Notes under the pieces: model-generated
Database searches by the model: none
What the model was told of the DNA's origin: nothing
Seen by the model: only the letters and a program-made list of their open reading frames with translations
Position numbers and translations under genes: made by a program
NCBI RefSeq assembly: GCF_019972295.1
Contig: NZ_BLJA01000001.1
Coordinates: 2,670,158 to 2,734,157 of the forward strand
Source of the DNA: Geobacter sp. AOG2
Lineage (GTDB): Bacteria; Desulfobacterota; Desulfuromonadia; Geobacterales; Pseudopelobacteraceae
Reading direction: 5' to 3'
DNA: 64,000 bases
Shown: in pieces, positions 1 to 64,000 of the stretch
How the letters are laid out: each line of letters begins with the position of its first letter
Numbering within the stretch: position 1 is the stretch's first letter

Positions 1-545
1 GTCGCCAGGAGGCCTACACCGACGCCGCCCGCGACCTGGCCAAAGTGCTGGTGGATCGAAACCTGCGGCTCGTCTACGGCGGGGCCAGCGTCGGTATCAT
101 GGGGCAGGTGGCGGATACGGTGCTGCATCTGGGCGGGGAGGCGGTGGGGGTCATCCCCGACGCGCTCATGCGCAAGGAGATCGCCCACCCGAACCTGACC
201 GAACTGCACGTGACCCGCTCCATGCACGAACGCAAGACCCTGATGGCCGAGCTTTCCGACGGGTTCATCGCCCTGCCGGGAGGGATCGGCACCCTGGAGG
301 AGATCTTCGAGATCTGGACCTGGGCCCAGCTTGGCTTTCACGGCAAACCGTGCGGTCTGCTCAACATCGCGGGCTACTACGACGCGCTGATAACGTTTCT
401 GGATCACACCGTGGCGGAACAGTTCGTCAGAGAGCCGCACCGCTCCATGCTGCTCGTGGAGCGGAGCCCCGGGGCGCTGCTGGACCGGTTTGCCGATTAT
501 GAACCGCCAACGGTTCAAAAGTGGGTGGGGAAAACCGAAACATAA
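1..545 (+). CDS. LOG-family (TIGR00730-type) nucleotide-5'-monophosphate phosphoribohydrolase, 5' end missing
   Basis: The open frame runs in from the window edge (codons start at base 3), so the N-terminus lies outside; GTG at 45 is only the first internal start-type codon. The visible part has the Rossmann motif VYGGASVGIMG and the family signature PGGIGTLEE, with the conserved Arg/Lys in SMHERK before it. LOG proteins cleave the N-glycosidic bond of nucleoside monophosphates such as cytokinin riboside 5'-phosphate; in bacteria the physiological substrate is usually unknown. The protein is cytosolic. It is followed 130 bp later by a cell-wall amidase gene on the same strand. Confidence 0.88.
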   Translation, partial: RQEAYTDAARDLAKVLVDRNLRLVYGGASVGIMGQVADTVLHLGGEAVGVIPDALMRKEIAHPNLTELHVTRSMHERKTLMAELSDGFIALPGGIGTLEEIFEIWTWAQLGFHGKPCGLLNIAGYYDALITFLDHTVAEQFVREPHRSMLLVERSPGALLDRFADYEPPTVQKWVGKTET

Positions 546-674
546 GAAGGAGGCGCCTCATCGATTCATGCCACCGGAGCAGACCGGCCCCAATAGGTTG
601 ATACATTCAAGTATTTCTGTTAAAAGAGCATGTTACTTTTTCAATCCGATTCAGTTGAGACACAAAGTGACCCC

Positions 675-1925
675 ATGACCCGATTCCTGCACATAGTTGC
701 AAGCCTTCTCCTCCTCTCCTTCCTCCTCCCCTACCCCGCCCTGGCGGCCAGGAAAAAAGCTGTCGGCCAGACCGCCGACCCCCGCCCCTTGTCCGTTCTG
801 GGAGAGGTGAAACACTGGTCGAACCCGGACTACACCCGCATCTCACTGGAGTTTGACCGGGACGTCACCTGGGAGGCCCATGAATTGGGCAAGGGGAGCC
901 CCGGCAAGCCGGGCCGGGTCTATATCGACATCAACCATGCCAAACTGGGGCCGGGGGTGAAGGACATCACCATCGGCGACGGCCTCCTGAAAGGGGTCCG
1001 GCTCGGCCAGTACAAACATGACGTGGTACGGGTGGTGCTGGATACGGAGAACATCAAGGACTACAAGGTCTTCCCCCTCTCGGAGCCTGCACGGGTGGTC
1101 ATCGACGTGCGCGGAGAGCGCCGCGCCGAGATCTCCCGCCTTGAGGAAACCATCTCCGCCAGACAGGAACAGGCGGCGGAGCCGAAGCCGAAACCCGAGG
1201 CACCGGTCGCCGCGGAAAAGAAGGCAAGGCCCCAGAAAAAGCCGTTCATCTCCAAGATCCGCCGGATCGTCGTCGATCCGGGCCACGGCGGACATGATTC
1301 CGGGGCACTGGGCCCCGACGGCGTCAAAGAGAAGGACGTGGTCCTGGCCATCGGCCTGAAACTGCGGGACCTGCTGAGGGACGAACTGGGACTGGACGTG
1401 GTCATGACCCGCTCCACCGATGTCTTCATCCCCCTTGAGGAACGCACCGCCATCGCCAACAAGGTGAACGCCGACCTGTTCGTCTCGGTGCACGCCAATG
1501 CCGCCCTCAACCATGTGGCCTCCGGCATCGAAACCTACTACCTCAACCTGGCCAAAACCGAAAAGGCCGCTCAACTGGCCGCCAAGGAGAACGGCACCAC
1601 CCTGGAGAAGGTCAGCGTCCTGCAGGCGATCCTCTTCGACCTCATGGCCAACTACAAGCTGAACGACTCCGCCCACTTGGCCGACGAGGTTCAAAGGTCG
1701 CTGCACGGCAGGATCAAAGGCATCCATCCCGACGTCAGGAACCTGGGGGTCAAGCAGGGTCCTTTCTATGTCCTGGTGGGCGCCACCATGCCCAGCATCC
1801 TGGTGGAGACCGCCTTTGTCAGCAACCCCCAGGAAGAGGCCCGCCTCTCGGACCCCGCCTATCAGGAACAGACCGCGGAAGGCATCATGGAAGGCATCCG
1901 CGGCTACATCACCAGCCTGAAATAA
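675..1925 (+). CDS. N-acetylmuramoyl-L-alanine amidase (AmiC-type, AMIN + Amidase_3)
   Basis: This periplasmic zinc amidase cleaves the MurNAc-L-Ala bond of peptidoglycan, typically during cell separation. I prefer the ATG at 675 (416 aa) to one at 630 because it begins directly with a signal peptide (MTRFLHIVASLLLLSFLLP, cleavage near ALAA). An AMIN domain (about residues 35-120) is followed by a charged Lys/Pro/Glu linker and a C-terminal Amidase_3 domain with DPGHGGHDSGA (Zn His), the ligand Glu in KEKD, SVHANA (Zn His) and the catalytic Glu in VETAFVSN. All active-site motifs are present. The stop is 1 bp from the next start (rsmI), so the two are probably co-transcribed. Confidence 0.92.
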   Translation: MTRFLHIVASLLLLSFLLPYPALAARKKAVGQTADPRPLSVLGEVKHWSNPDYTRISLEFDRDVTWEAHELGKGSPGKPGRVYIDINHAKLGPGVKDITIGDGLLKGVRLGQYKHDVVRVVLDTENIKDYKVFPLSEPARVVIDVRGERRAEISRLEETISARQEQAAEPKPKPEAPVAAEKKARPQKKPFISKIRRIVVDPGHGGHDSGALGPDGVKEKDVVLAIGLKLRDLLRDELGLDVVMTRSTDVFIPLEERTAIANKVNADLFVSVHANAALNHVASGIETYYLNLAKTEKAAQLAAKENGTTLEKVSVLQAILFDLMANYKLNDSAHLADEVQRSLHGRIKGIHPDVRNLGVKQGPFYVLVGATMPSILVETAFVSNPQEEARLSDPAYQEQTAEGIMEGIRGYITSLK

Positions 1926-1926
1926 G

Positions 1927-2763
1927 ATGCCCGGCACCCTCTACATCCTGGCCACCCCCATCGGCAATCTTGAGGACATGACCTACCGGGCGGTCCGCAT
2001 CTTGGGGGAGGTGGACCTGATCGCGGCCGAGGACACCCGCCACTCCCTCAAGCTGCTCAACCATTTCGGCATCTCCAAACCGCTCACCTCCTATTTCGAC
2101 CACAACCAGCAATTCAAAGGCGAACGGATCCTCCAGGCGTTACGCCAGGATAAGTCGGTGGCCCTGATCTCGGACGCCGGCACACCCTGCATCTCCGATC
2201 CCGGTTTCAACCTGGTGCGCGCCGCCGTGGCCGAGGGGATCGCAGTTGTCCCCATCCCCGGCTCTTGCGCCGCCATCGCCGCCCTCTCCGCCTCGGGCCT
2301 GCCCAGCGACGCCTTCACCTTTGCCGGTTTCCCGCCCGCCCGCCAGGGCAAGCGCCGCACCTTCCTGGGCGCCATGGCCGCCCTGCCCGGAACCCTGGTG
2401 TTCTACGAGGCCCCCCACCGGTTGGAGGATACCCTGCGGGATATGCTCGAGGTGCTGGGCGAGCGGCAGGTCGTAGTGGCACGCGAGTTGACCAAGGTCT
2501 ATGAAGAGTTCATCCGCGGGACGGTGGGCGAGGTGCTGGCGGCAGTTGCCGGGGGCAAGGTGCGGGGCGAGGTGGTCATACTGGTGGCACCGGGCGAAGC
2601 GGTGCAGGAGGAGAGCGAACCCCTGCCGGAACTGCTCCACCGCTTGATGCACGACGAGGGGTTGACAGTCAAGGACGCCGCCCGGAAGGCCGCTGAAATA
2701 ACCGGTGTTTCCAAAAACACGGCCTATACCGAAGCCCTGCGGGTACAAAACAGCCTGAATTAG
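1927..2763 (+). CDS. rsmI: 16S rRNA (cytidine1402-2'-O)-methyltransferase RsmI
   Basis: RsmI methylates the ribose of C1402 in the 30S decoding centre using S-adenosylmethionine. The 278-aa product has the expected length and motifs: LYILATPIGNLEDMT at the N-terminus, AAEDTRHS, SDAGTPCISDPG and PGSCAAIAALSASGLP of the tetrapyrrole-methylase fold, and FYEAPHRL. Its start is 1 bp after the amidase stop, indicating translational coupling. The C-terminal 60 residues contain the usual helix-turn-helix-like tail (VKDAARKAAEITG). The protein is cytosolic. Confidence 0.95.
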   Translation: MPGTLYILATPIGNLEDMTYRAVRILGEVDLIAAEDTRHSLKLLNHFGISKPLTSYFDHNQQFKGERILQALRQDKSVALISDAGTPCISDPGFNLVRAAVAEGIAVVPIPGSCAAIAALSASGLPSDAFTFAGFPPARQGKRRTFLGAMAALPGTLVFYEAPHRLEDTLRDMLEVLGERQVVVARELTKVYEEFIRGTVGEVLAAVAGGKVRGEVVILVAPGEAVQEESEPLPELLHRLMHDEGLTVKDAARKAAEITGVSKNTAYTEALRVQNSLN

Positions 2764-2837
2764 CGTTAATTACTCTGGAATGACGCGTGGATATGTGTTA
2801 TAGAAATCAAATTATACTTACCTTACGGAGCTACTAA

Positions 2838-4199
2838 ATGAAGATCTGTATCTTTGGTGCCGGCTATGTCGGTCTTGTGGCGGCGGCCTGTTTCGCCGAG
2901 AGCGGCAACAGCGTCATCGCCGTTGATGTAGACAAATCAAAGATAGATGGCCTTAGAGAAGGCATCATACCGATCTACGAGCCGGGCCTGAAGGAGATGG
3001 TGCTGCGCAACCAGGCCGAGGGACGGCTTTCCTTTACCACCGAGATGGCCGAAGCTGTGCAGGCGTCTCTGGTCTGCTTCATCGCCGTGGGTACCCCGCC
3101 GGGCGAGGACGGTTCGGCCGACCTGAAATACGTCCTGGGGGTGGCCCGGGATATCGGCCGCGCCATGAACGGCTTCAAGATCATCGTGGACAAGTCCACC
3201 GTGCCGGTCGGCACGGCCGACAAGGTACGTGAGGCGGTCCGGGACGAACTCGCCTCCCGCGGCGCGGCCTTCGAGTTCGACGTGGTCTCCAACCCCGAAT
3301 TCCTCAAGGAGGGGGCGGCCATCGACGACTTCATGAAACCCGACCGGGTGGTGATCGGCACGGACAACGTGCGCACCGCCGAGATCATGAAGGAGCTGTA
3401 CGACCCCTTCATGCGCAAGCAGAACCGCCTGATCGTCATGGACATCCGCAGCGCCGAGATGACCAAGTACGCGGCCAACGCCATGCTGGCTACCCGCATC
3501 TCCTTCATGAACCAGATCGCCAACCTGTGCGACTGCATGGGGGCCGACGTGGCCGCCGTGCGGGAGGGGATCGGTTCCGACACGCGCATCGGCTACGACT
3601 TCCTCTTCCCCGGCCCCGGCTACGGCGGCTCCTGTTTTCCCAAGGACGTGAAGGCCCTGATCAAGACCGCCGAGGAGTGCGACTACGATTTCCTGCTGCT
3701 CAGGGCGGTGGAGGATGTGAACGAGCGCCAGAAGGAGGTCCTGGCCGACAAGCTCATCAAGGCTCTGGGCTCACCGGACACGGAGGGACGGCCGCTCGGC
3801 GGACGCACCGTGGCCTGTTGGGGGCTTTCCTTCAAGCCGCGTACCGACGACATGCGGGAGGCGCCCTCCATTACCATCATCGAGCGCCTGCTGGCGGCCG
3901 GGGCCACCGTGCGCGCCCATGACCCGGAAGCGCTCAAGGAGGCCCAGAAGGTCTTCGGCGACCGGATCGAATACAGCACCAACCAGTATGCGATCCTGGA
4001 AAACGCCGACGCCCTGGTCGTCATCACCGACTGGAGCGAGTACCGCAACCCGGACTTCGACCGTATCAAGGCCGCTCTGCAAAAACCGCTCGTGGTCGAC
4101 GGACGCAACCTCTACAAGCCGGACCGCATGGCGGCCGCCGGGTTCAACTACATCCCCCTGGGACGCTGTAGCGGCTTGACCTGCGGGGCGGTGAAATAA
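2838..4199 (+). CDS. UDP-glucose 6-dehydrogenase
   Basis: The enzyme oxidises UDP-glucose to UDP-glucuronate with two NAD+, supplying acidic sugar for surface polysaccharide. The 453-aa product has the NAD motif GAGYVG near the N-terminus, [22 protein letters not shown] and the catalytic Cys266 in [15 protein letters not shown] ribosome site lies about 8 bases before the ATG. The next gene, UDP-glucuronate decarboxylase, starts inside the stop codon (TAATG overlap at 4197-4201), so the two steps UDP-Glc to UDP-GlcA to UDP-Xyl are translationally coupled. GDP-mannose dehydrogenase is the nearest alternative, but the partner gene argues for UDP-glucose. Confidence 0.93.
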
Positions 4200-5134
4200 T
4201 GCGCATCCTGGTCACCGGCGGCGCAGGATTCATCGGTTCGCACCTGTGCGAGCGGCTCCTGGGCGAAGGACACGACGTCATCTGCCTGGACAACCTTTTC
4301 ACCGGCAGCAAGGACAATATCATCCACCTGATGGACAACCACCGCTTCGAACTGGTCCGCCACGACATCGTCGAGCCGATCCTTCTGGAGGTGGACCGCA
4401 TCTACAACCTGGCCTGTCCGGCCTCGCCGGTGCACTACCAGTACAACCCGGTCAAGACCGTCAAGACCAGCGTCATGGGCACCATCAACATGCTGGGGAT
4501 GGCCAAGCGCGTCAAGGCCCGCATCCTGCAGGCATCCACGTCGGAGGTCTACGGCGATCCCCAGATGCATCCCCAGACCGAGTCCTACTGGGGCAACGTC
4601 AACCCCATCGGCATCCGCAGCTGCTACGACGAGGGGAAACGGGTGGCCGAAACCCTGATGATGGACTACCACCGCCAGAACCAGGTGGACATCCGCATCA
4701 TCCGCATCTTCAACACCTACGGCCCCCGGATGGCCGAAAACGACGGCCGCGTGGTGTCCAACTTCATCATCCAGGCGTTGCGCAACGAAGACATCACGGT
4801 CTACGGCGACGGTTCCCAGACCCGGTCGTTCTGCTTTGTCACCGACCTGGTGGAGGGGATGTGCCGCATGATGGAATGCGACGATTTCATCGGCCCGGTC
4901 AACCTGGGCAACCCGGTTGAAAACACAATCCTTGAGTTTGCCGAAAAAATCATTACAATTACAGGATCAAGATCCAAGGTGATCTTCAAGCCCCTGCCCC
5001 AGGACGATCCCAAACAGCGCCGCCCGGACATATCGCTGGCCGGGGAGAAGCTGGGGTGGCAACCGCAGATCGGACTGGAAACAGGACTGGCAAAGACGGC
5101 CGAGTATTTTGCCGCGCGGATAGGCAAAGGATAA
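4199..5134 (+). CDS. UDP-glucuronate decarboxylase (UDP-xylose synthase), SDR family
   Basis: The enzyme decarboxylates UDP-glucuronate to UDP-xylose with bound NAD+. The 311-aa protein is an extended short-chain dehydrogenase: the glycine motif GGAGFIGSH is at residues 7-15, STSEVYGDP is at 113-121, and the catalytic pair is Tyr143/Lys147 in SCYDEGKR. Conserved UXS segments ([31 protein letters not shown]) separate it from dTDP-glucose dehydratases. It overlaps the UDP-glucose dehydrogenase stop by one base, which supports the substrate assignment. UDP-xylose is presumably used in exopolysaccharide or LPS, but no glycosyltransferase is in the window. Confidence 0.93.
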
Positions 5135-5138
5135 CCAC

Positions 5139-5438
5139 GTGAAGCTGCCCTTCCAGAAAAGGATGTACCTCTTCCCGGCCGGATGCCTTGCATTCATCCT
5201 TTTCTTCACCGTCTTCGGCGACAAGGGGCTTCTGCGCATCTACGAACTTCGCGCGGACATCGCCGGGACGGAAGAGCGGCTAAACGCCACCAGGGTGGAT
5301 AACGAGAAACTGAAACGGGAGATCATCGCCCTCAAGTCCGACCGCCGCTATCTGGAAAGCATAGCCCGCAAGGATTTCGGGTTTGTGCGCAACAATGAGG
5401 TGATCTACCAGTTCCCCCAGGAAAAGAAACAACCCTAA
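5139..5438 (+). CDS. FtsB/DivIC-type septum formation initiator
   Basis: The 99-aa protein has a short cytoplasmic tail, one membrane helix (about residues 9-27, MYLFPAGCLAFILFFTVFG), then a periplasmic coiled coil (about 33-70) and the conserved IARKDFGFVRNNEVIYQF block typical of FtsB/DivIC. These proteins form a complex with FtsL and FtsQ that activates septal peptidoglycan synthesis. The start is GTG, 4 bp after the preceding stop. It precedes argS and a SPOR-domain protein, so a cell-division theme runs through 675-7965. Confidence 0.85.
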   Translation: MKLPFQKRMYLFPAGCLAFILFFTVFGDKGLLRIYELRADIAGTEERLNATRVDNEKLKREIIALKSDRRYLESIARKDFGFVRNNEVIYQFPQEKKQP

Positions 5439-5444
5439 GAGGTT

Positions 5445-5467
5445 TTTCAATAGCCTGCTAACAGGCT
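5445..5467. repeat. Solitary end of the dispersed GTTGTTGAAAAA inverted-repeat family
   Basis: The stretch GGTTTTTCAATAGCCTGCTA matches the end sequence of the inverted-repeat elements at 7966-8110 and 41079-41164, read in the opposite orientation. It also holds a small hairpin, AGCCTG-CTAA-CAGGCT (5452-5467), between the FtsB-like gene and argS. With no T-run its action as a terminator is doubtful. Confidence 0.4.
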
Positions 5468-5488
5468 GATCAAGGAACCATCCATAAT

Positions 5489-7180
5489 ATGATACGAAAT
5501 CGAATTGCCGTCCTCGTCGAAACAGCCCTGCAGACCGCTGCCGCAGAAGAAGAACTACTCTCGTCCCCCTTCCCCGCCGTCATCATCGGAACCCCGGATA
5601 ACCCGGACCACGGGGATTTTTCCTGCAATATCGCCATGCAGATGGCCAAGGGCGAACGCAAGGCGCCACGCCAGGTGGCCGAGATCATCATCAAACATCT
5701 GGGCGACGGCAAGGGCCTTCTGGCCAAAACCGAAATCGCCGGACCCGGCTTCATCAACCTGTTCGTCACCCCATCCGCCTGGCAATCCACCCTGCCGGAG
5801 ATCGAGAGCCAGGGTACGGACTTCGGCCGCACCGCGACCGGCGCGGGGAAAAAGGTACAGATCGAATTCGTCAGCGCCAACCCCACAGGACCTTTGCACA
5901 TAGGCCATGGCCGCGGGGCCGCCATCGGCGACACCCTCTGCCGTATCCTGGGGGCCGCCGGCTGGGCGGTGACCCGCGAATTCTACTACAACGACGCCGG
6001 CCAGCAGATCAGCAACCTGGCGCTCTCCGTCCAGGCGCGCTGCCTCGGCATCGAACCGGACGATCCCCGCTGGCCCACGGACGGCTACCAGGGCGAATAC
6101 ATCAAGGACGTGGCCACCGCCTACCTGGGCAGGGAAACCGTGGAAGCCAGCGACCAGCACACCACCGCCTCTGGCGACCCCCACAACCTGGACGCCATCC
6201 GCAGCTTTGCCGTGGCCTACCTGCGTCGGGAGCAGGACCTGGACCTGGCCGCCTTCGACGTGGCCTTCGACGTCTACTCCCTGGAGTCGGCCCTCTACGC
6301 CGACGGCAGCGTGAACGAAGTGGTCGAGCGGCTGATCGCCAACAAGCATGCCTACGAACAGGACGGCGCCCTCTGGCTGCGCACCACCGACTTCGGCGAC
6401 GACAAGGACCGGGTGATGCGCAAGAGCGACGGCGCCTACACCTACTTCATCCCGGACGTGGCCTATCACCTGAACAAATGGAAGCGGGGCTTCACCCGGG
6501 TCATCAACGAACAGGGCGCCGACCACCACAGCACCATCACCAGAGTGCGGGCCGGCCTCCAGGCGCTGGATATGGGTATCCCCCAGGGATGGCCCGAGTA
6601 CGTGCTGCACCAGATGGTCACCGTCATGCGCGGCGGCGAAGAGGTCAAGATCTCCAAGCGGGCCGGCAGCTACGTCACCCTGCGGGACCTGATCGATGAG
6701 GTGGGACGCGACGCCACCCGGTTCTTCTTCCTGATGCGCAAGGTGGACGCCCAACTGGTGTTCGACATCGACCTGGCCAAGCAGCAGACCAACGAGAACC
6801 CGGTCTACTATGTCCAGTACGCCCATGCCCGTATCTGCAGCATCTTCGAAAACGCCGCCGAAAAGGGTTTCACGGCCCCCGAACAACCGGGTCCTGAAGC
6901 GCTGGCGCTCCTCACGACCCCGGAGGAGTTGCAGCTTATAAAACTGCTGTGCGCCCTGCCGGACACCATCGACGACTGCGCCGTCCATTTCGAGCCGCAC
7001 CGCCTCACCTACTACCTGACCGAGCTGGCCGGCTGTTTCCACAGTTTCTACAACAAAAACCGGGTCATCACCGAAGACACCGCCTTGACCTCTGCGCGCC
7101 TCTACCTGCTCAAACGCACCGCCCAGACCCTGAGGAACGCCCTCGCGGTCCTGGGCATATCAGCACCTGAACGGATGTAG
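5489..7180 (+). CDS. argS: Arginyl-tRNA synthetase
   Basis: Class I aminoacyl-tRNA synthetase charging tRNA-Arg; cytosolic and essential. The 563-aa product has the N-terminal Add1 domain (about 1-85), the signature [14 protein letters not shown] with HIGH at residues 137-140, the [12 protein letters not shown] segment that replaces canonical KMSKS in ArgRS, and a helical DALR anticodon-binding domain from about residue 440 ([12 protein letters not shown]). Length and domain order are normal. An AAGGAA site sits upstream of the ATG. It is followed 11 bp later by a SPOR protein gene. Confidence 0.96.
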
Positions 7181-7191
7181 CGGAGTTTCCC

Positions 7192-7965
7192 ATGAGGATC
7201 GATTACAGCGAACCCAAGAAGTCATTCACCACACCCCAGAGCGCCAATCGTCCCCGCAAGGAACCGACGGCGCGGTTCAGTGTCATCCTTGTCGTCACCG
7301 GCCTGGCTACCTTTGCCGCCGGTTTCGGCTCAGGCTGGTTCCTCTCCCAGCGGGCCGCCAAGAAATCGTTCCAGGCCGCCATGGAGCAGACCAGCCTGGA
7401 AAGCTCGCCGCAGCAGAACGCCGTCCCGGTGAAGGCCGTGCCGCCCCAACCGGCCGCCCCAACCCCCACCCAGCCGCCGCAGCCCGGCGCCGTGCCGCCC
7501 AACGGTCAGCCCCAGACCATGCCCGAACCGCCGCTCAGCTTCTACAAGACCCTGCCCAGCGGCCAGAAGAACAACGTCATGGGGAGCGGCATAAACACCA
7601 AAGAGGACAAGGGCAAGCAACCGTTGCAGGCCGCCATGCCGTCGAACGTGATCAGGCAGGCCCAACAACCCGGCAATGAGGCTGCGAAGCAGGGCACCGA
7701 CAAGGCCACGGCCGAGAGGCCGGCACGGCAGGATTCGAACGGCTTTACGGTCCAGGTCGCATCCTATACCCTGAAATCCGAGGCAGAGGCGGTACGAAGC
7801 AAACTGGCGGGCAAGGGATACAACGTATTCGTGACCGAGTCCAACCAGGGAGACAAGGGGACCTGGTACCGGGTGCGCGTCGGCAGAAGGCTCGAACAGG
7901 ACGCGGCCAAGGAATTGTCCGGCAAGATCGGCAAGGGCGCCATCGTCATCCCGGACAAGGATTGA
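7192..7965 (+). CDS. SPOR-domain membrane protein
   Basis: The 257-aa protein has a cytoplasmic basic N-terminus, one transmembrane helix (about residues 29-52), a long Pro/Gln/Ala-rich periplasmic linker (about 75-115), and a C-terminal SPOR domain (about 180-257, starting NGFTVQVASYTLKSEAEAV). SPOR domains bind denuded glycan strands at the division septum, the product of amidases such as the one encoded at 675. It resembles FtsN/DedD in architecture but is not assigned to either. It ends the + strand housekeeping block. Confidence 0.85.
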   Translation: MRIDYSEPKKSFTTPQSANRPRKEPTARFSVILVVTGLATFAAGFGSGWFLSQRAAKKSFQAAMEQTSLESSPQQNAVPVKAVPPQPAAPTPTQPPQPGAVPPNGQPQTMPEPPLSFYKTLPSGQKNNVMGSGINTKEDKGKQPLQAAMPSNVIRQAQQPGNEAAKQGTDKATAERPARQDSNGFTVQVASYTLKSEAEAVRSKLAGKGYNVFVTESNQGDKGTWYRVRVGRRLEQDAAKELSGKIGKGAIVIPDKD

Positions 7966-8110
7966 CAGGTTGTTGAAAAACAGTCACCTCGCCGCCATCC
8001 TCGAAAGCCCTCTTGTGCGGCGTAGCGCTGCTACGCCTCCGCAGGGCTTTCTACGGGTGCGACGATCTGACTATTTTTGAACAACCTGAATTTTTCAACA
8101 GCTTGTTAAG
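7966..8110. repeat. Inverted-repeat element (GTTGTTGAAAAA family)
   Basis: Left end CAGGTTGTTGAAAAACAGTC (7966-7985) is complementary with few mismatches to 8066-8087 (GACTATTTTTGAACAACCTG). Inside is a GC-rich hairpin (GCCCTCTTGTGCGGCGTAG... CTACGCCTCCGCAGGGC). A second, outer TTTTTCAACAGCTTGTTA follows at 8091-8108. The same termini recur at 41079-41164 and, singly, at 5445. No open frame inside is credible. It looks like a short non-autonomous palindromic element. Confidence 0.6.
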
Positions 8111-8150
8111 TGACTCTGCCTTTATTTATCGACATCGATCACTTTTTTTA

Positions 8151-8179
8151 TTGACAGATAAAACAGTTTGGACTATAAA
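8151..8179 (+). promoter_or_regulatory. Sigma-70-type promoter of the initiator tRNA
   Basis: A perfect -35 TTGACA (8151-8156) and -10 TATAAA (8174-8179) are separated by exactly 17 bp. The predicted transcription start near 8186 lies about 11 bases before the mature tRNA 5' end. The AT-rich stretch at 8120-8150 could act as an UP element. Confidence 0.85.
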
Positions 8180-8196
8180 TAGGATTCTTCAATTGA

Positions 8197-8273
<77 letters not shown>

Positions 8274-8283
8274 AAACATAACA

Positions 8284-8317
8284 GCCAGTTAGCTTGCAAA
8301 GCTAACTGGCTTTTTTG
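8284..8317 (+). terminator. Rho-independent terminator after tRNA-fMet
   Basis: A 12-bp perfect stem (8284-8295 with 8299-8310, GCCAGTTAGCTT / AAGCTAACTGGC) with a 3-base loop is followed by TTTTTT at 8311-8316. Confidence 0.92.
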
Positions 8318-8670
8318 TTAGGCTGGCGCAGGTGGCGATACATATCCTGCCAGGGTGGTATATACAAGCGCCACAGATGTCCCCGCCTGCCCGCACAAAC
8401 CTTTCCAAGCATGCAATCCCTACATAATAACCACATCCCCCAATAGCACATCATCTTTTGTCACCACACCGGACCCGGCCGATTCGGACCAACTCACATA
8501 TGTAATGATTTTAGCTCAAGGGGGCCTCGCTTTTATATACCGCGCATCCGCCCCTTCCCTTCCTGACAACCAGTAGCTGAACCGGTCTCACCGAAATCAG
8601 CTCTCGCGCAATTCATTATTGCATCCCAGCGCATTGGATGCCGAAATACTCTTGCACCTGCATTCTATCC
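8318..8670. other. Gene-free stretch between the tRNA and the LexA-type gene
   Basis: No supported gene was found. A 73-codon open frame at 8355-8576 lacks a ribosome site and has no recognisable composition. The DNA is less GC-rich than its surroundings, in line with the idea that 8274-9694 is inserted DNA (see the tRNA fragment at 9650). Confidence 0.5.
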
Positions 8671-8718
8671 TTGACAGTACCGGCCGAATTCGCTATACGT
8701 AGTCATATGACTACGTAT
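8671..8718 (+). promoter_or_regulatory. Promoter and 24-bp palindromic operator of the LexA-type gene
   Basis: A -35 TTGACA (8671-8676) and a -10 TATACG (8694-8699) are spaced 17 bp apart. A perfect 24-bp palindrome spans 8695-8718; its half-site is ATACGTAGTCAT and its centre falls between 8706 and 8707. It covers most of the -10 box and the ATG start codon. A transcript starting about 7 bases after the -10 would begin at or next to the ATG (8707), so the mRNA may be leaderless. The obvious reading is an operator for autorepression by the encoded repressor. Confidence 0.7.
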
Positions 8719-9333
8719 GCTGCAAAATCCCCGAATGAACTGACGCAACGCCAACGCCAGGTGTTCCAGTTCATCGTGTCGTATTCCGACAGCAAAGGCT
8801 TCCCGCCCAGCCAGCGTGATATCGCCAAGCACCTGAACGTGTCCGGCACACTGCCCGTTATGCGGCATCTGGATGCGCTGGAGCGCAAGGGTTACATCAA
8901 GCGGGAAAGCGTGAACCGGGGAATCACCTTGACGACGCCCCACAGCCGGAACGTCTCCCTGCCTATCGTCGGCACCGTTCGGGCCGGACAGCTTTCCACA
9001 GCTATCGAGGACATACAGGGATACTTTTCCGTCGATCAGGTGGCGGTCAGGGGAGAGGGATGCTTTTTTTTGAGGGTCAGCGGCGAGTCAATGATCACTG
9101 CCGGTATCCTTGACGGCGACCTTGTCCTGGTACGCCCGCAAAAAAATGCCGACAACCGGGAGATCGTGGTCGCCATGGTCGATGGCGACGCGACCGTCAA
9201 GCGGTTCTTTCGGGAGCCAGGTTACATCCGGCTGCAACCGGAAAATCCGGATATGGAGCCGATCATCGTTCGCCCGGAGGATGGCGAAGTTACCATTGTC
9301 GGCAAGGTGACCGGCGTCTTTCGGCAACTGTAG
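8707..9333 (+). CDS. lexA: LexA-type repressor with autocleavage (S24) domain
   Basis: The 208-aa protein has an N-terminal winged helix (about residues 12-75, LTQRQRQVFQFIV ... PPSQRDIAKHL) and an S24 peptidase domain. Cleavage-site dipeptide Ala-Gly is in VRAGQLS, the catalytic Ser is in SGESMITAG and the catalytic Lys is in DATVKRFF. DNA damage normally triggers RecA-assisted self-cleavage and derepression of SOS genes. The ATG at 8707 is chosen because no other in-frame start fits the domain; there is no Shine-Dalgarno sequence before it. The protein could instead be the repressor of an integrated element, given the flanking tRNA repeats; the LexA fold is secure, the SOS role is not. A 62-aa gene follows 23 bp downstream. 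Confidence 0.82.
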   Translation: MTTYAAKSPNELTQRQRQVFQFIVSYSDSKGFPPSQRDIAKHLNVSGTLPVMRHLDALERKGYIKRESVNRGITLTTPHSRNVSLPIVGTVRAGQLSTAIEDIQGYFSVDQVAVRGEGCFFLRVSGESMITAGILDGDLVLVRPQKNADNREIVVAMVDGDATVKRFFREPGYIRLQPENPDMEPIIVRPEDGEVTIVGKVTGVFRQL

Positions 9334-9356
9334 GCCAAAAATTCAGGAGGGATATT

Positions 9357-9545
9357 ATGGAACCCATTACCTTGTGTGGAATCGTGATAGTGGCATTCGG
9401 TTTGTGGATCGAAGGAGAATCACTGGTAAAAAGACTTGCCCGTTCCTTTTGTCGCAGCAACCTGCTGAAGAGAATCATGGCGCTGGCGCCGTCCGAGCAA
9501 AAACCTGTCTTCGCTAACCGGTATGTTCCTTACTCCCCTCACTAG
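9357..9545 (+). CDS. Small single-pass membrane protein in an operon with the LexA-type gene
   Basis: A 62-aa product with a strong ribosome site (AGGAGG at 9345-9350, 6 bases before ATG) 23 bp after the repressor stop. Residues 3-18 (PITLCGIVIVAFGLWI) form a membrane helix and the rest is basic (KRLARSFCRSNLLKR). No family is recognised. Because it sits behind a LexA-type gene it would be expressed on derepression; small one-pass SOS proteins in other bacteria (SidA, YneA) block division, so a similar role is conceivable but unproven. Confidence 0.6.
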   Translation: MEPITLCGIVIVAFGLWIEGESLVKRLARSFCRSNLLKRIMALAPSEQKPVFANRYVPYSPH

Positions 9546-9649
9546 ATTTGCCGTTTATGCGGGGCTATAAGCGCAGTGCCGGTCATTCTTGCAACACGCG
9601 GATGCAACTTCACCGATTAGACTGGCTTTTAATATATAATTTTTGCCCC

Positions 9650-9694
9650 CTCATACCCCGAAGATCACAGGCTCAAATCCTGCCCCCGCAACCA
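9650..9694 (+). pseudogene. Truncated tRNA-fMet 3' half (possible attachment site)
   Basis: Bases 9650-9696 match 8229-8275, from the anticodon through the encoded CCA and two further A residues, with only four mismatches (including T54 to C, which damages the T-loop). The 5' half of the tRNA is absent. Either a decayed second gene or the displaced native 3' end produced when an element integrated into the tRNA. The second reading fits the intact tRNA at the other end and the hairpin that follows. Confidence 0.7.
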
Positions 9695-9698
9695 AACG

Positions 9699-9737
9699 AC
9701 AAACAAGGGTCTGCATATTTTTGCAGGCCTTGTTTGT
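9699..9737 (+). terminator. Hairpin following the tRNA fragment
   Basis: ACAAACAAGG (9699-9708) pairs perfectly with CCTTGTTTGT (9728-9737), and the stem continues inward with CTGCA/TGCAG. There is no T-run on the + strand side. It may be the original terminator of the tRNA locus. Confidence 0.5.
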
Positions 9738-9908
9738 TACCACTTGCCATGACCAGCCAAGATGCACAGGCATGTCGGGCCATGAAACCGAAACCCTGCC
9801 GATAGCGAGTTGCTTTCCCGCAGGGATTCGAGGCGCCTTTGTCATGGCGTCCGGTTGCCTCCTCCGACTCTCGTGCTACTATTGAATTGTCCCTATACGG
9901 AGGAGGCC

Positions 9909-10904
9909 ATGACAAGGAATCTTCTCAAGCACGATTCTGTTTCGGATTTTCTGGAGATCCTCGCCACCTTCGGTGAACTGCACGGCCCGGTACTGACTGA
10001 AGACGGGGTTACGGCGTTCAGACCGCTCGGCCCTGGGATTGACCTGTTTCTCACGTATGACCGCACCCTCATTCCCCCGAAAAAGTATCTTCTTCCCCCC
10101 CGCGATACGGTTCTTACTTTTGCCCCGGACGAGGACTATCGTCTGCCGGTCGCCGCGGTTTCCGAAACCATCCTGGTCGGTCTCCACCCCTGCGACCTGC
10201 AGGGGATCGCTTATCTGGACAAGGTGTTCATGGGCGACAGGATCGACCCCCTGTACCATGCCAGACGGACGGCACTGACCTTAATCGGCCTTTCCTGCGA
10301 GCCTGACGAAAATTGTTTTTGCGGTGATCTTTCAGCGGCTGAAACCCATGGCTGCGACCTGTTCATGCGTCAGCTCCCCGATGGGTTCAGTCTCAGGGAC
10401 AACACCCCAAAAGGCACGGCAATTCTGAACAGGCTGACCCCGATCCTGGCGGAAGGCGAACCTCCAGAGGCCGCTTCCCGGACGTGCGCCATGGCGGCAG
10501 CAATACAGCAGGCATCAGCCCGGGGCGAGACCTATGGAGAAAGCGCGCTGTGGGACGAATTTGCCGGACGCTGCCTCTCCTGCGGCGCCTGTTCCCTCTG
10601 CTGCCCGACCTGCTATTGCTTTGACGTTCGGGAATACGGGGCACTGGACGGAGAAACAACAATGCGGCTGCGCGAATGGGACAACTGCCTCTTCAAGGAC
10701 CATGGCGAGGTGGCCGGCGGCTTCAATTTCCGCAAGAGCCGCCAGGAACGGTTCCAGTACCGCTATCGGCACAAATATCTCGGTTTCGGTCCGACGCGCG
10801 GCATCGTATCCTGTGTCGGCTGTGGCCGCTGCCGTGTAGTCTGCCCGGTTGGAATCGACCTGCTGGAGCTATTCAAGGAACATGACGATGAGAAACGACC
10901 GTGA
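9909..10904 (+). CDS. Hydrogenase beta subunit, 4Fe-4S dicluster protein (sulfhydrogenase HydB/AsrA-like)
   Basis: A 331-aa cytosolic electron-transfer subunit. A GGAGGAGG site (9899-9906) precedes the ATG at 9909, which is preferred over an upstream in-frame start. Two cysteine sets near the C-terminus bind [4Fe-4S] clusters: C222/C225/C228/C232 (CLSCGACSLCCP) and C302/C305/C308/C312 (CVGCGRCRVVCP); further cysteines (ENCFCG) lie midway. It resembles the beta subunit of cytoplasmic sulfhydrogenases and sulfite reductase subunit A. It begins a four-gene operon, beta-gamma-delta-alpha, and passes electrons between the hydrogenase dimer and the flavin subunit. Confidence 0.85.
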   Translation: MTRNLLKHDSVSDFLEILATFGELHGPVLTEDGVTAFRPLGPGIDLFLTYDRTLIPPKKYLLPPRDTVLTFAPDEDYRLPVAAVSETILVGLHPCDLQGIAYLDKVFMGDRIDPLYHARRTALTLIGLSCEPDENCFCGDLSAAETHGCDLFMRQLPDGFSLRDNTPKGTAILNRLTPILAEGEPPEAASRTCAMAAAIQQASARGETYGESALWDEFAGRCLSCGACSLCCPTCYCFDVREYGALDGETTMRLREWDNCLFKDHGEVAGGFNFRKSRQERFQYRYRHKYLGFGPTRGIVSCVGCGRCRVVCPVGIDLLELFKEHDDEKRP

Positions 10905-11736
10905 TCCGACCATTGCCCCGCTCCCGGCGACCATAATTGGGCTTAAGACCTTGTCCGCCGATACGGCACTGTTCAGGCTGACCCTGGAGAACAGTGAGGG
11001 CGACCGGTTCGACTTCAACCCCGGTCAATTCATCCAGCTCTCGGTACCTTCGGGCGGCGAGGTCCCCATCTCCCTCGCCGGTCCGCCGCGGCTCCATAAC
11101 AGCTTCGAGGTGTGCGTCAGGCGGGTCGGGCACGTAACCGACATGTTGCATCGCCTCCTCCCAGGCGACCGGCTGGGGGTTCGGGGGCCATTCGGCAATG
11201 GGTTTCCACTGGGCGAATGGACCGGTCGCAACATCCTGCTGATCGCCGGTGGTCTGGGCATTGCCCCCCTCCGCTCGCTGCTTTATGCACTTCTGATGCA
11301 AAGGGAAGGGTTCGGAGAAATCACCCTGATGTACGGTGCCCGGGAACCGTCCGCCATTCTGTTCAAGGAGGAACTGGCTGAATTGAGCGGCCGCCGGGAC
11401 ATGCACCTCTTTCTGACCGTGGATTTTGCCCAGGAGGAATCCCCCAGCGGCTTGGCCTGCAACACCGGCCTTCTGCCGACGCTTCTCAGGGGGGTTAATT
11501 TCGGCACGACAAACACCGTTGCCGCCGTTTGCGGTCCACCCGCACTCTATCGATGCATCCTGGAAGAGTTGCAGGAACTTGGCATTCCTGCCGAACACAT
11601 CTACCTTTCCCTGGAACGAAGAATGAAATGCGGGGTCGGGCTTTGTTGCCACTGTGCCGTCGGGGATCTCTTCTGCTGTAGCGACGGCCCGGTCTTTAGC
11701 TACAGCCAACTCAAAGGGATCAGCGGTGCCATATGA
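10888..11736 (+). CDS. Hydrogenase gamma subunit, FAD/NAD(P)-binding with 2Fe-2S
   Basis: A 282-aa ferredoxin-NADP reductase-like subunit. I chose ATG 10888 because AAGGA (10875-10879) lies 8 bases before it; the gene overlaps the beta subunit by 17 bases. The FAD domain carries FNPGQFIQLSVP and PISLAG, the NAD(P) domain carries IAGGLGIAPLRSL, and the C-terminus has a 2Fe-2S cysteine set (MKCGVGLCCHC ... CC). It links hydrogen oxidation or evolution to NAD(P)(H). The relatives are sulfhydrogenase gamma and the dihydroorotate dehydrogenase electron-transfer subunit. Confidence 0.87.
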   Translation: MRNDRDPTIAPLPATIIGLKTLSADTALFRLTLENSEGDRFDFNPGQFIQLSVPSGGEVPISLAGPPRLHNSFEVCVRRVGHVTDMLHRLLPGDRLGVRGPFGNGFPLGEWTGRNILLIAGGLGIAPLRSLLYALLMQREGFGEITLMYGAREPSAILFKEELAELSGRRDMHLFLTVDFAQEESPSGLACNTGLLPTLLRGVNFGTTNTVAAVCGPPALYRCILEELQELGIPAEHIYLSLERRMKCGVGLCCHCAVGDLFCCSDGPVFSYSQLKGISGAI

Positions 11737-12488
11737 AGAAGCCTGCCATCGCCATAGCCGGGCTGACCGCCTGTTCCGGTTGCCAATTGACCCTCCTGAA
11801 CTGCGAGGAGGAGTTGCCGGAGATCGCTCAGCGTTTCATCATCGATTATTTCCCTCTGGGGCTTACCGAACGGGCCATTACCGGCCCCATCGACGTGGCT
11901 TTCGTGGAGGGGGCCGTTTCCACTCCGTCCGACCTGGAAATTCTCATGAAATTGCGTAACTGCAGCCGCAGCCTCGTGGCCTTGGGCACCTGCGCCCTTT
12001 GGGGCGGGATTGCGGCCATGAAGAACCAGGAATCGAGAAAAGATCTTGCCAAAACGGTGTACGGCTTTGCCGCCGATGACCTGAAAAGTTTTAACCCGCA
12101 GCCGTTACATCGCTTTGTCAAGGTCGACTTTGCCATTACCGGTTGCCCGCCCGAAAAGGGAGAACTCCTGACAACCCTTGCCGCGCTGCTCCGTGGCACC
12201 TTCCCCGTGTTCCCCCGCTACCCGGTCTGTTCCGAGTGTCGTAGTCGGGAAAACCTCTGCCTCCTCATCGAACGGGACAAAATGTGCCTTGGGCCGCTCG
12301 TTCAGGCCGGGTGCAATGCCAGGTGCCCGGCTGTGGGGATCGGGTGCGAGGGGTGCCGGGGACCGGTGACCGAGGCCAATGTGGCAGCGGAGATGGAACT
12401 GCTTCTGAAGAAGGGGTTCTCACGAGACGAGATCGTCAGCCGCATGCAGCGTTTTTACCCGGAGTGGGACTATGAACAGAGTTCTTGA
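11733..12488 (+). CDS. [NiFe] hydrogenase small (delta) subunit
   Basis: A 251-aa subunit with N-terminal TACSGCQLTLLNCE (C14, C17), the proximal cluster motifs GTCALWGG and TGCPPEKGE, and a C-terminal cysteine cluster (CSECRSRENLCL ... GCNARCPAVGIGCEGC) for further FeS centres. It lacks a twin-arginine leader, so it stays in the cytoplasm, as in group 3 enzymes. It starts within the gamma-subunit stop (ATGA) and overlaps the large-subunit start by 17 bases, implying strict co-translation. Confidence 0.9.
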   Translation: MKKPAIAIAGLTACSGCQLTLLNCEEELPEIAQRFIIDYFPLGLTERAITGPIDVAFVEGAVSTPSDLEILMKLRNCSRSLVALGTCALWGGIAAMKNQESRKDLAKTVYGFAADDLKSFNPQPLHRFVKVDFAITGCPPEKGELLTTLAALLRGTFPVFPRYPVCSECRSRENLCLLIERDKMCLGPLVQAGCNARCPAVGIGCEGCRGPVTEANVAAEMELLLKKGFSRDEIVSRMQRFYPEWDYEQSS

Positions 12489-13749
12489 GATCCGACCGCT
12501 TACCCGCGTCGAGGGACACGGACGCATCGAAGTTCGCTTTGCGGGGACGAAAGCAGAGATGGTCTCGCTCTCGTTCTTCGAGGCGCCCCGTTTCTTCGAG
12601 GCCCTTCTCAAGGGGAAGAGCTATGAAGAGGTGCCGGAGATCATCTGCCGTATCTGCTCGCTCTGCTCCACGGTCCACCGCATATGTTCACTCTTCGCCA
12701 TAGAAAAAGCCTTGGATATCCGGGTGTCCGAGCAGGTCGGACTCTACCGGGAACTCATCCTTCATGGCGGACACATTCAAAGCCACGCCCTCCATCTCTT
12801 CTGCCTGGTACTCCCCGACTGTTTCGCTGTCGATGGCATCTCCGGCCTGGCCGACAAGGCCCCGCAGGAATTGAAAAGGGGGCTGCACATCAAGGCGGCC
12901 GGGAACCTGATCCAGGAAATCGTCGGCGGCAGGACCATTCACCCGGTCACCCTCGTCCCCGGCGGCATGGGGAAACCGGTAAGCAGGGAAGGTTTGCTGA
13001 AGCTGAAGGAGACCCTCCAGGGGGTTCTGCCCGAAACGCGCCGGGCATTCGAATTGTTCCGCTCCTTCCTCCCGAATGGGGAAAAACTGGACACTCCCCG
13101 TTATTTGAGCGTGCACCCGGAGGGAGCGTCGCCATTTTTCGGAGACAGCCTGACCATGGGGAATGCCGAAACGATACCTGTCGAGTTATACACGAACCTG
13201 CTTCGCGAGAAGATGCCGGAAACCGGTAATGCCAAGGCCGTCCTCGTGAATGAGGAACCCGCGACCGTCGGGGCTCTTGCGAGGCTGAACCTGGGCATGA
13301 ACCTGACGCCGATGGCGGCTGCGGCTTTTGAAGAATGCAGGATGCTGGTGACGGACGCCGATATCCGCGCCAACAATCTGGCCCAGGCCGTCGAGTTGAT
13401 CCTTGCGGTGGAGCGTTCTCTGGAGATTGTCGATATACTGATCGAGGCGGACTTCAGCCGGGAAGAAACAACCGGGATCGTTCCGAAAAAGGGGCAGGGA
13501 ATCGCCGCGGTGGAGGCGCCCCGCGGGGTGCTCATCCACAACTACAGCTTTGACGACCGGGGGATCTGCCGGGGCGCCGACATAGTGACTCCCACCGTTA
13601 TCAATCAAGCCGCCATGGAGCGGGACCTGATCGCCCTGGCCACGCACATGGAGGGGGCGGACGATGAAGAGTTGACCGGGGCCTTTGAGCGGCTGGTGCG
13701 CGCCTATGACCCCTGCATTTCCTGCGCAGTGCACCTGCTGAGGATCTAG
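12472..13749 (+). CDS. [NiFe] hydrogenase large (alpha) subunit, group 3b-like
   Basis: The 425-aa catalytic subunit holds the Ni-Fe(CN)2CO site. The L1 motif RICSLC (C62, C65) and L2 motif DPCISCAVH (C415, C418) are intact. Only four residues (LLRI) follow the final His, matching the short tail removed by the maturation protease in sulfhydrogenase-type enzymes as I recall them. Gene order beta-gamma-delta-alpha and the NAD(P)-binding partner point to a bifunctional cytoplasmic group 3b enzyme; a sulfur-reducing side activity is known for archaeal relatives. No hyp maturation genes are in the window. Confidence 0.92.
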   Translation: MNRVLEIRPLTRVEGHGRIEVRFAGTKAEMVSLSFFEAPRFFEALLKGKSYEEVPEIICRICSLCSTVHRICSLFAIEKALDIRVSEQVGLYRELILHGGHIQSHALHLFCLVLPDCFAVDGISGLADKAPQELKRGLHIKAAGNLIQEIVGGRTIHPVTLVPGGMGKPVSREGLLKLKETLQGVLPETRRAFELFRSFLPNGEKLDTPRYLSVHPEGASPFFGDSLTMGNAETIPVELYTNLLREKMPETGNAKAVLVNEEPATVGALARLNLGMNLTPMAAAAFEECRMLVTDADIRANNLAQAVELILAVERSLEIVDILIEADFSREETTGIVPKKGQGIAAVEAPRGVLIHNYSFDDRGICRGADIVTPTVINQAAMERDLIALATHMEGADDEELTGAFERLVRAYDPCISCAVHLLRI

Positions 13750-14008
13750 GGGTACTATGACGATTCCTGCTTGCGGGGTTATGCGCTGAAGGGTTTCTTC
13801 CCGTTTTGCGTTTCTCAAAGGGCGGTAGCCATCGAGGTGCGGACATCGCGGTTTCCCCTGTCAGGCTCTGCAACGTCCCGGTAAAACACTTGATGTTCAT
13901 GACAAGTAACGCTATCCTGCAACGGGGATTGCGTGTTGCCGCATGCTTGTACCGGAAGGCATTCGGGAGGTCGCGTAGCGGCCCAACCGGGTCACGGAGG
14001 TCAAGGCA

Positions 14009-14287
14009 ATGGAATCATTCGTGAAGTATCTCCTTTTGTTGGTGCTGTGGGCCTTCGGCGCCCAGTTATACTTTTACGCCGTCACCCTGGAAGGCGTCCA
14101 GAGACAGGAAGGGTGTCGGAACCTGGGCATCCTTTATCTCACGGTCGGTATCGTCAGCCTGGTCTTCCGGGAGGCGCCGTATGTCGTATCGGGCCTCGTG
14201 CTGATCATGCTCGGCTTGCGGCTGGTCTCCTACGGCCTCGACCGGCTCAACAAGGATACGTTCATCGACCGCTACAAGGATGATTGA
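14009..14287 (+). CDS. Small membrane protein, unknown family
   Basis: A 92-aa protein with a GGAGG ribosome site 10 bases before ATG. It has at least two hydrophobic helices: residues about 5-26 (VKYLLLLVLWAFGAQLYFYAV) and about 43-73 (LGILYLTVGIVSLVF ... VSGLVLIMLGLRLVSYG), then a charged tail. It lies 259 bp after the hydrogenase large subunit, too far for a secure operon claim, and 6 bp before the next gene. No function is proposed. Confidence 0.65.
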   Translation: MESFVKYLLLLVLWAFGAQLYFYAVTLEGVQRQEGCRNLGILYLTVGIVSLVFREAPYVVSGLVLIMLGLRLVSYGLDRLNKDTFIDRYKDD

Positions 14288-14293
14288 GGTGGC

Positions 14294-14707
14294 GTGGCCG
14301 AATCAGGCACACCTGGTTATGGAGTACCCGGATTGAAACGTCTTCTGCTCTGCATGATCTTTATCTTTACGTTACTTCTCGTCGTCTACCGCCCCGTTTA
14401 TCCCACGAAGCACCCCGGCCCGGCGGCCGCCGCGACCATCCGCAAAGGCACAACGACCAAACAGCAGGTACACGCCCTCCTGGGCACACCCCAGGATATC
14501 GAACGCCAGGTGCCCATACGCCAGCCGGCCCGGATCGAGCCGCTGCCGGCCAGGTATCTTGCTTCGGAAATATGGACCTACCGGACCTACAGCCATCATG
14601 GGACGGCGAACGCCGCCCCCAGCGCCAAGCCTTCCTGCTATTTCATCGTTGTGTTCTTCGATGCCCAGGGGAAGGTGCTGGATTGCGAGACCGAACTGGA
14701 CGATTGA
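14294..14707 (+). CDS. Exported protein with SmpA/BamE-like fold
   Basis: From GTG 14294 the product is 137 aa; TTG at 14333, with GGAG 8 bases upstream, would give 124 aa beginning directly with the signal/anchor MKRLLLCMIFIFTLLLVVY, and may be the real start. The mature part contains IRKGTTTKQQVHALLGTPQ, a tryptophan-containing strand EIWTY and VVFFDAQGKVLDC, the pattern of SmpA/OmlA (BamE-like) domains that often bind partners at the outer membrane. There is no lipobox Cys at the usual place. It is probably co-transcribed with the upstream small membrane protein. Confidence 0.65.
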   Translation: MAESGTPGYGVPGLKRLLLCMIFIFTLLLVVYRPVYPTKHPGPAAAATIRKGTTTKQQVHALLGTPQDIERQVPIRQPARIEPLPARYLASEIWTYRTYSHHGTANAAPSAKPSCYFIVVFFDAQGKVLDCETELDD

Positions 14708-15061
14708 GAGGTCTCGCCAATCGACCGGGGAAGGGTTAACGCAGAACGGCATTCCGGTGCCGCCCGGCCAGGGCGTAGTGCCGTTGCAACGTGAGGCTCC
14801 CCCGTAACCCAAGGTCATCTCCCCCTACCCCGCAAGCGGACAAGTCAGAGGATTCCGCATCCCGTCATTTTTTGCCGCCGCAGCCTCCCACCCACACCTT
14901 GGCCGGAATACCGGTCACGTCATATCGCGCAGATCCAGGAGGCCGTCCCCGAAAGCCCCCGCGCAAAATCTTTAAACAGTCGTAACAGGGCCGACACTGT
15001 TTTGTCGCATGGCGCGTGTAGTTATTGACACATTGGATATCGTACGTATTCGGAGAGACAC
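14708..15061. other. Gene-free stretch
   Basis: About 350 bp without a supported gene. A TTGACA hexamer at 15025-15030 near the end might be the -35 box of the following operon, but no good -10 box stands at the right distance. GGAGAGA before 15062 is the ribosome site of the binding-protein gene. Confidence 0.4.
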
Positions 15062-15832
15062 ATGCTGCGGTTAGGTTTCCTGATTGGCCTTTTTGTTATC
15101 GCTTTGTGGACAGGCACCTCCCGGGGCAGCACGGAAGAACTCAAGATCGGCGCCGGCGACGCGGCGGCGGAAAACATCCTCAAGCCCATCAAAAAAGCCT
15201 TCGAGAGCGCCAATAATGTCCAGTTGATCGTGATCGATTCGGGCGCCAAGATGGCCTTTGCCGACCTGAAACGGGCCGGGGTGGATGCCGCTGCGGCCGG
15301 GATCGGCTACCCGGCCTGGCTTGAGCTAATGAAGCACGAGGGGGTCGAGATTGAGGACCCCGCTGTTTTCCATCCTGTAACAATCGGCAAAGATCACATC
15401 GTGGTTGTTACCAACAAGGAAAATCCGGTCAAAAAGCTGAGCGCCGATCAGTTGCGCGGCATCTTCAGCGGCGAGATCGAAAACTGGAATCAGGTGGGCG
15501 GCCCCGACATGCCGATCATGGTGGTGTGGGGGAGCCTGATGCCGGACACCAACGGCATGTTCCTGGCGGCCTTCCTGGCCAGAAAACCGTTGGTGAGCGA
15601 CGTGCTCGACGCAACCACGGCCGAGGATGTGCGGGCGAACATCGCCGCCAACCCGTCGGCCATCGGTATCGGACCTGCCGGCATCCTGGACGACTCGGTC
15701 GCCTCCCCCGAGACCCCCCTCCTTTCCCGGGAGATCACCCTGATCTCCCGAGCCAACCCGCCCGGTGCATTGCTGAAACTTCTTGAATTCATCAACACGG
15801 ACGGCCGGAAGTTCATCAAGGCAACGGAATAA
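15062..15832 (+). CDS. Periplasmic phosphate-binding-like (PstS/PBP-like) protein
   Basis: A 256-aa protein with a signal peptide (MLRLGFLIGLFVIALWTGTS, cleavage near residue 22) and a type 2 periplasmic binding-protein fold resembling PstS: LKIGAGDAAAENILKPIKKAF, then KDHIVVVTNKENPVKKLSADQLRGIF and GEIENWNQVGG, a strand-loop pattern common in phosphate or tungstate/molybdate binders. No ABC transporter genes follow; instead a chemoreceptor gene begins 75 bp downstream. I infer that it presents a ligand to that receptor. The ligand is unknown. Confidence 0.75.
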   Translation: MLRLGFLIGLFVIALWTGTSRGSTEELKIGAGDAAAENILKPIKKAFESANNVQLIVIDSGAKMAFADLKRAGVDAAAAGIGYPAWLELMKHEGVEIEDPAVFHPVTIGKDHIVVVTNKENPVKKLSADQLRGIFSGEIENWNQVGGPDMPIMVVWGSLMPDTNGMFLAAFLARKPLVSDVLDATTAEDVRANIAANPSAIGIGPAGILDDSVASPETPLLSREITLISRANPPGALLKLLEFINTDGRKFIKATE

Positions 15833-15907
15833 CGGAACAGACACCACTATCCTGGCGTAACGGGCAGGCCGATTCCTGCCCGGCATCCGCCCGTACAGGG
15901 AATCTCC

Positions 15908-18364
15908 ATGACCATCAGAACCAAATTGATCCTCAATATCATCGGTAGCAGCATCATGATCGCCATGGTCTCGGGCACCAGCCTGTTCGGCATGCGTTTC
16001 ATCCGGGACCGGCTCAACTACCTTACCACCCGGAGCACCCCGTACCAGATCCGCACGGCAGAGATGCAGCGTGCCATCGAAGGGGCAGCGGCCGACCTGA
16101 TCAAGACCGGCTCCGTCCGCTCCAAGACGGAGTACGCCGCCGCGCGAGGGGATGCCGAGAAAGCCGTCGCCGAGGTGAAGCGCGCCCAGGAAGCGCTGAA
16201 CGACCTGGGGGGAGCGGCAAAGAGCGAGGCCTATGACGACCTGGGCCGCATCGGCACGGAGATTTTCGGCGTGACCGAAGCGCGCATCACGGCGGAAGCC
16301 GAATTGAAGGATGCCGCAACCGCCATCGAGGCCCGGCTGCGCGATGTCACCGGCCAGCTCAAGGGGCTGGACGCCAAGATCAGGAATCTCCAGAACAGCC
16401 GTTCCGCTTCCTACAGCACCTCCACCGTGGAGACCAGGAACATCGAGACCCGCCTGCGCAATGCGGAATCGTTCCGGGTCGTTATCAAGGAACTGGCCCA
16501 GATGGTGGGCCTGATCGACCGCGCCACCGACACCAAAAAACTGCTGATCGCCCAGGGCAAATTCAACACCGTCATGGCCAGGATCAACAAGAGCGCTTAT
16601 CTGGCGGACATGCAGGAGTTGACGCCTACAATAAGCCAGTTGCGGGACAACTCCATCAAACTGGCCGACCTCAGGAAGTCCATGCTGGGGCATGCCGACA
16701 GCGCAACGAAAGTCACTTACGGGAAGTTGTACAAGGACCTGCGGGAGAAGATCACCTCGCTGCAACTGGCGGTAGAGCAGGAGGTGGCCACGGCCAACTC
16801 CAACTACGGCAGCGAATCGGGCAAGCAGGGCGACCTGTACAGCCAGTCCAAGCTCGCCACCGGGGTGCTTGCCGACAACGCCGACCTGGTGGCCCAGGGG
16901 ATATTCGTGGAGGCCCTGACCACAAAACTGTTCACCCTCACCTCGCCCAAGGACGTTGCCGCGGTCGAGGCGTCCCTGCGCGGCGTCTTCGACAAACTGG
17001 GCGCGGCCGAGAAAAACGTAGGCGAATCGTTGCTAACGATCAACGCCGCCAAAGAGCGCGCCACCCTGCAGACGGTGACCAGCCACCTGGCCGCCACCCG
17101 CACCATGCTGTTCGACCAAAACGGCGTGATCGCCAAGATCCGCCGCAGCCTGGAGATGCAGGAACGGGCGGAGGCGGCAACGGCCAGGCTGCGCGCGGTG
17201 GTGGAGCAGGAGGCCGCAAAGGGGAACCGGACGGTGAGCCTGGCCCAGGGAGACCAGGAGAAGGCCATTTCATCGGTCAACAGGATGGTCCGCACCAGTT
17301 CCCTCCTGATCATAGCCATCAGCCTGGCTTCGGCGGTACTGGGCATCCTGTTCGGGGGGGTGATCTTCGTCTCCATCAACCGCCCCCTGATCGCCTCGGT
17401 TGCGGTAATGAGCAGGATCGCCGACGGCGACCTGACCGTGTCCGTGGCATCGGGCCGGCAGGACGAGTTGGGCGTTATGATGGGGGCGATGCAACGCATG
17501 TCGATTAGCCTCAAGGAACTCATCACCAGGGTCAAACAGGCCTCCGAGTCCATCAACCAGGTTTCGGCCGAGGTTTCCAACAGCGCCTCCCAGACGGCCA
17601 ACGCATCGCAACGGATGTCGGAACAGGCCGGAACCGTGGCCACGGCCAGCGAAGAATTGGCCGCCACCGCGCAGGAGATCGCCAAGAGCTGCCACATCGC
17701 CCACAACGAGTCCCGGCAGGCCAACACCACGGTCACGACCAGTTCCGCCATCGTTCAGGAGACCATCAAAGGGATGACGGTCATCAGCGACATGGTCAAA
17801 TCGTCCGCCGCTACGGTGGAGAAACTCGGCTCGCGCTCCGACCAGATCGGCGAGATCGTCGCCACCATCCAGGATATCGCCGACCAGACCAACCTGCTGG
17901 CGCTCAACGCCGCCATCGAAGCAGCCAGGGCCGGTGACCACGGCCGCGGGTTCGCCGTCGTGGCCGACGAGGTACGGACCCTGGCCGGACGTACGGCTGC
18001 GGCAACCAAGGAGATCGAGGCCATGATCGGCTCCATCCAACGGGAATCCCGAAACGCGGTCACGGCCATGGAGGAGGGCGTCACGGTGGTGGAGCGGGGC
18101 ACGACGGATTCCGCCCGCTCCGATGCAGCATTGCGGGAGATTCTCAGCCAGATCGACCTGGTGGTCAACCATGTCAGCCAGATCGCCACGACCGCCGAGG
18201 AACAAACCGCGACCACCCATGAGATCAGCAGCCACATCCTCCAGATCTCCCAGGTGGTGGAGGAGACGTCCCGCTATGCCCACGACTCGTCCCAGGAGGC
18301 GGAACGACTGTCGCTACTGAGCCTCGAGCTACAGGCGCTTGTGGGCAAGTTCAAGCTCGCCTGA
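15908..18364 (+). CDS. Methyl-accepting chemotaxis protein with a long helical sensor region
   Basis: An 818-aa chemoreceptor. TM1 is at about residues 9-31, followed by an unusually long (about 420-residue) periplasmic, mostly helical region with no Cache or PAS signature I recognise. TM2 is about 456-480, a HAMP domain follows, and the cytoplasmic signalling domain contains the hairpin tip [18 protein letters not shown] with [10 protein letters not shown] and [14 protein letters not shown] around it. There is no C-terminal CheR-docking pentapeptide. It is encoded just after a periplasmic binding protein, which may be its ligand carrier. It converges on the SulP gene. Confidence 0.93.
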
Positions 18365-18405
18365 GGGACGGGAACACCGGCGCGGATAAGGAAAGACAAC
18401 GTCCC

Positions 18406-20121
18406 TCAGGGGGGCTTCGGACCGGGGGCGTTCCTGTCGGCGTAAGCGGTCACCACGGCAGTGGGCGTCTCGTAAAAAGCCTCCGGGCCGAACAGGTCGG
18501 TGAGGCCGGAGCGGTCGAGTTCGGCGCGGACCTCGTCGATGACCTCGCACACCACGAGCCTGATGCCCCGGCCCGCCAGGGTGGCGTGGAGCGCGCGCAG
18601 GGTTTCTGCCGCCGTAAAGTCCACATCGTCAACCGCCGCCGCATCGATACAGAACCACGACAGGGGCGGGTCTGCACTCCTCACAAGTTCATCGACCTCT
18701 CTGGCAAGTACCTGGCTGTTGGCGTAATACATATTGTGCATGAAGCGGTAGATCATGAGACCGGGCAGGACCTGCACCCCGGTGGCGACCGGCCGCTGCC
18801 GCCACTTCAGCGTCTCGTCGGGACCGATCAGCATGTTGGTCACGAAATAACCGTGCCGCGTATGGACGACGAGGGAAAGGACGATGGCCAGGAGAATGCT
18901 TTGCTCCACCCCCACGAAGACGACCACCCCGGCCGTGATCAGGGCCACCCAGAACTCCCACGGCCGCTCCACGTAGATCCTCTTCATCTCCGGAATATCG
19001 ACCAACTCCGCCCCGATCAGGAAGACCACCGCCGAAAGGACCGCTCCCGGCATGTAGGCCAATGGTGCGGTGAAAAATAGGAGCACCATGAGGACCGTGG
19101 CGCTCGTGGTGAGCTGGGCGAGCTGGCTCTGCCCGCCCGCGCTTTCCACCATGCGGGTCTTGGTCGGGCTGCCGTTCACCACAAAAGCCCCGGACAGGCC
19201 GGCGCCGATGTTGGCCAGACACAGCCCCACCAGGTCCGTGTTCTCGTCGAAATCCTCGTTGGAACGGGCGGCAGAGGCTCGTGCGGTGGCGGCGCTCTGG
19301 GCGAGTATCACCACGGACATGGCAAAGGCTGTGGGAACGAGTTTTTCGATCAGGCTCATGTCGATGGCGATTTCGGGCAGACCGATTCCGGGCAGGCCGC
19401 CCGGAACAGGGCCGAGGACGCGTACCCCGTAGTTCTCCAGGTTGAGCGCCCAACTGGCGATGATCGCGCCGATCACCGCGATCAGGGCGCCCGGAATCTT
19501 TTTCGAAATCTTCCGCGATCCGGTGATAATCACGAGGACGGCGAGCGCCACCGCAAGGGATACGGGGTTCGTCTGCCCGACCTGTTTCAGGGTGGTGAGG
19601 AGTTTTTGGACCGTGCCGTGCCCCCCGCCGGGCAGATCGAGCATCCCGGATATCTCGCCTACGGCGACCTGGATGCCGACCCCGGACAGGAAGCCGACGA
19701 GCACGGTGCGCGACAGGAAGTCCGACAGGAAGCCGAGCCGGGCGACACGGGCGAGGAACAGGAATCCGGCGGACATGAGCGCGAGCAGGCCTGCCAGGGC
19801 GAGCCACTCGCCGGACCGGGGGGCGGCGAAGCCTGCGATGCTGGAGGCGAGGATGGCCGCAGTGGCCGAGTCTGCGCCGACCACCAGATGCCGGGACGAC
19901 CCGAAGAGCGCATACAGGGCCATGGGGATAAGAATGGTGTAGAGGCCGGTGATGACCGGGGTGCCGGAGATCTTGGTGTAGCCCATGACCTCGGGGATAG
20001 CGAGGGCGGCCAGCGTGATGCCCGCAATGATGTCGGCCGGAACCTGGGCGCCGTCCAGGGGGAGGAGCCCCTGGAACAGGGGGAAGCGGCGTCCTTTGTG
20101 CTGTGCGGCGGCATGTGCCAT
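18406..20121 (-). CDS. SulP/SLC26-family anion permease with STAS domain
   Basis: A 571-aa inner-membrane transporter. ATG at 20121 is preferred over one at 20175 because GGGGAGA lies 7 bases upstream. About 10-14 transmembrane helices fill residues 30-410, with the signature PEVMGYTKISGTPVITGLYT of SulP N-terminal regions, and a C-terminal STAS domain (about 440-560) holding DAAAVDDVDFTAAETLRAL. Family members move sulfate, bicarbonate or other anions. No sulfate-assimilation genes flank it, so the substrate is open. It is divergent from a sensor kinase gene. Confidence 0.88.
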   Translation of the reverse strand: MAHAAAQHKGRRFPLFQGLLPLDGAQVPADIIAGITLAALAIPEVMGYTKISGTPVITGLYTILIPMALYALFGSSRHLVVGADSATAAILASSIAGFAAPRSGEWLALAGLLALMSAGFLFLARVARLGFLSDFLSRTVLVGFLSGVGIQVAVGEISGMLDLPGGGHGTVQKLLTTLKQVGQTNPVSLAVALAVLVIITGSRKISKKIPGALIAVIGAIIASWALNLENYGVRVLGPVPGGLPGIGLPEIAIDMSLIEKLVPTAFAMSVVILAQSAATARASAARSNEDFDENTDLVGLCLANIGAGLSGAFVVNGSPTKTRMVESAGGQSQLAQLTTSATVLMVLLFFTAPLAYMPGAVLSAVVFLIGAELVDIPEMKRIYVERPWEFWVALITAGVVVFVGVEQSILLAIVLSLVVHTRHGYFVTNMLIGPDETLKWRQRPVATGVQVLPGLMIYRFMHNMYYANSQVLAREVDELVRSADPPLSWFCIDAAAVDDVDFTAAETLRALHATLAGRGIRLVVCEVIDEVRAELDRSGLTDLFGPEAFYETPTAVVTAYADRNAPGPKPP

Positions 20122-20510
20122 TACTGTCTCCCCGGTCACGGAACCCTGAACGGCCAACGCGATTGCGCGCGACATCGTCTCAAGTCGCTGTGTTCCTCAT
20201 GGGTATAGTTTTACCCGGTTTCATTCCGGAAGCAACAAAGATAACCGGATTGCCACCTCCCCACCCACACAGACCGGGTATATTCCGGACCGGAGCGGCC
20301 TGCCCCTGCTCAGGGGGGACAGGTATTCTTCGCCCGCGCGCCACCAAATAACATGCTGCTCCGGCACCCCGCAACCGGCATTTGTATTTTTTAATTGATA
20401 AACATTGCAACTGTGCGATAATGCAAAAATTACAGGGCGAGGCGCAGGAACCCTCGCACCCCCGTTATACCACGAAAGGCGATCAAAAACGGCATGGAGG
20501 GGTAATCCCT
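20122..20510. other. Divergent intergenic region between the SulP and Cache-kinase genes
   Basis: It holds the + strand promoter candidate at 20395-20422 and ribosome sites for both genes. No supported gene is present. Confidence 0.5.
20395..20422 (+). promoter_or_regulatory. Promoter candidate for the Cache histidine kinase
   Basis: TTGATA (20395-20400), 16 bp spacer, GATAAT (20417-20422), with TGC directly before the -10 as in extended -10 promoters. It lies in an AT-rich patch 90 bp before the kinase start. Confidence 0.5.
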
Positions 20511-22496
20511 ATGCGTTCCGGTTATTTTAGAAGCCTGACCCTGAAAACCAGAATGGCACTGGCCATCGCCTCCCTGTTTGTCCTGTTTGTCATTACGACG
20601 TTATACCTCACCCGCTCGTATTTCGAGCATTCCTTCAAGCAAACCATCACCGCCCAGCAGTTTTCCCTCGTTTCAAGTCTGGCAGACAGCATAGACGACA
20701 AACTCAGGATCGCGCAAAATGCCCTGAAAGCGGCCGCCGAGAGCGCTCCGGCGGATGCCTTTACCAATCCGGACAAGGCCCAGCGTTTTCTGGACCAAAG
20801 GGTCGGCGTCCTTTCGATCTTCGATAACGGCATCTACTTCATAAACAAGGACGGCAGATTGATTGTGGAGAGCCCCTACCGCCCCGACCGCCGGGGAAGG
20901 GACCTGGGGTTCCGGGAATGGGTGCAGAAGACCGTCACAAGCCGGAAACCGTACATCTCCGAGCCATACGTGTCAACCCACACCCCGGGCCGGCCCGCAA
21001 TCGTCATGACCATGCCGGTCTTCGACCAAAAGGGGGAGATGACCGGGATGATGGTCGGCAGCCTCGACCTGCTGGGTGAAAATTTCCTGGCGATCCTGTC
21101 CAGGGTCAAGATCGGCGCGACCGGTTACATCTTCATCGTCGGCATGAACAGGATGCTGGTGGTGCATCCCGACAGGAACAGGATCCTGAAACCGGCGGCG
21201 CCCCCGGGCGTCAACAGGATGGTGGACCGAGCCTTCGCTGGGTTCGAGGGGAGCGGCGAAACCGTTACCTCACGCGGGGTGCCCATGCTCGTTTCCATCA
21301 AGCAGATGCGTATGGCTCCCTGGTTCCTGGGGGCCGACTACCCCCAGGCCGAGGCGTACGCCCCCATCCGCAATGCCGGGCGCTATTTCGTCCTGGCCGC
21401 AGTCACGGGAACCGTCCTGTTCCTGCTGGTCACCTGGCTGACAATGAAGCGCCTCATGGCGCCGCTCGCCGTCATGACCCGGCATGTGGCGCACCTGCCG
21501 GAAAAACAGCGGCACGAACATCAGATCGCGATAGATTCCGCCGATGAGATCGGGGTGCTGGCGGCGGCATTCAACACCATGATCGACACCCTGGACCGGC
21601 AGCAGGATGAATTGCGGGACCAGAAACAGAGGATCGAAGATGAGCGGGGTTTACTCGAAAATGAGATCGCGGAGAGGCGGATAGCCCAGGAAGCCCTTTC
21701 GGTCAAACAGCAGCAGCTTGAGGCACTGAACAGCCTGCTCCAGAGGACCAACAGCGAGCTTGAGAAGCGTATCTCCCAAGCCGTCTCGGAGATTCGCCAG
21801 AAGGACCGGATATTGATCCAGCAGCAGCGGCAGGCAGCCATGGGCGAGATGATCAACAACATTGCCCACCAGTGGCGTCAACCGCTCAACAATATCGGCC
21901 TGATCGTCCAGAACATGTTGCATAGCCAGGAGCACGGAGAGCTCACCTTTGAGCAGATGAGGACCGATGTCGGCAAGGCGATGGAAACCTTGCAGTTCAT
22001 GTCCCAGACCATCGACGATTTCAGAAACTATTTCCTCCCCGATAAGGAAAAGTCGCTGTTCAGCGTCAAAAAGGCGGTCAACAGGACCATCTCCATTATC
22101 GAGGGAAGTAACGGCAAGACAAGAATCTCCGTCAAGTCAGGCGATGGGGCCGATCCGGTCATCTACGGTTATCCGAACGAATACTCCCAGGTCCTTCTCA
22201 ACGTCCTGATCAACGCCAGGGATGCCCTGTCCGAACGGAATATCCGCAATCCGGAGATCAGGGTCGACATCCGCTCCGAAGAGGGGAAGTCCGTCGTAAC
22301 CATCAGCGATAACGCCGGCGGAATCCCGGAAAGCATCATCGGCAGAATATTCGACCCCTACTTTTCCACCAAGAGCCCCGACAAAGGGACCGGGGTAGGA
22401 CTCTTCATGTCCAGGAACATCATCGAAGGCAGCATGAACGGAAGCCTTACGGCATGCAACTCGGCAGAAGGCGCCGAATTCAGGATAGAGGTCTGA
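20511..22496 (+). CDS. Cache-HAMP sensor histidine kinase
   Basis: ATG at 20511 (661 aa) has GGAGGGG 8 bases upstream; an upstream in-frame ATG at 20382 would add a non-membrane leader and is rejected. TM1 (about residues 15-35), a periplasmic double-Cache domain (about 40-290, with FINKDGRLIVESPY and GYIFIVGMNRMLVVHPD), TM2 (about 300-320), HAMP, a coiled coil, then HisKA with the phospho-His in NNIAHQWRQPLNN and a HATPase domain (NVLINARDAL, DNAGGIP, GTGVGLFMSRNIIE). It senses a small periplasmic ligand. No response regulator is adjacent. Confidence 0.92.
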   Translation: MRSGYFRSLTLKTRMALAIASLFVLFVITTLYLTRSYFEHSFKQTITAQQFSLVSSLADSIDDKLRIAQNALKAAAESAPADAFTNPDKAQRFLDQRVGVLSIFDNGIYFINKDGRLIVESPYRPDRRGRDLGFREWVQKTVTSRKPYISEPYVSTHTPGRPAIVMTMPVFDQKGEMTGMMVGSLDLLGENFLAILSRVKIGATGYIFIVGMNRMLVVHPDRNRILKPAAPPGVNRMVDRAFAGFEGSGETVTSRGVPMLVSIKQMRMAPWFLGADYPQAEAYAPIRNAGRYFVLAAVTGTVLFLLVTWLTMKRLMAPLAVMTRHVAHLPEKQRHEHQIAIDSADEIGVLAAAFNTMIDTLDRQQDELRDQKQRIEDERGLLENEIAERRIAQEALSVKQQQLEALNSLLQRTNSELEKRISQAVSEIRQKDRILIQQQRQAAMGEMINNIAHQWRQPLNNIGLIVQNMLHSQEHGELTFEQMRTDVGKAMETLQFMSQTIDDFRNYFLPDKEKSLFSVKKAVNRTISIIEGSNGKTRISVKSGDGADPVIYGYPNEYSQVLLNVLINARDALSERNIRNPEIRVDIRSEEGKSVVTISDNAGGIPESIIGRIFDPYFSTKSPDKGTGVGLFMSRNIIEGSMNGSLTACNSAEGAEFRIEV

Positions 22497-22806
22497 CCCG
22501 GCGCAGACGGTTAAACCAATGTCCCGCGAGGGTGGTTCCTTCCTGCTGATTCAGAGGCGACCGGCCTCCCCTTCTTGCGATTTCAGCCCCACCGCATCGA
22601 GCACTCGGCGATATGGCGGCTGAAAAAAACAACCAGACGCATGTATGGCAGAACAGAACGACCGGAACCGTGGCGAGACACTTGGCACCCCTTTATGGTG
22701 CCGCAACAAATAATTACTAAAAATCCGTGACATAGCTCGATCAACCTTATAAGATGGGCAATACTTTTAATATTGCGATGAATATTTCTTATACGGGGAG
22801 ACTAAC
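22497..22806. other. Intergenic stretch before the Cache chemoreceptor
   Basis: No supported gene. An arrangement resembling a flagellar sigma-28 promoter (CTAAAAAT near 22717, then CTCGATCA near 22736) is present but imperfect, with about a 10-bp spacer instead of 11. GGGGAGA at 22795-22801 is the chemoreceptor ribosome site. Confidence 0.3.
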
Positions 22807-24507
22807 ATGACTACGTCAAATAACGGTTTGAGTTTCGGAAGCAAGATCCTTTTGCTCGTACTGGCGTGCAGCATCGGTTTGGCGCTATCGACGACCGGCA
22901 TCGCGCTGAAGGAGTATGTCGGTTCGTACCGCAACTCCATCGAGATGTACAAGAAATCGTTGTTCAGCGATTTTGACACCCAGGCCAAGAGCGAAGTGGA
23001 GATGGCCGTCAGCATGCTGCAGGCGATCTACGACCGTTCCCAGAAGGACGGCACATCGCCGGAAGAGGCCCGGAAACAGGGCGCCGACCTGTTGCGCAGC
23101 TTGAAGTACGGCAAGGACGGCTATTTCTGGGCCGACACGACCGAAGGGGTTAACGTCGTCCTTCTGGGCAAACCGGCCGAGGGGAAGAGCCGCATCGACC
23201 TCAAGGATGCCAAAGGCAAATACCTTGTCCGTGAAATCATCGAAAAGGGGCGGCAGCCGGGGGGCGGCTTCACCGACTACTGGTTCCCCCGGGCGGGTGC
23301 GACCGAACCCGCCCCGAAACGGGGCTACTCGTTGGAATTCAAGCCCTTCGGCTGGGTGGTAGGCACCGGAAACTACGTGGACGACCTGGACGCCCTGGTC
23401 AAGAAGGCAGCCAGCGAGAGCATGCAAAGCGTCAAACAGGGCATCTACCTGATCATCGGAGCGACCGTGGTCCTGATCATCCTCATCTCCGTCATCTCGA
23501 TCTTCGTTACCAAGCGCCTGCTTCTGCACATAGGCACCGAACCGGCCCACCTGGAGGAGATCACCCAGCAGGTGGCGGCCGGCGACCTGACCTACCGCTT
23601 CGAGCAGGGCAAGGGGGGGGTCTATGAGGCCATGCGCCGGATGGTGGAACAGTTGCGCCAGGTCATGGACAAGGTCAACAAAAGCTCCCAGGAGGTGGCC
23701 TCGGCGTCGGTGGAGTTGAACAGCAACGCCGAGCAGACGGCCAGTGCGTCCCACGAGGTCGTGAACCAGGCCAGTACCGTGGCTACAGCCAGCGAGGAGA
23801 TGTCGGCCACCAGCATGGATATCGCCAACAACTGCCACCGCGCTGCGGAGAGCTCGAATCAGGCCGGCAAGACCGCCCAGGCCGGGGCCGCCATCGTCAG
23901 GAACACGGTGGACGGCATGACCCGCATCGCCGACAAGGTGCGCAGTTCCGCTGCCGTGGTCGAGCAACTCGGCACCCGCTCCGACCAGATCGGCGAAATC
24001 GTGGCCACCATCGAGGATATTGCCGACCAGACCAACCTGCTGGCGCTGAACGCCGCCATCGAGGCAGCCCGGGCCGGAGAACAGGGGCGCGGGTTCGCCG
24101 TCGTCGCCGACGAGGTGCGGGCCCTGGCCGAGCGCACCGCGCGGGCCACACGGGAGATCGGCGAGATGATCAAGAATATCCAGGGAGAAACCCGCCAGGC
24201 TGTTTCCGCCATGGAGGAAGGGGTTCGGGAGGTGGAACAGGGGACGACCGAGGCGGCCCGGTCCGGCCAGGCCCTGGAGGAGATCCTGGAGAAGATCAAC
24301 GAGGTGACGTTGCAGATCAACCAGATCGCCACGGCGGCGGAGGAACAGACCGCCACCACCCGCGAGATCTCCGACAACATCCAGCAGATCTCCGAGGTTG
24401 TGGGGATGAGCGCCAAGAGTTCCCTGGACATTTCCCAATCCTCATCGAACCTTTCCCAGCTTTCCGTGGAGTTGCAGGATATGGTCAGGATGTTCCGGAT
24501 CCAGTAG
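22807..24507 (+). CDS. Methyl-accepting chemotaxis protein with single Cache sensor domain
   Basis: A 566-aa chemoreceptor. TM1 is about residues 14-35; a periplasmic sCache_2 domain (about 40-205) is recognised by [15 protein letters not shown] and [20 protein letters not shown]2 is about 217-240; a HAMP region follows; the signalling domain carries [20 protein letters not shown] and [21 protein letters not shown]. sCache domains commonly bind small carboxylates. There is no CheR pentapeptide. Confidence 0.94.
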
Positions 24508-24530
24508 ACCGTGCGCCAACCGGAGGCAAA

Positions 24531-24555
24531 CCGCAGGGGGCGGCTCCCCCTGCGG
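24531..24555. terminator. Hairpin between convergent genes (likely bidirectional terminator)
   Basis: A perfect 10-bp stem (CCGCAGGGGG at 24531-24540 with CCCCCTGCGG at 24546-24555) and 5-base loop lie between the chemoreceptor end (24507) and the minus-strand MshEN-REC end (24561). The following T-run is poor. Confidence 0.6.
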
Positions 24556-24560
24556 GGCCT

Positions 24561-25409
24561 TTACACACTGCACGTATCAGGTCTCTGGTCCGCATGGTTC
24601 AAGGCCCGCTTGACCCGGGATACGAGGGTTATTTCCTTGATCGGTTTGGGGACATAATCGAAAAAGCCCATGGAGAAGACCTGGGCCTCGTCCTCATCCG
24701 TCATCTTGTCGCTGACGAGGATGACCGGGATGGATCGTATCTCGGGGATGACCTTGAGGGATTTCAGCAGGGCAAACCCATCCAGCTTGGGCATCACCTT
24801 GTCGACAATGATGATGTGAGGCTTGTTGGCGATAACCTCCTTGAAACCCTCCATGCCGTCATTGGCAATCACAACGCGGTATCCCTGTTTGGCCAGGAGG
24901 TCCCTCAGGACGGTCTGGGTGAGGACGTCATCGTCCACAACGAGGACCGTTGTCTGCTTTGACTCCTGAACATTCTTCCCCAGGTAGAACTTGCTGATGG
25001 CTTCGTAGATGTGCTTGCGGCAGGCAACGCACGGCAGGACCTGCAATCCGCTATTCATCGCAAAATTATCGACAACCTTCATATCGGTTGGATCGGCAAC
25101 TGCAAGAGCCAGCTTACCTCCCTCCAACTTCAGGGGAAAGATCAGATTCTGGAGCGCGAACTCGGCAGTGATGGCGCCCAACGCCTCCTGACTGTAGGAA
25201 TAGTTCGCCAGGTTCGAGACCTGTTTCAACCCGTACTGTTCTGCGAGAGCGCCGGCAAGCTCATCCCCCGTGACCAGTCCCAGGTCCTCCAGGGTCCAGC
25301 CGAAGCGTTTCTGTTGCCGTTTGGAAACGGCAAGAACCCGTTCAACGGAAAGGGCGGTCAAAATCCCCCGTTCCACCAGAATCTGACCAAGTTTTTTCCA
25401 TGGTTGCAT
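24561..25409 (-). CDS. MshEN-domain / receiver fusion protein
   Basis: A 282-aa cytosolic protein; ATG at 25409 has GGGAG 7 bases upstream. Residues about 1-150 resemble the N-terminal domain of GspE/PilB ATPases (MshEN: LGQILVERGILT ... LEDLGLVTGDELAGALAEQYGL ... FPLKLEGGKLALAVADPTD), a fold that binds c-di-GMP in MshE. A receiver domain follows (about 158-280) with acidic DDD at its start, the phosphoacceptor Asp in IIIVDKVMPKLDG and Lys in VPKPIKE. There is no output domain. It may integrate c-di-GMP and phosphorelay signals, but c-di-GMP binding has not been checked residue by residue. Confidence 0.8.
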   Translation of the reverse strand: MQPWKKLGQILVERGILTALSVERVLAVSKRQQKRFGWTLEDLGLVTGDELAGALAEQYGLKQVSNLANYSYSQEALGAITAEFALQNLIFPLKLEGGKLALAVADPTDMKVVDNFAMNSGLQVLPCVACRKHIYEAISKFYLGKNVQESKQTTVLVVDDDVLTQTVLRDLLAKQGYRVVIANDGMEGFKEVIANKPHIIIVDKVMPKLDGFALLKSLKVIPEIRSIPVILVSDKMTDEDEAQVFSMGFFDYVPKPIKEITLVSRVKRALNHADQRPDTCSV

Positions 25410-25971
25410 GTAGATGCTCCCGGCTGCCAATCTTGACAGGATATAATTACACCCTATTAATACTACGTCATCTCGACGGATTCAACCATTTCGAGACACC
25501 GGTCGCCCGGCGACGAACTGTTCCTGGCCTTATCGACCTATTCCGGCTCCCGGTCCGACGGAGGGATTGCCGCCGCGAGAGGGCATTATTCCCGAGGCTC
25601 ACCTTACGGGGAACATGGGCGACGCGGCAAAAGGTTGCCCTCTTCCTCTGTTCTTCAAGAATGTCACTTCCGCAGCAAAGAGTTTGTCCAAGCCTGCCGG
25701 TTATTACTGCCATATCTCCTCGAACATGCAATGCCGTAAAACCTCCCCCGTGAAACGGGGGAGGACTGCCAAGAATTCTCCCTTTGGAGATGGCCGGACT
25801 GCCGAAGGACACGCCCTTCGCGCTGCCCGGCCTTTTTATTGGGCGTGGCAGGAGAACAAGGCCCGGCCCGGACCGCTCCGCCCTCTCAACCGTATTTAAA
25901 GGTTGCAACATTTTTTCGAAAGTATTTAAACTAGCATAAAGGACAAAAAAGACCCTATAGGAGGCAATTAC
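25410..25971. other. Intergenic region of about 560 bp
   Basis: A 147-codon minus-strand frame (25468-25911) and a 110-codon + frame overlap it, but neither has a ribosome site or recognisable protein sequence. The + strand part at 25740-25840 is a series of hairpins ending in a terminator (separate entry). A weak promoter, TTGCAA (25903-25908) with TTTAAA (25925-25930), may serve the isochorismatase gene. Confidence 0.45.
25742..25837 (+). ncRNA. Candidate structured RNA ending in a terminator; family unknown
   Basis: Three stems in a row: a perfect 10-bp stem with GAA loop (25742-25751 / 25755-25764), a small TCTCC-CTTT-GGAGA stem (25777-25790), and a nested stem GGCCGG / CCGGCC (25792-25797 / 25827-25832) enclosing CGAAGG / CCTTCG with matched internal loops, followed by TTTTT. 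The octamer GGACTGCC occurs twice, at 25763 and 25796. This could be a small RNA or a transcription-attenuating leader. The next gene starts 135 bp later. Confidence 0.4.
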
Positions 25972-26622
25972 ATGAAGACCGAATTACTCAATCCGGCCAA
26001 CAGCGCCGTCATCTTCATTGATTTTCAACCCCAGATGACCTTCGGGGTTGCCAACATCGACCGCCAGACCCTTTTCAACAACGTTCTGCTGCTCGCCAGA
26101 GCGGCAAAGATCTTCAAGGTCCCGACCATCCTCACCACCGTCGAGACCAAAAGTTTTTCGGGCAATATGTGGCCCCAACTCCTGGACATTTTCCCCGATC
26201 AGGAACCGATCGAACGCAGTTCCATGAACTCGTGGGAAAGCGAGGAATTCGTCGCCGCCGTGAAGGCGACCGGGAGAAGCAAGCTGGTCATGGCCGCCCT
26301 CTGGACCGAGGTCTGCCTGACCTTTCCCGCCCTGGAGGCCATGAGGGCGGGGTTCGAGGTCTATGCCGTCGAGGATGCGTCGGGGGGCACTTCGGTGACG
26401 GCGCACAACGCCGCCATGCGCCGCGTGGAGCAGGCGGGCGCGGCTCCGGTGACCGCACTTCAGGTCCTTCTCGAGTACCAGCGGGATTGGGCGCATAAAG
26501 AGACCTACAACGACGTCATGGCGGTGGTCAAGGAACTGTGCGGTGCCTATGGACAGGGTGTGGAGTACGCCTACACCATGGTGCACGGCGCACCTCCCAG
26601 CCGGGCCGGCGCCGGGCACTAG
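25972..26622 (+). CDS. Isochorismatase-family hydrolase (YcaC-like)
   Basis: A 216-aa cytosolic cysteine hydrolase with ATAGGAGG before the ATG. The catalytic Asp is in VIFIDFQPQM and the nucleophile Cys is in ALWTEVCLTFPALEAMRAG; the ERSSMNSW segment matches the position of the conserved RPG-x-x-x-W loop of YcaC-like proteins. Family substrates include small amides and isochorismate. It heads a series of same-strand detoxification-type genes that extends to 32887, although a 200-bp gap with an inverted-repeat element separates it from the next one. Confidence 0.85.
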   Translation: MKTELLNPANSAVIFIDFQPQMTFGVANIDRQTLFNNVLLLARAAKIFKVPTILTTVETKSFSGNMWPQLLDIFPDQEPIERSSMNSWESEEFVAAVKATGRSKLVMAALWTEVCLTFPALEAMRAGFEVYAVEDASGGTSVTAHNAAMRRVEQAGAAPVTALQVLLEYQRDWAHKETYNDVMAVVKELCGAYGQGVEYAYTMVHGAPPSRAGAGH

Positions 26623-26629
26623 TATGCTG

Positions 26630-26772
26630 TCCGGTTAGTTGCTGGAAATAATTCCCGGTTATTTTGTCTGATGCCAAGGCGCCGCGACGCAGGTGTAGCA
26701 GGGTCTGCATCAAGGAGCCGCAACGGAGGCCGCAGGCAAAATAACCGGAATTATGACAACGAATTAACCGGA
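26630..26772. repeat. Nested inverted-repeat element (MITE-like)
   Basis: Outer ends TCCGGTTAGTTG (26630-26641) and GAATTAACCGGA (26761-26772) are near-complementary; inner arms at 26647-26666 and 26737-26754 (CAAAATAACCGGAATTAT) also pair, with one bulge. The roughly 70-bp core is GC-rich (GGCGCCGCGACGC). It sits between two same-strand genes and has no credible coding frame. Confidence 0.6.
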
Positions 26773-26822
26773 GAGTACACGAGTCTCCGTTCAATAACGC
26801 GGCGATAACAAGGAGAACAGCT

Positions 26823-27254
26823 ATGAAGATCAATCGCAACGGATCGGCCCAATGGCAAGGCGGCATCAAGGACGGCAAGGGGGCCATCTCCACCGGAAGC
26901 GGCGCCCTGCATGCCTATCCCTACGGTTTTTCCAGCCGCTTCGAGGGGGTGCCGGGCACCAACCCGGAAGAGTTGCTCGGGGCGGCCCACGCCGGATGCT
27001 TCACCATGGCCCTCTCCCTCATCCTGGGCGAGGCGAACCTCACCGCCGAACGGATGGATACCACGGCCACGGTCACCCTGGAACAGGTGGAGGGCGGCTA
27101 TGCCATTACCGCCGTCCACCTGAAGCTGGAGGCCAAGGTTCCCGGGGCGGACCAGGCAACCCTGGAACGGCTTGCCGCCATAGCCAAGGCCGGATGTCCG
27201 GTTTCCAAGTTATTCAATACCGAGATCACCCTGGAAGCGACACTCGTGCCATAG
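26823..27254 (+). CDS. OsmC-family peroxiredoxin
   Basis: A 143-aa protein with AAGGAGAA upstream. The two redox cysteines of OsmC/Ohr proteins are in AAHAGCFTMALS and KAGCPVSKLF, and the N-terminal segment AQWQGGIKDGKG with PYGFSSRFEG matches OsmC. These enzymes reduce organic hydroperoxides with a thiol cofactor. Cytosolic. It lies 61 bp before an exported alpha/beta hydrolase. Confidence 0.92.
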   Translation: MKINRNGSAQWQGGIKDGKGAISTGSGALHAYPYGFSSRFEGVPGTNPEELLGAAHAGCFTMALSLILGEANLTAERMDTTATVTLEQVEGGYAITAVHLKLEAKVPGADQATLERLAAIAKAGCPVSKLFNTEITLEATLVP

Positions 27255-27315
27255 GACGCGAGGCCGTCCCTACGGCGACCTCCGGCGAACCGTCAGGAAA
27301 GCAGAGGTTAACACC

Positions 27316-28284
27316 ATGTTAGATCAAACGATATCATCCCGACGGGGCTTTACCGTCGGTTGTGCCATCATTGCCGCACTGGCGCTGCTGATCGTTTCAC
27401 CTCTCCGCGCTACTGCAGCGCCGGTCCCGGCCGGCTTTGCCGAGCGCTTCGCCCAAGTCAACGGGGTCAGGCTGCACTACCTCATAGGCGGCACGGGCAG
27501 CCCCGTGGTCCTGCTGCACGGTTATGCCGAAACCGGCCTGATGTGGCGCCCGCTCATGAAACCGCTTGCCAGGCACCATACCGTCATCGTTCCCGACCTG
27601 CGCGGCGTGGGCGGATCGGCAAAACCGGAGACCGGTTACGACAAGAAGAACATGGCCGTGGACATCCACGAATTGGTCACCTCGCTCGGCTTGGACCGGG
27701 TGAGCATCGTCGGACACGATATCGGCCTGATGGTGGCCTACGCCTACGCCGCCCAGTTCCCCCGTGGCACCGAGCGCGTCGTGCTGATGGATGCTTTCCT
27801 GCCCGGCATCGGCAATTGGAAGGAGGTCTGGCTGATGCGCGACCTGTGGCACTTCCATTTCTACGGTGCGGTGCCGCTGGCCCTGGTCAAGGGACGTGAG
27901 CGCACCTACTTCGAGCATTTCTGGAACGACTTTGCCGCAGATCCCAAACATTCGGTACCCGAAGCCGACCGCCGCCTCTATGCCAAGGCCTACGCCCAGC
28001 CCGGCGGCATGCGCGCCGGGTTCGAGTATTTCCGCAACTTCGAGCGGGACGCGAAGGACTTCGAGCAGCTTTCCCAGACCAAACTCCCCATGCCGGTGCT
28101 GGTCCTGACCGGCGAAAAAGCCAGCGGCACCTTCCTCATCGAGCAAGCCAAGCTGGTGGCTACGAATGTCAGGGGGGTGGTTGTCCCCGGCTCTGGGCAC
28201 TGGCTGATGGAGGAGGCTCCCACCGTGGTGATTCCCGCGATCATCGACTTCATCAATGGTTCGCCGGGTCCAGGTATGCAGTAA
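27316..28284 (+). CDS. Exported alpha/beta hydrolase, epoxide hydrolase/dehalogenase-like
   Basis: A 322-aa protein with a signal peptide (GCAIIAALALLIVSPLRATA, cleavage near residue 36). The oxyanion motif LHGYAETGLMWRP is followed by the nucleophile elbow IVGHDIGLM, in which the nucleophile is Asp, as in epoxide hydrolases and haloalkane dehalogenases, not the Ser of esterases. The catalytic His is in GSGHWLMEE. Substrate unknown. Periplasmic location is unusual for epoxide hydrolases and follows from the leader. Confidence 0.82.
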   Translation: MLDQTISSRRGFTVGCAIIAALALLIVSPLRATAAPVPAGFAERFAQVNGVRLHYLIGGTGSPVVLLHGYAETGLMWRPLMKPLARHHTVIVPDLRGVGGSAKPETGYDKKNMAVDIHELVTSLGLDRVSIVGHDIGLMVAYAYAAQFPRGTERVVLMDAFLPGIGNWKEVWLMRDLWHFHFYGAVPLALVKGRERTYFEHFWNDFAADPKHSVPEADRRLYAKAYAQPGGMRAGFEYFRNFERDAKDFEQLSQTKLPMPVLVLTGEKASGTFLIEQAKLVATNVRGVVVPGSGHWLMEEAPTVVIPAIIDFINGSPGPGMQ

Positions 28285-28335
28285 GCATGGACGCGACCAA
28301 GGGGAAAACCTCGTGTCTATGGAGCGGAGAGCATC

Positions 28336-28920
28336 ATGAACTCCCACGGAACACCTGAGAAAACGGCAGAGGTCATCGCCGTGCTGACATTGCGCACGGT
28401 CAAGGCCGGGTGCGAAGAACAGTTCGAGGCCGCACTTCACGATTTCATCAAGCGCTCCCTGCATACCGAGGGGCAGTTGGGGGTGCACGTGCTGCGCCCG
28501 GAACCGGGCAGCGGGTCGCATGAATACGGGATTGTGCGCCGCTTCAACACAAGTGCGTTCCGCGACCGTTTTTATGACTCGCCCCTGTTCCGCCAGTGGG
28601 AATCAATTGTCGCGCCGTTGACCGAAGGAGAGCCCCGGCGTCAGGAGTTGTCCGGCCTGGAAACCTGGTTCACCCTCCCCGGCCAACAGGCGCTGATCCC
28701 CCCGCCACGCTGGAAGATGGCCGTCGTCACGGTCATAGGCGTCTGGCCGGTCAGCATGCTGGTCCCCTGGCTGCTGAACCCTTTCATAACCAACCTGCCC
28801 CAGCTACTGCAAGCTTTGGCAATAGCCGTGGGCATTGTCATTGTTCTCACGTGGGCGGTCATGCCGGCGTTGGCGAGAACCCTCCGGCCCTGGCTGGAAC
28901 ACCGCCCTGATAAGGGGTAG
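28336..28920 (+). CDS. Antibiotic biosynthesis monooxygenase-domain protein with two membrane helices
   Basis: A 194-aa protein. The first 110 residues form an ABM-type dimeric alpha-beta barrel (VIAVLTLRTVKAGCEEQFEAA ... YGIVRRFNTSAFRDRFYDS), and the C-terminus carries two membrane helices (about 129-150 and 155-177). Such fusions are conserved hypothetical proteins; no enzymatic activity is established. It ends 4 bp before the amidohydrolase start. Confidence 0.75.
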   Translation: MNSHGTPEKTAEVIAVLTLRTVKAGCEEQFEAALHDFIKRSLHTEGQLGVHVLRPEPGSGSHEYGIVRRFNTSAFRDRFYDSPLFRQWESIVAPLTEGEPRRQELSGLETWFTLPGQQALIPPPRWKMAVVTVIGVWPVSMLVPWLLNPFITNLPQLLQALAIAVGIVIVLTWAVMPALARTLRPWLEHRPDKG

Positions 28921-28924
28921 CGAT

Positions 28925-30751
28925 ATGAACGCACCTGACATGATTCTGTATAACGGCGCCATTGCCACACCGGATGGCGCAAATCCTTCTGTTTCCGCCA
29001 TTGCCCTGAGCGACGGGCGGATCAGCGCCGTGGGCGGTGAAGAACTGCTTGCGGGCGCCCCTGCCGGGACCCGGCGGATCGACCTCAAGGGGCGGACCGT
29101 CATCCCCGGCCTGAACGATTCCCATATCCACGTGATCCGGGGGGGGCTCAACTTCAACATGGAACTGCGCTGGGACGGCGTCCCGTCCCTGGCCCTGGCG
29201 TTGCGCATGCTGCGCGACCAGGCCCGCCGCACCCCCCCGCCCCAGTGGGTACGGGTCATCGGCGGCTGGACCGAGTTCCAGTTCGCCGAGCGGCGCATGC
29301 CGACCCTGGAGGAGATCAACGCCGCTGCCCCGGACACCCCGGTCTTTGTTCTGCACCTGTACGACCGGGCGTTCGTCAACCGGGCCGGACTCCGGGCCCT
29401 GGGGTACACGAAGGAAACCCCAAATCCACCGGGCGGAGAGATCCAGCGGGACCGGTTCGGCAATCCCACAGGTTTGTTGATCGCAAAGCCCAATGCCCTG
29501 ATCCTCTACGCCAGCCTGGCCAAGGGGCCGAAGCTCGCCTTCGACGACCAAGTCAATTCGACCCGCCACTTCATGCGCGAATTGAACCGGCTGGGGATTA
29601 CCAGTTGTATCGATGCCGGCGGCGGCTTCCAGAACTACCCCGACGACTACCGGGTGGTGGAGGAGTTGGCCGGACGGGACGAACTTACCCTGCGCATCGC
29701 CTACAACCTGTTCACCCAGCGCCCCGGTCAGGAGTACGACGACTTTGCCCATTGGGCCGACATCACCGAACCGGGGAAAGGCAACGATGTCTACAAGGTG
29801 AACGGCGCAGGCGAGATGCTGGTCTTTTCCGCCGCCGACTTCGAGGACTTTCTGGAGCCGCGCCCCGACCTGCAACCGGTCCTGGAGGCGGAACTGAAGA
29901 AGGTGGTTGCCCTGCTGGTGGAAAAACGCTGGCCGTTTCGACTGCACGCCACCTACGATGAGTCCATCTCCCGGTTCCTGGACGTATTCGAGGCCATCGA
30001 CCGTGAGATTCCCTTCAACGGGCTGCGCTGGTTCTTCGACCATGCCGAGACCATCTCGGAGCGGAGCATGGAGCGGGTGCGCCGCCTGGGCGGCGGCATT
30101 GCCATCCAGGACCGTATGGCCTTCCAGGGCGAATACTTTGTGGAGCGATACGGGAAAAAAGCGGCCAGCATTGCGCCGCCCATCTCGACAATGCTCCGCA
30201 TGGGAATACCGGTGGGCGCGGGCACGGACGCCACCAGGGTGTCCAGCTACAACCCCTGGGTCTCGCTCTACTGGCTGGTGACCGGCAAGACCGTGGGAGG
30301 TCTTGCCCTGTACGGCGAGGAAAATCGCCTGGACCGGGCCGCGGCCCTTGAGCTCTACACCGAGGGTAGTTCATGGTTTTCCGGGGACGACGGGAAAAAG
30401 GGACGCATTGCGGTGGGGCAACTCGCCGATCTGGCGGTGCTGTCGGCCGATTATTTCAGCGTGCCCGACGAGGAGATCAAGGGGATCGAGTCGCTTTTGA
30501 CCATCATGGGCGGACGCATCGTGCATGGCGCGGGCGAATTCGCTTCCCTGGCGCCGCCCTTGCCACCGGTTTCTCCCGACTGGTCGCCCACCGGCGTCTA
30601 CGGCGGGGCCTACCGGGACGAGCATGGCGCACCCGAGGTGCAGGCCCTGGCGGCGGCCGTCTCATGCGACGACCCGCTCCACCGGCATACCCACCGGGTT
30701 TTCGGCGAGGACGGTCCTTGGGGGGTCGGTTGTACATGCTTTGCATTCTGA
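28925..30751 (+). CDS. YtcJ-like metal-dependent amidohydrolase
   Basis: A 608-aa cytosolic protein; ATG 28925 with AAGGGG just upstream is preferred to an in-frame start at 28835 inside the previous gene. The fold is amidohydrolase_3: an N-terminal beta-sandwich (ILYNGAIATPDG), metal motif VIPGLNDSHIHV (HxH), a metal-site FRLHATYDE and WFFDHAE, and the C-terminal Asp in GAGTDATR. Substrate unknown; relatives hydrolyse formamide-type or exocyclic amides. There is no secretion signal. Confidence 0.85.
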   Translation: MNAPDMILYNGAIATPDGANPSVSAIALSDGRISAVGGEELLAGAPAGTRRIDLKGRTVIPGLNDSHIHVIRGGLNFNMELRWDGVPSLALALRMLRDQARRTPPPQWVRVIGGWTEFQFAERRMPTLEEINAAAPDTPVFVLHLYDRAFVNRAGLRALGYTKETPNPPGGEIQRDRFGNPTGLLIAKPNALILYASLAKGPKLAFDDQVNSTRHFMRELNRLGITSCIDAGGGFQNYPDDYRVVEELAGRDELTLRIAYNLFTQRPGQEYDDFAHWADITEPGKGNDVYKVNGAGEMLVFSAADFEDFLEPRPDLQPVLEAELKKVVALLVEKRWPFRLHATYDESISRFLDVFEAIDREIPFNGLRWFFDHAETISERSMERVRRLGGGIAIQDRMAFQGEYFVERYGKKAASIAPPISTMLRMGIPVGAGTDATRVSSYNPWVSLYWLVTGKTVGGLALYGEENRLDRAAALELYTEGSSWFSGDDGKKGRIAVGQLADLAVLSADYFSVPDEEIKGIESLLTIMGGRIVHGAGEFASLAPPLPPVSPDWSPTGVYGGAYRDEHGAPEVQALAAAVSCDDPLHRHTHRVFGEDGPWGVGCTCFAF

Positions 30752-30760
30752 TATGATAGT

Positions 30761-30812
30761 GGGGTGTATGGGACTTATGGGTCCTATAGGTCCTATAGAT
30801 CCCATACACCCC
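30761..30812. repeat. ATAGGACTT-family repeat, hairpin copy 1
   Basis: A perfect 13-bp outer stem (GGGGTGTATGGGA at 30761-30773 with its complement at 30800-30812) encloses repeated GGTCCTATA units. It lies between the amidohydrolase and pirin genes. Related copies are at 59637-59692 and 62253-62384. Confidence 0.65.
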
Positions 30813-30840
30813 AAATCCCCTCTGAAAGGAAATCCCCCCC

Positions 30841-31749
30841 ATGACCACGCGCACCATTGACCGGCTGTTCAAGAGCCGCCCCACCGTAGAAGGGGCCGGC
30901 GTCCATCTCAAGCGCGCCTTCGGTAACTCCCAGGTACCGCTGTTCGACCCGTTCCTGATGCTGGACGACTTTCACACCGCCAACCCGGCCGAGTATCTGC
31001 CCGGTTTCCCCTGGCACCCGCACCGGGGCATCGAAACGATCACCTATGTCCTGGAAGGGATGGTGGAACATGGGGACAGCATGGGCAACAAGGGGGTCAT
31101 CGGCGCCGGCGACGTCCAGTGGATGACGGCAGGCAGCGGCATCATCCACCAGGAGATGCCCCAAAAGAGCCCCACCGGCATGATGTGGGGATTCCAGTTC
31201 TGGGCCAACCTGCCCGCCAGCCAGAAGATGATGGCGCCCCGCTACCGGGACGTGAAGGCGGCCGACATCCCGGAGGTCACCCTGGATTCGGGGATAAGGA
31301 TCAAGATCGTCAGCGGCCTGATCAACGGGGTTCAGGGACCGGTGCGGGATATCGTGATCGATCCGGAGATGCTGGACGTGAGCATCCCGGCCGGCGCCGC
31401 CTTCCGCCACCCGGTCACGGCAGGCCATACCGCCATAGCCTACGTGCTGGACGGAGAGGGGTATTTCGACGAGCAACGGGACGCCTTTGCCTACGAGATG
31501 GCGGGCTCGGGATGGATGGACCTGGACCGGCGCTGCATCTGCGGACCGGAAACCGTGGTCCTTTATAAACGCGAAGGGAGCGAAGTACTGATAGAAGCGG
31601 GAGAACGGCCGGTCCGTTTCCTGTTCATCTCGGGAAAACCGCTCCATGAACCGGTGGCCTGGTATGGCCCGATCGTCATGAACACCCAGGAGGAGTTGCG
31701 GGTGGCCTTCGAGGAATACCAGAACGGCACCTTTATCAAGGGCACGTAG
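30841..31749 (+). CDS. Pirin-family protein
   Basis: A 302-aa bicupin. The N-terminal cupin has the metal-ligand motif GFPWHPHRGIETITYVLEG and the downstream His/Glu of GSGIIHQEMP; the C-terminal cupin is degenerate. Pirins bind a metal and may act as quercetinases or regulators. AAAGGAAA lies before the ATG. The potassium-channel-like gene follows after one base. Confidence 0.9.
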   Translation: MTTRTIDRLFKSRPTVEGAGVHLKRAFGNSQVPLFDPFLMLDDFHTANPAEYLPGFPWHPHRGIETITYVLEGMVEHGDSMGNKGVIGAGDVQWMTAGSGIIHQEMPQKSPTGMMWGFQFWANLPASQKMMAPRYRDVKAADIPEVTLDSGIRIKIVSGLINGVQGPVRDIVIDPEMLDVSIPAGAAFRHPVTAGHTAIAYVLDGEGYFDEQRDAFAYEMAGSGWMDLDRRCICGPETVVLYKREGSEVLIEAGERPVRFLFISGKPLHEPVAWYGPIVMNTQEELRVAFEEYQNGTFIKGT

Positions 31750-31750
31750 G

Positions 31751-32887
31751 GTGACGATCATTGCGATCATAACCGGCATCGCCCTGATCCTCCTGGTCCT
31801 CTGGGAGGGGTTCGAGACCATCGTCCTGCCGCGCCGGGTGACGCGCCGGTTCCGCCTGACCCGTTTTTTCTACCGGAGCAGTTGGCGCCCCTGGGTAAGG
31901 ATGGTTACGCTCCTGATCCCGCCCCGGCGGCAGGAAACCTGGCTCAGCTATTTCGGCCCGTTGTCGCTCCTGCTGCTCCTGAGTTTCTGGGCGTTCGGCC
32001 TGATCTGCGGTTTCGCCCTCATCCACTGGGCCCTCGGCTCGGCGGTGGTGGCCAGGGACGGGGCCAGCGGTTTCCTCACCGACCTGTACCTGAGCGGTAC
32101 CACCTTCTTCACCTTGGGGCTGGGGGACGTTATCCCCCGCACCTCTCTTGCTCACATCCTGGTGGTGGTGGAGTCGGGCATGGGATTCGCCTTTCTTGCC
32201 CTGGTGATCGGTTACCTGCCGGCCCTCAACCAGTCTTTTGCCCGCCGGGAGGTAAGCATCTCTCTTCTGGACGCCCGGGCCGGCTCGCCCCCCACCGCCT
32301 CGGAGATGCTCCGCCGCCACGGCTACGAACACGGCAAGGAAGCGCTACGCCAACTCCTGCACGAGTGGGAGCGCTGGTCGGCGGAGTTTCTGGAGGGGCA
32401 CCTCTCCTACCCGGTCCTCGCCTATTTTCGCTCCCAGCACGACAATCAATCATGGCTGGCGGCCCTGACCGCGATCCTGGACACCTGCGCGCTGGTCATG
32501 GCCGGCCTTGAGGGGGCTTGCGAGCGCCAGGCCGAACTGACCTTCGCCATGGCCCGCCACGCGGTCATCGACCTGTCCCTGATCTTCAGGACCGCCCCGC
32601 GGGAGTCGATCACCGACCGGCTGCCGCCGGAACGGCTGGAGGAGTTGCGCCTCCTTCTGGCCGGCAGCGGCCAGAACCTGCGGCAAGGCGAGGCCTTCGA
32701 CCGGAAACTGCGGGAGCTGCGTCTTTTGTACGAGCCGTACGTCCACGAGCTTGCCGGCCACTTCCAGATCGCCCTTCCTCCCTGGATCGCCGATGAGGCG
32801 TGGGTGGACAACTGGCGGGGAGGTTTCCGGGAACGCTCGGCCAAAGAGAGGACATCGGCGCGGAAAGGCAGGGACGAGCACTTCTGA
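31751..32887 (+). CDS. Two-helix potassium-channel-like membrane protein
   Basis: A 378-aa protein starting at GTG. TM1 is at the N-terminus (about residues 1-20), another hydrophobic helix is at about 65-92, the pore loop follows (SGTTFFTLGLGDVIPRT) and a last helix is at about 128-158. The selectivity filter reads TLGLGD instead of the canonical TVGYGD. The roughly 210-residue C-terminal cytosolic part is helical, with no RCK domain visible. It starts one base after the pirin stop, so the two are coupled. Ion specificity is unproven. Confidence 0.75.
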   Translation: MTIIAIITGIALILLVLWEGFETIVLPRRVTRRFRLTRFFYRSSWRPWVRMVTLLIPPRRQETWLSYFGPLSLLLLLSFWAFGLICGFALIHWALGSAVVARDGASGFLTDLYLSGTTFFTLGLGDVIPRTSLAHILVVVESGMGFAFLALVIGYLPALNQSFARREVSISLLDARAGSPPTASEMLRRHGYEHGKEALRQLLHEWERWSAEFLEGHLSYPVLAYFRSQHDNQSWLAALTAILDTCALVMAGLEGACERQAELTFAMARHAVIDLSLIFRTAPRESITDRLPPERLEELRLLLAGSGQNLRQGEAFDRKLRELRLLYEPYVHELAGHFQIALPPWIADEAWVDNWRGGFRERSAKERTSARKGRDEHF

Positions 32888-32912
32888 GCGTTTCGAATGG
32901 GGGGTGGATGCG

Positions 32913-34328
32913 ATGAAGTTTTCTCAAGCGCTTTGGGCGATTATTACCGGCGGGCTGTTGCTTGCTTTTCCGGTACTCTCCTCTGCCGGCTCCGGGAAGT
33001 CGCCGGACGGTTTCCAGGGCTATGCCTTGAACCGCGCCGACGAGGACTACGGTTACCTGCGTGATCCGGCTCTGCGCGCCGACATCTGGGACCCGGTAAA
33101 ATACATTCCGCTCAACCGGACCGGCTCCTGGTATCTCTCCCTGGGTGGGGAGGCGCGGGAACGCTACGAATACTTCAATCATCCCAACTGGGGCAAGGAC
33201 CCGCAAGATTCCGGCTACTTCCTCCAGAGATACTTCCTGCACGGCGACCTCAGGATGGGCGAGAACATACGTTTCTTCAGCCAGTTCCAGAGCAGCCTGG
33301 AAAACGGCCGCAAAGGGGGGCCGCGGCCGGCCGACCGGGACGAATTGGACCTGCACCAGGCTTTTTTGGATCTGAAGCTCAACCTGACCGACGCGGCCTC
33401 CCTGACCTTGCGCTCCGGACGGCAGGAACTGGCCTACGGCTCACAGCGGATCATCTCGGTGCGGGAAGGGCCGAACGTGCGCCAGAGTTTCGACGGTTTC
33501 CGGCTCATGTACCGTTCGGGAGAGGTCAGGATCGACGGCTTTGCCGCCAAGCCCGTCCAGACCAAACGGCAGGTCTTCGACGACGGGCCGGACAACACCA
33601 AGGCCCTCTGGGGGGCATACGCGGTACTGCCGTTCCCTCTTCTTCCCGGGGGAAACATGGACCTGTATTATATGGGAGTCTATCGAGGCAAGGCCGGCTT
33701 CGATCAGGGGGCTGCCAGGGAAACGCGGCATTCCGTGGGGGCACGGCTCTGGCGCACAGCGGCGCCTCTCGATTACAACTTCGAAGCCCTCTACCAGTGG
33801 GGGAGTTTCGGCACCGGCACGATTCAGGCCTGGACGGTCGCTTCGGACACCGGCTACACCGTATCGTCTCTTCCGCTCCGTCCACGGTTCGGCCTGCGGG
33901 CGGATATCGCCAGCGGCGATGACGACCCGGCCAGCCATGACCTGCAAACCTTCAACCCACTCTTCCCCAAGGGGGCCTATTTCAGCGAGGCGGGACTGAT
34001 CGGGCCGGCCAACTTCATCGACCTGAACCCCTGCATCGACCTCCACCCGGCCGACCACCTCACCCTGATCTTCGATTGGGATTTTTTCTGGCGGGAGAGT
34101 ACCCACGACGGACTGTACAACAACGCCGTGGCCCTCGTCCGCTCCGGCAGGACGAGCGATGCCGGCTACATCGGCAGCATGTCCCAGGGGCAATTGCTCT
34201 GGAGCATAGACCGGCACCTGTCCTTTGCCGTAATATACGGACATTTTTTTGCCGGGCGCTTCATCAAGGAATCGGGGCCGGGAGAGGATGTTGATTACCT
34301 GAGCACGTGGCTTACGTACAAATTTTGA
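32913..34328 (+). CDS. Outer-membrane porin of the alginate-export (AlgE-like) type
   Basis: ATG at 32913 gives a 471-aa protein with a signal peptide (MKFSQALWAIITGGLLLAF, cleavage near SSAG). The remaining sequence is beta-rich with repeated aromatic strand ends (GEARERYEYF, LTLRSGRQELAYGSQRI) and ends in LTYKF, a typical C-terminal Phe for barrel assembly. RSGRQELAYGSQR is characteristic of the alginate-export family, which also includes general uptake porins. No alginate genes are nearby. Confidence 0.8.
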   Translation: MKFSQALWAIITGGLLLAFPVLSSAGSGKSPDGFQGYALNRADEDYGYLRDPALRADIWDPVKYIPLNRTGSWYLSLGGEARERYEYFNHPNWGKDPQDSGYFLQRYFLHGDLRMGENIRFFSQFQSSLENGRKGGPRPADRDELDLHQAFLDLKLNLTDAASLTLRSGRQELAYGSQRIISVREGPNVRQSFDGFRLMYRSGEVRIDGFAAKPVQTKRQVFDDGPDNTKALWGAYAVLPFPLLPGGNMDLYYMGVYRGKAGFDQGAARETRHSVGARLWRTAAPLDYNFEALYQWGSFGTGTIQAWTVASDTGYTVSSLPLRPRFGLRADIASGDDDPASHDLQTFNPLFPKGAYFSEAGLIGPANFIDLNPCIDLHPADHLTLIFDWDFFWRESTHDGLYNNAVALVRSGRTSDAGYIGSMSQGQLLWSIDRHLSFAVIYGHFFAGRFIKESGPGEDVDYLSTWLTYKF

Positions 34329-34377
34329 GTGCGTGCCGGGGGAGGACACGGGGATGCCCCCCTGAACCGGCTTTCTC

Positions 34378-34818
34378 TTATTGCTGTTTATCCGCGGTGG
34401 GGGGGCTCTCAGGCGGTGCGGCAGACGGCTCGGCGGGTTCAGATGGAACCGGCTCGGGATTGGTTACGACAGGCTGTTCGGTCGGAGCCGGCGGAACCGG
34501 TTCGTGGTCGGTTACAGCAGGCTGTTCAGTCGGAACCGGTGGGACCGGTTCGTGGTCGGTTACGGCAGAAGCCGGCGGTTCGGGTATTGTCGGGGCGGGA
34601 GAACAGGCCTTGATGCAGTCGTTGTATGCGGCGTCATTTTTATCCATGCACTGTTTATGGTCTTCATCCGAAAATCCGCCTGCCGGCGGGCAGTACATGT
34701 CGACGGAGCGTTTATCGGTCGTACAGGCGGCGAGACAGTCGGATTTCTCGTCGGCACGGCTTGTAGCGGCAAGGGGGAAGAGGAGAAGAAGCAACAGCAC
34801 GGTGACGATGAATCGCAT
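34378..34818 (-). CDS. Exported Cys-rich protein with three Pro/Val-rich tandem repeats
   Basis: A 146-aa protein with a signal peptide (MRFIVTVLLLLLLFPLAATS). The mature N-terminal part has six cysteines as CX3C (DCLAAC) ... C ... C ... CX3C (DCIKAC), a twin-CX3C pattern suggesting disulfides or metal binding. The C-terminal half is three copies of a roughly 15-residue repeat resembling TDHEPVPPAPTEQP, which reads as a flexible spacer. It lies 11 bp after the 63-aa gene. Family unknown. Confidence 0.7.
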   Translation of the reverse strand: MRFIVTVLLLLLLFPLAATSRADEKSDCLAACTTDKRSVDMYCPPAGGFSDEDHKQCMDKNDAAYNDCIKACSPAPTIPEPPASAVTDHEPVPPVPTEQPAVTDHEPVPPAPTEQPVVTNPEPVPSEPAEPSAAPPESPPTADKQQ

Positions 34819-34829
34819 GGTGAGAGCCC

Positions 34830-35021
34830 TTATGCCTTTCTTCGATCTTTTCCTTCATAGGTGTTTTTGCTGGATGGTTCCCGCACGGGGTCCCTGCTGA
34901 CCCGAACCCAGCCGTCCGAACGGCGGAAGGAGAGAATCCGCCGCTTCTGCACAAACGAATCGAGCTCTTCGGCACCGACGACACCCGGCGTCCCGTCTAT
35001 AAAAATAACCGGAATCTTCAT
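34830..35021 (-). CDS. Small conserved-looking protein, unknown function
   Basis: A 63-aa product with AGAAAGG shortly before the ATG. It reads MKIPVIFIDGTPGVVGAEEL, then KRRILSFRRSDGWVRVSRDP and a basic tail. Short proteins with the pattern 'DGT-x-GVV ... FRRS-x-GWV-x-V-x-x-DP' recur, as I recall, in Geobacter genomes. No signal peptide and no cysteines. It probably forms an operon with the Cys-rich protein gene. Confidence 0.6.
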   Translation of the reverse strand: MKIPVIFIDGTPGVVGAEELDSFVQKRRILSFRRSDGWVRVSRDPVREPSSKNTYEGKDRRKA

Positions 35022-35149
35022 AGGCCCTTTCTACCAAACTTTCACCGTCTCCACAACCCCCGAAATAGGGAAAGAAGATGACCGGTATTTTCGGTGCGTC
35101 GCGGTTCGCGACTCTTAGAGTCCAGGCCGGCGGCGGATGCCGGAGACGC

Positions 35150-35181
35150 AAAAAGGCCGCCATGAATGGCGGCCTTTTTGC
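35150..35181. terminator. Bidirectional Rho-independent terminator
   Basis: A long perfect stem, AAAAAGGCCGCCAT / ATGGCGGCCTTTTT, around 35151-35179 with A-run and T-run on either side. It can end transcription from the octaheme cytochrome gene on the minus strand. Confidence 0.85.
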
Positions 35182-35271
35182 TGTCCGATGAACGGGGGCC
35201 AGGTGAACGGTGGAGCGTCCCGCCCCTACCCCTGCACCACCCCAGGCACGGCATCGCCGTGCCCGCCCATC

Positions 35272-36645
35272 CTAAAAGTCATCGTTTTCGCGCTGTTTCT
35301 TGAGCATGTCGTCAAAATACAATTCCGGGGACGTCAACTTCGCTACCTCAGCTTCGCTGTATCCGAGGGCGCGGAAGTTCAACACGCCGTTGACGTTATG
35401 GCAATTCACGCAGGTCAGCGCCTTTGCCTTCGTAACGAGGTGACTGCTGGAGAAATAGATGGTCTGCCATCCCGGCTCAGCTTGGTACTTCTTTATTCCC
35501 AGCGTCTTGGCCGCCGAAGCGACACCGGCCAGCGCATCGCCGGTGGCCATGGGTTGGGCAAAGTCCATGGAGAGCAGGTTTCCGGTCAACTTATCGTAGT
35601 AAGCCTTGCCCTGGAAGATCTTGAAGGGGTAGATCTTGCTGGTCTTATCCCCACGGCTCCCCTTGGGACCGATAAAATGCGGTTCGTTACGGACGGTTTT
35701 GTTATACCAGGCATACACGGGGGTACTTTCGTTGGCTTCCCTCTTCAGGGTTGACGGCTCATAAAAGCCGTTCGCCTGTTTTTCCCATTTCGTGAAATTT
35801 TTCGCGCTCGCCCCGCCGGTCTTGGGAATATGGCAGGTCTGGCAAGCTATCCGGGCCGTATGGCGATTGTAGGCTTGATCCTTGTGGGGGTTTTCCGGGT
35901 GGCAGCCCGAGGTGGTACAGGTCAGCCGGATGCCGTCGTTCGCCCAGTTATTGGGGTCATAACCACTGGGGAAAAGGTGATCCTTGGCTTTATGACAGTC
36001 CGAGCATCCCATCTGCTTGGCGGCGTGCACATCGTTTGCCGGGGTAAAAGCGAAACCGCGCTTGATGTAAACACCACCGCCTGCCGCTTCGTGGCAGACC
36101 ATGCAGTTTTTGGTCTTGGGCTTGTCAATGGCCAATGCCGCCTTGGTAGTGCGGTCCTGGCCCATGACGATCCGGCCCTTCTCGTCTTTGTACGGCTTGC
36201 GGTGACTGAAGTCGTAGGCCGACGAATGGCAGATCAGGCAGTCAATGGCGGCTTCGGCCTCGGGACCCGTGCTCCCCACGTCGCTCACGTGGTTGCCCGG
36301 ATGGCAGGTATTGCAGCCAGAATACTTCGTTTTGCCGGCGGCGTTAAGCGGAATCTCCTTCAAGTTGTTGACGATGTCGTTGCCGTTGCACATGGTGTAG
36401 ATACGGTTTTTCATCCCGTATTCCTTGCCGGCTTCCAGGTTGTCGACGTTGTCAACCTTTGAGGCGTGCTTCCAGTGTACCGTTTCAAGAAACTTGCGCG
36501 CGGTTCCCGGATGACATTCTTCGCAGGTCGAGGGGCCCTTATATCCGTTCTTTTCGATATATTCGCGCCCAGGATGTTCCGCGCCCTGGGCGATGCCGGA
36601 TAACCCACACAGTAATGCCGCCGCTACCAACAACTTGAGATTCAT
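35272..36645 (-). CDS. Octaheme c-type cytochrome, possibly of the tetrathionate reductase (OTR) family
   Basis: A 457-aa protein with a cleaved signal peptide (MNLKLLVAAALLCGLSGIAQG). Seven CXXCH motifs (CEECH, CNTCH, CLICH, CMVCH, CSDCH, CQTCH, CVNCH) plus one CX4CH (CTTSGCH) predict eight c-hemes. The FLETVHWKH segment after the first heme and the overall size resemble octaheme tetrathionate-reductase-family cytochromes; membership is uncertain. Periplasmic, no lipobox. CGGAGG precedes the ATG. It is the second gene after the nonaheme cytochrome, 77 bp apart across an AT-rich gap. Such enzymes reduce sulfur or nitrogen oxyanions, which suits the neighbourhood. Confidence 0.82.
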   Translation of the reverse strand: MNLKLLVAAALLCGLSGIAQGAEHPGREYIEKNGYKGPSTCEECHPGTARKFLETVHWKHASKVDNVDNLEAGKEYGMKNRIYTMCNGNDIVNNLKEIPLNAAGKTKYSGCNTCHPGNHVSDVGSTGPEAEAAIDCLICHSSAYDFSHRKPYKDEKGRIVMGQDRTTKAALAIDKPKTKNCMVCHEAAGGGVYIKRGFAFTPANDVHAAKQMGCSDCHKAKDHLFPSGYDPNNWANDGIRLTCTTSGCHPENPHKDQAYNRHTARIACQTCHIPKTGGASAKNFTKWEKQANGFYEPSTLKREANESTPVYAWYNKTVRNEPHFIGPKGSRGDKTSKIYPFKIFQGKAYYDKLTGNLLSMDFAQPMATGDALAGVASAAKTLGIKKYQAEPGWQTIYFSSSHLVTKAKALTCVNCHNVNGVLNFRALGYSEAEVAKLTSPELYFDDMLKKQRENDDF

Positions 36646-36722
36646 GATCGCCTCCGAAACAGAAATTTTTCTAAATATACAAAATACAATATATATGTCA
36701 ATACAAATTTATATATATCAAA

Positions 36723-38468
36723 TTAATGTATGATGTGGGCCTTCGCAGCACCCGCGAGATCCCCCTTCGTTGCGTCATATCCCCCACGGTCGCGGATGGG
36801 AGGCAGGGCGAAATCACCCTTCACCTGCCATGCATCCTTCAAATATACCCACGGGGCCAGGGCCGACAGCGTGTAGCCGGGCTCCAGCTCGATTTTCTCG
36901 GAACGGATATTACGAATGAACAGGCCGCTTTTGTCGGCCACCACCTCGTGGCTGCCGTTGAACGGCAGCGCGCCGGGGTCGCCATACTCCCAGGAGACCT
37001 GCTGGCGCTGCGCCCCCTCCGGGTCGGCGTGGCAGGAGTCGCAGCTTCGCCCCTTGCCGTACTTGTGGGACATTTTGTCCATCTGGATCCAGAGCAGGGC
37101 CTTGTTGTTCTCCGGCAGGCCGCCGAAAAGCCCCACGTAGGCCCAGGCGTCGTCCGTCCGCTTCAGGCCCGGCAGGTCGGCGGGATACCGCCAGTGCAGC
37201 CCCGGCCTGAAGGGTGACGTAGTCTGGTTCATGACCGCCATGGGGAACGGTTTGACCGGAATCCACCGCCCCTGCTGATCCTTGAGCAGAAACGGCTCGG
37301 CCATGATCCCGTAATAGGCTTTGAACTTGAAGTAGGGGGTCGCCACCCCCGCCAGTTTTCCCGGCCCCCAGTAGGTCCCCTGGTAGCCCCCCACGTTGCG
37401 GATATGGCAGGCTTCGCAGGTCAGGTTCCTGTGCAGGGAAGCCTTATGTCTCCCGACAATCGCCGCGTGGCAGCGGATGCAGGAGTCGCCGGCCTGCCGC
37501 CTGACCATGGCGTGGCCGATGGCGGGGTTGCTTTTGGTACTTTCATGGCAATCGAGACACCCCACCTTGGCGGCCACGTGCACGTCCGGCGTCCCCCCCT
37601 CGGGGAAGGAAAAACTGCCGCCGAAGTACCCGGCCCCGCGGCGGCGGTCCTCAGGCCCGGCGTGGCAGACCGAGGCGCGCCCGTTACCGTAGCAGCTCTG
37701 CGGCGGCGGAGTCTTCGCAAAACTGTGCGCCCCTTTGGTCGGATCGGACGCGCTTTTGGGCTGGGGATTGTAGTGGCAGTCCAGGCACCCCACATGACAG
37801 ATGCTGCAACTCTTCTGTCCCTGGGCGGCAGCCCGGTCGCTCAACGGGATTGCGGTCGCGGCCCGCATCCCCTTCACGTTCCCCTCGAACCACGGCCCGC
37901 AGTTGTGCGGCCCGCGCTGTTCGTCGAGCCACCCCTTGTACTGGCTCTGTTTGCCGTTCTGGGCCATGGTGCTGCGGAGGAATTCGGCAAATTCCCGCTG
38001 ATGGCAACTGCCGCACGTTTGCTCCATCATGGTGAAGTTCTGAGAGAGGGTATCGCCACGTTTATCGTGGTACAGGATCGCGGTCACCGCCGTATCCCGG
38101 ACCTTCTTCCCCCCCTTGTCGGCGCTGACGAGCAGGCGGGCGGCGGGGCTGGCGCCAAACTCCAGCGGATACCTGCGCGGGGAGGTCATGACGGCGAACC
38201 CCTTCCCTACCCGCATAAGGCGTCCCATGCCCCGGTGGGCCTCGTCCGGCAGCCGTGCGGCCGGGTTGCCGCGATGGCAATCGCTGCAGGTGGCCGGCAT
38301 GCCGCTTTGGGCTTCGACCTCCTTTTGGGTGATCGTGAAGCCGGGATACCCCAGCTTTTTCATCGCCGGACCATCCTCGTGGCACCCTCGGCAGCTATCC
38401 GCAGACCAAGCCGCTACCGGGGCCAGCAGACACAAGCAAAACGCCAGGCAAAACTTCAACGGGATCAT
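36723..38468 (-). CDS. Multiheme c-type cytochrome with nine CXXCH motifs and one CX8CH
   Basis: ATG at 38468 is supported by AAGGAGG 5 bases upstream and gives a 581-aa protein with a signal peptide (MIPLKFCLAFCLCLLAPVAAW). Nine CXXCH motifs (CRGCH, CSDCH, CGSCH, CSICH, CLDCH, CLDCH, CIRCH, CEACH, CDSCH) are present, and CYGNGRASVCH between the fifth and sixth has Cys and Cys-His separated by eight residues, possibly a non-canonical heme site. No lipobox, so periplasmic or secreted. The last 140 residues lack heme motifs. Likely first gene of an operon with the octaheme cytochrome. Confidence 0.85.
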   Translation of the reverse strand: MIPLKFCLAFCLCLLAPVAAWSADSCRGCHEDGPAMKKLGYPGFTITQKEVEAQSGMPATCSDCHRGNPAARLPDEAHRGMGRLMRVGKGFAVMTSPRRYPLEFGASPAARLLVSADKGGKKVRDTAVTAILYHDKRGDTLSQNFTMMEQTCGSCHQREFAEFLRSTMAQNGKQSQYKGWLDEQRGPHNCGPWFEGNVKGMRAATAIPLSDRAAAQGQKSCSICHVGCLDCHYNPQPKSASDPTKGAHSFAKTPPPQSCYGNGRASVCHAGPEDRRRGAGYFGGSFSFPEGGTPDVHVAAKVGCLDCHESTKSNPAIGHAMVRRQAGDSCIRCHAAIVGRHKASLHRNLTCEACHIRNVGGYQGTYWGPGKLAGVATPYFKFKAYYGIMAEPFLLKDQQGRWIPVKPFPMAVMNQTTSPFRPGLHWRYPADLPGLKRTDDAWAYVGLFGGLPENNKALLWIQMDKMSHKYGKGRSCDSCHADPEGAQRQQVSWEYGDPGALPFNGSHEVVADKSGLFIRNIRSEKIELEPGYTLSALAPWVYLKDAWQVKGDFALPPIRDRGGYDATKGDLAGAAKAHIIH

Positions 38469-38907
38469 GGAGCCTCCTTTTTGCGGGTCAGGGATGCGGG
38501 TCGGCGATTTAACCAGTACCAAAAAATATTTTACCGCGTTTTAACGTAAAGTCATTGGACAGCGGTATAATAATGACAATGGCGTCGGCCACACTATTCA
38601 TTCAAAAATCAATATGTTGCAATATTGTTACGACATTGGGAGAGTATAGGCACTTTTTTTGCTTTATTCAACTTTCAATATATTCACTTAAAGAAATATT
38701 TTACTATTTCTATTTAAATGATATATCTTCGTCAAAAAAAATTCATCGAGGCCAGACACATTGAAAGGGGGTGAAGGCGGAACTGGCCGTGAACCGGGTA
38801 ATAGAACGGGACAATGGCGGCACGTTCCACGTCGTCATGCCAAGGGCTGATCCCTCACGAAGCTTCCGTGCGGGCAAGTTCGAAATACCAAATAAAAGGA
38901 GGAGACC
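38469..38907. other. AT-rich divergent intergenic region between cytochrome and porin genes
   Basis: About 440 bp, strikingly AT-rich at 38570-38755 compared with its GC-rich surroundings. It must hold promoters for both divergent transcripts. A 69-codon frame (38555-38764) is rejected as a gene. I could not fix a convincing promoter pair on either strand. AAAGGAGGAG at 38896-38904 is the porin ribosome site. Confidence 0.5.
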
Positions 38908-40602
38908 GTGAAGAAGAGAATACTGCCTATGCTGTTGGTCGGGTTGCTTGCGGGGATGAACCTTCCCCACCCGGCGCAGGCCGCCGACGAGGAGTTGCTG
39001 CAAAAGGTGGACAAGCTGTACAAGGAGATTGAAACCCTGAAGGGTTCGGTCAAGAAGGTGGAGAATAAATCCATCGGCAGATGGCTGACCATCGGCGGGG
39101 ATTACCGTTTTCGGTACGACTATCTGAAGGGTAGCACCAAGCCGTTTACCGATGTGAACGCAACCTTTACGAATGCTCAAAACGTTTTGCAGCAGGGGTA
39201 TTTCAACGCTGTGGCGGCAGGTGATGCCGCGGCGACCCAACAGTTTGCCGGGGCCATTGCCGGAATGACGTCTTTCTCTCAAGCAATGACCGGCGTGAAG
39301 ACCTATAATCAGGCCTTGACCTTCCTGGGGAACAACCAGGCAATGTTGGGCGCCTTGCAAAACTACGCCGTGACCGTTCCCGCATATAAACCGGAAAACG
39401 CCACCCTCTATACCAACAAGCTTGGCCTTGACCTGCATGCCAAGGCCACCCAGGATGTCACCGTCAACACCCGTCTCGTCATGTACAAGGTGTTCGGCTC
39501 CCAGGACGATCAGGCCGTCACCAACGGCGACGCCGCCCCCTATTTCGCCGACCGCGTCGGCGTATTCGACGGCACCCTTGGCCATGTTCCCTCCACCAGC
39601 TATCTGGACGTGGACCGGGCCTACGCCACCTGGAGCAACATCGCCGACCAGCCTCTCTGGTTCTCGGTCGGCCGCCGTCCCTCCACCAACGGCGCTCCCA
39701 GCAACCTGCGCCTCAACAATGAGCGCCCCGGCAACGGCGGTACCCCGTCGCTTCTGGTCGATTACGCCTTTGACGGTATGACCATCGGTTACGCCCCGGA
39801 CATCGAGATGCTGCCCGGCGCCTATGCCAAGGTTTGCTACGGCCGCGGCTTTGAGAGCGGCTTTCGCTCGACCCCCGCCAACTCCATCGCCGACACCGAT
39901 ATGCTCGGCGTCGCCGTGATTCCGATCGATACCGATCCGCTGCGCGTCTGGCTGCAATGGAACCGCGGTTTCAATATCTTCGACGCCCCGACCATGAACA
40001 ACACCTACTTCGGCAACACCGCACCCAAGGTCAACCTGGGCGATATCGACTGGTGGGGCGCCGGTTACATGAGCACGCTCAAGAAGGTCGGCCCCGGCGA
40101 CCTGAACTTCTTCACCGACGCCGCCCTGAGCGTAACCCATCCCAACAACAACGTCTCCGCTCAGTTCGGCTTCCAGGGACTCATGACCGGGGCCTTCTTC
40201 AACCCGGAAGCCCCGACCAGCAAAACCGGCTGGGCCGTATCCGCCGGGGTCCGCTACGACCTGCCGTCCAAGACCAAGCTGGGCTTCGAGTACAACCACG
40301 GTTCCAAAAACTGGATCACCTTTGCCCCTGCCGCCGACGACATGTGGACGTCCAAGGTCGGTACCCGCGGCAATGTGTATGAAGGGTACGTCATTCAGGA
40401 ACTCAACCTGAAACCGATCTCTTCCTACTTCAGCAAGACCTTCTTCCGCGTCGGTTACCAGTATTACGATTTCGAATACACCGGCAGCAACAACTGGGTC
40501 GGCGCACCGGTCAAGATGTCCGAGGTGAACGGGCAAATGATGACGACCACCCCGCTGGAATCCGCACATGACGTGTATGCGACCTTCGAGGTCCATTTCT
40601 AA
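38908..40602 (+). CDS. Outer-membrane porin (DUF3373-like) with N-terminal coiled coil
   Basis: A 564-aa protein starting at GTG after AAAGGAGGAG. Signal peptide (KKRILPMLLVGLLAGMN, cleavage near AQAA), a short coiled coil (about 27-52, DEELLQKVDKLYKEIETLKG), then a beta-rich barrel with RWLTIGGDYRFRYDYLKGS and a C-terminal Phe (FEVHF). This architecture matches large Geobacter porins of the DUF3373 type as I know them. It is divergent from the two multiheme cytochromes and could pair with them, or with the downstream reductase, as an outer-membrane channel. Confidence 0.8.
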   Translation: MKKRILPMLLVGLLAGMNLPHPAQAADEELLQKVDKLYKEIETLKGSVKKVENKSIGRWLTIGGDYRFRYDYLKGSTKPFTDVNATFTNAQNVLQQGYFNAVAAGDAAATQQFAGAIAGMTSFSQAMTGVKTYNQALTFLGNNQAMLGALQNYAVTVPAYKPENATLYTNKLGLDLHAKATQDVTVNTRLVMYKVFGSQDDQAVTNGDAAPYFADRVGVFDGTLGHVPSTSYLDVDRAYATWSNIADQPLWFSVGRRPSTNGAPSNLRLNNERPGNGGTPSLLVDYAFDGMTIGYAPDIEMLPGAYAKVCYGRGFESGFRSTPANSIADTDMLGVAVIPIDTDPLRVWLQWNRGFNIFDAPTMNNTYFGNTAPKVNLGDIDWWGAGYMSTLKKVGPGDLNFFTDAALSVTHPNNNVSAQFGFQGLMTGAFFNPEAPTSKTGWAVSAGVRYDLPSKTKLGFEYNHGSKNWITFAPAADDMWTSKVGTRGNVYEGYVIQELNLKPISSYFSKTFFRVGYQYYDFEYTGSNNWVGAPVKMSEVNGQMMTTTPLESAHDVYATFEVHF

Positions 40603-40638
40603 GCAAGGTTGAAAATGCCCGCTCTCAGCGGGCAGCAC

Positions 40639-40682
40639 ACCGGGGGAGTGGAACCGTGCCTCCCGCTTCCCCGGTTTTTTTT
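40639..40682 (+). terminator. Rho-independent terminator after the porin
   Basis: ACCGGGG (40639-40645) pairs with CCCCGGT (40669-40675), with further pairing inside (GAG / CTC), followed by eight T residues. Confidence 0.75.
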
Positions 40683-40757
40683 GCCGCCCAGGATCATCCC
40701 CCCCACTCGGCGGGAGGCACAGTACACAACATACATAGTATGAAAAGGAGCAAACCG

Positions 40758-41081
40758 ATGAAAAAGATTCTCTCACTCGTTGTCCTGACGGCCCTGTTGG
40801 CATTCACCTCTCTGACGGTCGTTACAAACGCCAGCGCAGAAGACGTCAAGATGATCGGCGTCATCTCCAAGATCGAAATGGCCAAGGACGGCAAGTCGGC
40901 AACGGCAACCCTCAAGGACAACAAGACCGGGGAAAGCGTGCCCATTCTCATTACCGACGACCTGACCCTCGACAAATTCAAGGACAAGCGCATCGTGGAA
41001 GGTGATGAGATCCGCTGCAAGTTCGAAAAGGTAAACGACAAGAACAACAGCAAGATCTTCAAGAAAACGGCCGGGTGCTAA
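40758..41081 (+). CDS. Small exported protein with C-terminal Gly-Cys; possible ExtJ-like
   Basis: ATG at 40758 has AAGGAG 8 bases before it and gives 107 aa with a signal peptide (MKKILSLVVLTALLAFTSLT, cleavage near ASAE). The mature 80 residues look like a small beta-barrel (MIGVISKIEMAKDGKSATA, then KRIVEGDEIRCKFEK). The protein ends in KKTAGC; the Gly-Cys end recurs in two other exported proteins of this region. It resembles the small 'ExtJ' protein named with selenite/tellurite operons as far as I recall, so I leave the symbol blank. It precedes the rhodanese-heme gene. Confidence 0.65.
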   Translation: MKKILSLVVLTALLAFTSLTVVTNASAEDVKMIGVISKIEMAKDGKSATATLKDNKTGESVPILITDDLTLDKFKDKRIVEGDEIRCKFEKVNDKNNSKIFKKTAGC

Positions 41082-41164
41082 CAGGTTGTTGAAAAAGCCG
41101 TAAAGAAGCCCGGATGCCGCGCAACGCCGCAGACGGCTCTTTACATTCGTTTTTTAACAAGCTC
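41079..41164. repeat. Inverted-repeat element (GTTGTTGAAAAA family), short copy
   Basis: Left end TAACAGGTTGTTGAAAAAGC (41079-41098) and right end CGTTTTTTAACAAGCTC (41148-41164) are near-complementary, and CCGTAAAG / CTTTACA also pair. The element begins within the stop codon of the small exported protein gene. Compare 7966-8110. Confidence 0.55.
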
Positions 41165-41246
41165 TCCAAGGGGCGGGTTCGAACCGCCCCTATCGCCCTG
41201 CCTCCCGTCTTCGGGTCAACGAAACCTCTTAAGGAGGATAAGTCCC

Positions 41247-42650
41247 ATGACCGGAAATCCAGTTCTCCCCCGCATCCTCGCCGTCACGGCTGTAGCCCTC
41301 AGCCTGGCGGCAGGGACGCCGGCAGGCGCAGAAAGTGCGCCCCAGGCAAAATCTCTCATTCCCAAGATTTGTACCAATTGCCACAAAGCGGAAGCCAACA
41401 CCCTTCGGGGCTATTTTGATAGCGTCGCCTTCAAGGCCAGGACCATCCAGGTAAAGATCGACGATTCGGTGGAATTGGTCAGGTTCGACGAAGACGAGAT
41501 CAAGGTGGTGACCGCCGCAGGCAAGGCAATGGATGGCGAGGCGCTGCGCCAGACGAAAAAAGGCCAGGAAATCAAGATCGAGTACACGGAAGCGAACGGG
41601 GTCAAGACGGCGACCCGGCTGATAGAAAAACCGCCCGTAGCCGTTTCTCCCGGGATGCTCATGGCCACGGCCGAGGTTGAAAGGCTTGTGGCCCTTGGCC
41701 CGAAAAAGGGCGGGTACTTCCTGTTCGACTCCCGGCCGCTGCCCCGCTTCCGGGAAGGCTCCATCCCCACCGCCGTCAGCCTCCCCTTCGTATCCTTCGA
41801 CAAACAGGCGGGCGAATTGCCCGCGAACAAGAACGCCCTGATCATCTTTTACTGCTCAGGCCCGACCTGCAACATGAGTCCCGGGTCTGCCGCCAAGGCC
41901 CGTAAACTGGGCTACACAAACCTCAAGGTATTCAGGGACGGTATCCCGGCCTGGTCCGAAAAAAACTACACCGTCCTCTCGTCCCAATCCCTGAAAGAGG
42001 CCTGGCTGGACACGGGCACCCCCCATGTTCTTCTTGATGTCCGTTCTCCCAAAGAGATGGGCAGGGGCTTCATCAGCGGTGCGGTCGCCTTCCCGGCCGC
42101 CCGGTTCGCAAGCCTGGTCAAGGAACTGCCGCCTGCGAAAAGGAAACCGCCGATCATCGTCTATGACGGCCCGGGTGCCGGGCAGGCCGTGAAGGTGGCC
42201 CGGCAGTTGCTCAAGGCCGGTTACGGCGACGTGAAGGTCCTGCAGGGGGGCTTTTCGGGGTGGCGCGCCGCCGGATACGCCGCGGCAAACGGCACACCGG
42301 CCGCCAGAGCCGTCTATGTAGCCAAGCCCCGCCCCGGCGAGATTGATGTGGCGGCGTTCAGGAAATACGCGGCTGAACTTCCGCCAAACGTAACGATCAT
42401 CGATGTCCGCAATGCCGACGAGGTGAAGAAAGGCATGATCGCGGGCGCCGTCAACATCCCGGTGGAAGAACTCAGGGAACGCGCCTCCGGGCTTTCGAAG
42501 GACAAGTTGCTTATTACCCAGTGTTCGACCGGCGTACGCGCCGAGATGGCCTATCATGCCTTGAAGAATCTGGGATTCCCCTCGGTCGGATTCCTGAATG
42601 CCACGGTCACGTTCGGCAAAGACGGCAGTTACACCCTGTCGACGCCGTAA
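41247..42650 (+). CDS. Exported triple-rhodanese protein with an N-terminal c-type heme motif
   Basis: A 467-aa protein with AAGGAGG upstream and a signal peptide (cleavage near residue 27). CTNCH at about residues 42-46 would bind one c-heme. Three rhodanese domains follow. The first has an active-site loop FYCSGPTC (Cys present), the second reads VYDGPGAG (Cys replaced by Asp, so inactive), and the third has TQCSTGVRAEM (Cys present). Rhodaneses transfer sulfane sulfur (or selenium) via a Cys persulfide. Located directly before a Psr-like reductase, it may deliver or accept sulfane chalcogen in the periplasm. Confidence 0.85.
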   Translation: MTGNPVLPRILAVTAVALSLAAGTPAGAESAPQAKSLIPKICTNCHKAEANTLRGYFDSVAFKARTIQVKIDDSVELVRFDEDEIKVVTAAGKAMDGEALRQTKKGQEIKIEYTEANGVKTATRLIEKPPVAVSPGMLMATAEVERLVALGPKKGGYFLFDSRPLPRFREGSIPTAVSLPFVSFDKQAGELPANKNALIIFYCSGPTCNMSPGSAAKARKLGYTNLKVFRDGIPAWSEKNYTVLSSQSLKEAWLDTGTPHVLLDVRSPKEMGRGFISGAVAFPAARFASLVKELPPAKRKPPIIVYDGPGAGQAVKVARQLLKAGYGDVKVLQGGFSGWRAAGYAAANGTPAARAVYVAKPRPGEIDVAAFRKYAAELPPNVTIIDVRNADEVKKGMIAGAVNIPVEELRERASGLSKDKLLITQCSTGVRAEMAYHALKNLGFPSVGFLNATVTFGKDGSYTLSTP

Positions 42651-42949
42651 CCGGGCAAAATTGTTTCATTACCGGTTGGACGGACCACAAAAAGACCGTT
42701 CTGGCCGAGAGACCCTTACGTTGTGCCCGTATCAGTTCCGAATGACTTCGTCATCCCGGGTTCCATGAGCGACATTTCGTCTGGGTTTTCTTTTGCGCAA
42801 AGCGCATGAAGCCATGCCAAGTTTTCATTTCACTCCTGAGGGAGAAACATACTATAAACAGGCATGGCGGCAAGATCAGTGGCGATGTCCCCTGTAACGC
42901 AACGACACCGGAAACCTTCTTCCGGAATACTCCAACGAGGTGACAGGAC

Positions 42950-45154
42950 GTGGCTACATCAATCTCTCGCAGGTCCTTTCTAAAAATCAGTGGCGCAACC
43001 ACTGTCGGGTTATCCATGGCAGCGACGCTGCCGGACAAGTTTCTGCTGTGGGCTGAAGAACAGGGGATGCTGAAGGCCACCTACGTTCCCACGTTCTGTG
43101 AGATCTGTTTCTGGAAATGCGGCGTCATGGCCAAGGTCATCAATGGCAGGGTCGTCAAGCTGGAGGGCAACCCGCGCCATCCCGGCGCGCGCGGCAAGCT
43201 CTGCGGCAGGGGAAACGGCGGCGCCGGACTCCTGTACGATCCCGACCGCCTCAAGACCCCGCTCATCAACACCGGGGCGCGTGGCGAGGGCAAGTTCAAG
43301 AAGGCGTCCTGGGATGAGGCGCTGAACCTCGTCGCGGAGAAACTGACCCGGATCAAGCAGCAGTACGGCCCGGAAGCGGTTGCCCTGTTTACCCACGGCA
43401 CGCCGACCGACCACTTCCTGCCGCTCCTGTCGGCATTCGGGTCCCCCAATGTGGGAATGCCCTCCTTCGCCCAATGCCGCGGCCCCCGTGATGTCGGCCT
43501 GGAGCTGACCTTCGGGGAAAGCATCGGCTCTCCCGAACGCCTGGACATGGTCAACAGCAAGGTCGTGGTCCTGCTCGGCTCCCATCTCGGCGAAAACATG
43601 CACAACTCCCAGGTTCAGGACTATGCCGAGGCGGTGGGAAGGGGCGCCAAATTCATCGTGGTCGATCCGCGCTACTCCATTGCCGCCGGCAAGGCCCACG
43701 CCTGGCTGCCGATCCGTCCGGCAACGGACATGGCGCTTCTTTTGGCCTGGATCAACGTCATCATCCGTGAAGGGCTGTACGACAAGGAATACATCGGCGC
43801 CTATGCCAACGGCTTTGATGAGCTTGCGGAGGCGGTCATGGACTGCACCCCGGAGTGGGCGGAAAAGGAGACCGATATCCCCGCCGCCACGATTGTGGAA
43901 ACCGCCCGGCTCATGGGGAAAAACGCCCCGGCGGTCTGCATCCACCCCGGCCGGCATGCCACCTGGTACGGGGACGATGTCCAGCGCACGCGCTGCCTGG
44001 GCATTCTCATGGCGCTCCTGGGGACCTGGGGGAAACAGGGGGGAACATTCTTCGCCACTACCGCCTCCCTCCCCAAGATGGAGTCGAAACCATTCCCGGA
44101 GCCGGCCAGGGCTACCCTGAACGACGGGGGCTACCCGTTTGCCGGGGGCGAGGGAATAACCCAGGCGATCCGCACCTCGACCATCAACGGAAAACCCTAC
44201 CCGATCAAGGGATGGTTCGTGAGCGGCACAAACCTCATGAAGGCTATTCCGAACGAGAAAGAAACCCTGGAAGCCGTCAAAAAGCTCGACCTGCTGGTCG
44301 TGGTGGATGTCATGCCCTTTGACACGGCCATGCTGGCCGATGTGATCCTGCCGGAATGCACCTACCTGGAACGGCACGATGCCCTGGCTGTCGGCAAGGG
44401 CAAGTCGCTGACCGTCTCGCTGCGGCAACCGGTCATCGAGCCTATGTACGAATCGAAACCGGGATGGTGGATCGCCAAGGAACTGGCAAAGCGCCTGGGC
44501 CTCGACGAATACTTTCCCTGGACCACCTACGAGGAGAAGATCAAGGCCCAGTGCGACCATTGGGGGATCAACTTCGAAGAGTTGAAAAAGGCGGGGACCA
44601 TCATGATTCCCGACACCGCCGCTCCCTTCATCACCGCCGACAATCCGCCCAAATTCAAGACCGCATCCGGCAAGATCGAACTCTCCAGCAACGAGCTCAA
44701 GGAAAAGGGGTTCGATCCCGTGCCGCGTTACAAACAGCATCCGCAGCCGGCTGACGGCGAGTTCCGGCTCATCTACGGCCGCAGCCCGGTCCACACCTTC
44801 AGCCGGACGACCAACAACCCGGAACTGCACGAGCTCTACCCGGAAAACGAGGTATGGGTCAATGCACCCAAGGCCCGCGAGATGGGCCTTGTCAACGGGA
44901 CATACGTCACCCTGGTGAACCAGGACGGCGTAAGGAGCAAACCGGTCAAGATCAAGGTCACGGAGCGTATCCGCAAGGACTGCGCCTACCTGGTCCACGG
45001 GTTCAACTCCTCAAGCCCTGCCTTGAAAAAAGCCTTCGGCAAGGGAGCGGATGACCAGGGACTCATTACCCGTTATGAAGTTGACCCGATCTGCGGCGGG
45101 ACCGGCATGCGGGTGAATTTCGTCCGGATCGAGAAGGAGGCCACCCATGCCTAA
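42950..45154 (+). CDS. Molybdopterin oxidoreductase catalytic subunit, polysulfide/thiosulfate reductase (PsrA/PhsA) type
   Basis: A 734-aa protein starting at GTG, with a twin-arginine leader (SRRSFLKISGATTVG) for folded export. An N-terminal [4Fe-4S] set (CEICFWKCGV ... KLCGRG), MGD-binding regions and a molybdenum-ligand Cys in FAQCRGPRDVG place it in the DMSO reductase superfamily, closest to Psr/Phs/Ttr/arsenate-type enzymes. It would reduce a periplasmic chalcogen or arsenic substrate; which one cannot be read from sequence. The start overlaps nothing upstream; the 3' end overlaps the FeS subunit by 8 bases. Confidence 0.9.
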   Translation: MATSISRRSFLKISGATTVGLSMAATLPDKFLLWAEEQGMLKATYVPTFCEICFWKCGVMAKVINGRVVKLEGNPRHPGARGKLCGRGNGGAGLLYDPDRLKTPLINTGARGEGKFKKASWDEALNLVAEKLTRIKQQYGPEAVALFTHGTPTDHFLPLLSAFGSPNVGMPSFAQCRGPRDVGLELTFGESIGSPERLDMVNSKVVVLLGSHLGENMHNSQVQDYAEAVGRGAKFIVVDPRYSIAAGKAHAWLPIRPATDMALLLAWINVIIREGLYDKEYIGAYANGFDELAEAVMDCTPEWAEKETDIPAATIVETARLMGKNAPAVCIHPGRHATWYGDDVQRTRCLGILMALLGTWGKQGGTFFATTASLPKMESKPFPEPARATLNDGGYPFAGGEGITQAIRTSTINGKPYPIKGWFVSGTNLMKAIPNEKETLEAVKKLDLLVVVDVMPFDTAMLADVILPECTYLERHDALAVGKGKSLTVSLRQPVIEPMYESKPGWWIAKELAKRLGLDEYFPWTTYEEKIKAQCDHWGINFEELKKAGTIMIPDTAAPFITADNPPKFKTASGKIELSSNELKEKGFDPVPRYKQHPQPADGEFRLIYGRSPVHTFSRTTNNPELHELYPENEVWVNAPKAREMGLVNGTYVTLVNQDGVRSKPVKIKVTERIRKDCAYLVHGFNSSSPALKKAFGKGADDQGLITRYEVDPICGGTGMRVNFVRIEKEATHA

Positions 45155-45707
45155 ATACGCCATGGTAATCGACCAGCGCCGCTGCGTGGCCTGTATGGCG
45201 TGCGTCGTCGCCTGCAAGAAGGAAAACGAGGTGCCGCCCGAACAGTACCGTACGCGGGTCGTCGAAAAAACCGAGGGTGAGTTTCCCCTGCTCCGCATGG
45301 AACTGCGTTCGGAACTCTGCAACCACTGCGACAACCCTCCCTGCGTCTACAACTGCCCCACCGGGGCATCCTACAAGCGCAAGGAAGACGGGCTCGTCCT
45401 GCTGAAGAAATATCGCTGCGTCGGATGCAAGTCGTGTCTGGCCGCATGCCCCTACGATGCCCGTTACATAAACGAAGAAAAGGGTTATGCCGACAAATGT
45501 ACGTTCTGTGAGCACCGGATCAAGGAGGGCAAAGAACCGGCCTGTGTTGCAACCTGCATCGGGAGATCGAGGATGTTCGGCGACCTGGACGATCCCAAAA
45601 GTTCCGTCAGCATCGCGCTGCGGGAGAATCACGCCGAGGTCCTGCTGCAAGCGGCAGGCACCAAACCGCGGGTCTACTACATCAAACGGTTCGGGAAACC
45701 GGAATAG
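45147..45707 (+). CDS. 4Fe-4S electron-transfer subunit (PsrB/PhsB type)
   Basis: A 186-aa subunit with four cysteine groups for [4Fe-4S] clusters: CVACMACVVACK, CNHCDNPPCVYNC, CVGCKSCLAACP and CTFCEHR ... CVATC. AAGGAGG lies in the 3' end of the catalytic gene and the reading frames overlap by 8 bases. It carries electrons from the membrane NrfD-like subunit to the molybdenum subunit. It has no signal peptide and is probably co-exported with the catalytic subunit. Confidence 0.93.
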   Translation: MPKYAMVIDQRRCVACMACVVACKKENEVPPEQYRTRVVEKTEGEFPLLRMELRSELCNHCDNPPCVYNCPTGASYKRKEDGLVLLKKYRCVGCKSCLAACPYDARYINEEKGYADKCTFCEHRIKEGKEPACVATCIGRSRMFGDLDDPKSSVSIALRENHAEVLLQAAGTKPRVYYIKRFGKPE

Positions 45708-45718
45708 GAGCGGACGGC

Positions 45719-46687
45719 ATGGAACTGACCATAACAGGAGTAAACGCTGTCACCACGCCACACCTCCATGTCTGGGACTGGCGGGTGTCTCTCTACCTTT
45801 TCCTCGGAGGGCTTTCCGCGGGACTGGCCATCATGACCTCGATCCTGCATGTCCGAAAGGGAGGAGCACTGGCGGAAGGAGACCGGGCCGCCATCAGTGC
45901 GCCCCTCTACGTCCCCCTCATCCTCAGCGTCGGCATGCTCTTCATTTTTCTCGACCTGGAACGCAAACTTAACGTATTCTGGTTCTACCTGACCATTCAA
46001 CCACTCTCCCCCATGTCCTGGGGTTCCTGGGGGTTGATCGTCTTCTATCCCGTCAGCATCATGTACGCCCTGGCCACGCTCCCGGAGTCGAAACGGCACT
46101 ATCTCAGATTTCCGGTGCTGGTGAACCTCGCCGAACGGCTAGGCAGGTTCAGGTTGCAGCTTGCCGCTGCCAATTTTGCCATGGGAATCTTCATCGGCGT
46201 TTATACGGGAGTGCTGTTAAGCTCGTTCGTCGCCCGCCCGTTGTGGAACTCGGCGATCCTGCCGGTCCTCTTCCTGACCTCGGCCATGTCGGCCGGAGCG
46301 GCGTTCATGATCATGATCGCAGGGAAAAAGAAGGTGAAGCTGTTCTTCACCAAGGTGGATATCTGGCTGATACTGGCCGAAATGGTCATACTCCCGTTAT
46401 TCTTCTACGGCCAGTACACCTCGTCAGGGGCGCACCGCGAATCCATAATGCCCTTTTTCACGTTTTCCCATGGTTACTTTTGGTACGGTCTGGGCATGAT
46501 CCTGCTCTTGGTCATCTTTCCGGTGGCCCTGGTCCTCAAGTATCTTGAGGTGAAGGAGGAGCATGGAGAGGAATTGAGCGCCGACGCCCTGCTGAAGATG
46601 AATTTGAGCGCCATCATGGTGCTGGTGGGAGGGCTCATCATACGATTGTCCTTTGTCTATGCCGGCCAACTCAGCCACCTGTCGTAA
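45719..46687 (+). CDS. NrfD/PsrC-type membrane quinol-oxidising subunit
   Basis: A 322-aa polytopic protein with eight or so hydrophobic helices (for example LSAGLAIMTSILHV, LYVPLILSVGMLFIFLDLE and FAMGIFIGVYTGVLLSS). The ERKLNVFWF and WGSWGLIVFYPVS segments are typical of NrfD/PsrC. It accepts electrons from menaquinol and feeds the FeS subunit. It starts 11 bp after the FeS subunit gene, completing an A-B-C respiratory reductase. Confidence 0.92.
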   Translation: MELTITGVNAVTTPHLHVWDWRVSLYLFLGGLSAGLAIMTSILHVRKGGALAEGDRAAISAPLYVPLILSVGMLFIFLDLERKLNVFWFYLTIQPLSPMSWGSWGLIVFYPVSIMYALATLPESKRHYLRFPVLVNLAERLGRFRLQLAAANFAMGIFIGVYTGVLLSSFVARPLWNSAILPVLFLTSAMSAGAAFMIMIAGKKKVKLFFTKVDIWLILAEMVILPLFFYGQYTSSGAHRESIMPFFTFSHGYFWYGLGMILLLVIFPVALVLKYLEVKEEHGEELSADALLKMNLSAIMVLVGGLIIRLSFVYAGQLSHLS

Positions 46688-46777
46688 GCGGTCCCGCCGG
46701 AAGTATTGCAGGACTGGTGCTTCACTTTAAAGCGACCGGCACGCCGGAGCTTATTCCCCCAAAAAAGGAGAGATTAG

Positions 46778-46996
46778 ATGAAAAGAATCGCAGCAGTCAT
46801 GGTAGCGGCATTGATGGCCCTGAGCTTTGCAACGGTTGTCCTGGCGGAGGAAAAGAAAGAAGAAAAAGCAGCTATGGAAAAGGTTGAAAAGAAGGATGCC
46901 AAAAAGGACAAAAAAGAGAAAAAAGCGAAGAAAGAGACCAAAAAAGACGACGCAAAACCCGCCAAAAAGGGTAAAAAGGAAGTATCCGGTTGCTAA
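46778..46996 (+). CDS. Exported Lys-rich peptide with C-terminal Gly-Cys
   Basis: A 72-aa protein with AAAGGAGAG upstream. Signal peptide MKRIAAVMVAALMALSFAT (cleavage near VLA). By my count 21 of about 49 mature residues are Lys, interspersed with Glu/Asp, and the only Cys is the last residue (EVSGC). No family is recognised. As the last gene of the reductase operon, before a strong terminator, it may bind anionic substrate or product, or scaffold particles; these are guesses. Real expression is supported by the ribosome site and leader. Confidence 0.65.
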   Translation: MKRIAAVMVAALMALSFATVVLAEEKKEEKAAMEKVEKKDAKKDKKEKKAKKETKKDDAKPAKKGKKEVSGC

Positions 46997-47018
46997 TCTT
47001 CGCCGGGAATCAGCTCCG

Positions 47019-47047
47019 GAGGCATGCGAAGGCATGCCTCTTTTTTT
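47019..47047 (+). terminator. Rho-independent terminator of the reductase operon
   Basis: A perfect 9-bp stem GAGGCATGC / GCATGCCTC (47019-47027 / 47032-47040) with a GAAG loop, followed by seven T residues. Confidence 0.92.
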
Positions 47048-47139
47048 GTATACTGCGTGAATTTCCCGCCATGCCAACAGGTACGGCGCCTGTTTGGCCA
47101 CTGGTGGAATAGTCCACATTCAATGTCCCAGGAGACGTT

Positions 47140-48789
47140 ATGAACCTCGGAATTAAAGCAAAACTGCTTTGTTTGTTGGTGATTATGTCGGTGCTGATGG
47201 TTGTTATCGGCGGTATCGGCCTTGCCGGTTTTCGGGAAAACAACCTTTCCCTGAAAAACATCTATGAGGACAACATGAAGGGGTCGAGCCAGCTTACCAG
47301 GATCGATGGCTTGATCAGAGCCAGCCGTATCCAGATGCTCCTTGCACTCCAGCACGATCCCCAAAACGAGTTCAGCGCGCTTCACGACCACCCTACCGGT
47401 GCCCACACCGAGTTGGCTCAAAAAAACATTGATGAAATCAGCCGGACGTGGTCCGAGTTCTACGCACATCAAAAATCGGAAGAGACCCGGCAGTTGGCCG
47501 ATGCCTTTTCCAAGGAGTTGACAGCCTACGAGAAAGAGGGGCTGGAGCCCGCCATGAAAGCGGTCCTGGCGAATGACTTCACCGAGGCCTACCGCATTAC
47601 CTTCGACGCCATAAACCCGTCCGTCAAGAAAGCCAACCAGGCCATGGACGCCTTGATGAAGCATGAGGTCGCCCTGGCCCAGACAGCCCATGAAACGGCT
47701 GTTGCGCATATGGCATGGTACCGGAACATCATCCTCGTATCCATCGTCATAGCGCTCATTTGCGGCGGAGCCCTCGGATTTTTGACGATCCGCTCCATCA
47801 GCGCGTCATCGGCCATGCTCAGGGATGTCGCCTCCCACCTGGCCGGCGGCAACCTGTCGGCGCGCGCCGCAATCCTGTCGCGCGACGAATTGGGCGAGAT
47901 CAGCCAATGTTTCAACCAGATCGCCGACACCTTCCAGGCGTTGGTGGAACAGGTCGAATCAAGCGCTCACGCCGTATCGGACGCAGCAGGTTCCCTCAGG
48001 GCAAATGCCGAACAAATCGCCTCGGGCTCCGAACACGTCGCCGGTCAGGCGGTAACCGTTGCGGCCGCCGGCGAGGAGATGGCGGCCACGTCCATGGGAA
48101 TAGCGGCGACATGCGGCAAGGCGGCGGAAAATGCCAACCGCGCCTGCACCACGGCTACAAACGGGACAGCCATCGTGCAAAAGACCGTCGACGGCATGAA
48201 TCGCATAGCCGCCAAGGTTCAGGATACGGCGCGAGCCGTGGAGAATCTGGGGGTGCGTTCCGACCAGATCGGGAACATCATAGGAACCATCGAAGATATC
48301 GCAGACCAGACCAACCTGCTGGCGTTGAACGCAGCCATTGAAGCGGCCCGTGCCGGCGAGCAGGGGCGGGGATTTGCCGTTGTGGCCGACGAAGTCCGGG
48401 CGCTGGCCGAACGGACGACACGGGCGACCCGCGAGATCGGCGAGATGATCAAGGCCGTGCAAAACGAGACCAAGGGTGCTGTGGCTGCCATGGAAGAGGG
48501 GGTTTTGGAGGTCGAAAACGGCACCGAGGATGCCGCCCGCTCGGGAGGGGCTTTGACGGAGATACTCAAGCAGATTACCGAGGTCACCGGCCAGATCGAC
48601 CAAATCGCCACCGCCGCCGAGGAACAGACGGCGACCACCAACGAAATCAGCAACAATATCCAACGCATAACCGATGTAGTCAAGGAAACGGCCGACAGTT
48701 CCCAGACAACAGCCGAGGCGGCCACGCGGTTACTGAACCTGGCCGATGAGCTTACGGCGGTGGTGAGCCGTTTCCGGCTGGCACGGTGA
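47140..48789 (+). CDS. Methyl-accepting chemotaxis protein with four-helix-bundle sensor
   Basis: A 549-aa chemoreceptor with CAGGAGA before the ATG. TM1 is about residues 8-29, a periplasmic helical sensor of about 160 residues (4HB-type) follows, TM2 is about 192-215, then HAMP and the signalling domain with [18 protein letters not shown] and [20 protein letters not shown]. It sits between the reductase and Ext-like operons and may steer cells toward the same electron acceptor or its redox signal. Confidence 0.93.
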
Positions 48790-48837
48790 AGATTGCCTCT
48801 GCAAGACACGGGTGACGAAACACCCGGAATGGAGCAA

Positions 48838-48868
48838 CCGGGGCCATACCGCCCCCGTATGGCCCCGG
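48838..48868. terminator. Hairpin between convergent chemoreceptor and LysR genes
   Basis: A perfect 12-bp stem CCGGGGCCATAC / GTATGGCCCCGG (48838-48849 / 48857-48868) with a 7-base loop; no T-run. Probably a transcription barrier for both genes. Confidence 0.55.
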
Positions 48869-48930
48869 GGCCGCAGATGGTGCTCCGCAATAGTTTTTCA
48901 GCGGCCTGGCGGCCGAGAGGAGCTTACGCC

Positions 48931-49896
48931 CTACGCGGCGGGTCGATAAACGGTGCAGAACTGCGTGGCCCGGGAAGCGGCCAGATCCGTATCGCTGGTG
49001 TCAAGAGCCGCGAGAATACTGGAGATGAAGTTGTCAAGCAGGAGGGATTCGGCCGCGGGGACCGCCCTGTTGACTATCAACGTGCGCCGGTAAGCGTGCT
49101 CGAATCCGGGAACCCGGTGCTGCCGGAGCAGACCTTCCTTCACCAGTCCCTGCACCACCGGACGCGAGATAAAGGCGATGCCTCCTCCCGTGCGGACCGA
49201 ATCGATGATGAGGTGCAGGTCATCGTAGTAGAGCACCCTGCTGAACTCCCCATAATCCCTGCCAAGCTTTTTCATGTTGTAGTCCAGCAGCTTGCTTGAG
49301 CAGCAGCCCTCTTTCCTGGTGTACAGGTCGTGGTGCATCAACTGGTCGATGCTCACATCCCCATCCGCCAGCCCGAGTTCGGGCGCACTGACAAAAACCA
49401 CCTCATCCCCCGGCATCTCGAAGGTGTCAAATTCCGTCAGGTCGAAATTCTCGTTATGTTCGATGACCCCTACCTGGTACAGCCCTTCCCGCATGCCGTC
49501 CACAACCTTGTCCGGCATGTCGAAAAAGAACCTCAATTGCGTCGTGTCGGGGTTCGACAGCATAAAGTCCTTCAGGATATCGGTGAGGTACACAACGCCG
49601 AACGCCGGGGTGCAGCAGAACATGATGCCGGGCTTGGAGGAAATGCCCTGAAGGTCGTGAAGCAATTCCTTTTCCAGGGAGAGCATCTTCTCGGCCTTTT
49701 CAAGCACGATCCGGCCCGCCTCGGTGGGCACCAGCACGGGGCCGCTGCGGTCGATCAGCGGAAAACCGTACTGGTCCTCGATGAATTTGATACGCCGGGA
49801 GACGGCGGACTGGGTGACGCAAAGATTTTCCGCGGCCTTTGAGAAACTGCCCGTGGCTATAGATTCGACAAGTGTATGTAAATACTCCGATTTCAT
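48931..49896 (-). CDS. LysR-family transcriptional regulator
   Basis: A 321-aa protein; ATG at 49896 has AAGGGAG upstream and fits the family N-terminus (MKSEYLHTLVESIATGSFSK), so longer in-frame starts are rejected. The winged helix (residues 1-60, AAENLCVTQSAVSRRIKFIE) is followed by a two-lobed effector domain. A CC pair (EGCCSSKLL) in the effector domain might respond to redox or a soft ligand, which is speculative. It is divergent from the small exported protein gene at 50063 and probably controls the adjacent operons. Confidence 0.92.
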   Translation of the reverse strand: MKSEYLHTLVESIATGSFSKAAENLCVTQSAVSRRIKFIEDQYGFPLIDRSGPVLVPTEAGRIVLEKAEKMLSLEKELLHDLQGISSKPGIMFCCTPAFGVVYLTDILKDFMLSNPDTTQLRFFFDMPDKVVDGMREGLYQVGVIEHNENFDLTEFDTFEMPGDEVVFVSAPELGLADGDVSIDQLMHHDLYTRKEGCCSSKLLDYNMKKLGRDYGEFSRVLYYDDLHLIIDSVRTGGGIAFISRPVVQGLVKEGLLRQHRVPGFEHAYRRTLIVNRAVPAAESLLLDNFISSILAALDTSDTDLAASRATQFCTVYRPAA

Positions 49897-49924
49897 TCCC
49901 ACTCCCTTTTGCAGGACATCGTTG

Positions 49925-49937
49925 TGCGCAATACGCA
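49925..49937. promoter_or_regulatory. Possible LysR box (T-N11-A)
   Basis: TGCGCAATACGCA: arms TGCG and CGCA around five bases, with the T-N11-A pattern of LysR operators, 29-41 bp upstream of the LysR start in the divergent intergenic region. Confidence 0.35.
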
Positions 49938-50062
49938 TGGGTACATGAAAAACTTTCGTTTTAACTATAAAGCATGTCGAGGCTAGAATACAACCGCAAT
50001 CCAGGTGGTTGAGCGTTAAATTGCATTGAAGAATTCTTGAGGGATGTGACCGGGAGGGTACG

Positions 50063-50380
50063 ATGAATCGCTTGTGCAGCGCGATGCTCTGTTTGACATG
50101 CCTCTGCCTCACAGGCCCCGCCTATGCCGATTCCCTGATTATTACCTATCGAAACGGAAACACGCAAACCGTTCCCCTCGACGAGAAAAGCTCCTCCATA
50201 CAGTCTCTGCACTATCTGCCGGCCGATGCTCCGGCCTCGATAAACAAACCCGTTATTCCCAAGCCGCATGATGCGCCGGGTGTTCAGGACAAACCCGAGG
50301 CACAGGCGCAGGAATCCAGGGAAAAGGCGCAAAAACCCGCTTTCCGGATCAAATGGGCGGACCCGGCTACAGAGCAATAG
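50063..50380 (+). CDS. Small exported protein of unknown function, divergent from LysR
   Basis: A 105-aa protein with GGGAGGG upstream and a signal peptide (MNRLCSAMLCLTCLCLTGP, cleavage near AYA). A short N-terminal mature segment, DSLIITYRNGNTQTVPLDE, reads as a beta-hairpin; the remainder is Pro/Lys/Gln-rich and disordered-looking. There are three cysteines, all in the leader. No family recognised. It is 262 bp before the Ext-like operon and has a terminator after it. Confidence 0.65.
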   Translation: MNRLCSAMLCLTCLCLTGPAYADSLIITYRNGNTQTVPLDEKSSSIQSLHYLPADAPASINKPVIPKPHDAPGVQDKPEAQAQESREKAQKPAFRIKWADPATEQ

Positions 50381-50498
50381 AGTTTTTGGGAGAAACGGAC
50401 CTATGACATTTTTGGGACTTCAGGTTACGGGATGGACGGGCGATACCGCCCTGTTTCGCTTCTACCGGAGCGGGCGGATCAACATTTTTCATGTCATA

Positions 50499-50524
50499 CC
50501 GACGTCATTACGTCGGTTTTTTTT
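50499..50524 (+). terminator. Rho-independent terminator before the Ext-like operon
   Basis: CCGACGT (50499-50505) pairs with ACGTCGG (50510-50516) across a CATT loop, followed by eight T residues (50517-50524). Confidence 0.85.
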
Positions 50525-50642
50525 GTCCGGTTGTCGCACAAAGGGCACGAAATTGAGGGATCGGGAGGAGGTGAGCACGAGTTCGGCAATGCTTTGTTTT
50601 GATACGCTGGTACAGAGTACACAGTAATTACAAGGAGGAGTT

Positions 50643-51983
50643 ATGTCGGAAAAAATGATTAAAAAAAGCAGAGTGCTCATTACCACGCTACTTGGGACCC
50701 TGGTGGTCGCCGCTCTTACCATATGGGGCTGCGGAGACTCCGGCACGAAGGGGTACACGGACGTAACGGCCCAGCAGGCGGCATCGATAACGACAACCAA
50801 GACAGCCAATGCGCTCATCGAGCCGGCCACCCTCAAACAGTGGATGGACGAAGGCAAGGTTAACAACAGCGACGCTGCCAGCCTGGACAAAGTCGTAATC
50901 ATAACCGTAAGCCCCTCGACCAATTATACTGCGCTGCACATCCCTGGCGCTCAACTCCTCAACTCAAGCTCCGAGCTTGCCATAACCCGGCTGGAAGCGG
51001 TCGCCACCAACACCAGCGAGATACCGACCGGTCCTTTGATGGATGGCATGATCCAGCGCTTCGGCGTCACCAAAAACACCACCCTGGTGTTCACGGTGAG
51101 CAAAGGGCAGAGCCTGATGAACGCAACCAGAGCCTATTATACCTTCCGTTACTGGGGTTTCCCCAAGGAGCGCCTGAAGGTGCTGAATGGTGGAGACGAT
51201 GCCTGGAACGATGCGGCAACCGCCAACTCCTGGGACACCGCATACGCTTTGACGACAACCGTACCGACCGTCACGGCCTCCACGTTCAGCGTACGTGACC
51301 TCTATGCCGGAAGCACCAGCAACTTCAACGTTCGTTATTCCATCGGCGAAATGCTGACGCTTGTGGACAAGATAAACGCCGGCACGCTTACGACCGGCAC
51401 CACCGGCGTATCACTCATCGATGCCCGCGGTGGGGTTAACGCGACGACAGGTGTTTATATTCAAAACTCCATAGAAGACAATTACGCCAGCTATTGGACC
51501 GCTGCAGCAGGGAAAACAGGGGTACTGAACAGCGTCGCCGACCAGACCGCCTATCTTACCGCTGAAGGCGTGACCGCAGCCAAAAGCATGAATTACGTTT
51601 ACTGCGCCTCAGGACACCGGGCGTCCGTCCCCTACTTTGTGCTTGACGGCATGCTCAATTGGCCGGTGACCCTTTATGACGGTTCCTGGCAGCAGTGGTC
51701 TTCCTATTTGTCCACCGCTACCGCAAACAAGGTTGCGGCAGCCTGGCAAACGGATGCGCTGACTTCGGGAACGACCATCAGCCGGACCTATAACGGCTCC
51801 GGCGCAGCCCTTACCCCCGGCACGTCCGTAACCCTGGATGCTGCTTCCAACGCCATGTACACCTCCGTCACCGACTCCCGCGCCAATCAGCAATTGCTTG
51901 AAGACAAGGCGTATTTCACCAGCGGGACCACCTCGTCGACAACGCCTACTACCGGCGGTGGCGGCACCGGCAGCGGTTGTTAG
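50643..51983 (+). CDS. extH: Rhodanese-family lipoprotein (ExtH-like)
   Basis: A 446-aa protein with AAGGAGGAG before ATG. A leader ends at a lipobox-like LTIWGC (Cys30), predicting lipidation. Two rhodanese domains follow: the first (about 60-200) has a loop VSKGQSLMNATRA with no catalytic Cys; the second (about 240-380) has YCASGHRAS with Cys present. The C-terminus is a Thr/Gly-rich tail ending GTGSGC. Position before a porin and multiheme cytochromes matches the Geobacter ext cluster, whose ExtH is a rhodanese lipoprotein; the symbol rests on synteny and domain type, not on alignment. Confidence 0.72.
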   Translation: MSEKMIKKSRVLITTLLGTLVVAALTIWGCGDSGTKGYTDVTAQQAASITTTKTANALIEPATLKQWMDEGKVNNSDAASLDKVVIITVSPSTNYTALHIPGAQLLNSSSELAITRLEAVATNTSEIPTGPLMDGMIQRFGVTKNTTLVFTVSKGQSLMNATRAYYTFRYWGFPKERLKVLNGGDDAWNDAATANSWDTAYALTTTVPTVTASTFSVRDLYAGSTSNFNVRYSIGEMLTLVDKINAGTLTTGTTGVSLIDARGGVNATTGVYIQNSIEDNYASYWTAAAGKTGVLNSVADQTAYLTAEGVTAAKSMNYVYCASGHRASVPYFVLDGMLNWPVTLYDGSWQQWSSYLSTATANKVAAAWQTDALTSGTTISRTYNGSGAALTPGTSVTLDAASNAMYTSVTDSRANQQLLEDKAYFTSGTTSSTTPTTGGGGTGSGC

Positions 51984-52045
51984 CGTCGTAGAATCATGTG
52001 TTCCGGCTTTTCGGTAATTATATTTCGAGCGAAGGAGATAACTCC

Positions 52046-53254
52046 ATGTCTATAATCAGTAAAATCAGTACGGCGACTGCCCTGATATTAGGTTTTGCCG
52101 GCACGGCCCTTGCGGGCCCCCAAATGACCTTTGGGCCGAATGACGAGGGCCTGCTGCAATTGGATTACAAGGGACAATTCCAGATGGTGGTGCGTGACAC
52201 CGGCACCGGAGCGGACAAGTCGAATACCACCACCGACTTCAACTTCAGGCGCAACCGCCTGGCGTTGATGGGGCGTTACGGCGACATCATGGGCCTCTAT
52301 GTGCAGACGGAATTCACGGAGAACCAGAACGTCACGCCGCTGACCGTCACCGATGGCGATGCCGGCACCGATTTCTCGCTGCTCGATGCGGTGGCGCGTT
52401 TCGACTTCAACAATGCCTTCAACGTGTATGCCGGCAAGTTCAAATACAACCTGACCCGCGAGAATCTGGACGCCTGCGAGAACCCGCTGACCCTCGACCG
52501 CTCGCTCTTCATCCGCGCACCGTATGTCAGTACCCGCGACAAGGGGGTCGCCATCTGGGGCAACCTCTTTAACGACATGTTCCAGTACCGGGCCGATGTC
52601 ATGAACGGCCGCAGCGCCAGCGGCGACGTCACGCCGAAATCCAATTTCCGCTATTCCTTCCGCGGCCACGTGTCGCTCCTCGACCCCGAAAACACCTACG
52701 GCTACAAAGGGACCTACCTGGGCAAGAAAAAGGTCCTCACCATCGGCGGGGCCTATCAGTTCGAACCGGATGTCGCCTATTCCGACGCGGTCAACAAGAC
52801 CGGCTCGGTGGATTACAAAGGGTGGACGACCGACCTGTTCTTCGAATACCCGCTTGAGGGCATGGGAACGGTCACCTTTTCCGGGGCATACGAGGACATC
52901 GACCTGGGCGACGCCTACAAGGGAGCCAACCCCGATGCCGGCACCATCGGCATTACGGGACAGAAAAACGGCTGGTACGTCAAGGCCGGCTACATGCTTC
53001 CCACCGTGCCGCTCCAGATCTTCGGCCGCTATGAGAAGTGGAAGTTCGCCGCCCTCAACCTGAGCAGCAGCGGCCTCACCACGGACACCATCTACGACCA
53101 GCGGGTGGACTGGTTCGGGGTCGGCGCCAACTACTATTTCCGCGATCAGAACCTGAAGCTCACCTTCGAGTACAGCAACACCGATTTCGACAAGACCAAC
53201 GCATCGACCAAGGACTACAACACCTTCATCACCCAGCTCCAGGTTATTTTCTAG
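52046..53254 (+). CDS. extI: Outer-membrane porin (ExtI-like)
   Basis: ATG at 52046 follows GAAGGAGA by 7 bases and gives 402 aa with a signal peptide (cleavage near ALAG). The mature protein starts PQMTFGPNDEGLLQLDYKG, then a beta-rich barrel with FNFRRNRLALMGRYGD of phosphate-selective porin-like proteins, and ends QLQVIF with the barrel-assembly Phe. It follows the rhodanese lipoprotein gene by 62 bp and is closed by a terminator. In Geobacter, ExtI is a porin needed for selenite/tellurite handling as I recall; identity here is by context. Confidence 0.75.
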   Translation: MSIISKISTATALILGFAGTALAGPQMTFGPNDEGLLQLDYKGQFQMVVRDTGTGADKSNTTTDFNFRRNRLALMGRYGDIMGLYVQTEFTENQNVTPLTVTDGDAGTDFSLLDAVARFDFNNAFNVYAGKFKYNLTRENLDACENPLTLDRSLFIRAPYVSTRDKGVAIWGNLFNDMFQYRADVMNGRSASGDVTPKSNFRYSFRGHVSLLDPENTYGYKGTYLGKKKVLTIGGAYQFEPDVAYSDAVNKTGSVDYKGWTTDLFFEYPLEGMGTVTFSGAYEDIDLGDAYKGANPDAGTIGITGQKNGWYVKAGYMLPTVPLQIFGRYEKWKFAALNLSSSGLTTDTIYDQRVDWFGVGANYYFRDQNLKLTFEYSNTDFDKTNASTKDYNTFITQLQVIF

Positions 53255-53277
53255 CCTGGACCGATCAAACGCCGTTC

Positions 53278-53311
53278 AACCTGGCAGGTCTCGCAACCTG
53301 CCAGGTTTTTT
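53278..53311 (+). terminator. Rho-independent terminator after the ExtI-like porin
   Basis: A perfect 12-bp stem AACCTGGCAGGT / ACCTGCCAGGTT (53278-53289 / 53296-53307) with a 6-base loop and T-run. It separates porin and cytochrome transcripts or attenuates readthrough. Confidence 0.92.
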
Positions 53312-53382
53312 ATATTCAAAACAGGCGTGATGACGTGCTATAGTGTATCAATTTTAAGAAGTTAAAGGTCCCTTCTCAGCAC

Positions 53383-55245
53383 ATGCCGATTCCATTTACG
53401 ACCCACGGCAGAGTCCCTGCCCTGCTTCTGCTGTTGTGCTGGTTTCCGGTGATGTTCGCCGGATGCCGGGGAGCAGAGAAGACATCCTCCTGCGTGCAAT
53501 GCCACAAAGGTATCGAGGATGTCTCGAAGAGCCATGGGGAGTGTGTTTCGTGCCATGGCGGCAAGCCCAGGGAAATGGATAAGAAAAAGGCGCACCAGGG
53601 TATTTTCGGCATCTCCAGCCCGGAGTACATCGGACGTTGGGAGAACGGCTGCGCCCCTTGCCACCGTTACCAGTTCGAGCGGATGAAGAGTAACCTGATG
53701 TACACTGCCGCCGGGATGATCCGTAACATCCAGTTGACCTGGGAGGGAGAGGACGGCAACCGCTACACCGCCCATGGCGAAAAACAGTACGATGCCGAAG
53801 GCATGCCGATTTCCCCCAAGCCGGTGGCGAACCTGAATAACCTGTCCGGTGAACTGTACCGTAAATTCTGCGCCCGATGCCATGTGGGGGCACAGACCTC
53901 CGGCGTCTATGCCGCCAGCCACGGCTCCGGCTGCGCCGCCTGCCACTTTCCCTGGAACGACGCCGGCACCTACGAGGGGGGCGACAAAACCATGCGGGGC
54001 AAGGGAGGGCATTCCGCCAGCCATGCCTTAAGCGCCCTGCCCGACACCCGCACCTGCTCCCGCTGCCACAACCGGAGCGGCAGGATCGCCCTCTCCTACC
54101 AGGGGTTGTACGACGGCAACAACGGCCTGGTCCCCACCAGGGGGGGCGAAGGGGGGCCGGAGATGGCCAGCGGGGCGCGGAATCTGGTGCACATCGCCCC
54201 CGACGTCCACTTCAGCGCCGGCATGGAGTGCATCGACTGCCACACCTCGCGGGACGTGATGGGGGACAGCTATTCGTACCGCAACATGTATCTCCAGACC
54301 GAAACCGCCTGCGAGGATTGCCACGGCAGCGCCACCCGGCCGCCCCGCTACCGGGAGATCGCCCGGGAGAACGACGAGGCGCTGCGGGAATCGAAGAGCT
54401 ACAAGATACAGATGCGTCCCGGCATGAAGATGATCCTGACCGCAAAGGGACGCAGCTATTCCAACGTGTTTTTCCGGGACAACCAGGTCTGGGTGCTGGG
54501 CAAGCGGAGCGGAAAACTGCACCGCAGCAAGGTGATCACCGGCACCCCGGAGCATACCATCGCCGGGCACGGCCGCCTGGAGTGCTATGCCTGCCACTCC
54601 CGCACCTCGGTGCAGTGTTACGGCTGCCATACGAAATACGACAAAACGGTCGCGGGCAGGGATTTCATCAAGGGTGCGGACACGCCGGGCGCCTTCAGCG
54701 AAACCGAGGACTACCGCACCCCCTACCCCTTCCCTCTGGCGCTCAACCAGCGGGGCCGCATCTCGCCGGTGACGCCCGGATGCCAGACCTTTGTGACCGT
54801 GGTGGAGGCGGACGGCCGGAACTCCCGGACCGAGTACGTGTCGCGCTTCAAGGGGCGGCAGCAGTTGCGCTTTGCGCCGTTTTACTCCCACAATACCGGG
54901 AAAAGGGCGATCGGCTGCGCCGAATGTCACGGCAACCCCGCCTTCCTGGGGTTCGGCCAGCATGTGGTGGAGGGGAACGCCATCCGCGGCACCCTGATCT
55001 GCGAGCGTTCGGACGGCAAACCGCTGGACGGGTTCCTGACCCTGGAGAACGGGCGGGTCAAGGCCTTCTCGGCCATAACCAGGGAGAACGCCCGGCCCCT
55101 GAACGGCGGCGAGATCAAGCGGGCGCTCTCGGTCAACCTCTGCCTCCCCTGCCACGTCCGGGCCAACGACCCGATCTACCGGAAAGGACTGGACTACCGT
55201 GCCCTGGATGACACGCTTCATCGCCGCCTGCTGTCTGACCGCTAG
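53383..55245 (+). CDS. Dodecaheme c-type cytochrome lipoprotein
   Basis: A 620-aa protein with lipobox VMFAGC (Cys28), predicting an outer-membrane or cell-surface lipoprotein. Twelve CXXCH motifs: CVQCH, CVSCH, CAPCH, CARCH, CAACH, CSRCH, CIDCH, CEDCH, CYACH, CYGCH, CAECH, CLPCH. Conserved non-heme stretches (GRLECYACHSRTS, PYPFPLALNQRGRISP) suggest a defined enzyme or conduit fold. With the porin upstream and the nonaheme protein downstream, a transmembrane electron conduit is likely. It overlaps the next gene by 47 bases. The spacing of AAAGG to ATG is loose. Confidence 0.88.
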   Translation: MPIPFTTHGRVPALLLLLCWFPVMFAGCRGAEKTSSCVQCHKGIEDVSKSHGECVSCHGGKPREMDKKKAHQGIFGISSPEYIGRWENGCAPCHRYQFERMKSNLMYTAAGMIRNIQLTWEGEDGNRYTAHGEKQYDAEGMPISPKPVANLNNLSGELYRKFCARCHVGAQTSGVYAASHGSGCAACHFPWNDAGTYEGGDKTMRGKGGHSASHALSALPDTRTCSRCHNRSGRIALSYQGLYDGNNGLVPTRGGEGGPEMASGARNLVHIAPDVHFSAGMECIDCHTSRDVMGDSYSYRNMYLQTETACEDCHGSATRPPRYREIARENDEALRESKSYKIQMRPGMKMILTAKGRSYSNVFFRDNQVWVLGKRSGKLHRSKVITGTPEHTIAGHGRLECYACHSRTSVQCYGCHTKYDKTVAGRDFIKGADTPGAFSETEDYRTPYPFPLALNQRGRISPVTPGCQTFVTVVEADGRNSRTEYVSRFKGRQQLRFAPFYSHNTGKRAIGCAECHGNPAFLGFGQHVVEGNAIRGTLICERSDGKPLDGFLTLENGRVKAFSAITRENARPLNGGEIKRALSVNLCLPCHVRANDPIYRKGLDYRALDDTLHRRLLSDR

Positions 55246-56452
55246 TCTGGCACTGGCGGCGGCCGCCTCCGGGGGGCTCCCGGCGACACCGGGAAAAACC
55301 GCCCGGTCCGCACCCCACAGCGCCCTGCCTTGCGTCGCCTGCCACAGGCTCGGGGGGAGATACAGCGATCCCGCGTCCAGAGGGAACCGCGCCGCGGGGT
55401 GCATTACCTGCCACCGGGGGTACGACGCCATCTTCGACCGGCCCATGGCGACCCGGCTCGGGGAACAGCAGTTCGTCCAGCGCAGCTATGCCAAATGGGA
55501 CAGCGGCTTCTTTGCCAAAAACTGCTCCTCCTGCCATGTGCGGGGATGCCTGGACTGCCACGGCAACGCCCACGCCATGGTCAGGCCGGGCATGGCCGCC
55601 TGCCAGACCTGCCACAAGGGGTACTACACCGGGTGGGACTATGCGGGGCGGGCGCCGCGTGAGGATAACATGCGCTATCAGCGGGGCCTGGCGGTCAACG
55701 GCGAAACCTTCCTCAAGATGCTGCCGGACGTGCATTACCGGGCCGGCATGACCTGCTCCACCTGCCACACCATGGCCAGCCTGGCCCAGGGGAAGAAGGC
55801 GGCCAAGGGATGCCGGGAGTGCCACCGTCCGAGCCCGAAGGTCGTTGAGCACCGCATCGCCGCCCATCTGGAGCGGCTGGAATGTTATGCCTGCCATTCG
55901 GCCTGGGCACCCCAGGAGTACGGCACCTTCTTCCTCCGTTTCCGAGACCCGCGGCAGAAGGAGGATTTCGACCTGAGGCCGGGGGAAAGCGGTGAATACC
56001 TGCGGAGCGCGTACCTGAGAAAACAGGACGCTCCGCCCCTGGGGTTCAACGCGGCGGGGCGGCTGAGCCCGATCCGGCCGCAGTTCATCGCCTATTACAC
56101 CGATATCCAGTCGGCCCGGAACAGCGGTCCCGAGAATATCCTCCTGGCCGCGGAGTGGCGGGCCTTCTTCCCCCACACGGTACAGCGGGGGACCGTCACC
56201 TGCGAGGGGTGCCACGACAACCCGCGCCGGTTCCTGCTGGAGCGTCCCTCGGAGCGCATCTATCAACTGAGGCGGGACGGCATGCAGCTTGACTCCTTCT
56301 GGTCCCAGGAGGGGCAGAAGATCGTGAACGGCACTTTCATGACAGCTTCCCGCTACCGGCGCATGGCCGGCAAGGGACCTGCCTACACAAAGGCGTACAT
56401 CGAAAAATGGAAAACGTTCCTCAATCGCGTCGAACCTTCATCGCGTCCCTGA
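55199..56452 (+). CDS. Nonaheme c-type cytochrome
   Basis: A 417-aa protein, GTG at 55199 or ATG at 55208, both giving a signal peptide (FIAACCLTASLALAAAAS). Nine CXXCH motifs: CVACH, CITCH, CSSCH, CLDCH, CQTCH, CSTCH, CRECH, CYACH, CEGCH. No lipobox: the two cysteines at CCLTA sit in the leader but not at a typical -3/-1 context. Probably the periplasmic partner of the 12-heme lipoprotein. Its C-terminal half shares the pattern 'ERLECYACHSAWAPQEYG ... GFNAAGRLSPIRP' with the 12-heme protein, indicating common ancestry. It overlaps the Rieske gene by 46 bases. Confidence 0.88.
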   Translation: MPWMTRFIAACCLTASLALAAAASGGLPATPGKTARSAPHSALPCVACHRLGGRYSDPASRGNRAAGCITCHRGYDAIFDRPMATRLGEQQFVQRSYAKWDSGFFAKNCSSCHVRGCLDCHGNAHAMVRPGMAACQTCHKGYYTGWDYAGRAPREDNMRYQRGLAVNGETFLKMLPDVHYRAGMTCSTCHTMASLAQGKKAAKGCRECHRPSPKVVEHRIAAHLERLECYACHSAWAPQEYGTFFLRFRDPRQKEDFDLRPGESGEYLRSAYLRKQDAPPLGFNAAGRLSPIRPQFIAYYTDIQSARNSGPENILLAAEWRAFFPHTVQRGTVTCEGCHDNPRRFLLERPSERIYQLRRDGMQLDSFWSQEGQKIVNGTFMTASRYRRMAGKGPAYTKAYIEKWKTFLNRVEPSSRP

Positions 56453-56805
56453 CCGCGCTTTTCTGTTCCGCACTGCTGCTCCGGCGGTACCTCACGCCGC
56501 GCAAGGCGGCCGGCGGTAAGGCACTGGCCAGCGTGGCCAAGACCGAGATCCCCGCACAGGGAGCCCTGGTCTTCCGCGAGGCGCGGGTTGCGCTCATGCG
56601 CTCCGGCGACGATATCTACGCCCTGAGCCTGGTGTGCACCCACCTGGGCTGCACCGTGAACGTCGCCCCTGACGGATTGTCCTGCCCCTGCCACGGCAGC
56701 CGGTTCGACCGCAGGGGAATGGTGACGCAGGGGCCCGCGGACCGGCCGCTCCGGCGGATGAGGGTTGAGGAAAGAGAGGGCATGATCGAGGTGACCGCCG
56801 TATGA
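56407..56805 (+). CDS. Rieske [2Fe-2S] protein
   Basis: A 132-aa protein with an N-terminal SRRTFIASLTALFCSALLL anchor (twin-arginine-like) and a Rieske domain: CTHLGC (C77, H79, C82) and CPCHGS (C93, H96) hold the cluster and disulfide. It takes electrons from quinol at the cytochrome b subunits encoded next. The start lies within the nonaheme cytochrome gene and the stop overlaps cytochrome b (ATGA). It fits the b-type complex FeS subunit described for ext operons. Confidence 0.92.
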   Translation: MENVPQSRRTFIASLTALFCSALLLRRYLTPRKAAGGKALASVAKTEIPAQGALVFREARVALMRSGDDIYALSLVCTHLGCTVNVAPDGLSCPCHGSRFDRRGMVTQGPADRPLRRMRVEEREGMIEVTAV

Positions 56806-57422
56806 TCCGGGAGTTCGTCAAACACCTGTTCCCGCGGGTGGTGCTGGAGCGCAATCTGGCGATCAGTTACACCCTCTGCCTGGGCGGACTGGCCTTCACC
56901 GCCTTCCTGCTGATGGCCGCCAGCGGCCTGTTGCTCATCGTCTATTACCAGCCGACCCCGGAGCGGGCCTTCACCTCCATCCTCTTCCTGGAGTCGTCGG
57001 TGTGGGGGGGCGCCTACCTGCGCAGCCTGCACCGGCTCTGTTCCCACGCCTTCCTGATCCTGATCTTCCTCCATACCCTGCGGGTCATCCTCACCGGAGC
57101 CTATCACCGGCCGCGCCAGCTCAATTGGGTGATCGGATTCCTGCTCCTCTGCCTGGGCCTTTTCGAGGCCTATACCGGCTATCTGCTCCCCCTGGACCAG
57201 TTGGCCTACTGGGCGACCCAGACCGGCATGGAACTCCTGACAACCGCCCCCCTGGGCGAACACCTGCGGGCCATGCTGGTGCCGGACGGCGTCGGCCAAC
57301 CCCTGTCCCTGCTCCGTTTCTACGCCTTGCACATCGTCATCATACCGCTGACCCTCGGTGCCCTCTCCATGCTGCATTTCTACCGGGTACGAAAAAACAA
57401 GGGGGTGCTCCCCTACCTATGA
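56802..57422 (+). CDS. Cytochrome b N-terminal (b6-like) subunit
   Basis: A 206-aa polytopic protein with four helices. Heme-ligand histidines are in SLHRLCSHAFLILIFLHTLR and FYALHIVIIPLTLGALSMLH. It is the quinol-oxidising part of a bc-type complex; the C-terminal half is encoded separately by the next gene with an ATGA overlap, as in b6/subunit IV systems. The products pass electrons to the Rieske protein and the tetraheme cytochrome. Confidence 0.92.
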   Translation: MIREFVKHLFPRVVLERNLAISYTLCLGGLAFTAFLLMAASGLLLIVYYQPTPERAFTSILFLESSVWGGAYLRSLHRLCSHAFLILIFLHTLRVILTGAYHRPRQLNWVIGFLLLCLGLFEAYTGYLLPLDQLAYWATQTGMELLTTAPLGEHLRAMLVPDGVGQPLSLLRFYALHIVIIPLTLGALSMLHFYRVRKNKGVLPYL

Positions 57423-57835
57423 AACAGGGATTCGTCAAAAGCTCTCCCGTTTTTTTCCGGCTCATCGCCCGGTCGGGGCTCTTCTTCGCGGCGGCGCTGC
57501 TGGCGGCGGCGATGGTCGTCCCGGCGCCGCTCCAGGAGGCGGCCAACCCGGCCCTGACCCCCAACCCGGTCAAATCGGCCTGGTTTCTGCTCTGGATCCA
57601 GGAACTGGTCAGCTATTCCCGCTTCATGATCTACCCGGTCATGGCGCTGGGAGGCCTGTTCCTGCTCCTCCCCTGGCTCCCCTGCGGAGGGCGTCCGTAT
57701 CAGGCCGCCTGGTTCCCACGGGAACAACGGGCCGTCAACCTGCTGGCGTGCGGCGCTTTCATCGTCATCGTGGCGCTTACCGTCATCGCCCTGTTCTTCC
57801 GGGGGACAAATTGGTCGCTCTCCTTTCATCCCTGA
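57419..57835 (+). CDS. Cytochrome b C-terminal (subunit IV-like) subunit
   Basis: A 138-aa membrane protein beginning with ATGA overlap to the b6-like gene. Three hydrophobic helices (about 14-38, 60-85, 106-130) and the PALTPNPVKSAWFLLWIQEL segment containing the conserved PNP-x-K-x-x-W of subunit IV. It completes the quinone-binding side of the complex. The 3' end overlaps the tetraheme cytochrome gene by 25 bases. Confidence 0.85.
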   Translation: MKQGFVKSSPVFFRLIARSGLFFAAALLAAAMVVPAPLQEAANPALTPNPVKSAWFLLWIQELVSYSRFMIYPVMALGGLFLLLPWLPCGGRPYQAAWFPREQRAVNLLACGAFIVIVALTVIALFFRGTNWSLSFHP

Positions 57836-58659
57836 CCGTTCTCCTTTGCCTGCTCTCCCCGCCCGCCTGGGCCGGACAGGGGCAAAGGTGCCTGAACTGC
57901 CACCCCTCCCATTACGGGGACCGGGGCGCCTGCACCGACTGTCACCGGGGCAACCCCCTGTCCAAACGGAAGAACGTCGCCCATCACCTGCTGATTCCCG
58001 GACGCTACGCCCGCTTCACCCTGGGGGACACCACGGAGGTTGTACAGGGAAACCGCCTGCTGGAACAGCTTGCCTGCCGGCGCTGCCATGTGAGCGGCGG
58101 CAAAGGAAATCGCCTGGCCACCTCCCTGGACACCCTGCCCGCGACCAGGGTGCCGGGGGAGATTGCAGCCTCCGTCATGTCGCCGGCCCTGGGCATGCCC
58201 GACTTCAAATTGGACGAGGCCCAGGTGGTGACCGTCGTCAATGCCCTGTTTGCCGGAGCCCGGAAGGGGGAACGGCGGGAACGGGAACGGCCGCTGGTGG
58301 TCTTTTTCGAGAAGAGCGGACCGGCCGCGAAGGATGTGTTCAGCCGCACATGCGGCCCCTGCCACCGCATGCTCACCATGGGGCGGGGCCTGCTCGGGTC
58401 GGGGACCATAGGCCCGAACCTGTCGGGCCTCTTCTCACCTTTCTACCCTCCCACCTTTGCGGGCGGAAAGCCCTGGACCGCGGAGCGTCTGACGAAGCGC
58501 CTGCACAATCCCCGGCAGGTTTCCACCTTCGCCCTCATGCCGCCGGTGCCCCTCAATGCTTCAGATTTGAAGGAACTGAAGGCCCTGCTCGCGACAGAGG
58601 GCGACGGCACGGCGAATATGCTTGTGCATCCACCCGGAAAACAATATGATTTCCCCTAA
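57811..58659 (+). CDS. Tetraheme c-type cytochrome, periplasmic
   Basis: The best start is TTG at 57811, GGGGGA 4 bases upstream, which begins directly with a signal peptide (VALLSSLTVLLCLLSPPAWA) and gives 282 aa. Motifs CLNCH, CTDCH, CRRCH and CGPCH predict four hemes; the last is in a class I cytochrome domain with a likely Met ligand in FALMPPVP. It likely accepts electrons from the Rieske/b complex for the periplasmic and outer-membrane cytochromes. Confidence 0.82.
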   Translation: MVALLSSLTVLLCLLSPPAWAGQGQRCLNCHPSHYGDRGACTDCHRGNPLSKRKNVAHHLLIPGRYARFTLGDTTEVVQGNRLLEQLACRRCHVSGGKGNRLATSLDTLPATRVPGEIAASVMSPALGMPDFKLDEAQVVTVVNALFAGARKGERRERERPLVVFFEKSGPAAKDVFSRTCGPCHRMLTMGRGLLGSGTIGPNLSGLFSPFYPPTFAGGKPWTAERLTKRLHNPRQVSTFALMPPVPLNASDLKELKALLATEGDGTANMLVHPPGKQYDFP

Positions 58660-58680
58660 AGCACCCAAAAGGAGTTGTGC

Positions 58681-59115
58681 ATGACACGAAACACAACACT
58701 GATCGGCATCACGGTGGCACTGTCGCTGTCCGCAACGGCGCAGGCCGCCCTTGCATTCCCCAAAGACGGCTTCGGCAACCACTCCGCAAACAAAACGGTT
58801 TCCCAAAAGCAGCCGGCCCTTTCCGGCACGGTGGCGGAACTTTATAAAAACAAGAATACGCTCAACAAGAAAAAGGTTGCGGTACGAGGCAAGGTCGTCA
58901 AGGTTGCCACGGGGATCATGGGGAAAAACTGGGTCCATCTGAGGGACGGCAGCGGCAGCGCCAAGAAGCGGACCAACGATCTGACCGTCACCACCCGGGC
59001 GTTACCCAACGAGGGGTCGACGGTCACGGCGGTGGGGATACTCCACAAGGATCGGGATTTCGGCGCCGGCTACAAGTACGAGTTGATCATCGAAGATGCC
59101 GAACTCCAGCCCTGA
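58681..59115 (+). CDS. Exported OB-fold-like periplasmic protein
   Basis: ATG at 58681 has AAAGGAG 6 bases upstream and gives 144 aa, with a signal peptide (cleavage near AQA or ALA). The core GKVVKVATGIMGKNWVHLRD and STVTAVGILHKDRDFGAG is typical of a periplasmic OB-fold domain often found with cytochrome genes. It may be a heme-chaperone-like or binding protein; role unknown. It overlaps the DUF523 gene by 20 bases. Confidence 0.7.
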   Translation: MTRNTTLIGITVALSLSATAQAALAFPKDGFGNHSANKTVSQKQPALSGTVAELYKNKNTLNKKKVAVRGKVVKVATGIMGKNWVHLRDGSGSAKKRTNDLTVTTRALPNEGSTVTAVGILHKDRDFGAGYKYELIIEDAELQP

Positions 59116-59632
59116 CCCCGCGCCCGTACCCATCGCCGTGGGCGTCAGTTCCTGCCTTTTGGGGGAGCGGGTCCGCTACGACGGCGGCCACAAGCATGAC
59201 CGTTCCATAACCGGCTGTCTGGGGCGTCTGTTCCGGCTCGTGCCGGTCTGCCCCGAGGTGGGATGCGGCCTGCCCACGCCCCGGGAACCCATGAGCCTGG
59301 AGGGGGACCCGGCCGCTCCCCGCCTTGTGGCGAACATGAGCCGGATCGACCTGACCGACCGGATGCTGACTTGGTGTGCAAGGCGGGTTGTGGATTTGGA
59401 AGGCGAGAATCTGTGCGGTTTCATCTTCAAGAAGGGTTCGCCCAGCTGCGGTCTGTACCAGGTGCCGATCCACGACGGCGGAGCGGTCAGGAACGGCGCC
59501 GGCCTGTTTGCGACGGCCTTGACCCGGCGCTTCCCCCTCATGCCGGTGGAGGAAGAGGGACGCCTGAGCGACCCAGGCTGCCGCGAAGAGTTCATCCAAA
59601 GGGTCCTGGACTATCGGCGTGAAAGGCTTTAA
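59096..59632 (+). CDS. DUF523 / TudS-like FeS desulfidase family protein
   Basis: A 178-aa cytosolic protein with conserved cysteines in VGVSSCLLGERVRYDGG, CPEVGCGLP and KKGSPSCGLY, the DUF523 (YbbK) signature. Characterised members (TudS) hold a [4Fe-4S] cluster that takes sulfur from 2-thiouracil. The start is inside the previous gene (20-base overlap), placing it last in the Ext-like operon. A link to sulfur or selenium removal is plausible but inferred. Confidence 0.88.
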   Translation: MPNSSPDPAPVPIAVGVSSCLLGERVRYDGGHKHDRSITGCLGRLFRLVPVCPEVGCGLPTPREPMSLEGDPAAPRLVANMSRIDLTDRMLTWCARRVVDLEGENLCGFIFKKGSPSCGLYQVPIHDGGAVRNGAGLFATALTRRFPLMPVEEEGRLSDPGCREEFIQRVLDYRRERL

Positions 59633-59636
59633 CGGC

Positions 59637-59692
59637 ATAGGACTTATAAGACCTATAAGTCCCAGAGTTCCCATAAGTCCCATTTGTCCTAT
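59637..59692. repeat. ATAGGACTT-family repeat, copy 2
   Basis: GGACTTATA and TATAAGTCC (59640-59662) pair as a stem; outer ATAGGAC / GTCCTAT also pair. It lies between convergent genes, the DUF523 gene (+) and the ScpB-like gene (-), in terminator position. Confidence 0.6.
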
Positions 59693-59709
59693 TTCTTTTC
59701 AATCACCCC

Positions 59710-60489
59710 TTACTCCCCCTTGAAATCCGGTTTGCGTTTCTCGTTGAAGGCGTTCTTCCCCTCCAGGTAGTCGTAGCTGTCGTAAACCTTGCGGCGCAGT
59801 CCCTGAATACGTTCAAAGGTCTCGGGGCTCAGGGGGTGGGAATTGCCCAACAGGCGCAACTGCTCTTTGATGACGGCGATGGCCAGGGGCGAGTTCTCGG
59901 CGATCTGGTGCGCCAGGCCGTAGCAGTAGCGCTCCAACTCCTCCGTGGGCACCAGGTGGTTGAGGATGCCGATCTGGAGGGCCCGTTCCGCGTCGATCGG
60001 CCTGGCGGTGAAGAACATCTCGCGGGCCATGCGCGGCCCGACCACATTGATGAAATGCAGAATACCGGTGGAGTTGTAGGGGACCCCGATCTTGGCCGGG
60101 GTAATGGCAAAGGAACAGGCGGGACAGCCGACGGCCATGTCGCAGATAAAGGCCAGATCGCAAGCCCCGCCCCAGACGCTCCCCTCGATCATGGCGATCA
60201 CCGGCGCCGGGAAGAGCTGGATCTCCCGCAGTGCCTGCTCCAGGGGGTCGTTGTAGGAAAGCGGGTCGCGTCCCGGCACCGGCAGTTCATTGATGTCGAA
60301 GCCGGACGACCAGACCTTGACCCCCGGATGGGCTCTGATGATCACGGCCCTCGCCTTGCGCCGGGCAAAGAGTTGCAGGGCTTCGATCAACTCGTGAAGC
60401 AGTTCGTTGGAGAGGCTGTTGCGGGTTTCCGCGTGATTGAAGGTCGCGGTGCCCACGTGGTCGCTGTAGGATGACAGAATAAGGGACAT
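59710..60489 (-). CDS. scpB: Methylmalonyl-CoA decarboxylase-like crotonase (ScpB/YgfG)
   Basis: A 259-aa crotonase-fold protein with AAAGGAA before ATG. It matches E. coli YgfG/ScpB closely as I recall it: KVWSSGFDINELP, GRDPLSYNDPL, EGSVWGGA, the catalytic-Tyr region GVPYNSTGI, and the C-terminus RKVYDSYDYLEGKNAFNEKR. It converts methylmalonyl-CoA to propionyl-CoA and CO2. The absence of a mutase or CoA-transferase gene nearby leaves its pathway open. Confidence 0.88.
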   Translation of the reverse strand: MSLILSSYSDHVGTATFNHAETRNSLSNELLHELIEALQLFARRKARAVIIRAHPGVKVWSSGFDINELPVPGRDPLSYNDPLEQALREIQLFPAPVIAMIEGSVWGGACDLAFICDMAVGCPACSFAITPAKIGVPYNSTGILHFINVVGPRMAREMFFTARPIDAERALQIGILNHLVPTEELERYCYGLAHQIAENSPLAIAVIKEQLRLLGNSHPLSPETFERIQGLRRKVYDSYDYLEGKNAFNEKRKPDFKGE

Positions 60490-60662
60490 GAGATTCCTTT
60501 CACAGGCTCGGATGTTTTCCTTATACCTGCACCTGAAGTAAAAGCAAGCGACCGGCGGGCAATTTTCCCGACATTCGCACCTGCCGCTTGACTTGCGACG
60601 TCAAACGCAGTATGTAGCCAAGTAGGATTAAGGTTAACCGTTCCCGCACGCAAAGGTCATCC

Positions 60663-62249
<1,587 letters not shown>

Positions 62250-62252
62250 TTG

Positions 62253-62384
62253 ATAGGTTTTATAGGACTTATAGGATTTATAGGATTTATGGGACTTATA
62301 GGACTTAAGTTCATAGTCTTATAAGTCCTATTGATCCTATAAGTCCTATTGATCCTATAAGCCCTATTGATCCCATAAGCCCAA
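62253..62384. repeat. ATAGGACTT-family repeat, long copy 3
   Basis: The left arm (62253-62310) is direct repeats of TATAGGA(C/T)T; the right arm (62320-62384) is three tandem copies of an 18-bp unit of AAGTCCTAT plus TGATCCTAT, complementary to the left. The whole forms a large imperfect hairpin between the kinase (+) and the NtrC-type gene (-), 4 bp after the kinase stop. Confidence 0.7.
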
Positions 62385-62390
62385 TATCTT

Positions 62391-63812
<1,422 letters not shown>

Positions 63813-64000
63813 CCTGTTCCCCCTCCCACCAGGTTTCAGAATATGTCAGCCGATTGATAATTACTTTTTTCTTTTAGCAAGACAATACTTTAATTCACGA
63901 AAACTTCAATATGTATAATTTTGCTATACGGCTGTTCCATCACCCGCCTCAGCGTAAAATCAAAATCATTCCGAGCAACTAGCAACGCACATGTTTTTGC

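Follow-up and report, generated by a model that had tools for sequence, protein, structure and literature searches.

The window analyzed here is a 64,000-nucleotide stretch of the Geobacter sp. AOG2 genome in which an earlier note had proposed a composite island of chalcogen respiration. The gene content is as claimed there: two porins, 8- and 9-heme cytochromes, a heme-rhodanese (herein hRhd), a PsrABC-type reductase, a chemoreceptor (MCP), a LysR regulator, and an ext operon (Table 1). The Gly-Cys proteins noted at the time, ExtH and the small protein OB-GC, are real; the list lacked a further one, the unannotated Lys-rich peptide that closes the Psr operon. Promoter- and terminator-like sites, including the hairpins in Table 1, are no more numerous than in shuffled sequence.

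Table 1. Features of the locus (positions in the window; scores in bits)
Feature	Position	Strand	Characteristics
Octaheme cytochrome c	35272..36645	-	7 CXXCH, 1 CX4CH
Nonaheme cytochrome c	36723..38522	-	9 CXXCH
DUF3373 outer-membrane porin	38908..40602	+	PF11853, 523.5
orf141 (OB-GC)	40758..41081	+	Exported OB-fold protein; ends -FKKTAGC
hRhd	41247..42650	+	1 CXXCH, beta domain, 3 rhodanese domains
PsrA-like molybdopterin catalytic subunit	42950..45154	+	Tat-like signal; Mo-ligand Cys176
PsrB-like 4Fe-4S subunit	45147..45707	+	
PsrC/NrfD-like quinol-site membrane subunit	45719..46687	+	PF03916, 116
Lys-rich peptide	46778..46996	+	Exported; 72 aa; single, C-terminal Cys; ends -KKGKKEVSGC
Terminator-like hairpin, end of Psr operon	47018..47041	+	10-bp stem, T-run
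Chemoreceptor (MCP)	47140..48789	+	Rarely conserved here
LysR regulator, multiheme-cytochrome-associated subfamily	48931..50112	-	NF041036, 350.8 (cut-off 210)
ExtH lipoprotein	50643..51983	+	Rhodanese, Gly-rich tail ending -GGGGTGSGC; NF040901, 380.8 (cut-off 200)
ExtI porin	51998..53254	+	NF040900, 653.4 (cut-off 150)
Terminator-like hairpin between extI and extM	53278..53307	+	12-bp stem
ExtM, 12-heme cytochrome	53383..55245	+	NF040943, 1039 (cut-off 800)
ExtN/ExtO-like 9-heme cytochrome	55199..56452	+	NF040967, 627; NF040968, 634
Rieske iron-sulfur protein	56407..56805	+	PF00355
Cytochrome b (ExtP-like)	56802..57422	+	PF00033; NF040969, 224.2 (below cut-off 290)
ExtQ membrane subunit	57422..57835	+	NF040970, 179 (cut-off 150)
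ExtS cytochrome lipoprotein	57832..58659	+	NF040971, 326 (cut-off 100)

The solved structure nearest to PsrA is Thermus thermophilus 2vpw_A (residues 6 through 730, E = 3.8e-220), a chain labelled "thiosulfate reductase" that we take to be a Psr. Cys176 of PsrA aligns with a Cys of this chain that ligates Mo. The full-length match, the conserved Mo-ligand Cys, and the presence in one operon of genes for an Fe-S subunit (B) and an NrfD subunit (C) place PsrA in the PsrA/PhsA/SrrA lineage; the PhsA model NF012032 gives 547.3 bits and does not reach its curated cut-off of 694, and the Tat model PF10518 gives 21.2 bits, slightly below its cut-off of 22.7. A selenocysteine (Sec) in PsrA was considered and rejected: many matches are TGA-flagged, but the TGA, at aligned column 732, is the natural end. 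The locus shares with PsrABC/PhsABC (as in 2vpw) the A-B-C subunits, the Mo-ligand Cys, the Tat-like signal, and the NrfD subunit, and adds the c-type heme and three rhodanese domains of hRhd, a Rieske/cytochrome b-multiheme module, and the Gly-Cys proteins. Wolinella PsrABC is accompanied by the Sud rhodanese, a parallel to the rhodanese neighbor here; the enterobacterial plasmid-borne PhsA is ∼33% identical. The octaheme cytochrome is related to the tetrathionate reductase family TIGR04315, with all eight heme motifs present but a score of 146.6 bits against a cut-off of 375.

Within the ext operon, ExtH, ExtI, ExtM, ExtQ, and ExtS exceed their cut-offs (ExtS as part of a longer frame, 57358 to 58659, over residues 158 through 409), and the ExtP-like protein falls below its own. 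Excerpts of PMC5877670 and PMC6148476 describe the extHIJKLMNOPQS operon of G. sulfurreducens, with which the locus shares ExtH, ExtI, ExtM, ExtQ, ExtS, and a LysR gene upstream on the opposite strand. It differs in carrying the Psr genes and in leaving no space for extJ or extKL: the 128 bases between ExtI and ExtM contain neither ExtJ nor the selenoprotein ExtKL. Homology of the LysR regulator begins only at about residue 73, and its true start is therefore probably internal.

Modules and their linkage

Across the order, 48 of 141 genomes encode PsrA (matches below 50% identity omitted), and 46 of the 48 also encode ExtM. In 38 of these 46 genomes, spanning 13 genera and four families, a single contig carries both genes no more than 20 kb apart (counts not corrected for relatedness); random placement would yield ∼0.5 genomes. 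The locus is not a chance neighborhood. Its composite nature, as claimed in the earlier note, is thereby upheld, and the objection that Psr and Ext modules never co-occur fails. PsrA and hRhd are within 20 kb of each other in 35 of the 39 genomes having both, and in 29 of these within 2 kb (hRhd matches below 44% identity omitted; 61 rows entered the count); of the 59 genomes with hRhd at or above 44% identity, 20 lack this PsrA. ExtI exceeds its cut-off in just 17 of the 48 PsrA genomes (17 rather than 13 once ExtI matches weaker than about 1e-168, initially omitted, were restored as a genome count).

The upstream genes form a block of their own. A DUF3373 porin immediately precedes orf141 in all 44 copies with sufficient flank, and in 64 of the 70 compared genomes having both, no more than 5 kb separates OB-GC from the octaheme gene (70 rather than 71, a split octaheme match in G050 being omitted, as were OB-GC matches weaker than 1.7e-32). 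Of 30 genomes that have both the octaheme gene and PsrA, 21 place them within 20 kb of each other, and a relative of the nonaheme cytochrome (37 to 38%) directly follows hRhd in four genomes (G033, G039, G029, and G038). Because the octaheme-nonaheme-DUF3373-orf141 block stands alone in three of five other genomes of the genus, the island is best described as an assembly of modules.

Sequence and gene neighborhoods show a Psr head (DUF3373 porin, OB-GC, hRhd, PsrABC, and the Lys-rich peptide), a predicted electron-supply module (ExtM, ExtN/O, Rieske protein, cytochrome b, ExtQ, and ExtS), and a third module, the ExtHI head plus its LysR. Judged by the same comparisons, the Psr head and the predicted electron-supply module are shown to stay together across the order. 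It appears that the ext cytochrome/bc module can work with either of two heads, Psr and ExtHI, both of which are present in the window; this suggests a general electron supply with interchangeable heads. Regulators of the same NCBIfam LysR subfamily adjoin the Psr head in three genomes (G109, G124, and G075), whereas in the window and in G071 they adjoin the ExtH head, which argues against unrelated cues for Psr and Ext.

The edges of the original proposal need revision. Its chemoreceptor does not hold up as a general member, with a 61 to 64% relative at the same position in only two of the 28 stretches compared (G071 and G124), and the conserved part ends not at 59632 but at ExtS (58659). The two genes beyond ExtS, OB-like (58675 to 59115) and DUF523 (59096 to 59632), have no match in the 28 compared stretches and are not consistent members. 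An OB match to the gene after ExtS was found separately in L213.

Exported proteins ending in Gly-Cys

An exact terminal Gly-Cys is common to unrelated exported proteins of the locus, and this is a new observation. Titles and opening lines of abstracts yielded no description of the locus or of the tail, and the terms "cysteine" and "C-terminal" in PMC5877670 and PMC6148476 led to nothing on Gly-Cys ends. OB-GC, whose AlphaFold2 model is an OB fold, ends in GC in all 45 distinct homologs (57 of 57 when an internal signature is used); its Cys107 is invariant and its Cys87 is not conserved. Intact ExtH relatives end in GC in 27 of 28 cases, a list reduced from 33 by removing L087 twice (fragments) and L110, L002, and L089 (other rhodaneses); the only cysteines of ExtH are at positions 30, 321, and 446. 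Among 30 Lys-rich small ORFs, 27 end in Gly-Cys and three in AAK, one of the latter elsewhere in this genome and two directly after OB-GC in Psr-less genomes of the genus. The Lys-rich tail pattern tracks PsrA (38 of 48 PsrA genomes versus 5 of 93 others; Fisher 1e-19), a count that is circular for the tail but not for the association with PsrA. For ExtJ, the count of 16 of 16 is circular, the ORFs having been chosen by their GC end. As background, a sample of 122 export-like genes from this genome contains none that ends in Gly-Cys, and three short ORFs in the sample that were not called as genes but begin like a signal peptide do; the export test and the gene caller are both crude.

Two further relationships were considered and are not claimed. 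OB-GC resembles the hRhd beta domain in the strand and helix order of the models, but the profile comparison is not significant; the alignment of ExtJ with OB-GC is limited to the signal peptides and a few residues.

We tentatively suggest, at clearly less than even odds, that the terminal Gly-Cys of OB-GC, the Lys-rich peptide, ExtH, and ExtJ is a shared functional end group, and that these proteins may form a periplasmic and cell-surface thiol relay through which rhodaneses, multiheme cytochromes, and the Psr-type reductase would exchange sulfane sulfur or selenium. This kind of carrier would be one not described before. SoxY and DsrC are small sulfur carriers with a Cys near the C terminus that is loaded by sulfur enzymes; the proteins here differ in having an OB fold or a low-complexity chain, with the Cys in the very last position after Gly. 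OB-GC paralogs with the identical tail also occur as orphans distant from chalcogen genes, and the tail therefore need not signify chalcogen chemistry. These orphans, and the spread of the tail over exported proteins of differing families in the manner of sorting signals, would suit a second explanation, which we think rather unlikely: that the tails are attachment points, which would either tie the proteins to cytochromes or porins by a disulfide or mark them for an export or sorting enzyme. However, the tails compared have neither the charges nor the hydrophobic segment typical of sortase-type signals, and their partner genes are rhodaneses and a sulfur-type reductase. The Gly-Cys tails may offer a handle on the way cells deal, beyond the cytoplasm, with chalcogens that are insoluble or toxic.

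The heme-rhodanese and its UGA-containing relatives

The fold of hRhd resembles multi-domain sulfurtransferases (best match 1yt8). Its cysteines comprise a Cys203/Cys208 pair and Cys426, and rhodanese domain 2 has none; Cys203 and Cys426 are invariant and Cys208 nearly so. The window copy has Cys208 and no in-frame UGA. In relatives, an in-frame UGA replaces Cys208 and is accompanied by a SECIS-like hairpin in all 15 TGA copies examined, drawn from 19 TGA-flagged hRhd-like rows (G129, G128, G133, and G137 left out). All 15 hairpins have a 5-nt loop 21 nt from the UGA and a minimum free energy (MFE) of -11.7 or lower, in agreement with published bacterial rules (loop 3 to 9 nt, G in the first two loop positions, 16 to 37 nt from UGA, MFE ≤ -7.5). 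Rfam gave no SECIS match in L174, the single copy tried, and shuffling hairpins one at a time gave no significance (z -0.45 to -1.08). The argument for SECIS elements is built on their constant position, the two stem groups, and the published rules. Excerpts of PMC13188914 describe forms 1 through 5 of rhodanese selenoproteins, including TsoB, with Sec in a rhodanese domain as in the hRhd relatives; that partial text lists UxxS, UxxG, CxU, and UxxxxU, and the string CxxxxU is absent from it. The TsoB model scores 54 bits against hRhd domain 1, far under its cut-off of 805. The Sec-containing heme-rhodanese would be a further selenoprotein, and it may act on selenium or sulfur in its own right.

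Proposed function and alternatives

Our preferred reading, to which we assign a probability of about 0.55, is a periplasmic, modular chalcogen-respiration locus in which quinol would drive the reduction of sulfane sulfur (possibly selenite or tellurite), with terminal thiols as carriers; both the substrate and the carrier role are what we infer. PsrC would oxidize menaquinol and, in parallel, the Rieske/cytochrome b complex would do so, feeding the multiheme cytochromes. PsrA would reduce sulfane sulfur (polysulfide or thiosulfate, with selenite or tellurite possible), and hRhd and ExtH, through their rhodanese domains, could load OB-GC, the Lys-rich peptide, and ExtH itself with sulfane sulfur (or selenium) at their free terminal thiols. 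The terminal-thiol proteins may serve as carriers, either mobile or of the swinging-arm type, that connect the porins with PsrA; S-S or S-Se bonds would be resolved by the hRhd heme and the octaheme cytochrome, and ExtH, a lipoprotein, would place carrier loading at the outer membrane. Such a locus unites the literature on Psr/Phs sulfur reductases with that on ext selenite/tellurite conduits.

Selenite or tellurite may instead be the main substrate, a doubtful alternative in which PsrA would work like the selenite reductase SrrA and the terminal thiols would act like glutathione in a Painter-type reaction, leaving Se0 or Te0 outside the cell. Loss of extI in Geobacter sulfurreducens lowers selenite and tellurite reduction, with accompanying heme-protein changes (PMC5877670, in part), the only phenotype found for genes of the locus and one from another species; NCBIfam names the ext genes for this activity, and the SrrA of Bacillus selenitireducens belongs, by description in part of PMC7331816, to the same PsrA/PhsA/SrrA lineage. 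The chalcogen assignment made originally agrees with the gene families, PsrA being nearest to a thiosulfate/polysulfide reductase structure and the ext operon being linked to selenite and tellurite by the extI mutant. However, the heme-protein changes weaken the extI phenotype as evidence for selenite or tellurite, 31 of the 48 PsrA genomes lack an ExtI match that passes the cut-off, and the three rhodanese domains, together with the closest structure of PsrA, indicate sulfane sulfur.

Arsenate or another oxyanion is a most improbable substrate: rhodaneses are not known to take part in arsenate respiration, and PsrA scores 167 bits with the ArrA model against a cut-off of 1600, while the PhsA model gives 547. 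What speaks for it, besides that ArrA match, is that ArrA forms a sister lineage (PMC7331816, in part) and that an arr operon is reported in Geobacter lovleyi SZ (excerpt of PMC2500031). Least probable of all is adjacency by chance or a recent insertion in one genome, which might be read from the three genomes of the genus (G114, G115, and G117) that keep only the 35260 to 41080 block but is refuted by the PsrA-ExtM linkage across 13 genera.

Gene content of the locus

The locus of interest (35272-58659) lies in a single-contig genome of 3.92 Mb. Open reading frames (ORFs), heme motifs, Pfam and NCBIfam assign to it an octaheme and a nonaheme cytochrome, a DUF3373 porin, a small exported OB-fold protein ending in Gly-Cys (OB-GC), a one-heme triple rhodanese (hRhd) and PsrABC, together with an unannotated Lys-rich peptide, a chemoreceptor, a LysR regulator and extH-I-M-N/O-Rieske-P-Q-S. 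This bears out the gene list of an earlier note, which had proposed a composite chalcogen-respiration island joining a Psr-type reductase, a rhodanese-heme protein and two porin-cytochrome sets; the Lys-rich peptide is an addition. A terminator-like hairpin lies 21 bases 3′ of its stop codon, and we therefore place the gene of this peptide at the end of the Psr operon. The DUF523 gene 3′ of ExtS has no match in 28 compared stretches.

Coordinates of features in the window and in DNA stretches fetched from relatives (L numbers)
Feature	Stretch	Position (strand)
Octaheme, nonaheme // DUF3373, OB-GC block	window	35260-41080
OB-GC (orf141)	window	40758-41081 (+)
hRhd	window	41247-42650 (+)
PsrABC	window	42950-46687 (+)
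Lys-rich peptide, 72 aa	window	46778-46996 (+)
9-heme cytochrome	window	55199-56452
DUF523 gene (2-thiouracil desulfurase, PF04463)	window	59096-59632
Lys/Ala-rich exported ORF, AAPAAK end	L109	15882-16157
Lys/Ala-rich exported ORF, AAPAAK end	L114	3408-3641
Second PsrA class	L079	8064-12175
Second PsrA class	L075, L105	
hRhd with in-frame UGA	L174	8622
hRhd with in-frame UGA	L196-L208	

The enzyme family of PsrA and the ext operon are already known, and the alignment of PsrA to 2vpw from Thermus runs over the full length, including the Mo-ligand Cys. The standing union of Psr and Ext, the Lys-rich peptide, the shared Gly-Cys ends and a CxxxxU heme-rhodanese are absent from literature searches and from the available portions of PMC5877670, PMC6148476, PMC7331816, PMC2500031, PMC13188914 and PMC9312934. 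The 9-heme cytochrome scores 634 bits with NF040968, an NCBIfam model named iron-sulfur subunit ExtO; in PMC5877670 ExtO is the Rieske protein, and the model name looks like a mix-up with ExtN.

Linkage of the Psr and Ext modules across the order

Among 141 genomes of the order (G numbers), the window's own included, PsrA (≥50% identity) occurs in 48 and ExtM in 88 (84 over cut-off). Both are present in 46 of the 48 PsrA genomes; the exceptions are G084 and G055, the latter having an ExtM-like piece adjoining PsrC all the same. In 38 of these 46 genomes a single contig carries the two genes at a distance within 20 kb, against ∼0.5 expected by random placement, a figure that ignores relatedness; they are 25 kb apart in G125 and on separate contigs in seven. 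This linkage is found in 13 genera and 4 families. PsrA and hRhd are within 20 kb in 35 of the 39 genomes with both (<2 kb in 29). A strong ExtI match accompanies PsrA in 13 genomes, at ≤12.1 kb in nine, 29 kb in G125 and on other contigs in three; weaker matches over the cut-off bring the total to 17/48, the four added being on other contigs.

The Psr operon continues into the ExtM module in G044, G045, G066 and G001 with no ExtH/ExtI in between; in G066 a nonaheme gene intervenes, and the fetched stretch stops within ExtM. G047 has a classical ext operon, ExtH-ExtI-(two small or pentaheme genes)-ExtM-S, and no window-type PsrA; there (L085/L086) hRhd precedes ExtH, and ExtS is followed by a PsrB-like gene and a distant PsrA-like molybdopterin-type protein of 1083 aa. 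We read ExtM-S (ExtM-N/O-Rieske-cyt b-ExtQ-ExtS) as one electron-supply module taking alternative heads, of which the window has two. A LysR of the NF041036 subfamily adjoins Psr heads in G109, G124 and G075; in the window and in G071 its neighbour is the ExtH head. PMC6148476 reports that extHIJKL clusters have a LysR opposite them, and names exceptions. The second PsrA class (54-57% identity) has the gene order A, NrfD-like (weakly DsrP-like), B (DsrO-like), as against A-B-C.

The block ending with OB-GC recurs in three of five other same-genus genomes (G114, G115, G117), at 82-83% nucleotide identity and with different neighbours. Searches of these three for PsrA, ExtM and ExtI gave no match, and for hRhd only a weak partial match in G114. 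In the window, therefore, a block of genus level is coupled to hRhd-Psr-Ext. DUF3373 immediately precedes OB-GC in every one of the 44 distinct copies whose flanks are long enough; OB-GC is followed by hRhd in 27 of them, an octaheme in 12, PsrA in one and no panel gene in four. OB-GC lies ≤5 kb from an octaheme in 64 of 70 compared genomes with both. In views of 6-16 kb each, L209-L212, L214 and L215 show the DUF3373-OB-GC-octaheme trio but no Psr, hRhd or Ext gene, and L213 shows it along with a distant hRhd. A nonaheme-like gene lies directly 3′ of hRhd in G033, G039, G029 and G038. A SelB-like gene (by reading) adjoins the octaheme/nonaheme block in L110 (G117).

Gly-Cys ends and the proposed working of the locus

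OB-GC ends exactly in Gly-Cys in 45/45 distinct homologues, and in 57/57 when the family is chosen by an internal, tail-blind signature; in an alignment of 25 sequences Cys107 is invariant and Cys87 is not. In a class-wide search the family occurs in 117 of 277 genomes, every one inside this order. Of 28 intact ExtH relatives, 27 finish with Gly-Cys and the remaining one with His-Cys, after a variable, Gly/Ser-rich tail; the three Cys residues of ExtH would serve as lipobox, rhodanese Cys and terminal residue. ExtJ ends in QGC or AGC, in sequences that had been chosen by that end.

Lys-rich small exported ORFs, also chosen tail-blind, end in Gly-Cys in 27 of 30 distinct cases, the other three ending in AAK; the window peptide has a single Cys, its final residue. 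The tail pattern matches in 43/141 genomes (reversed pattern, 0/141), comprising 38/48 with PsrA vs. 5/93 others, and 38 of 46 copies lie ≤10 kb from PsrA or ExtM. Seven of the ten PsrA genomes missed (G082, G100, G124, G131, G020, G036 and G055) have a variant-tail peptide that retains Gly-Cys. The AAPAAK-ending ORF, directly 3′ of OB-GC in same-genus genomes without Psr, is a different one.

For background, 332 genes were called in 360 kb of the window's genome, with a crude caller and export test: six end in Cys and one, not export-like, in Gly-Cys; a terminal Cys occurs once among the 122 export-like genes, a terminal Gly-Cys in none of them. Outside the called set, Gly-Cys closes three short ORFs that have a signal-like start and are probably spurious. 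Orphan OB-GC paralogues at eight places in G125, G102, G092, G138 and G075 (L216-L223), with KTAGC ends in all six resolved by the ORF caller, have neighbours unrelated by eye, which argues against an easy reading of these ends.

Sequence and conservation show the parts, their linkage and the tails; the most likely working of the locus we infer as follows. Menaquinol electrons would pass through PsrC/PsrB to PsrA, and through the Rieske/cyt b pair to the multiheme cytochromes. The rhodanese domains would make protein persulfides (or perselenides) and hand them over to terminal thiols; if such a relay exists, it would be a carrier system of a new kind. The cationic Lys-rich peptide could bind anionic polysulfide, the porins could serve substrate entry or product exit, and the hRhd heme and the octaheme may take part in S-S bond chemistry.

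Structure of OB-GC and hRhd, and predicted selenocysteine in hRhd relatives

The OB-GC model is an OB fold of modest confidence (pLDDT 71.5; tail <50), whose top Foldseek match is a telomerase OB domain (1.9e-4), with SilF, CusF and CcmE further down. That of hRhd (pLDDT 81.9) matches multi-domain sulfurtransferases (top 1yt8, 6.8e-13), with a whole-chain TM of only ∼0.2. Across 26 hRhd sequences Cys203 and Cys426 are invariant and Cys208 nearly so. An in-frame TGA replaces Cys208 (CxGxT[C/U]) in 15/15 examined copies of relatives, each with a hairpin 21 nt past the UGA, a 5-nt loop and a G within the loop's first two positions; the stems form two groups. These hairpins conform to the bacterial SECIS rules quoted in PMC13188914; hRhd of several relatives is a predicted heme-rhodanese selenoprotein with a SECIS-like hairpin. 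This paper lists other rhodanese selenoproteins, as well as ExtKL and a TIGR04315 octaheme; the string CxxxxU is absent from the text searched. The window's genome has two selB-like genes over the cut-off, and its own hRhd has Cys.
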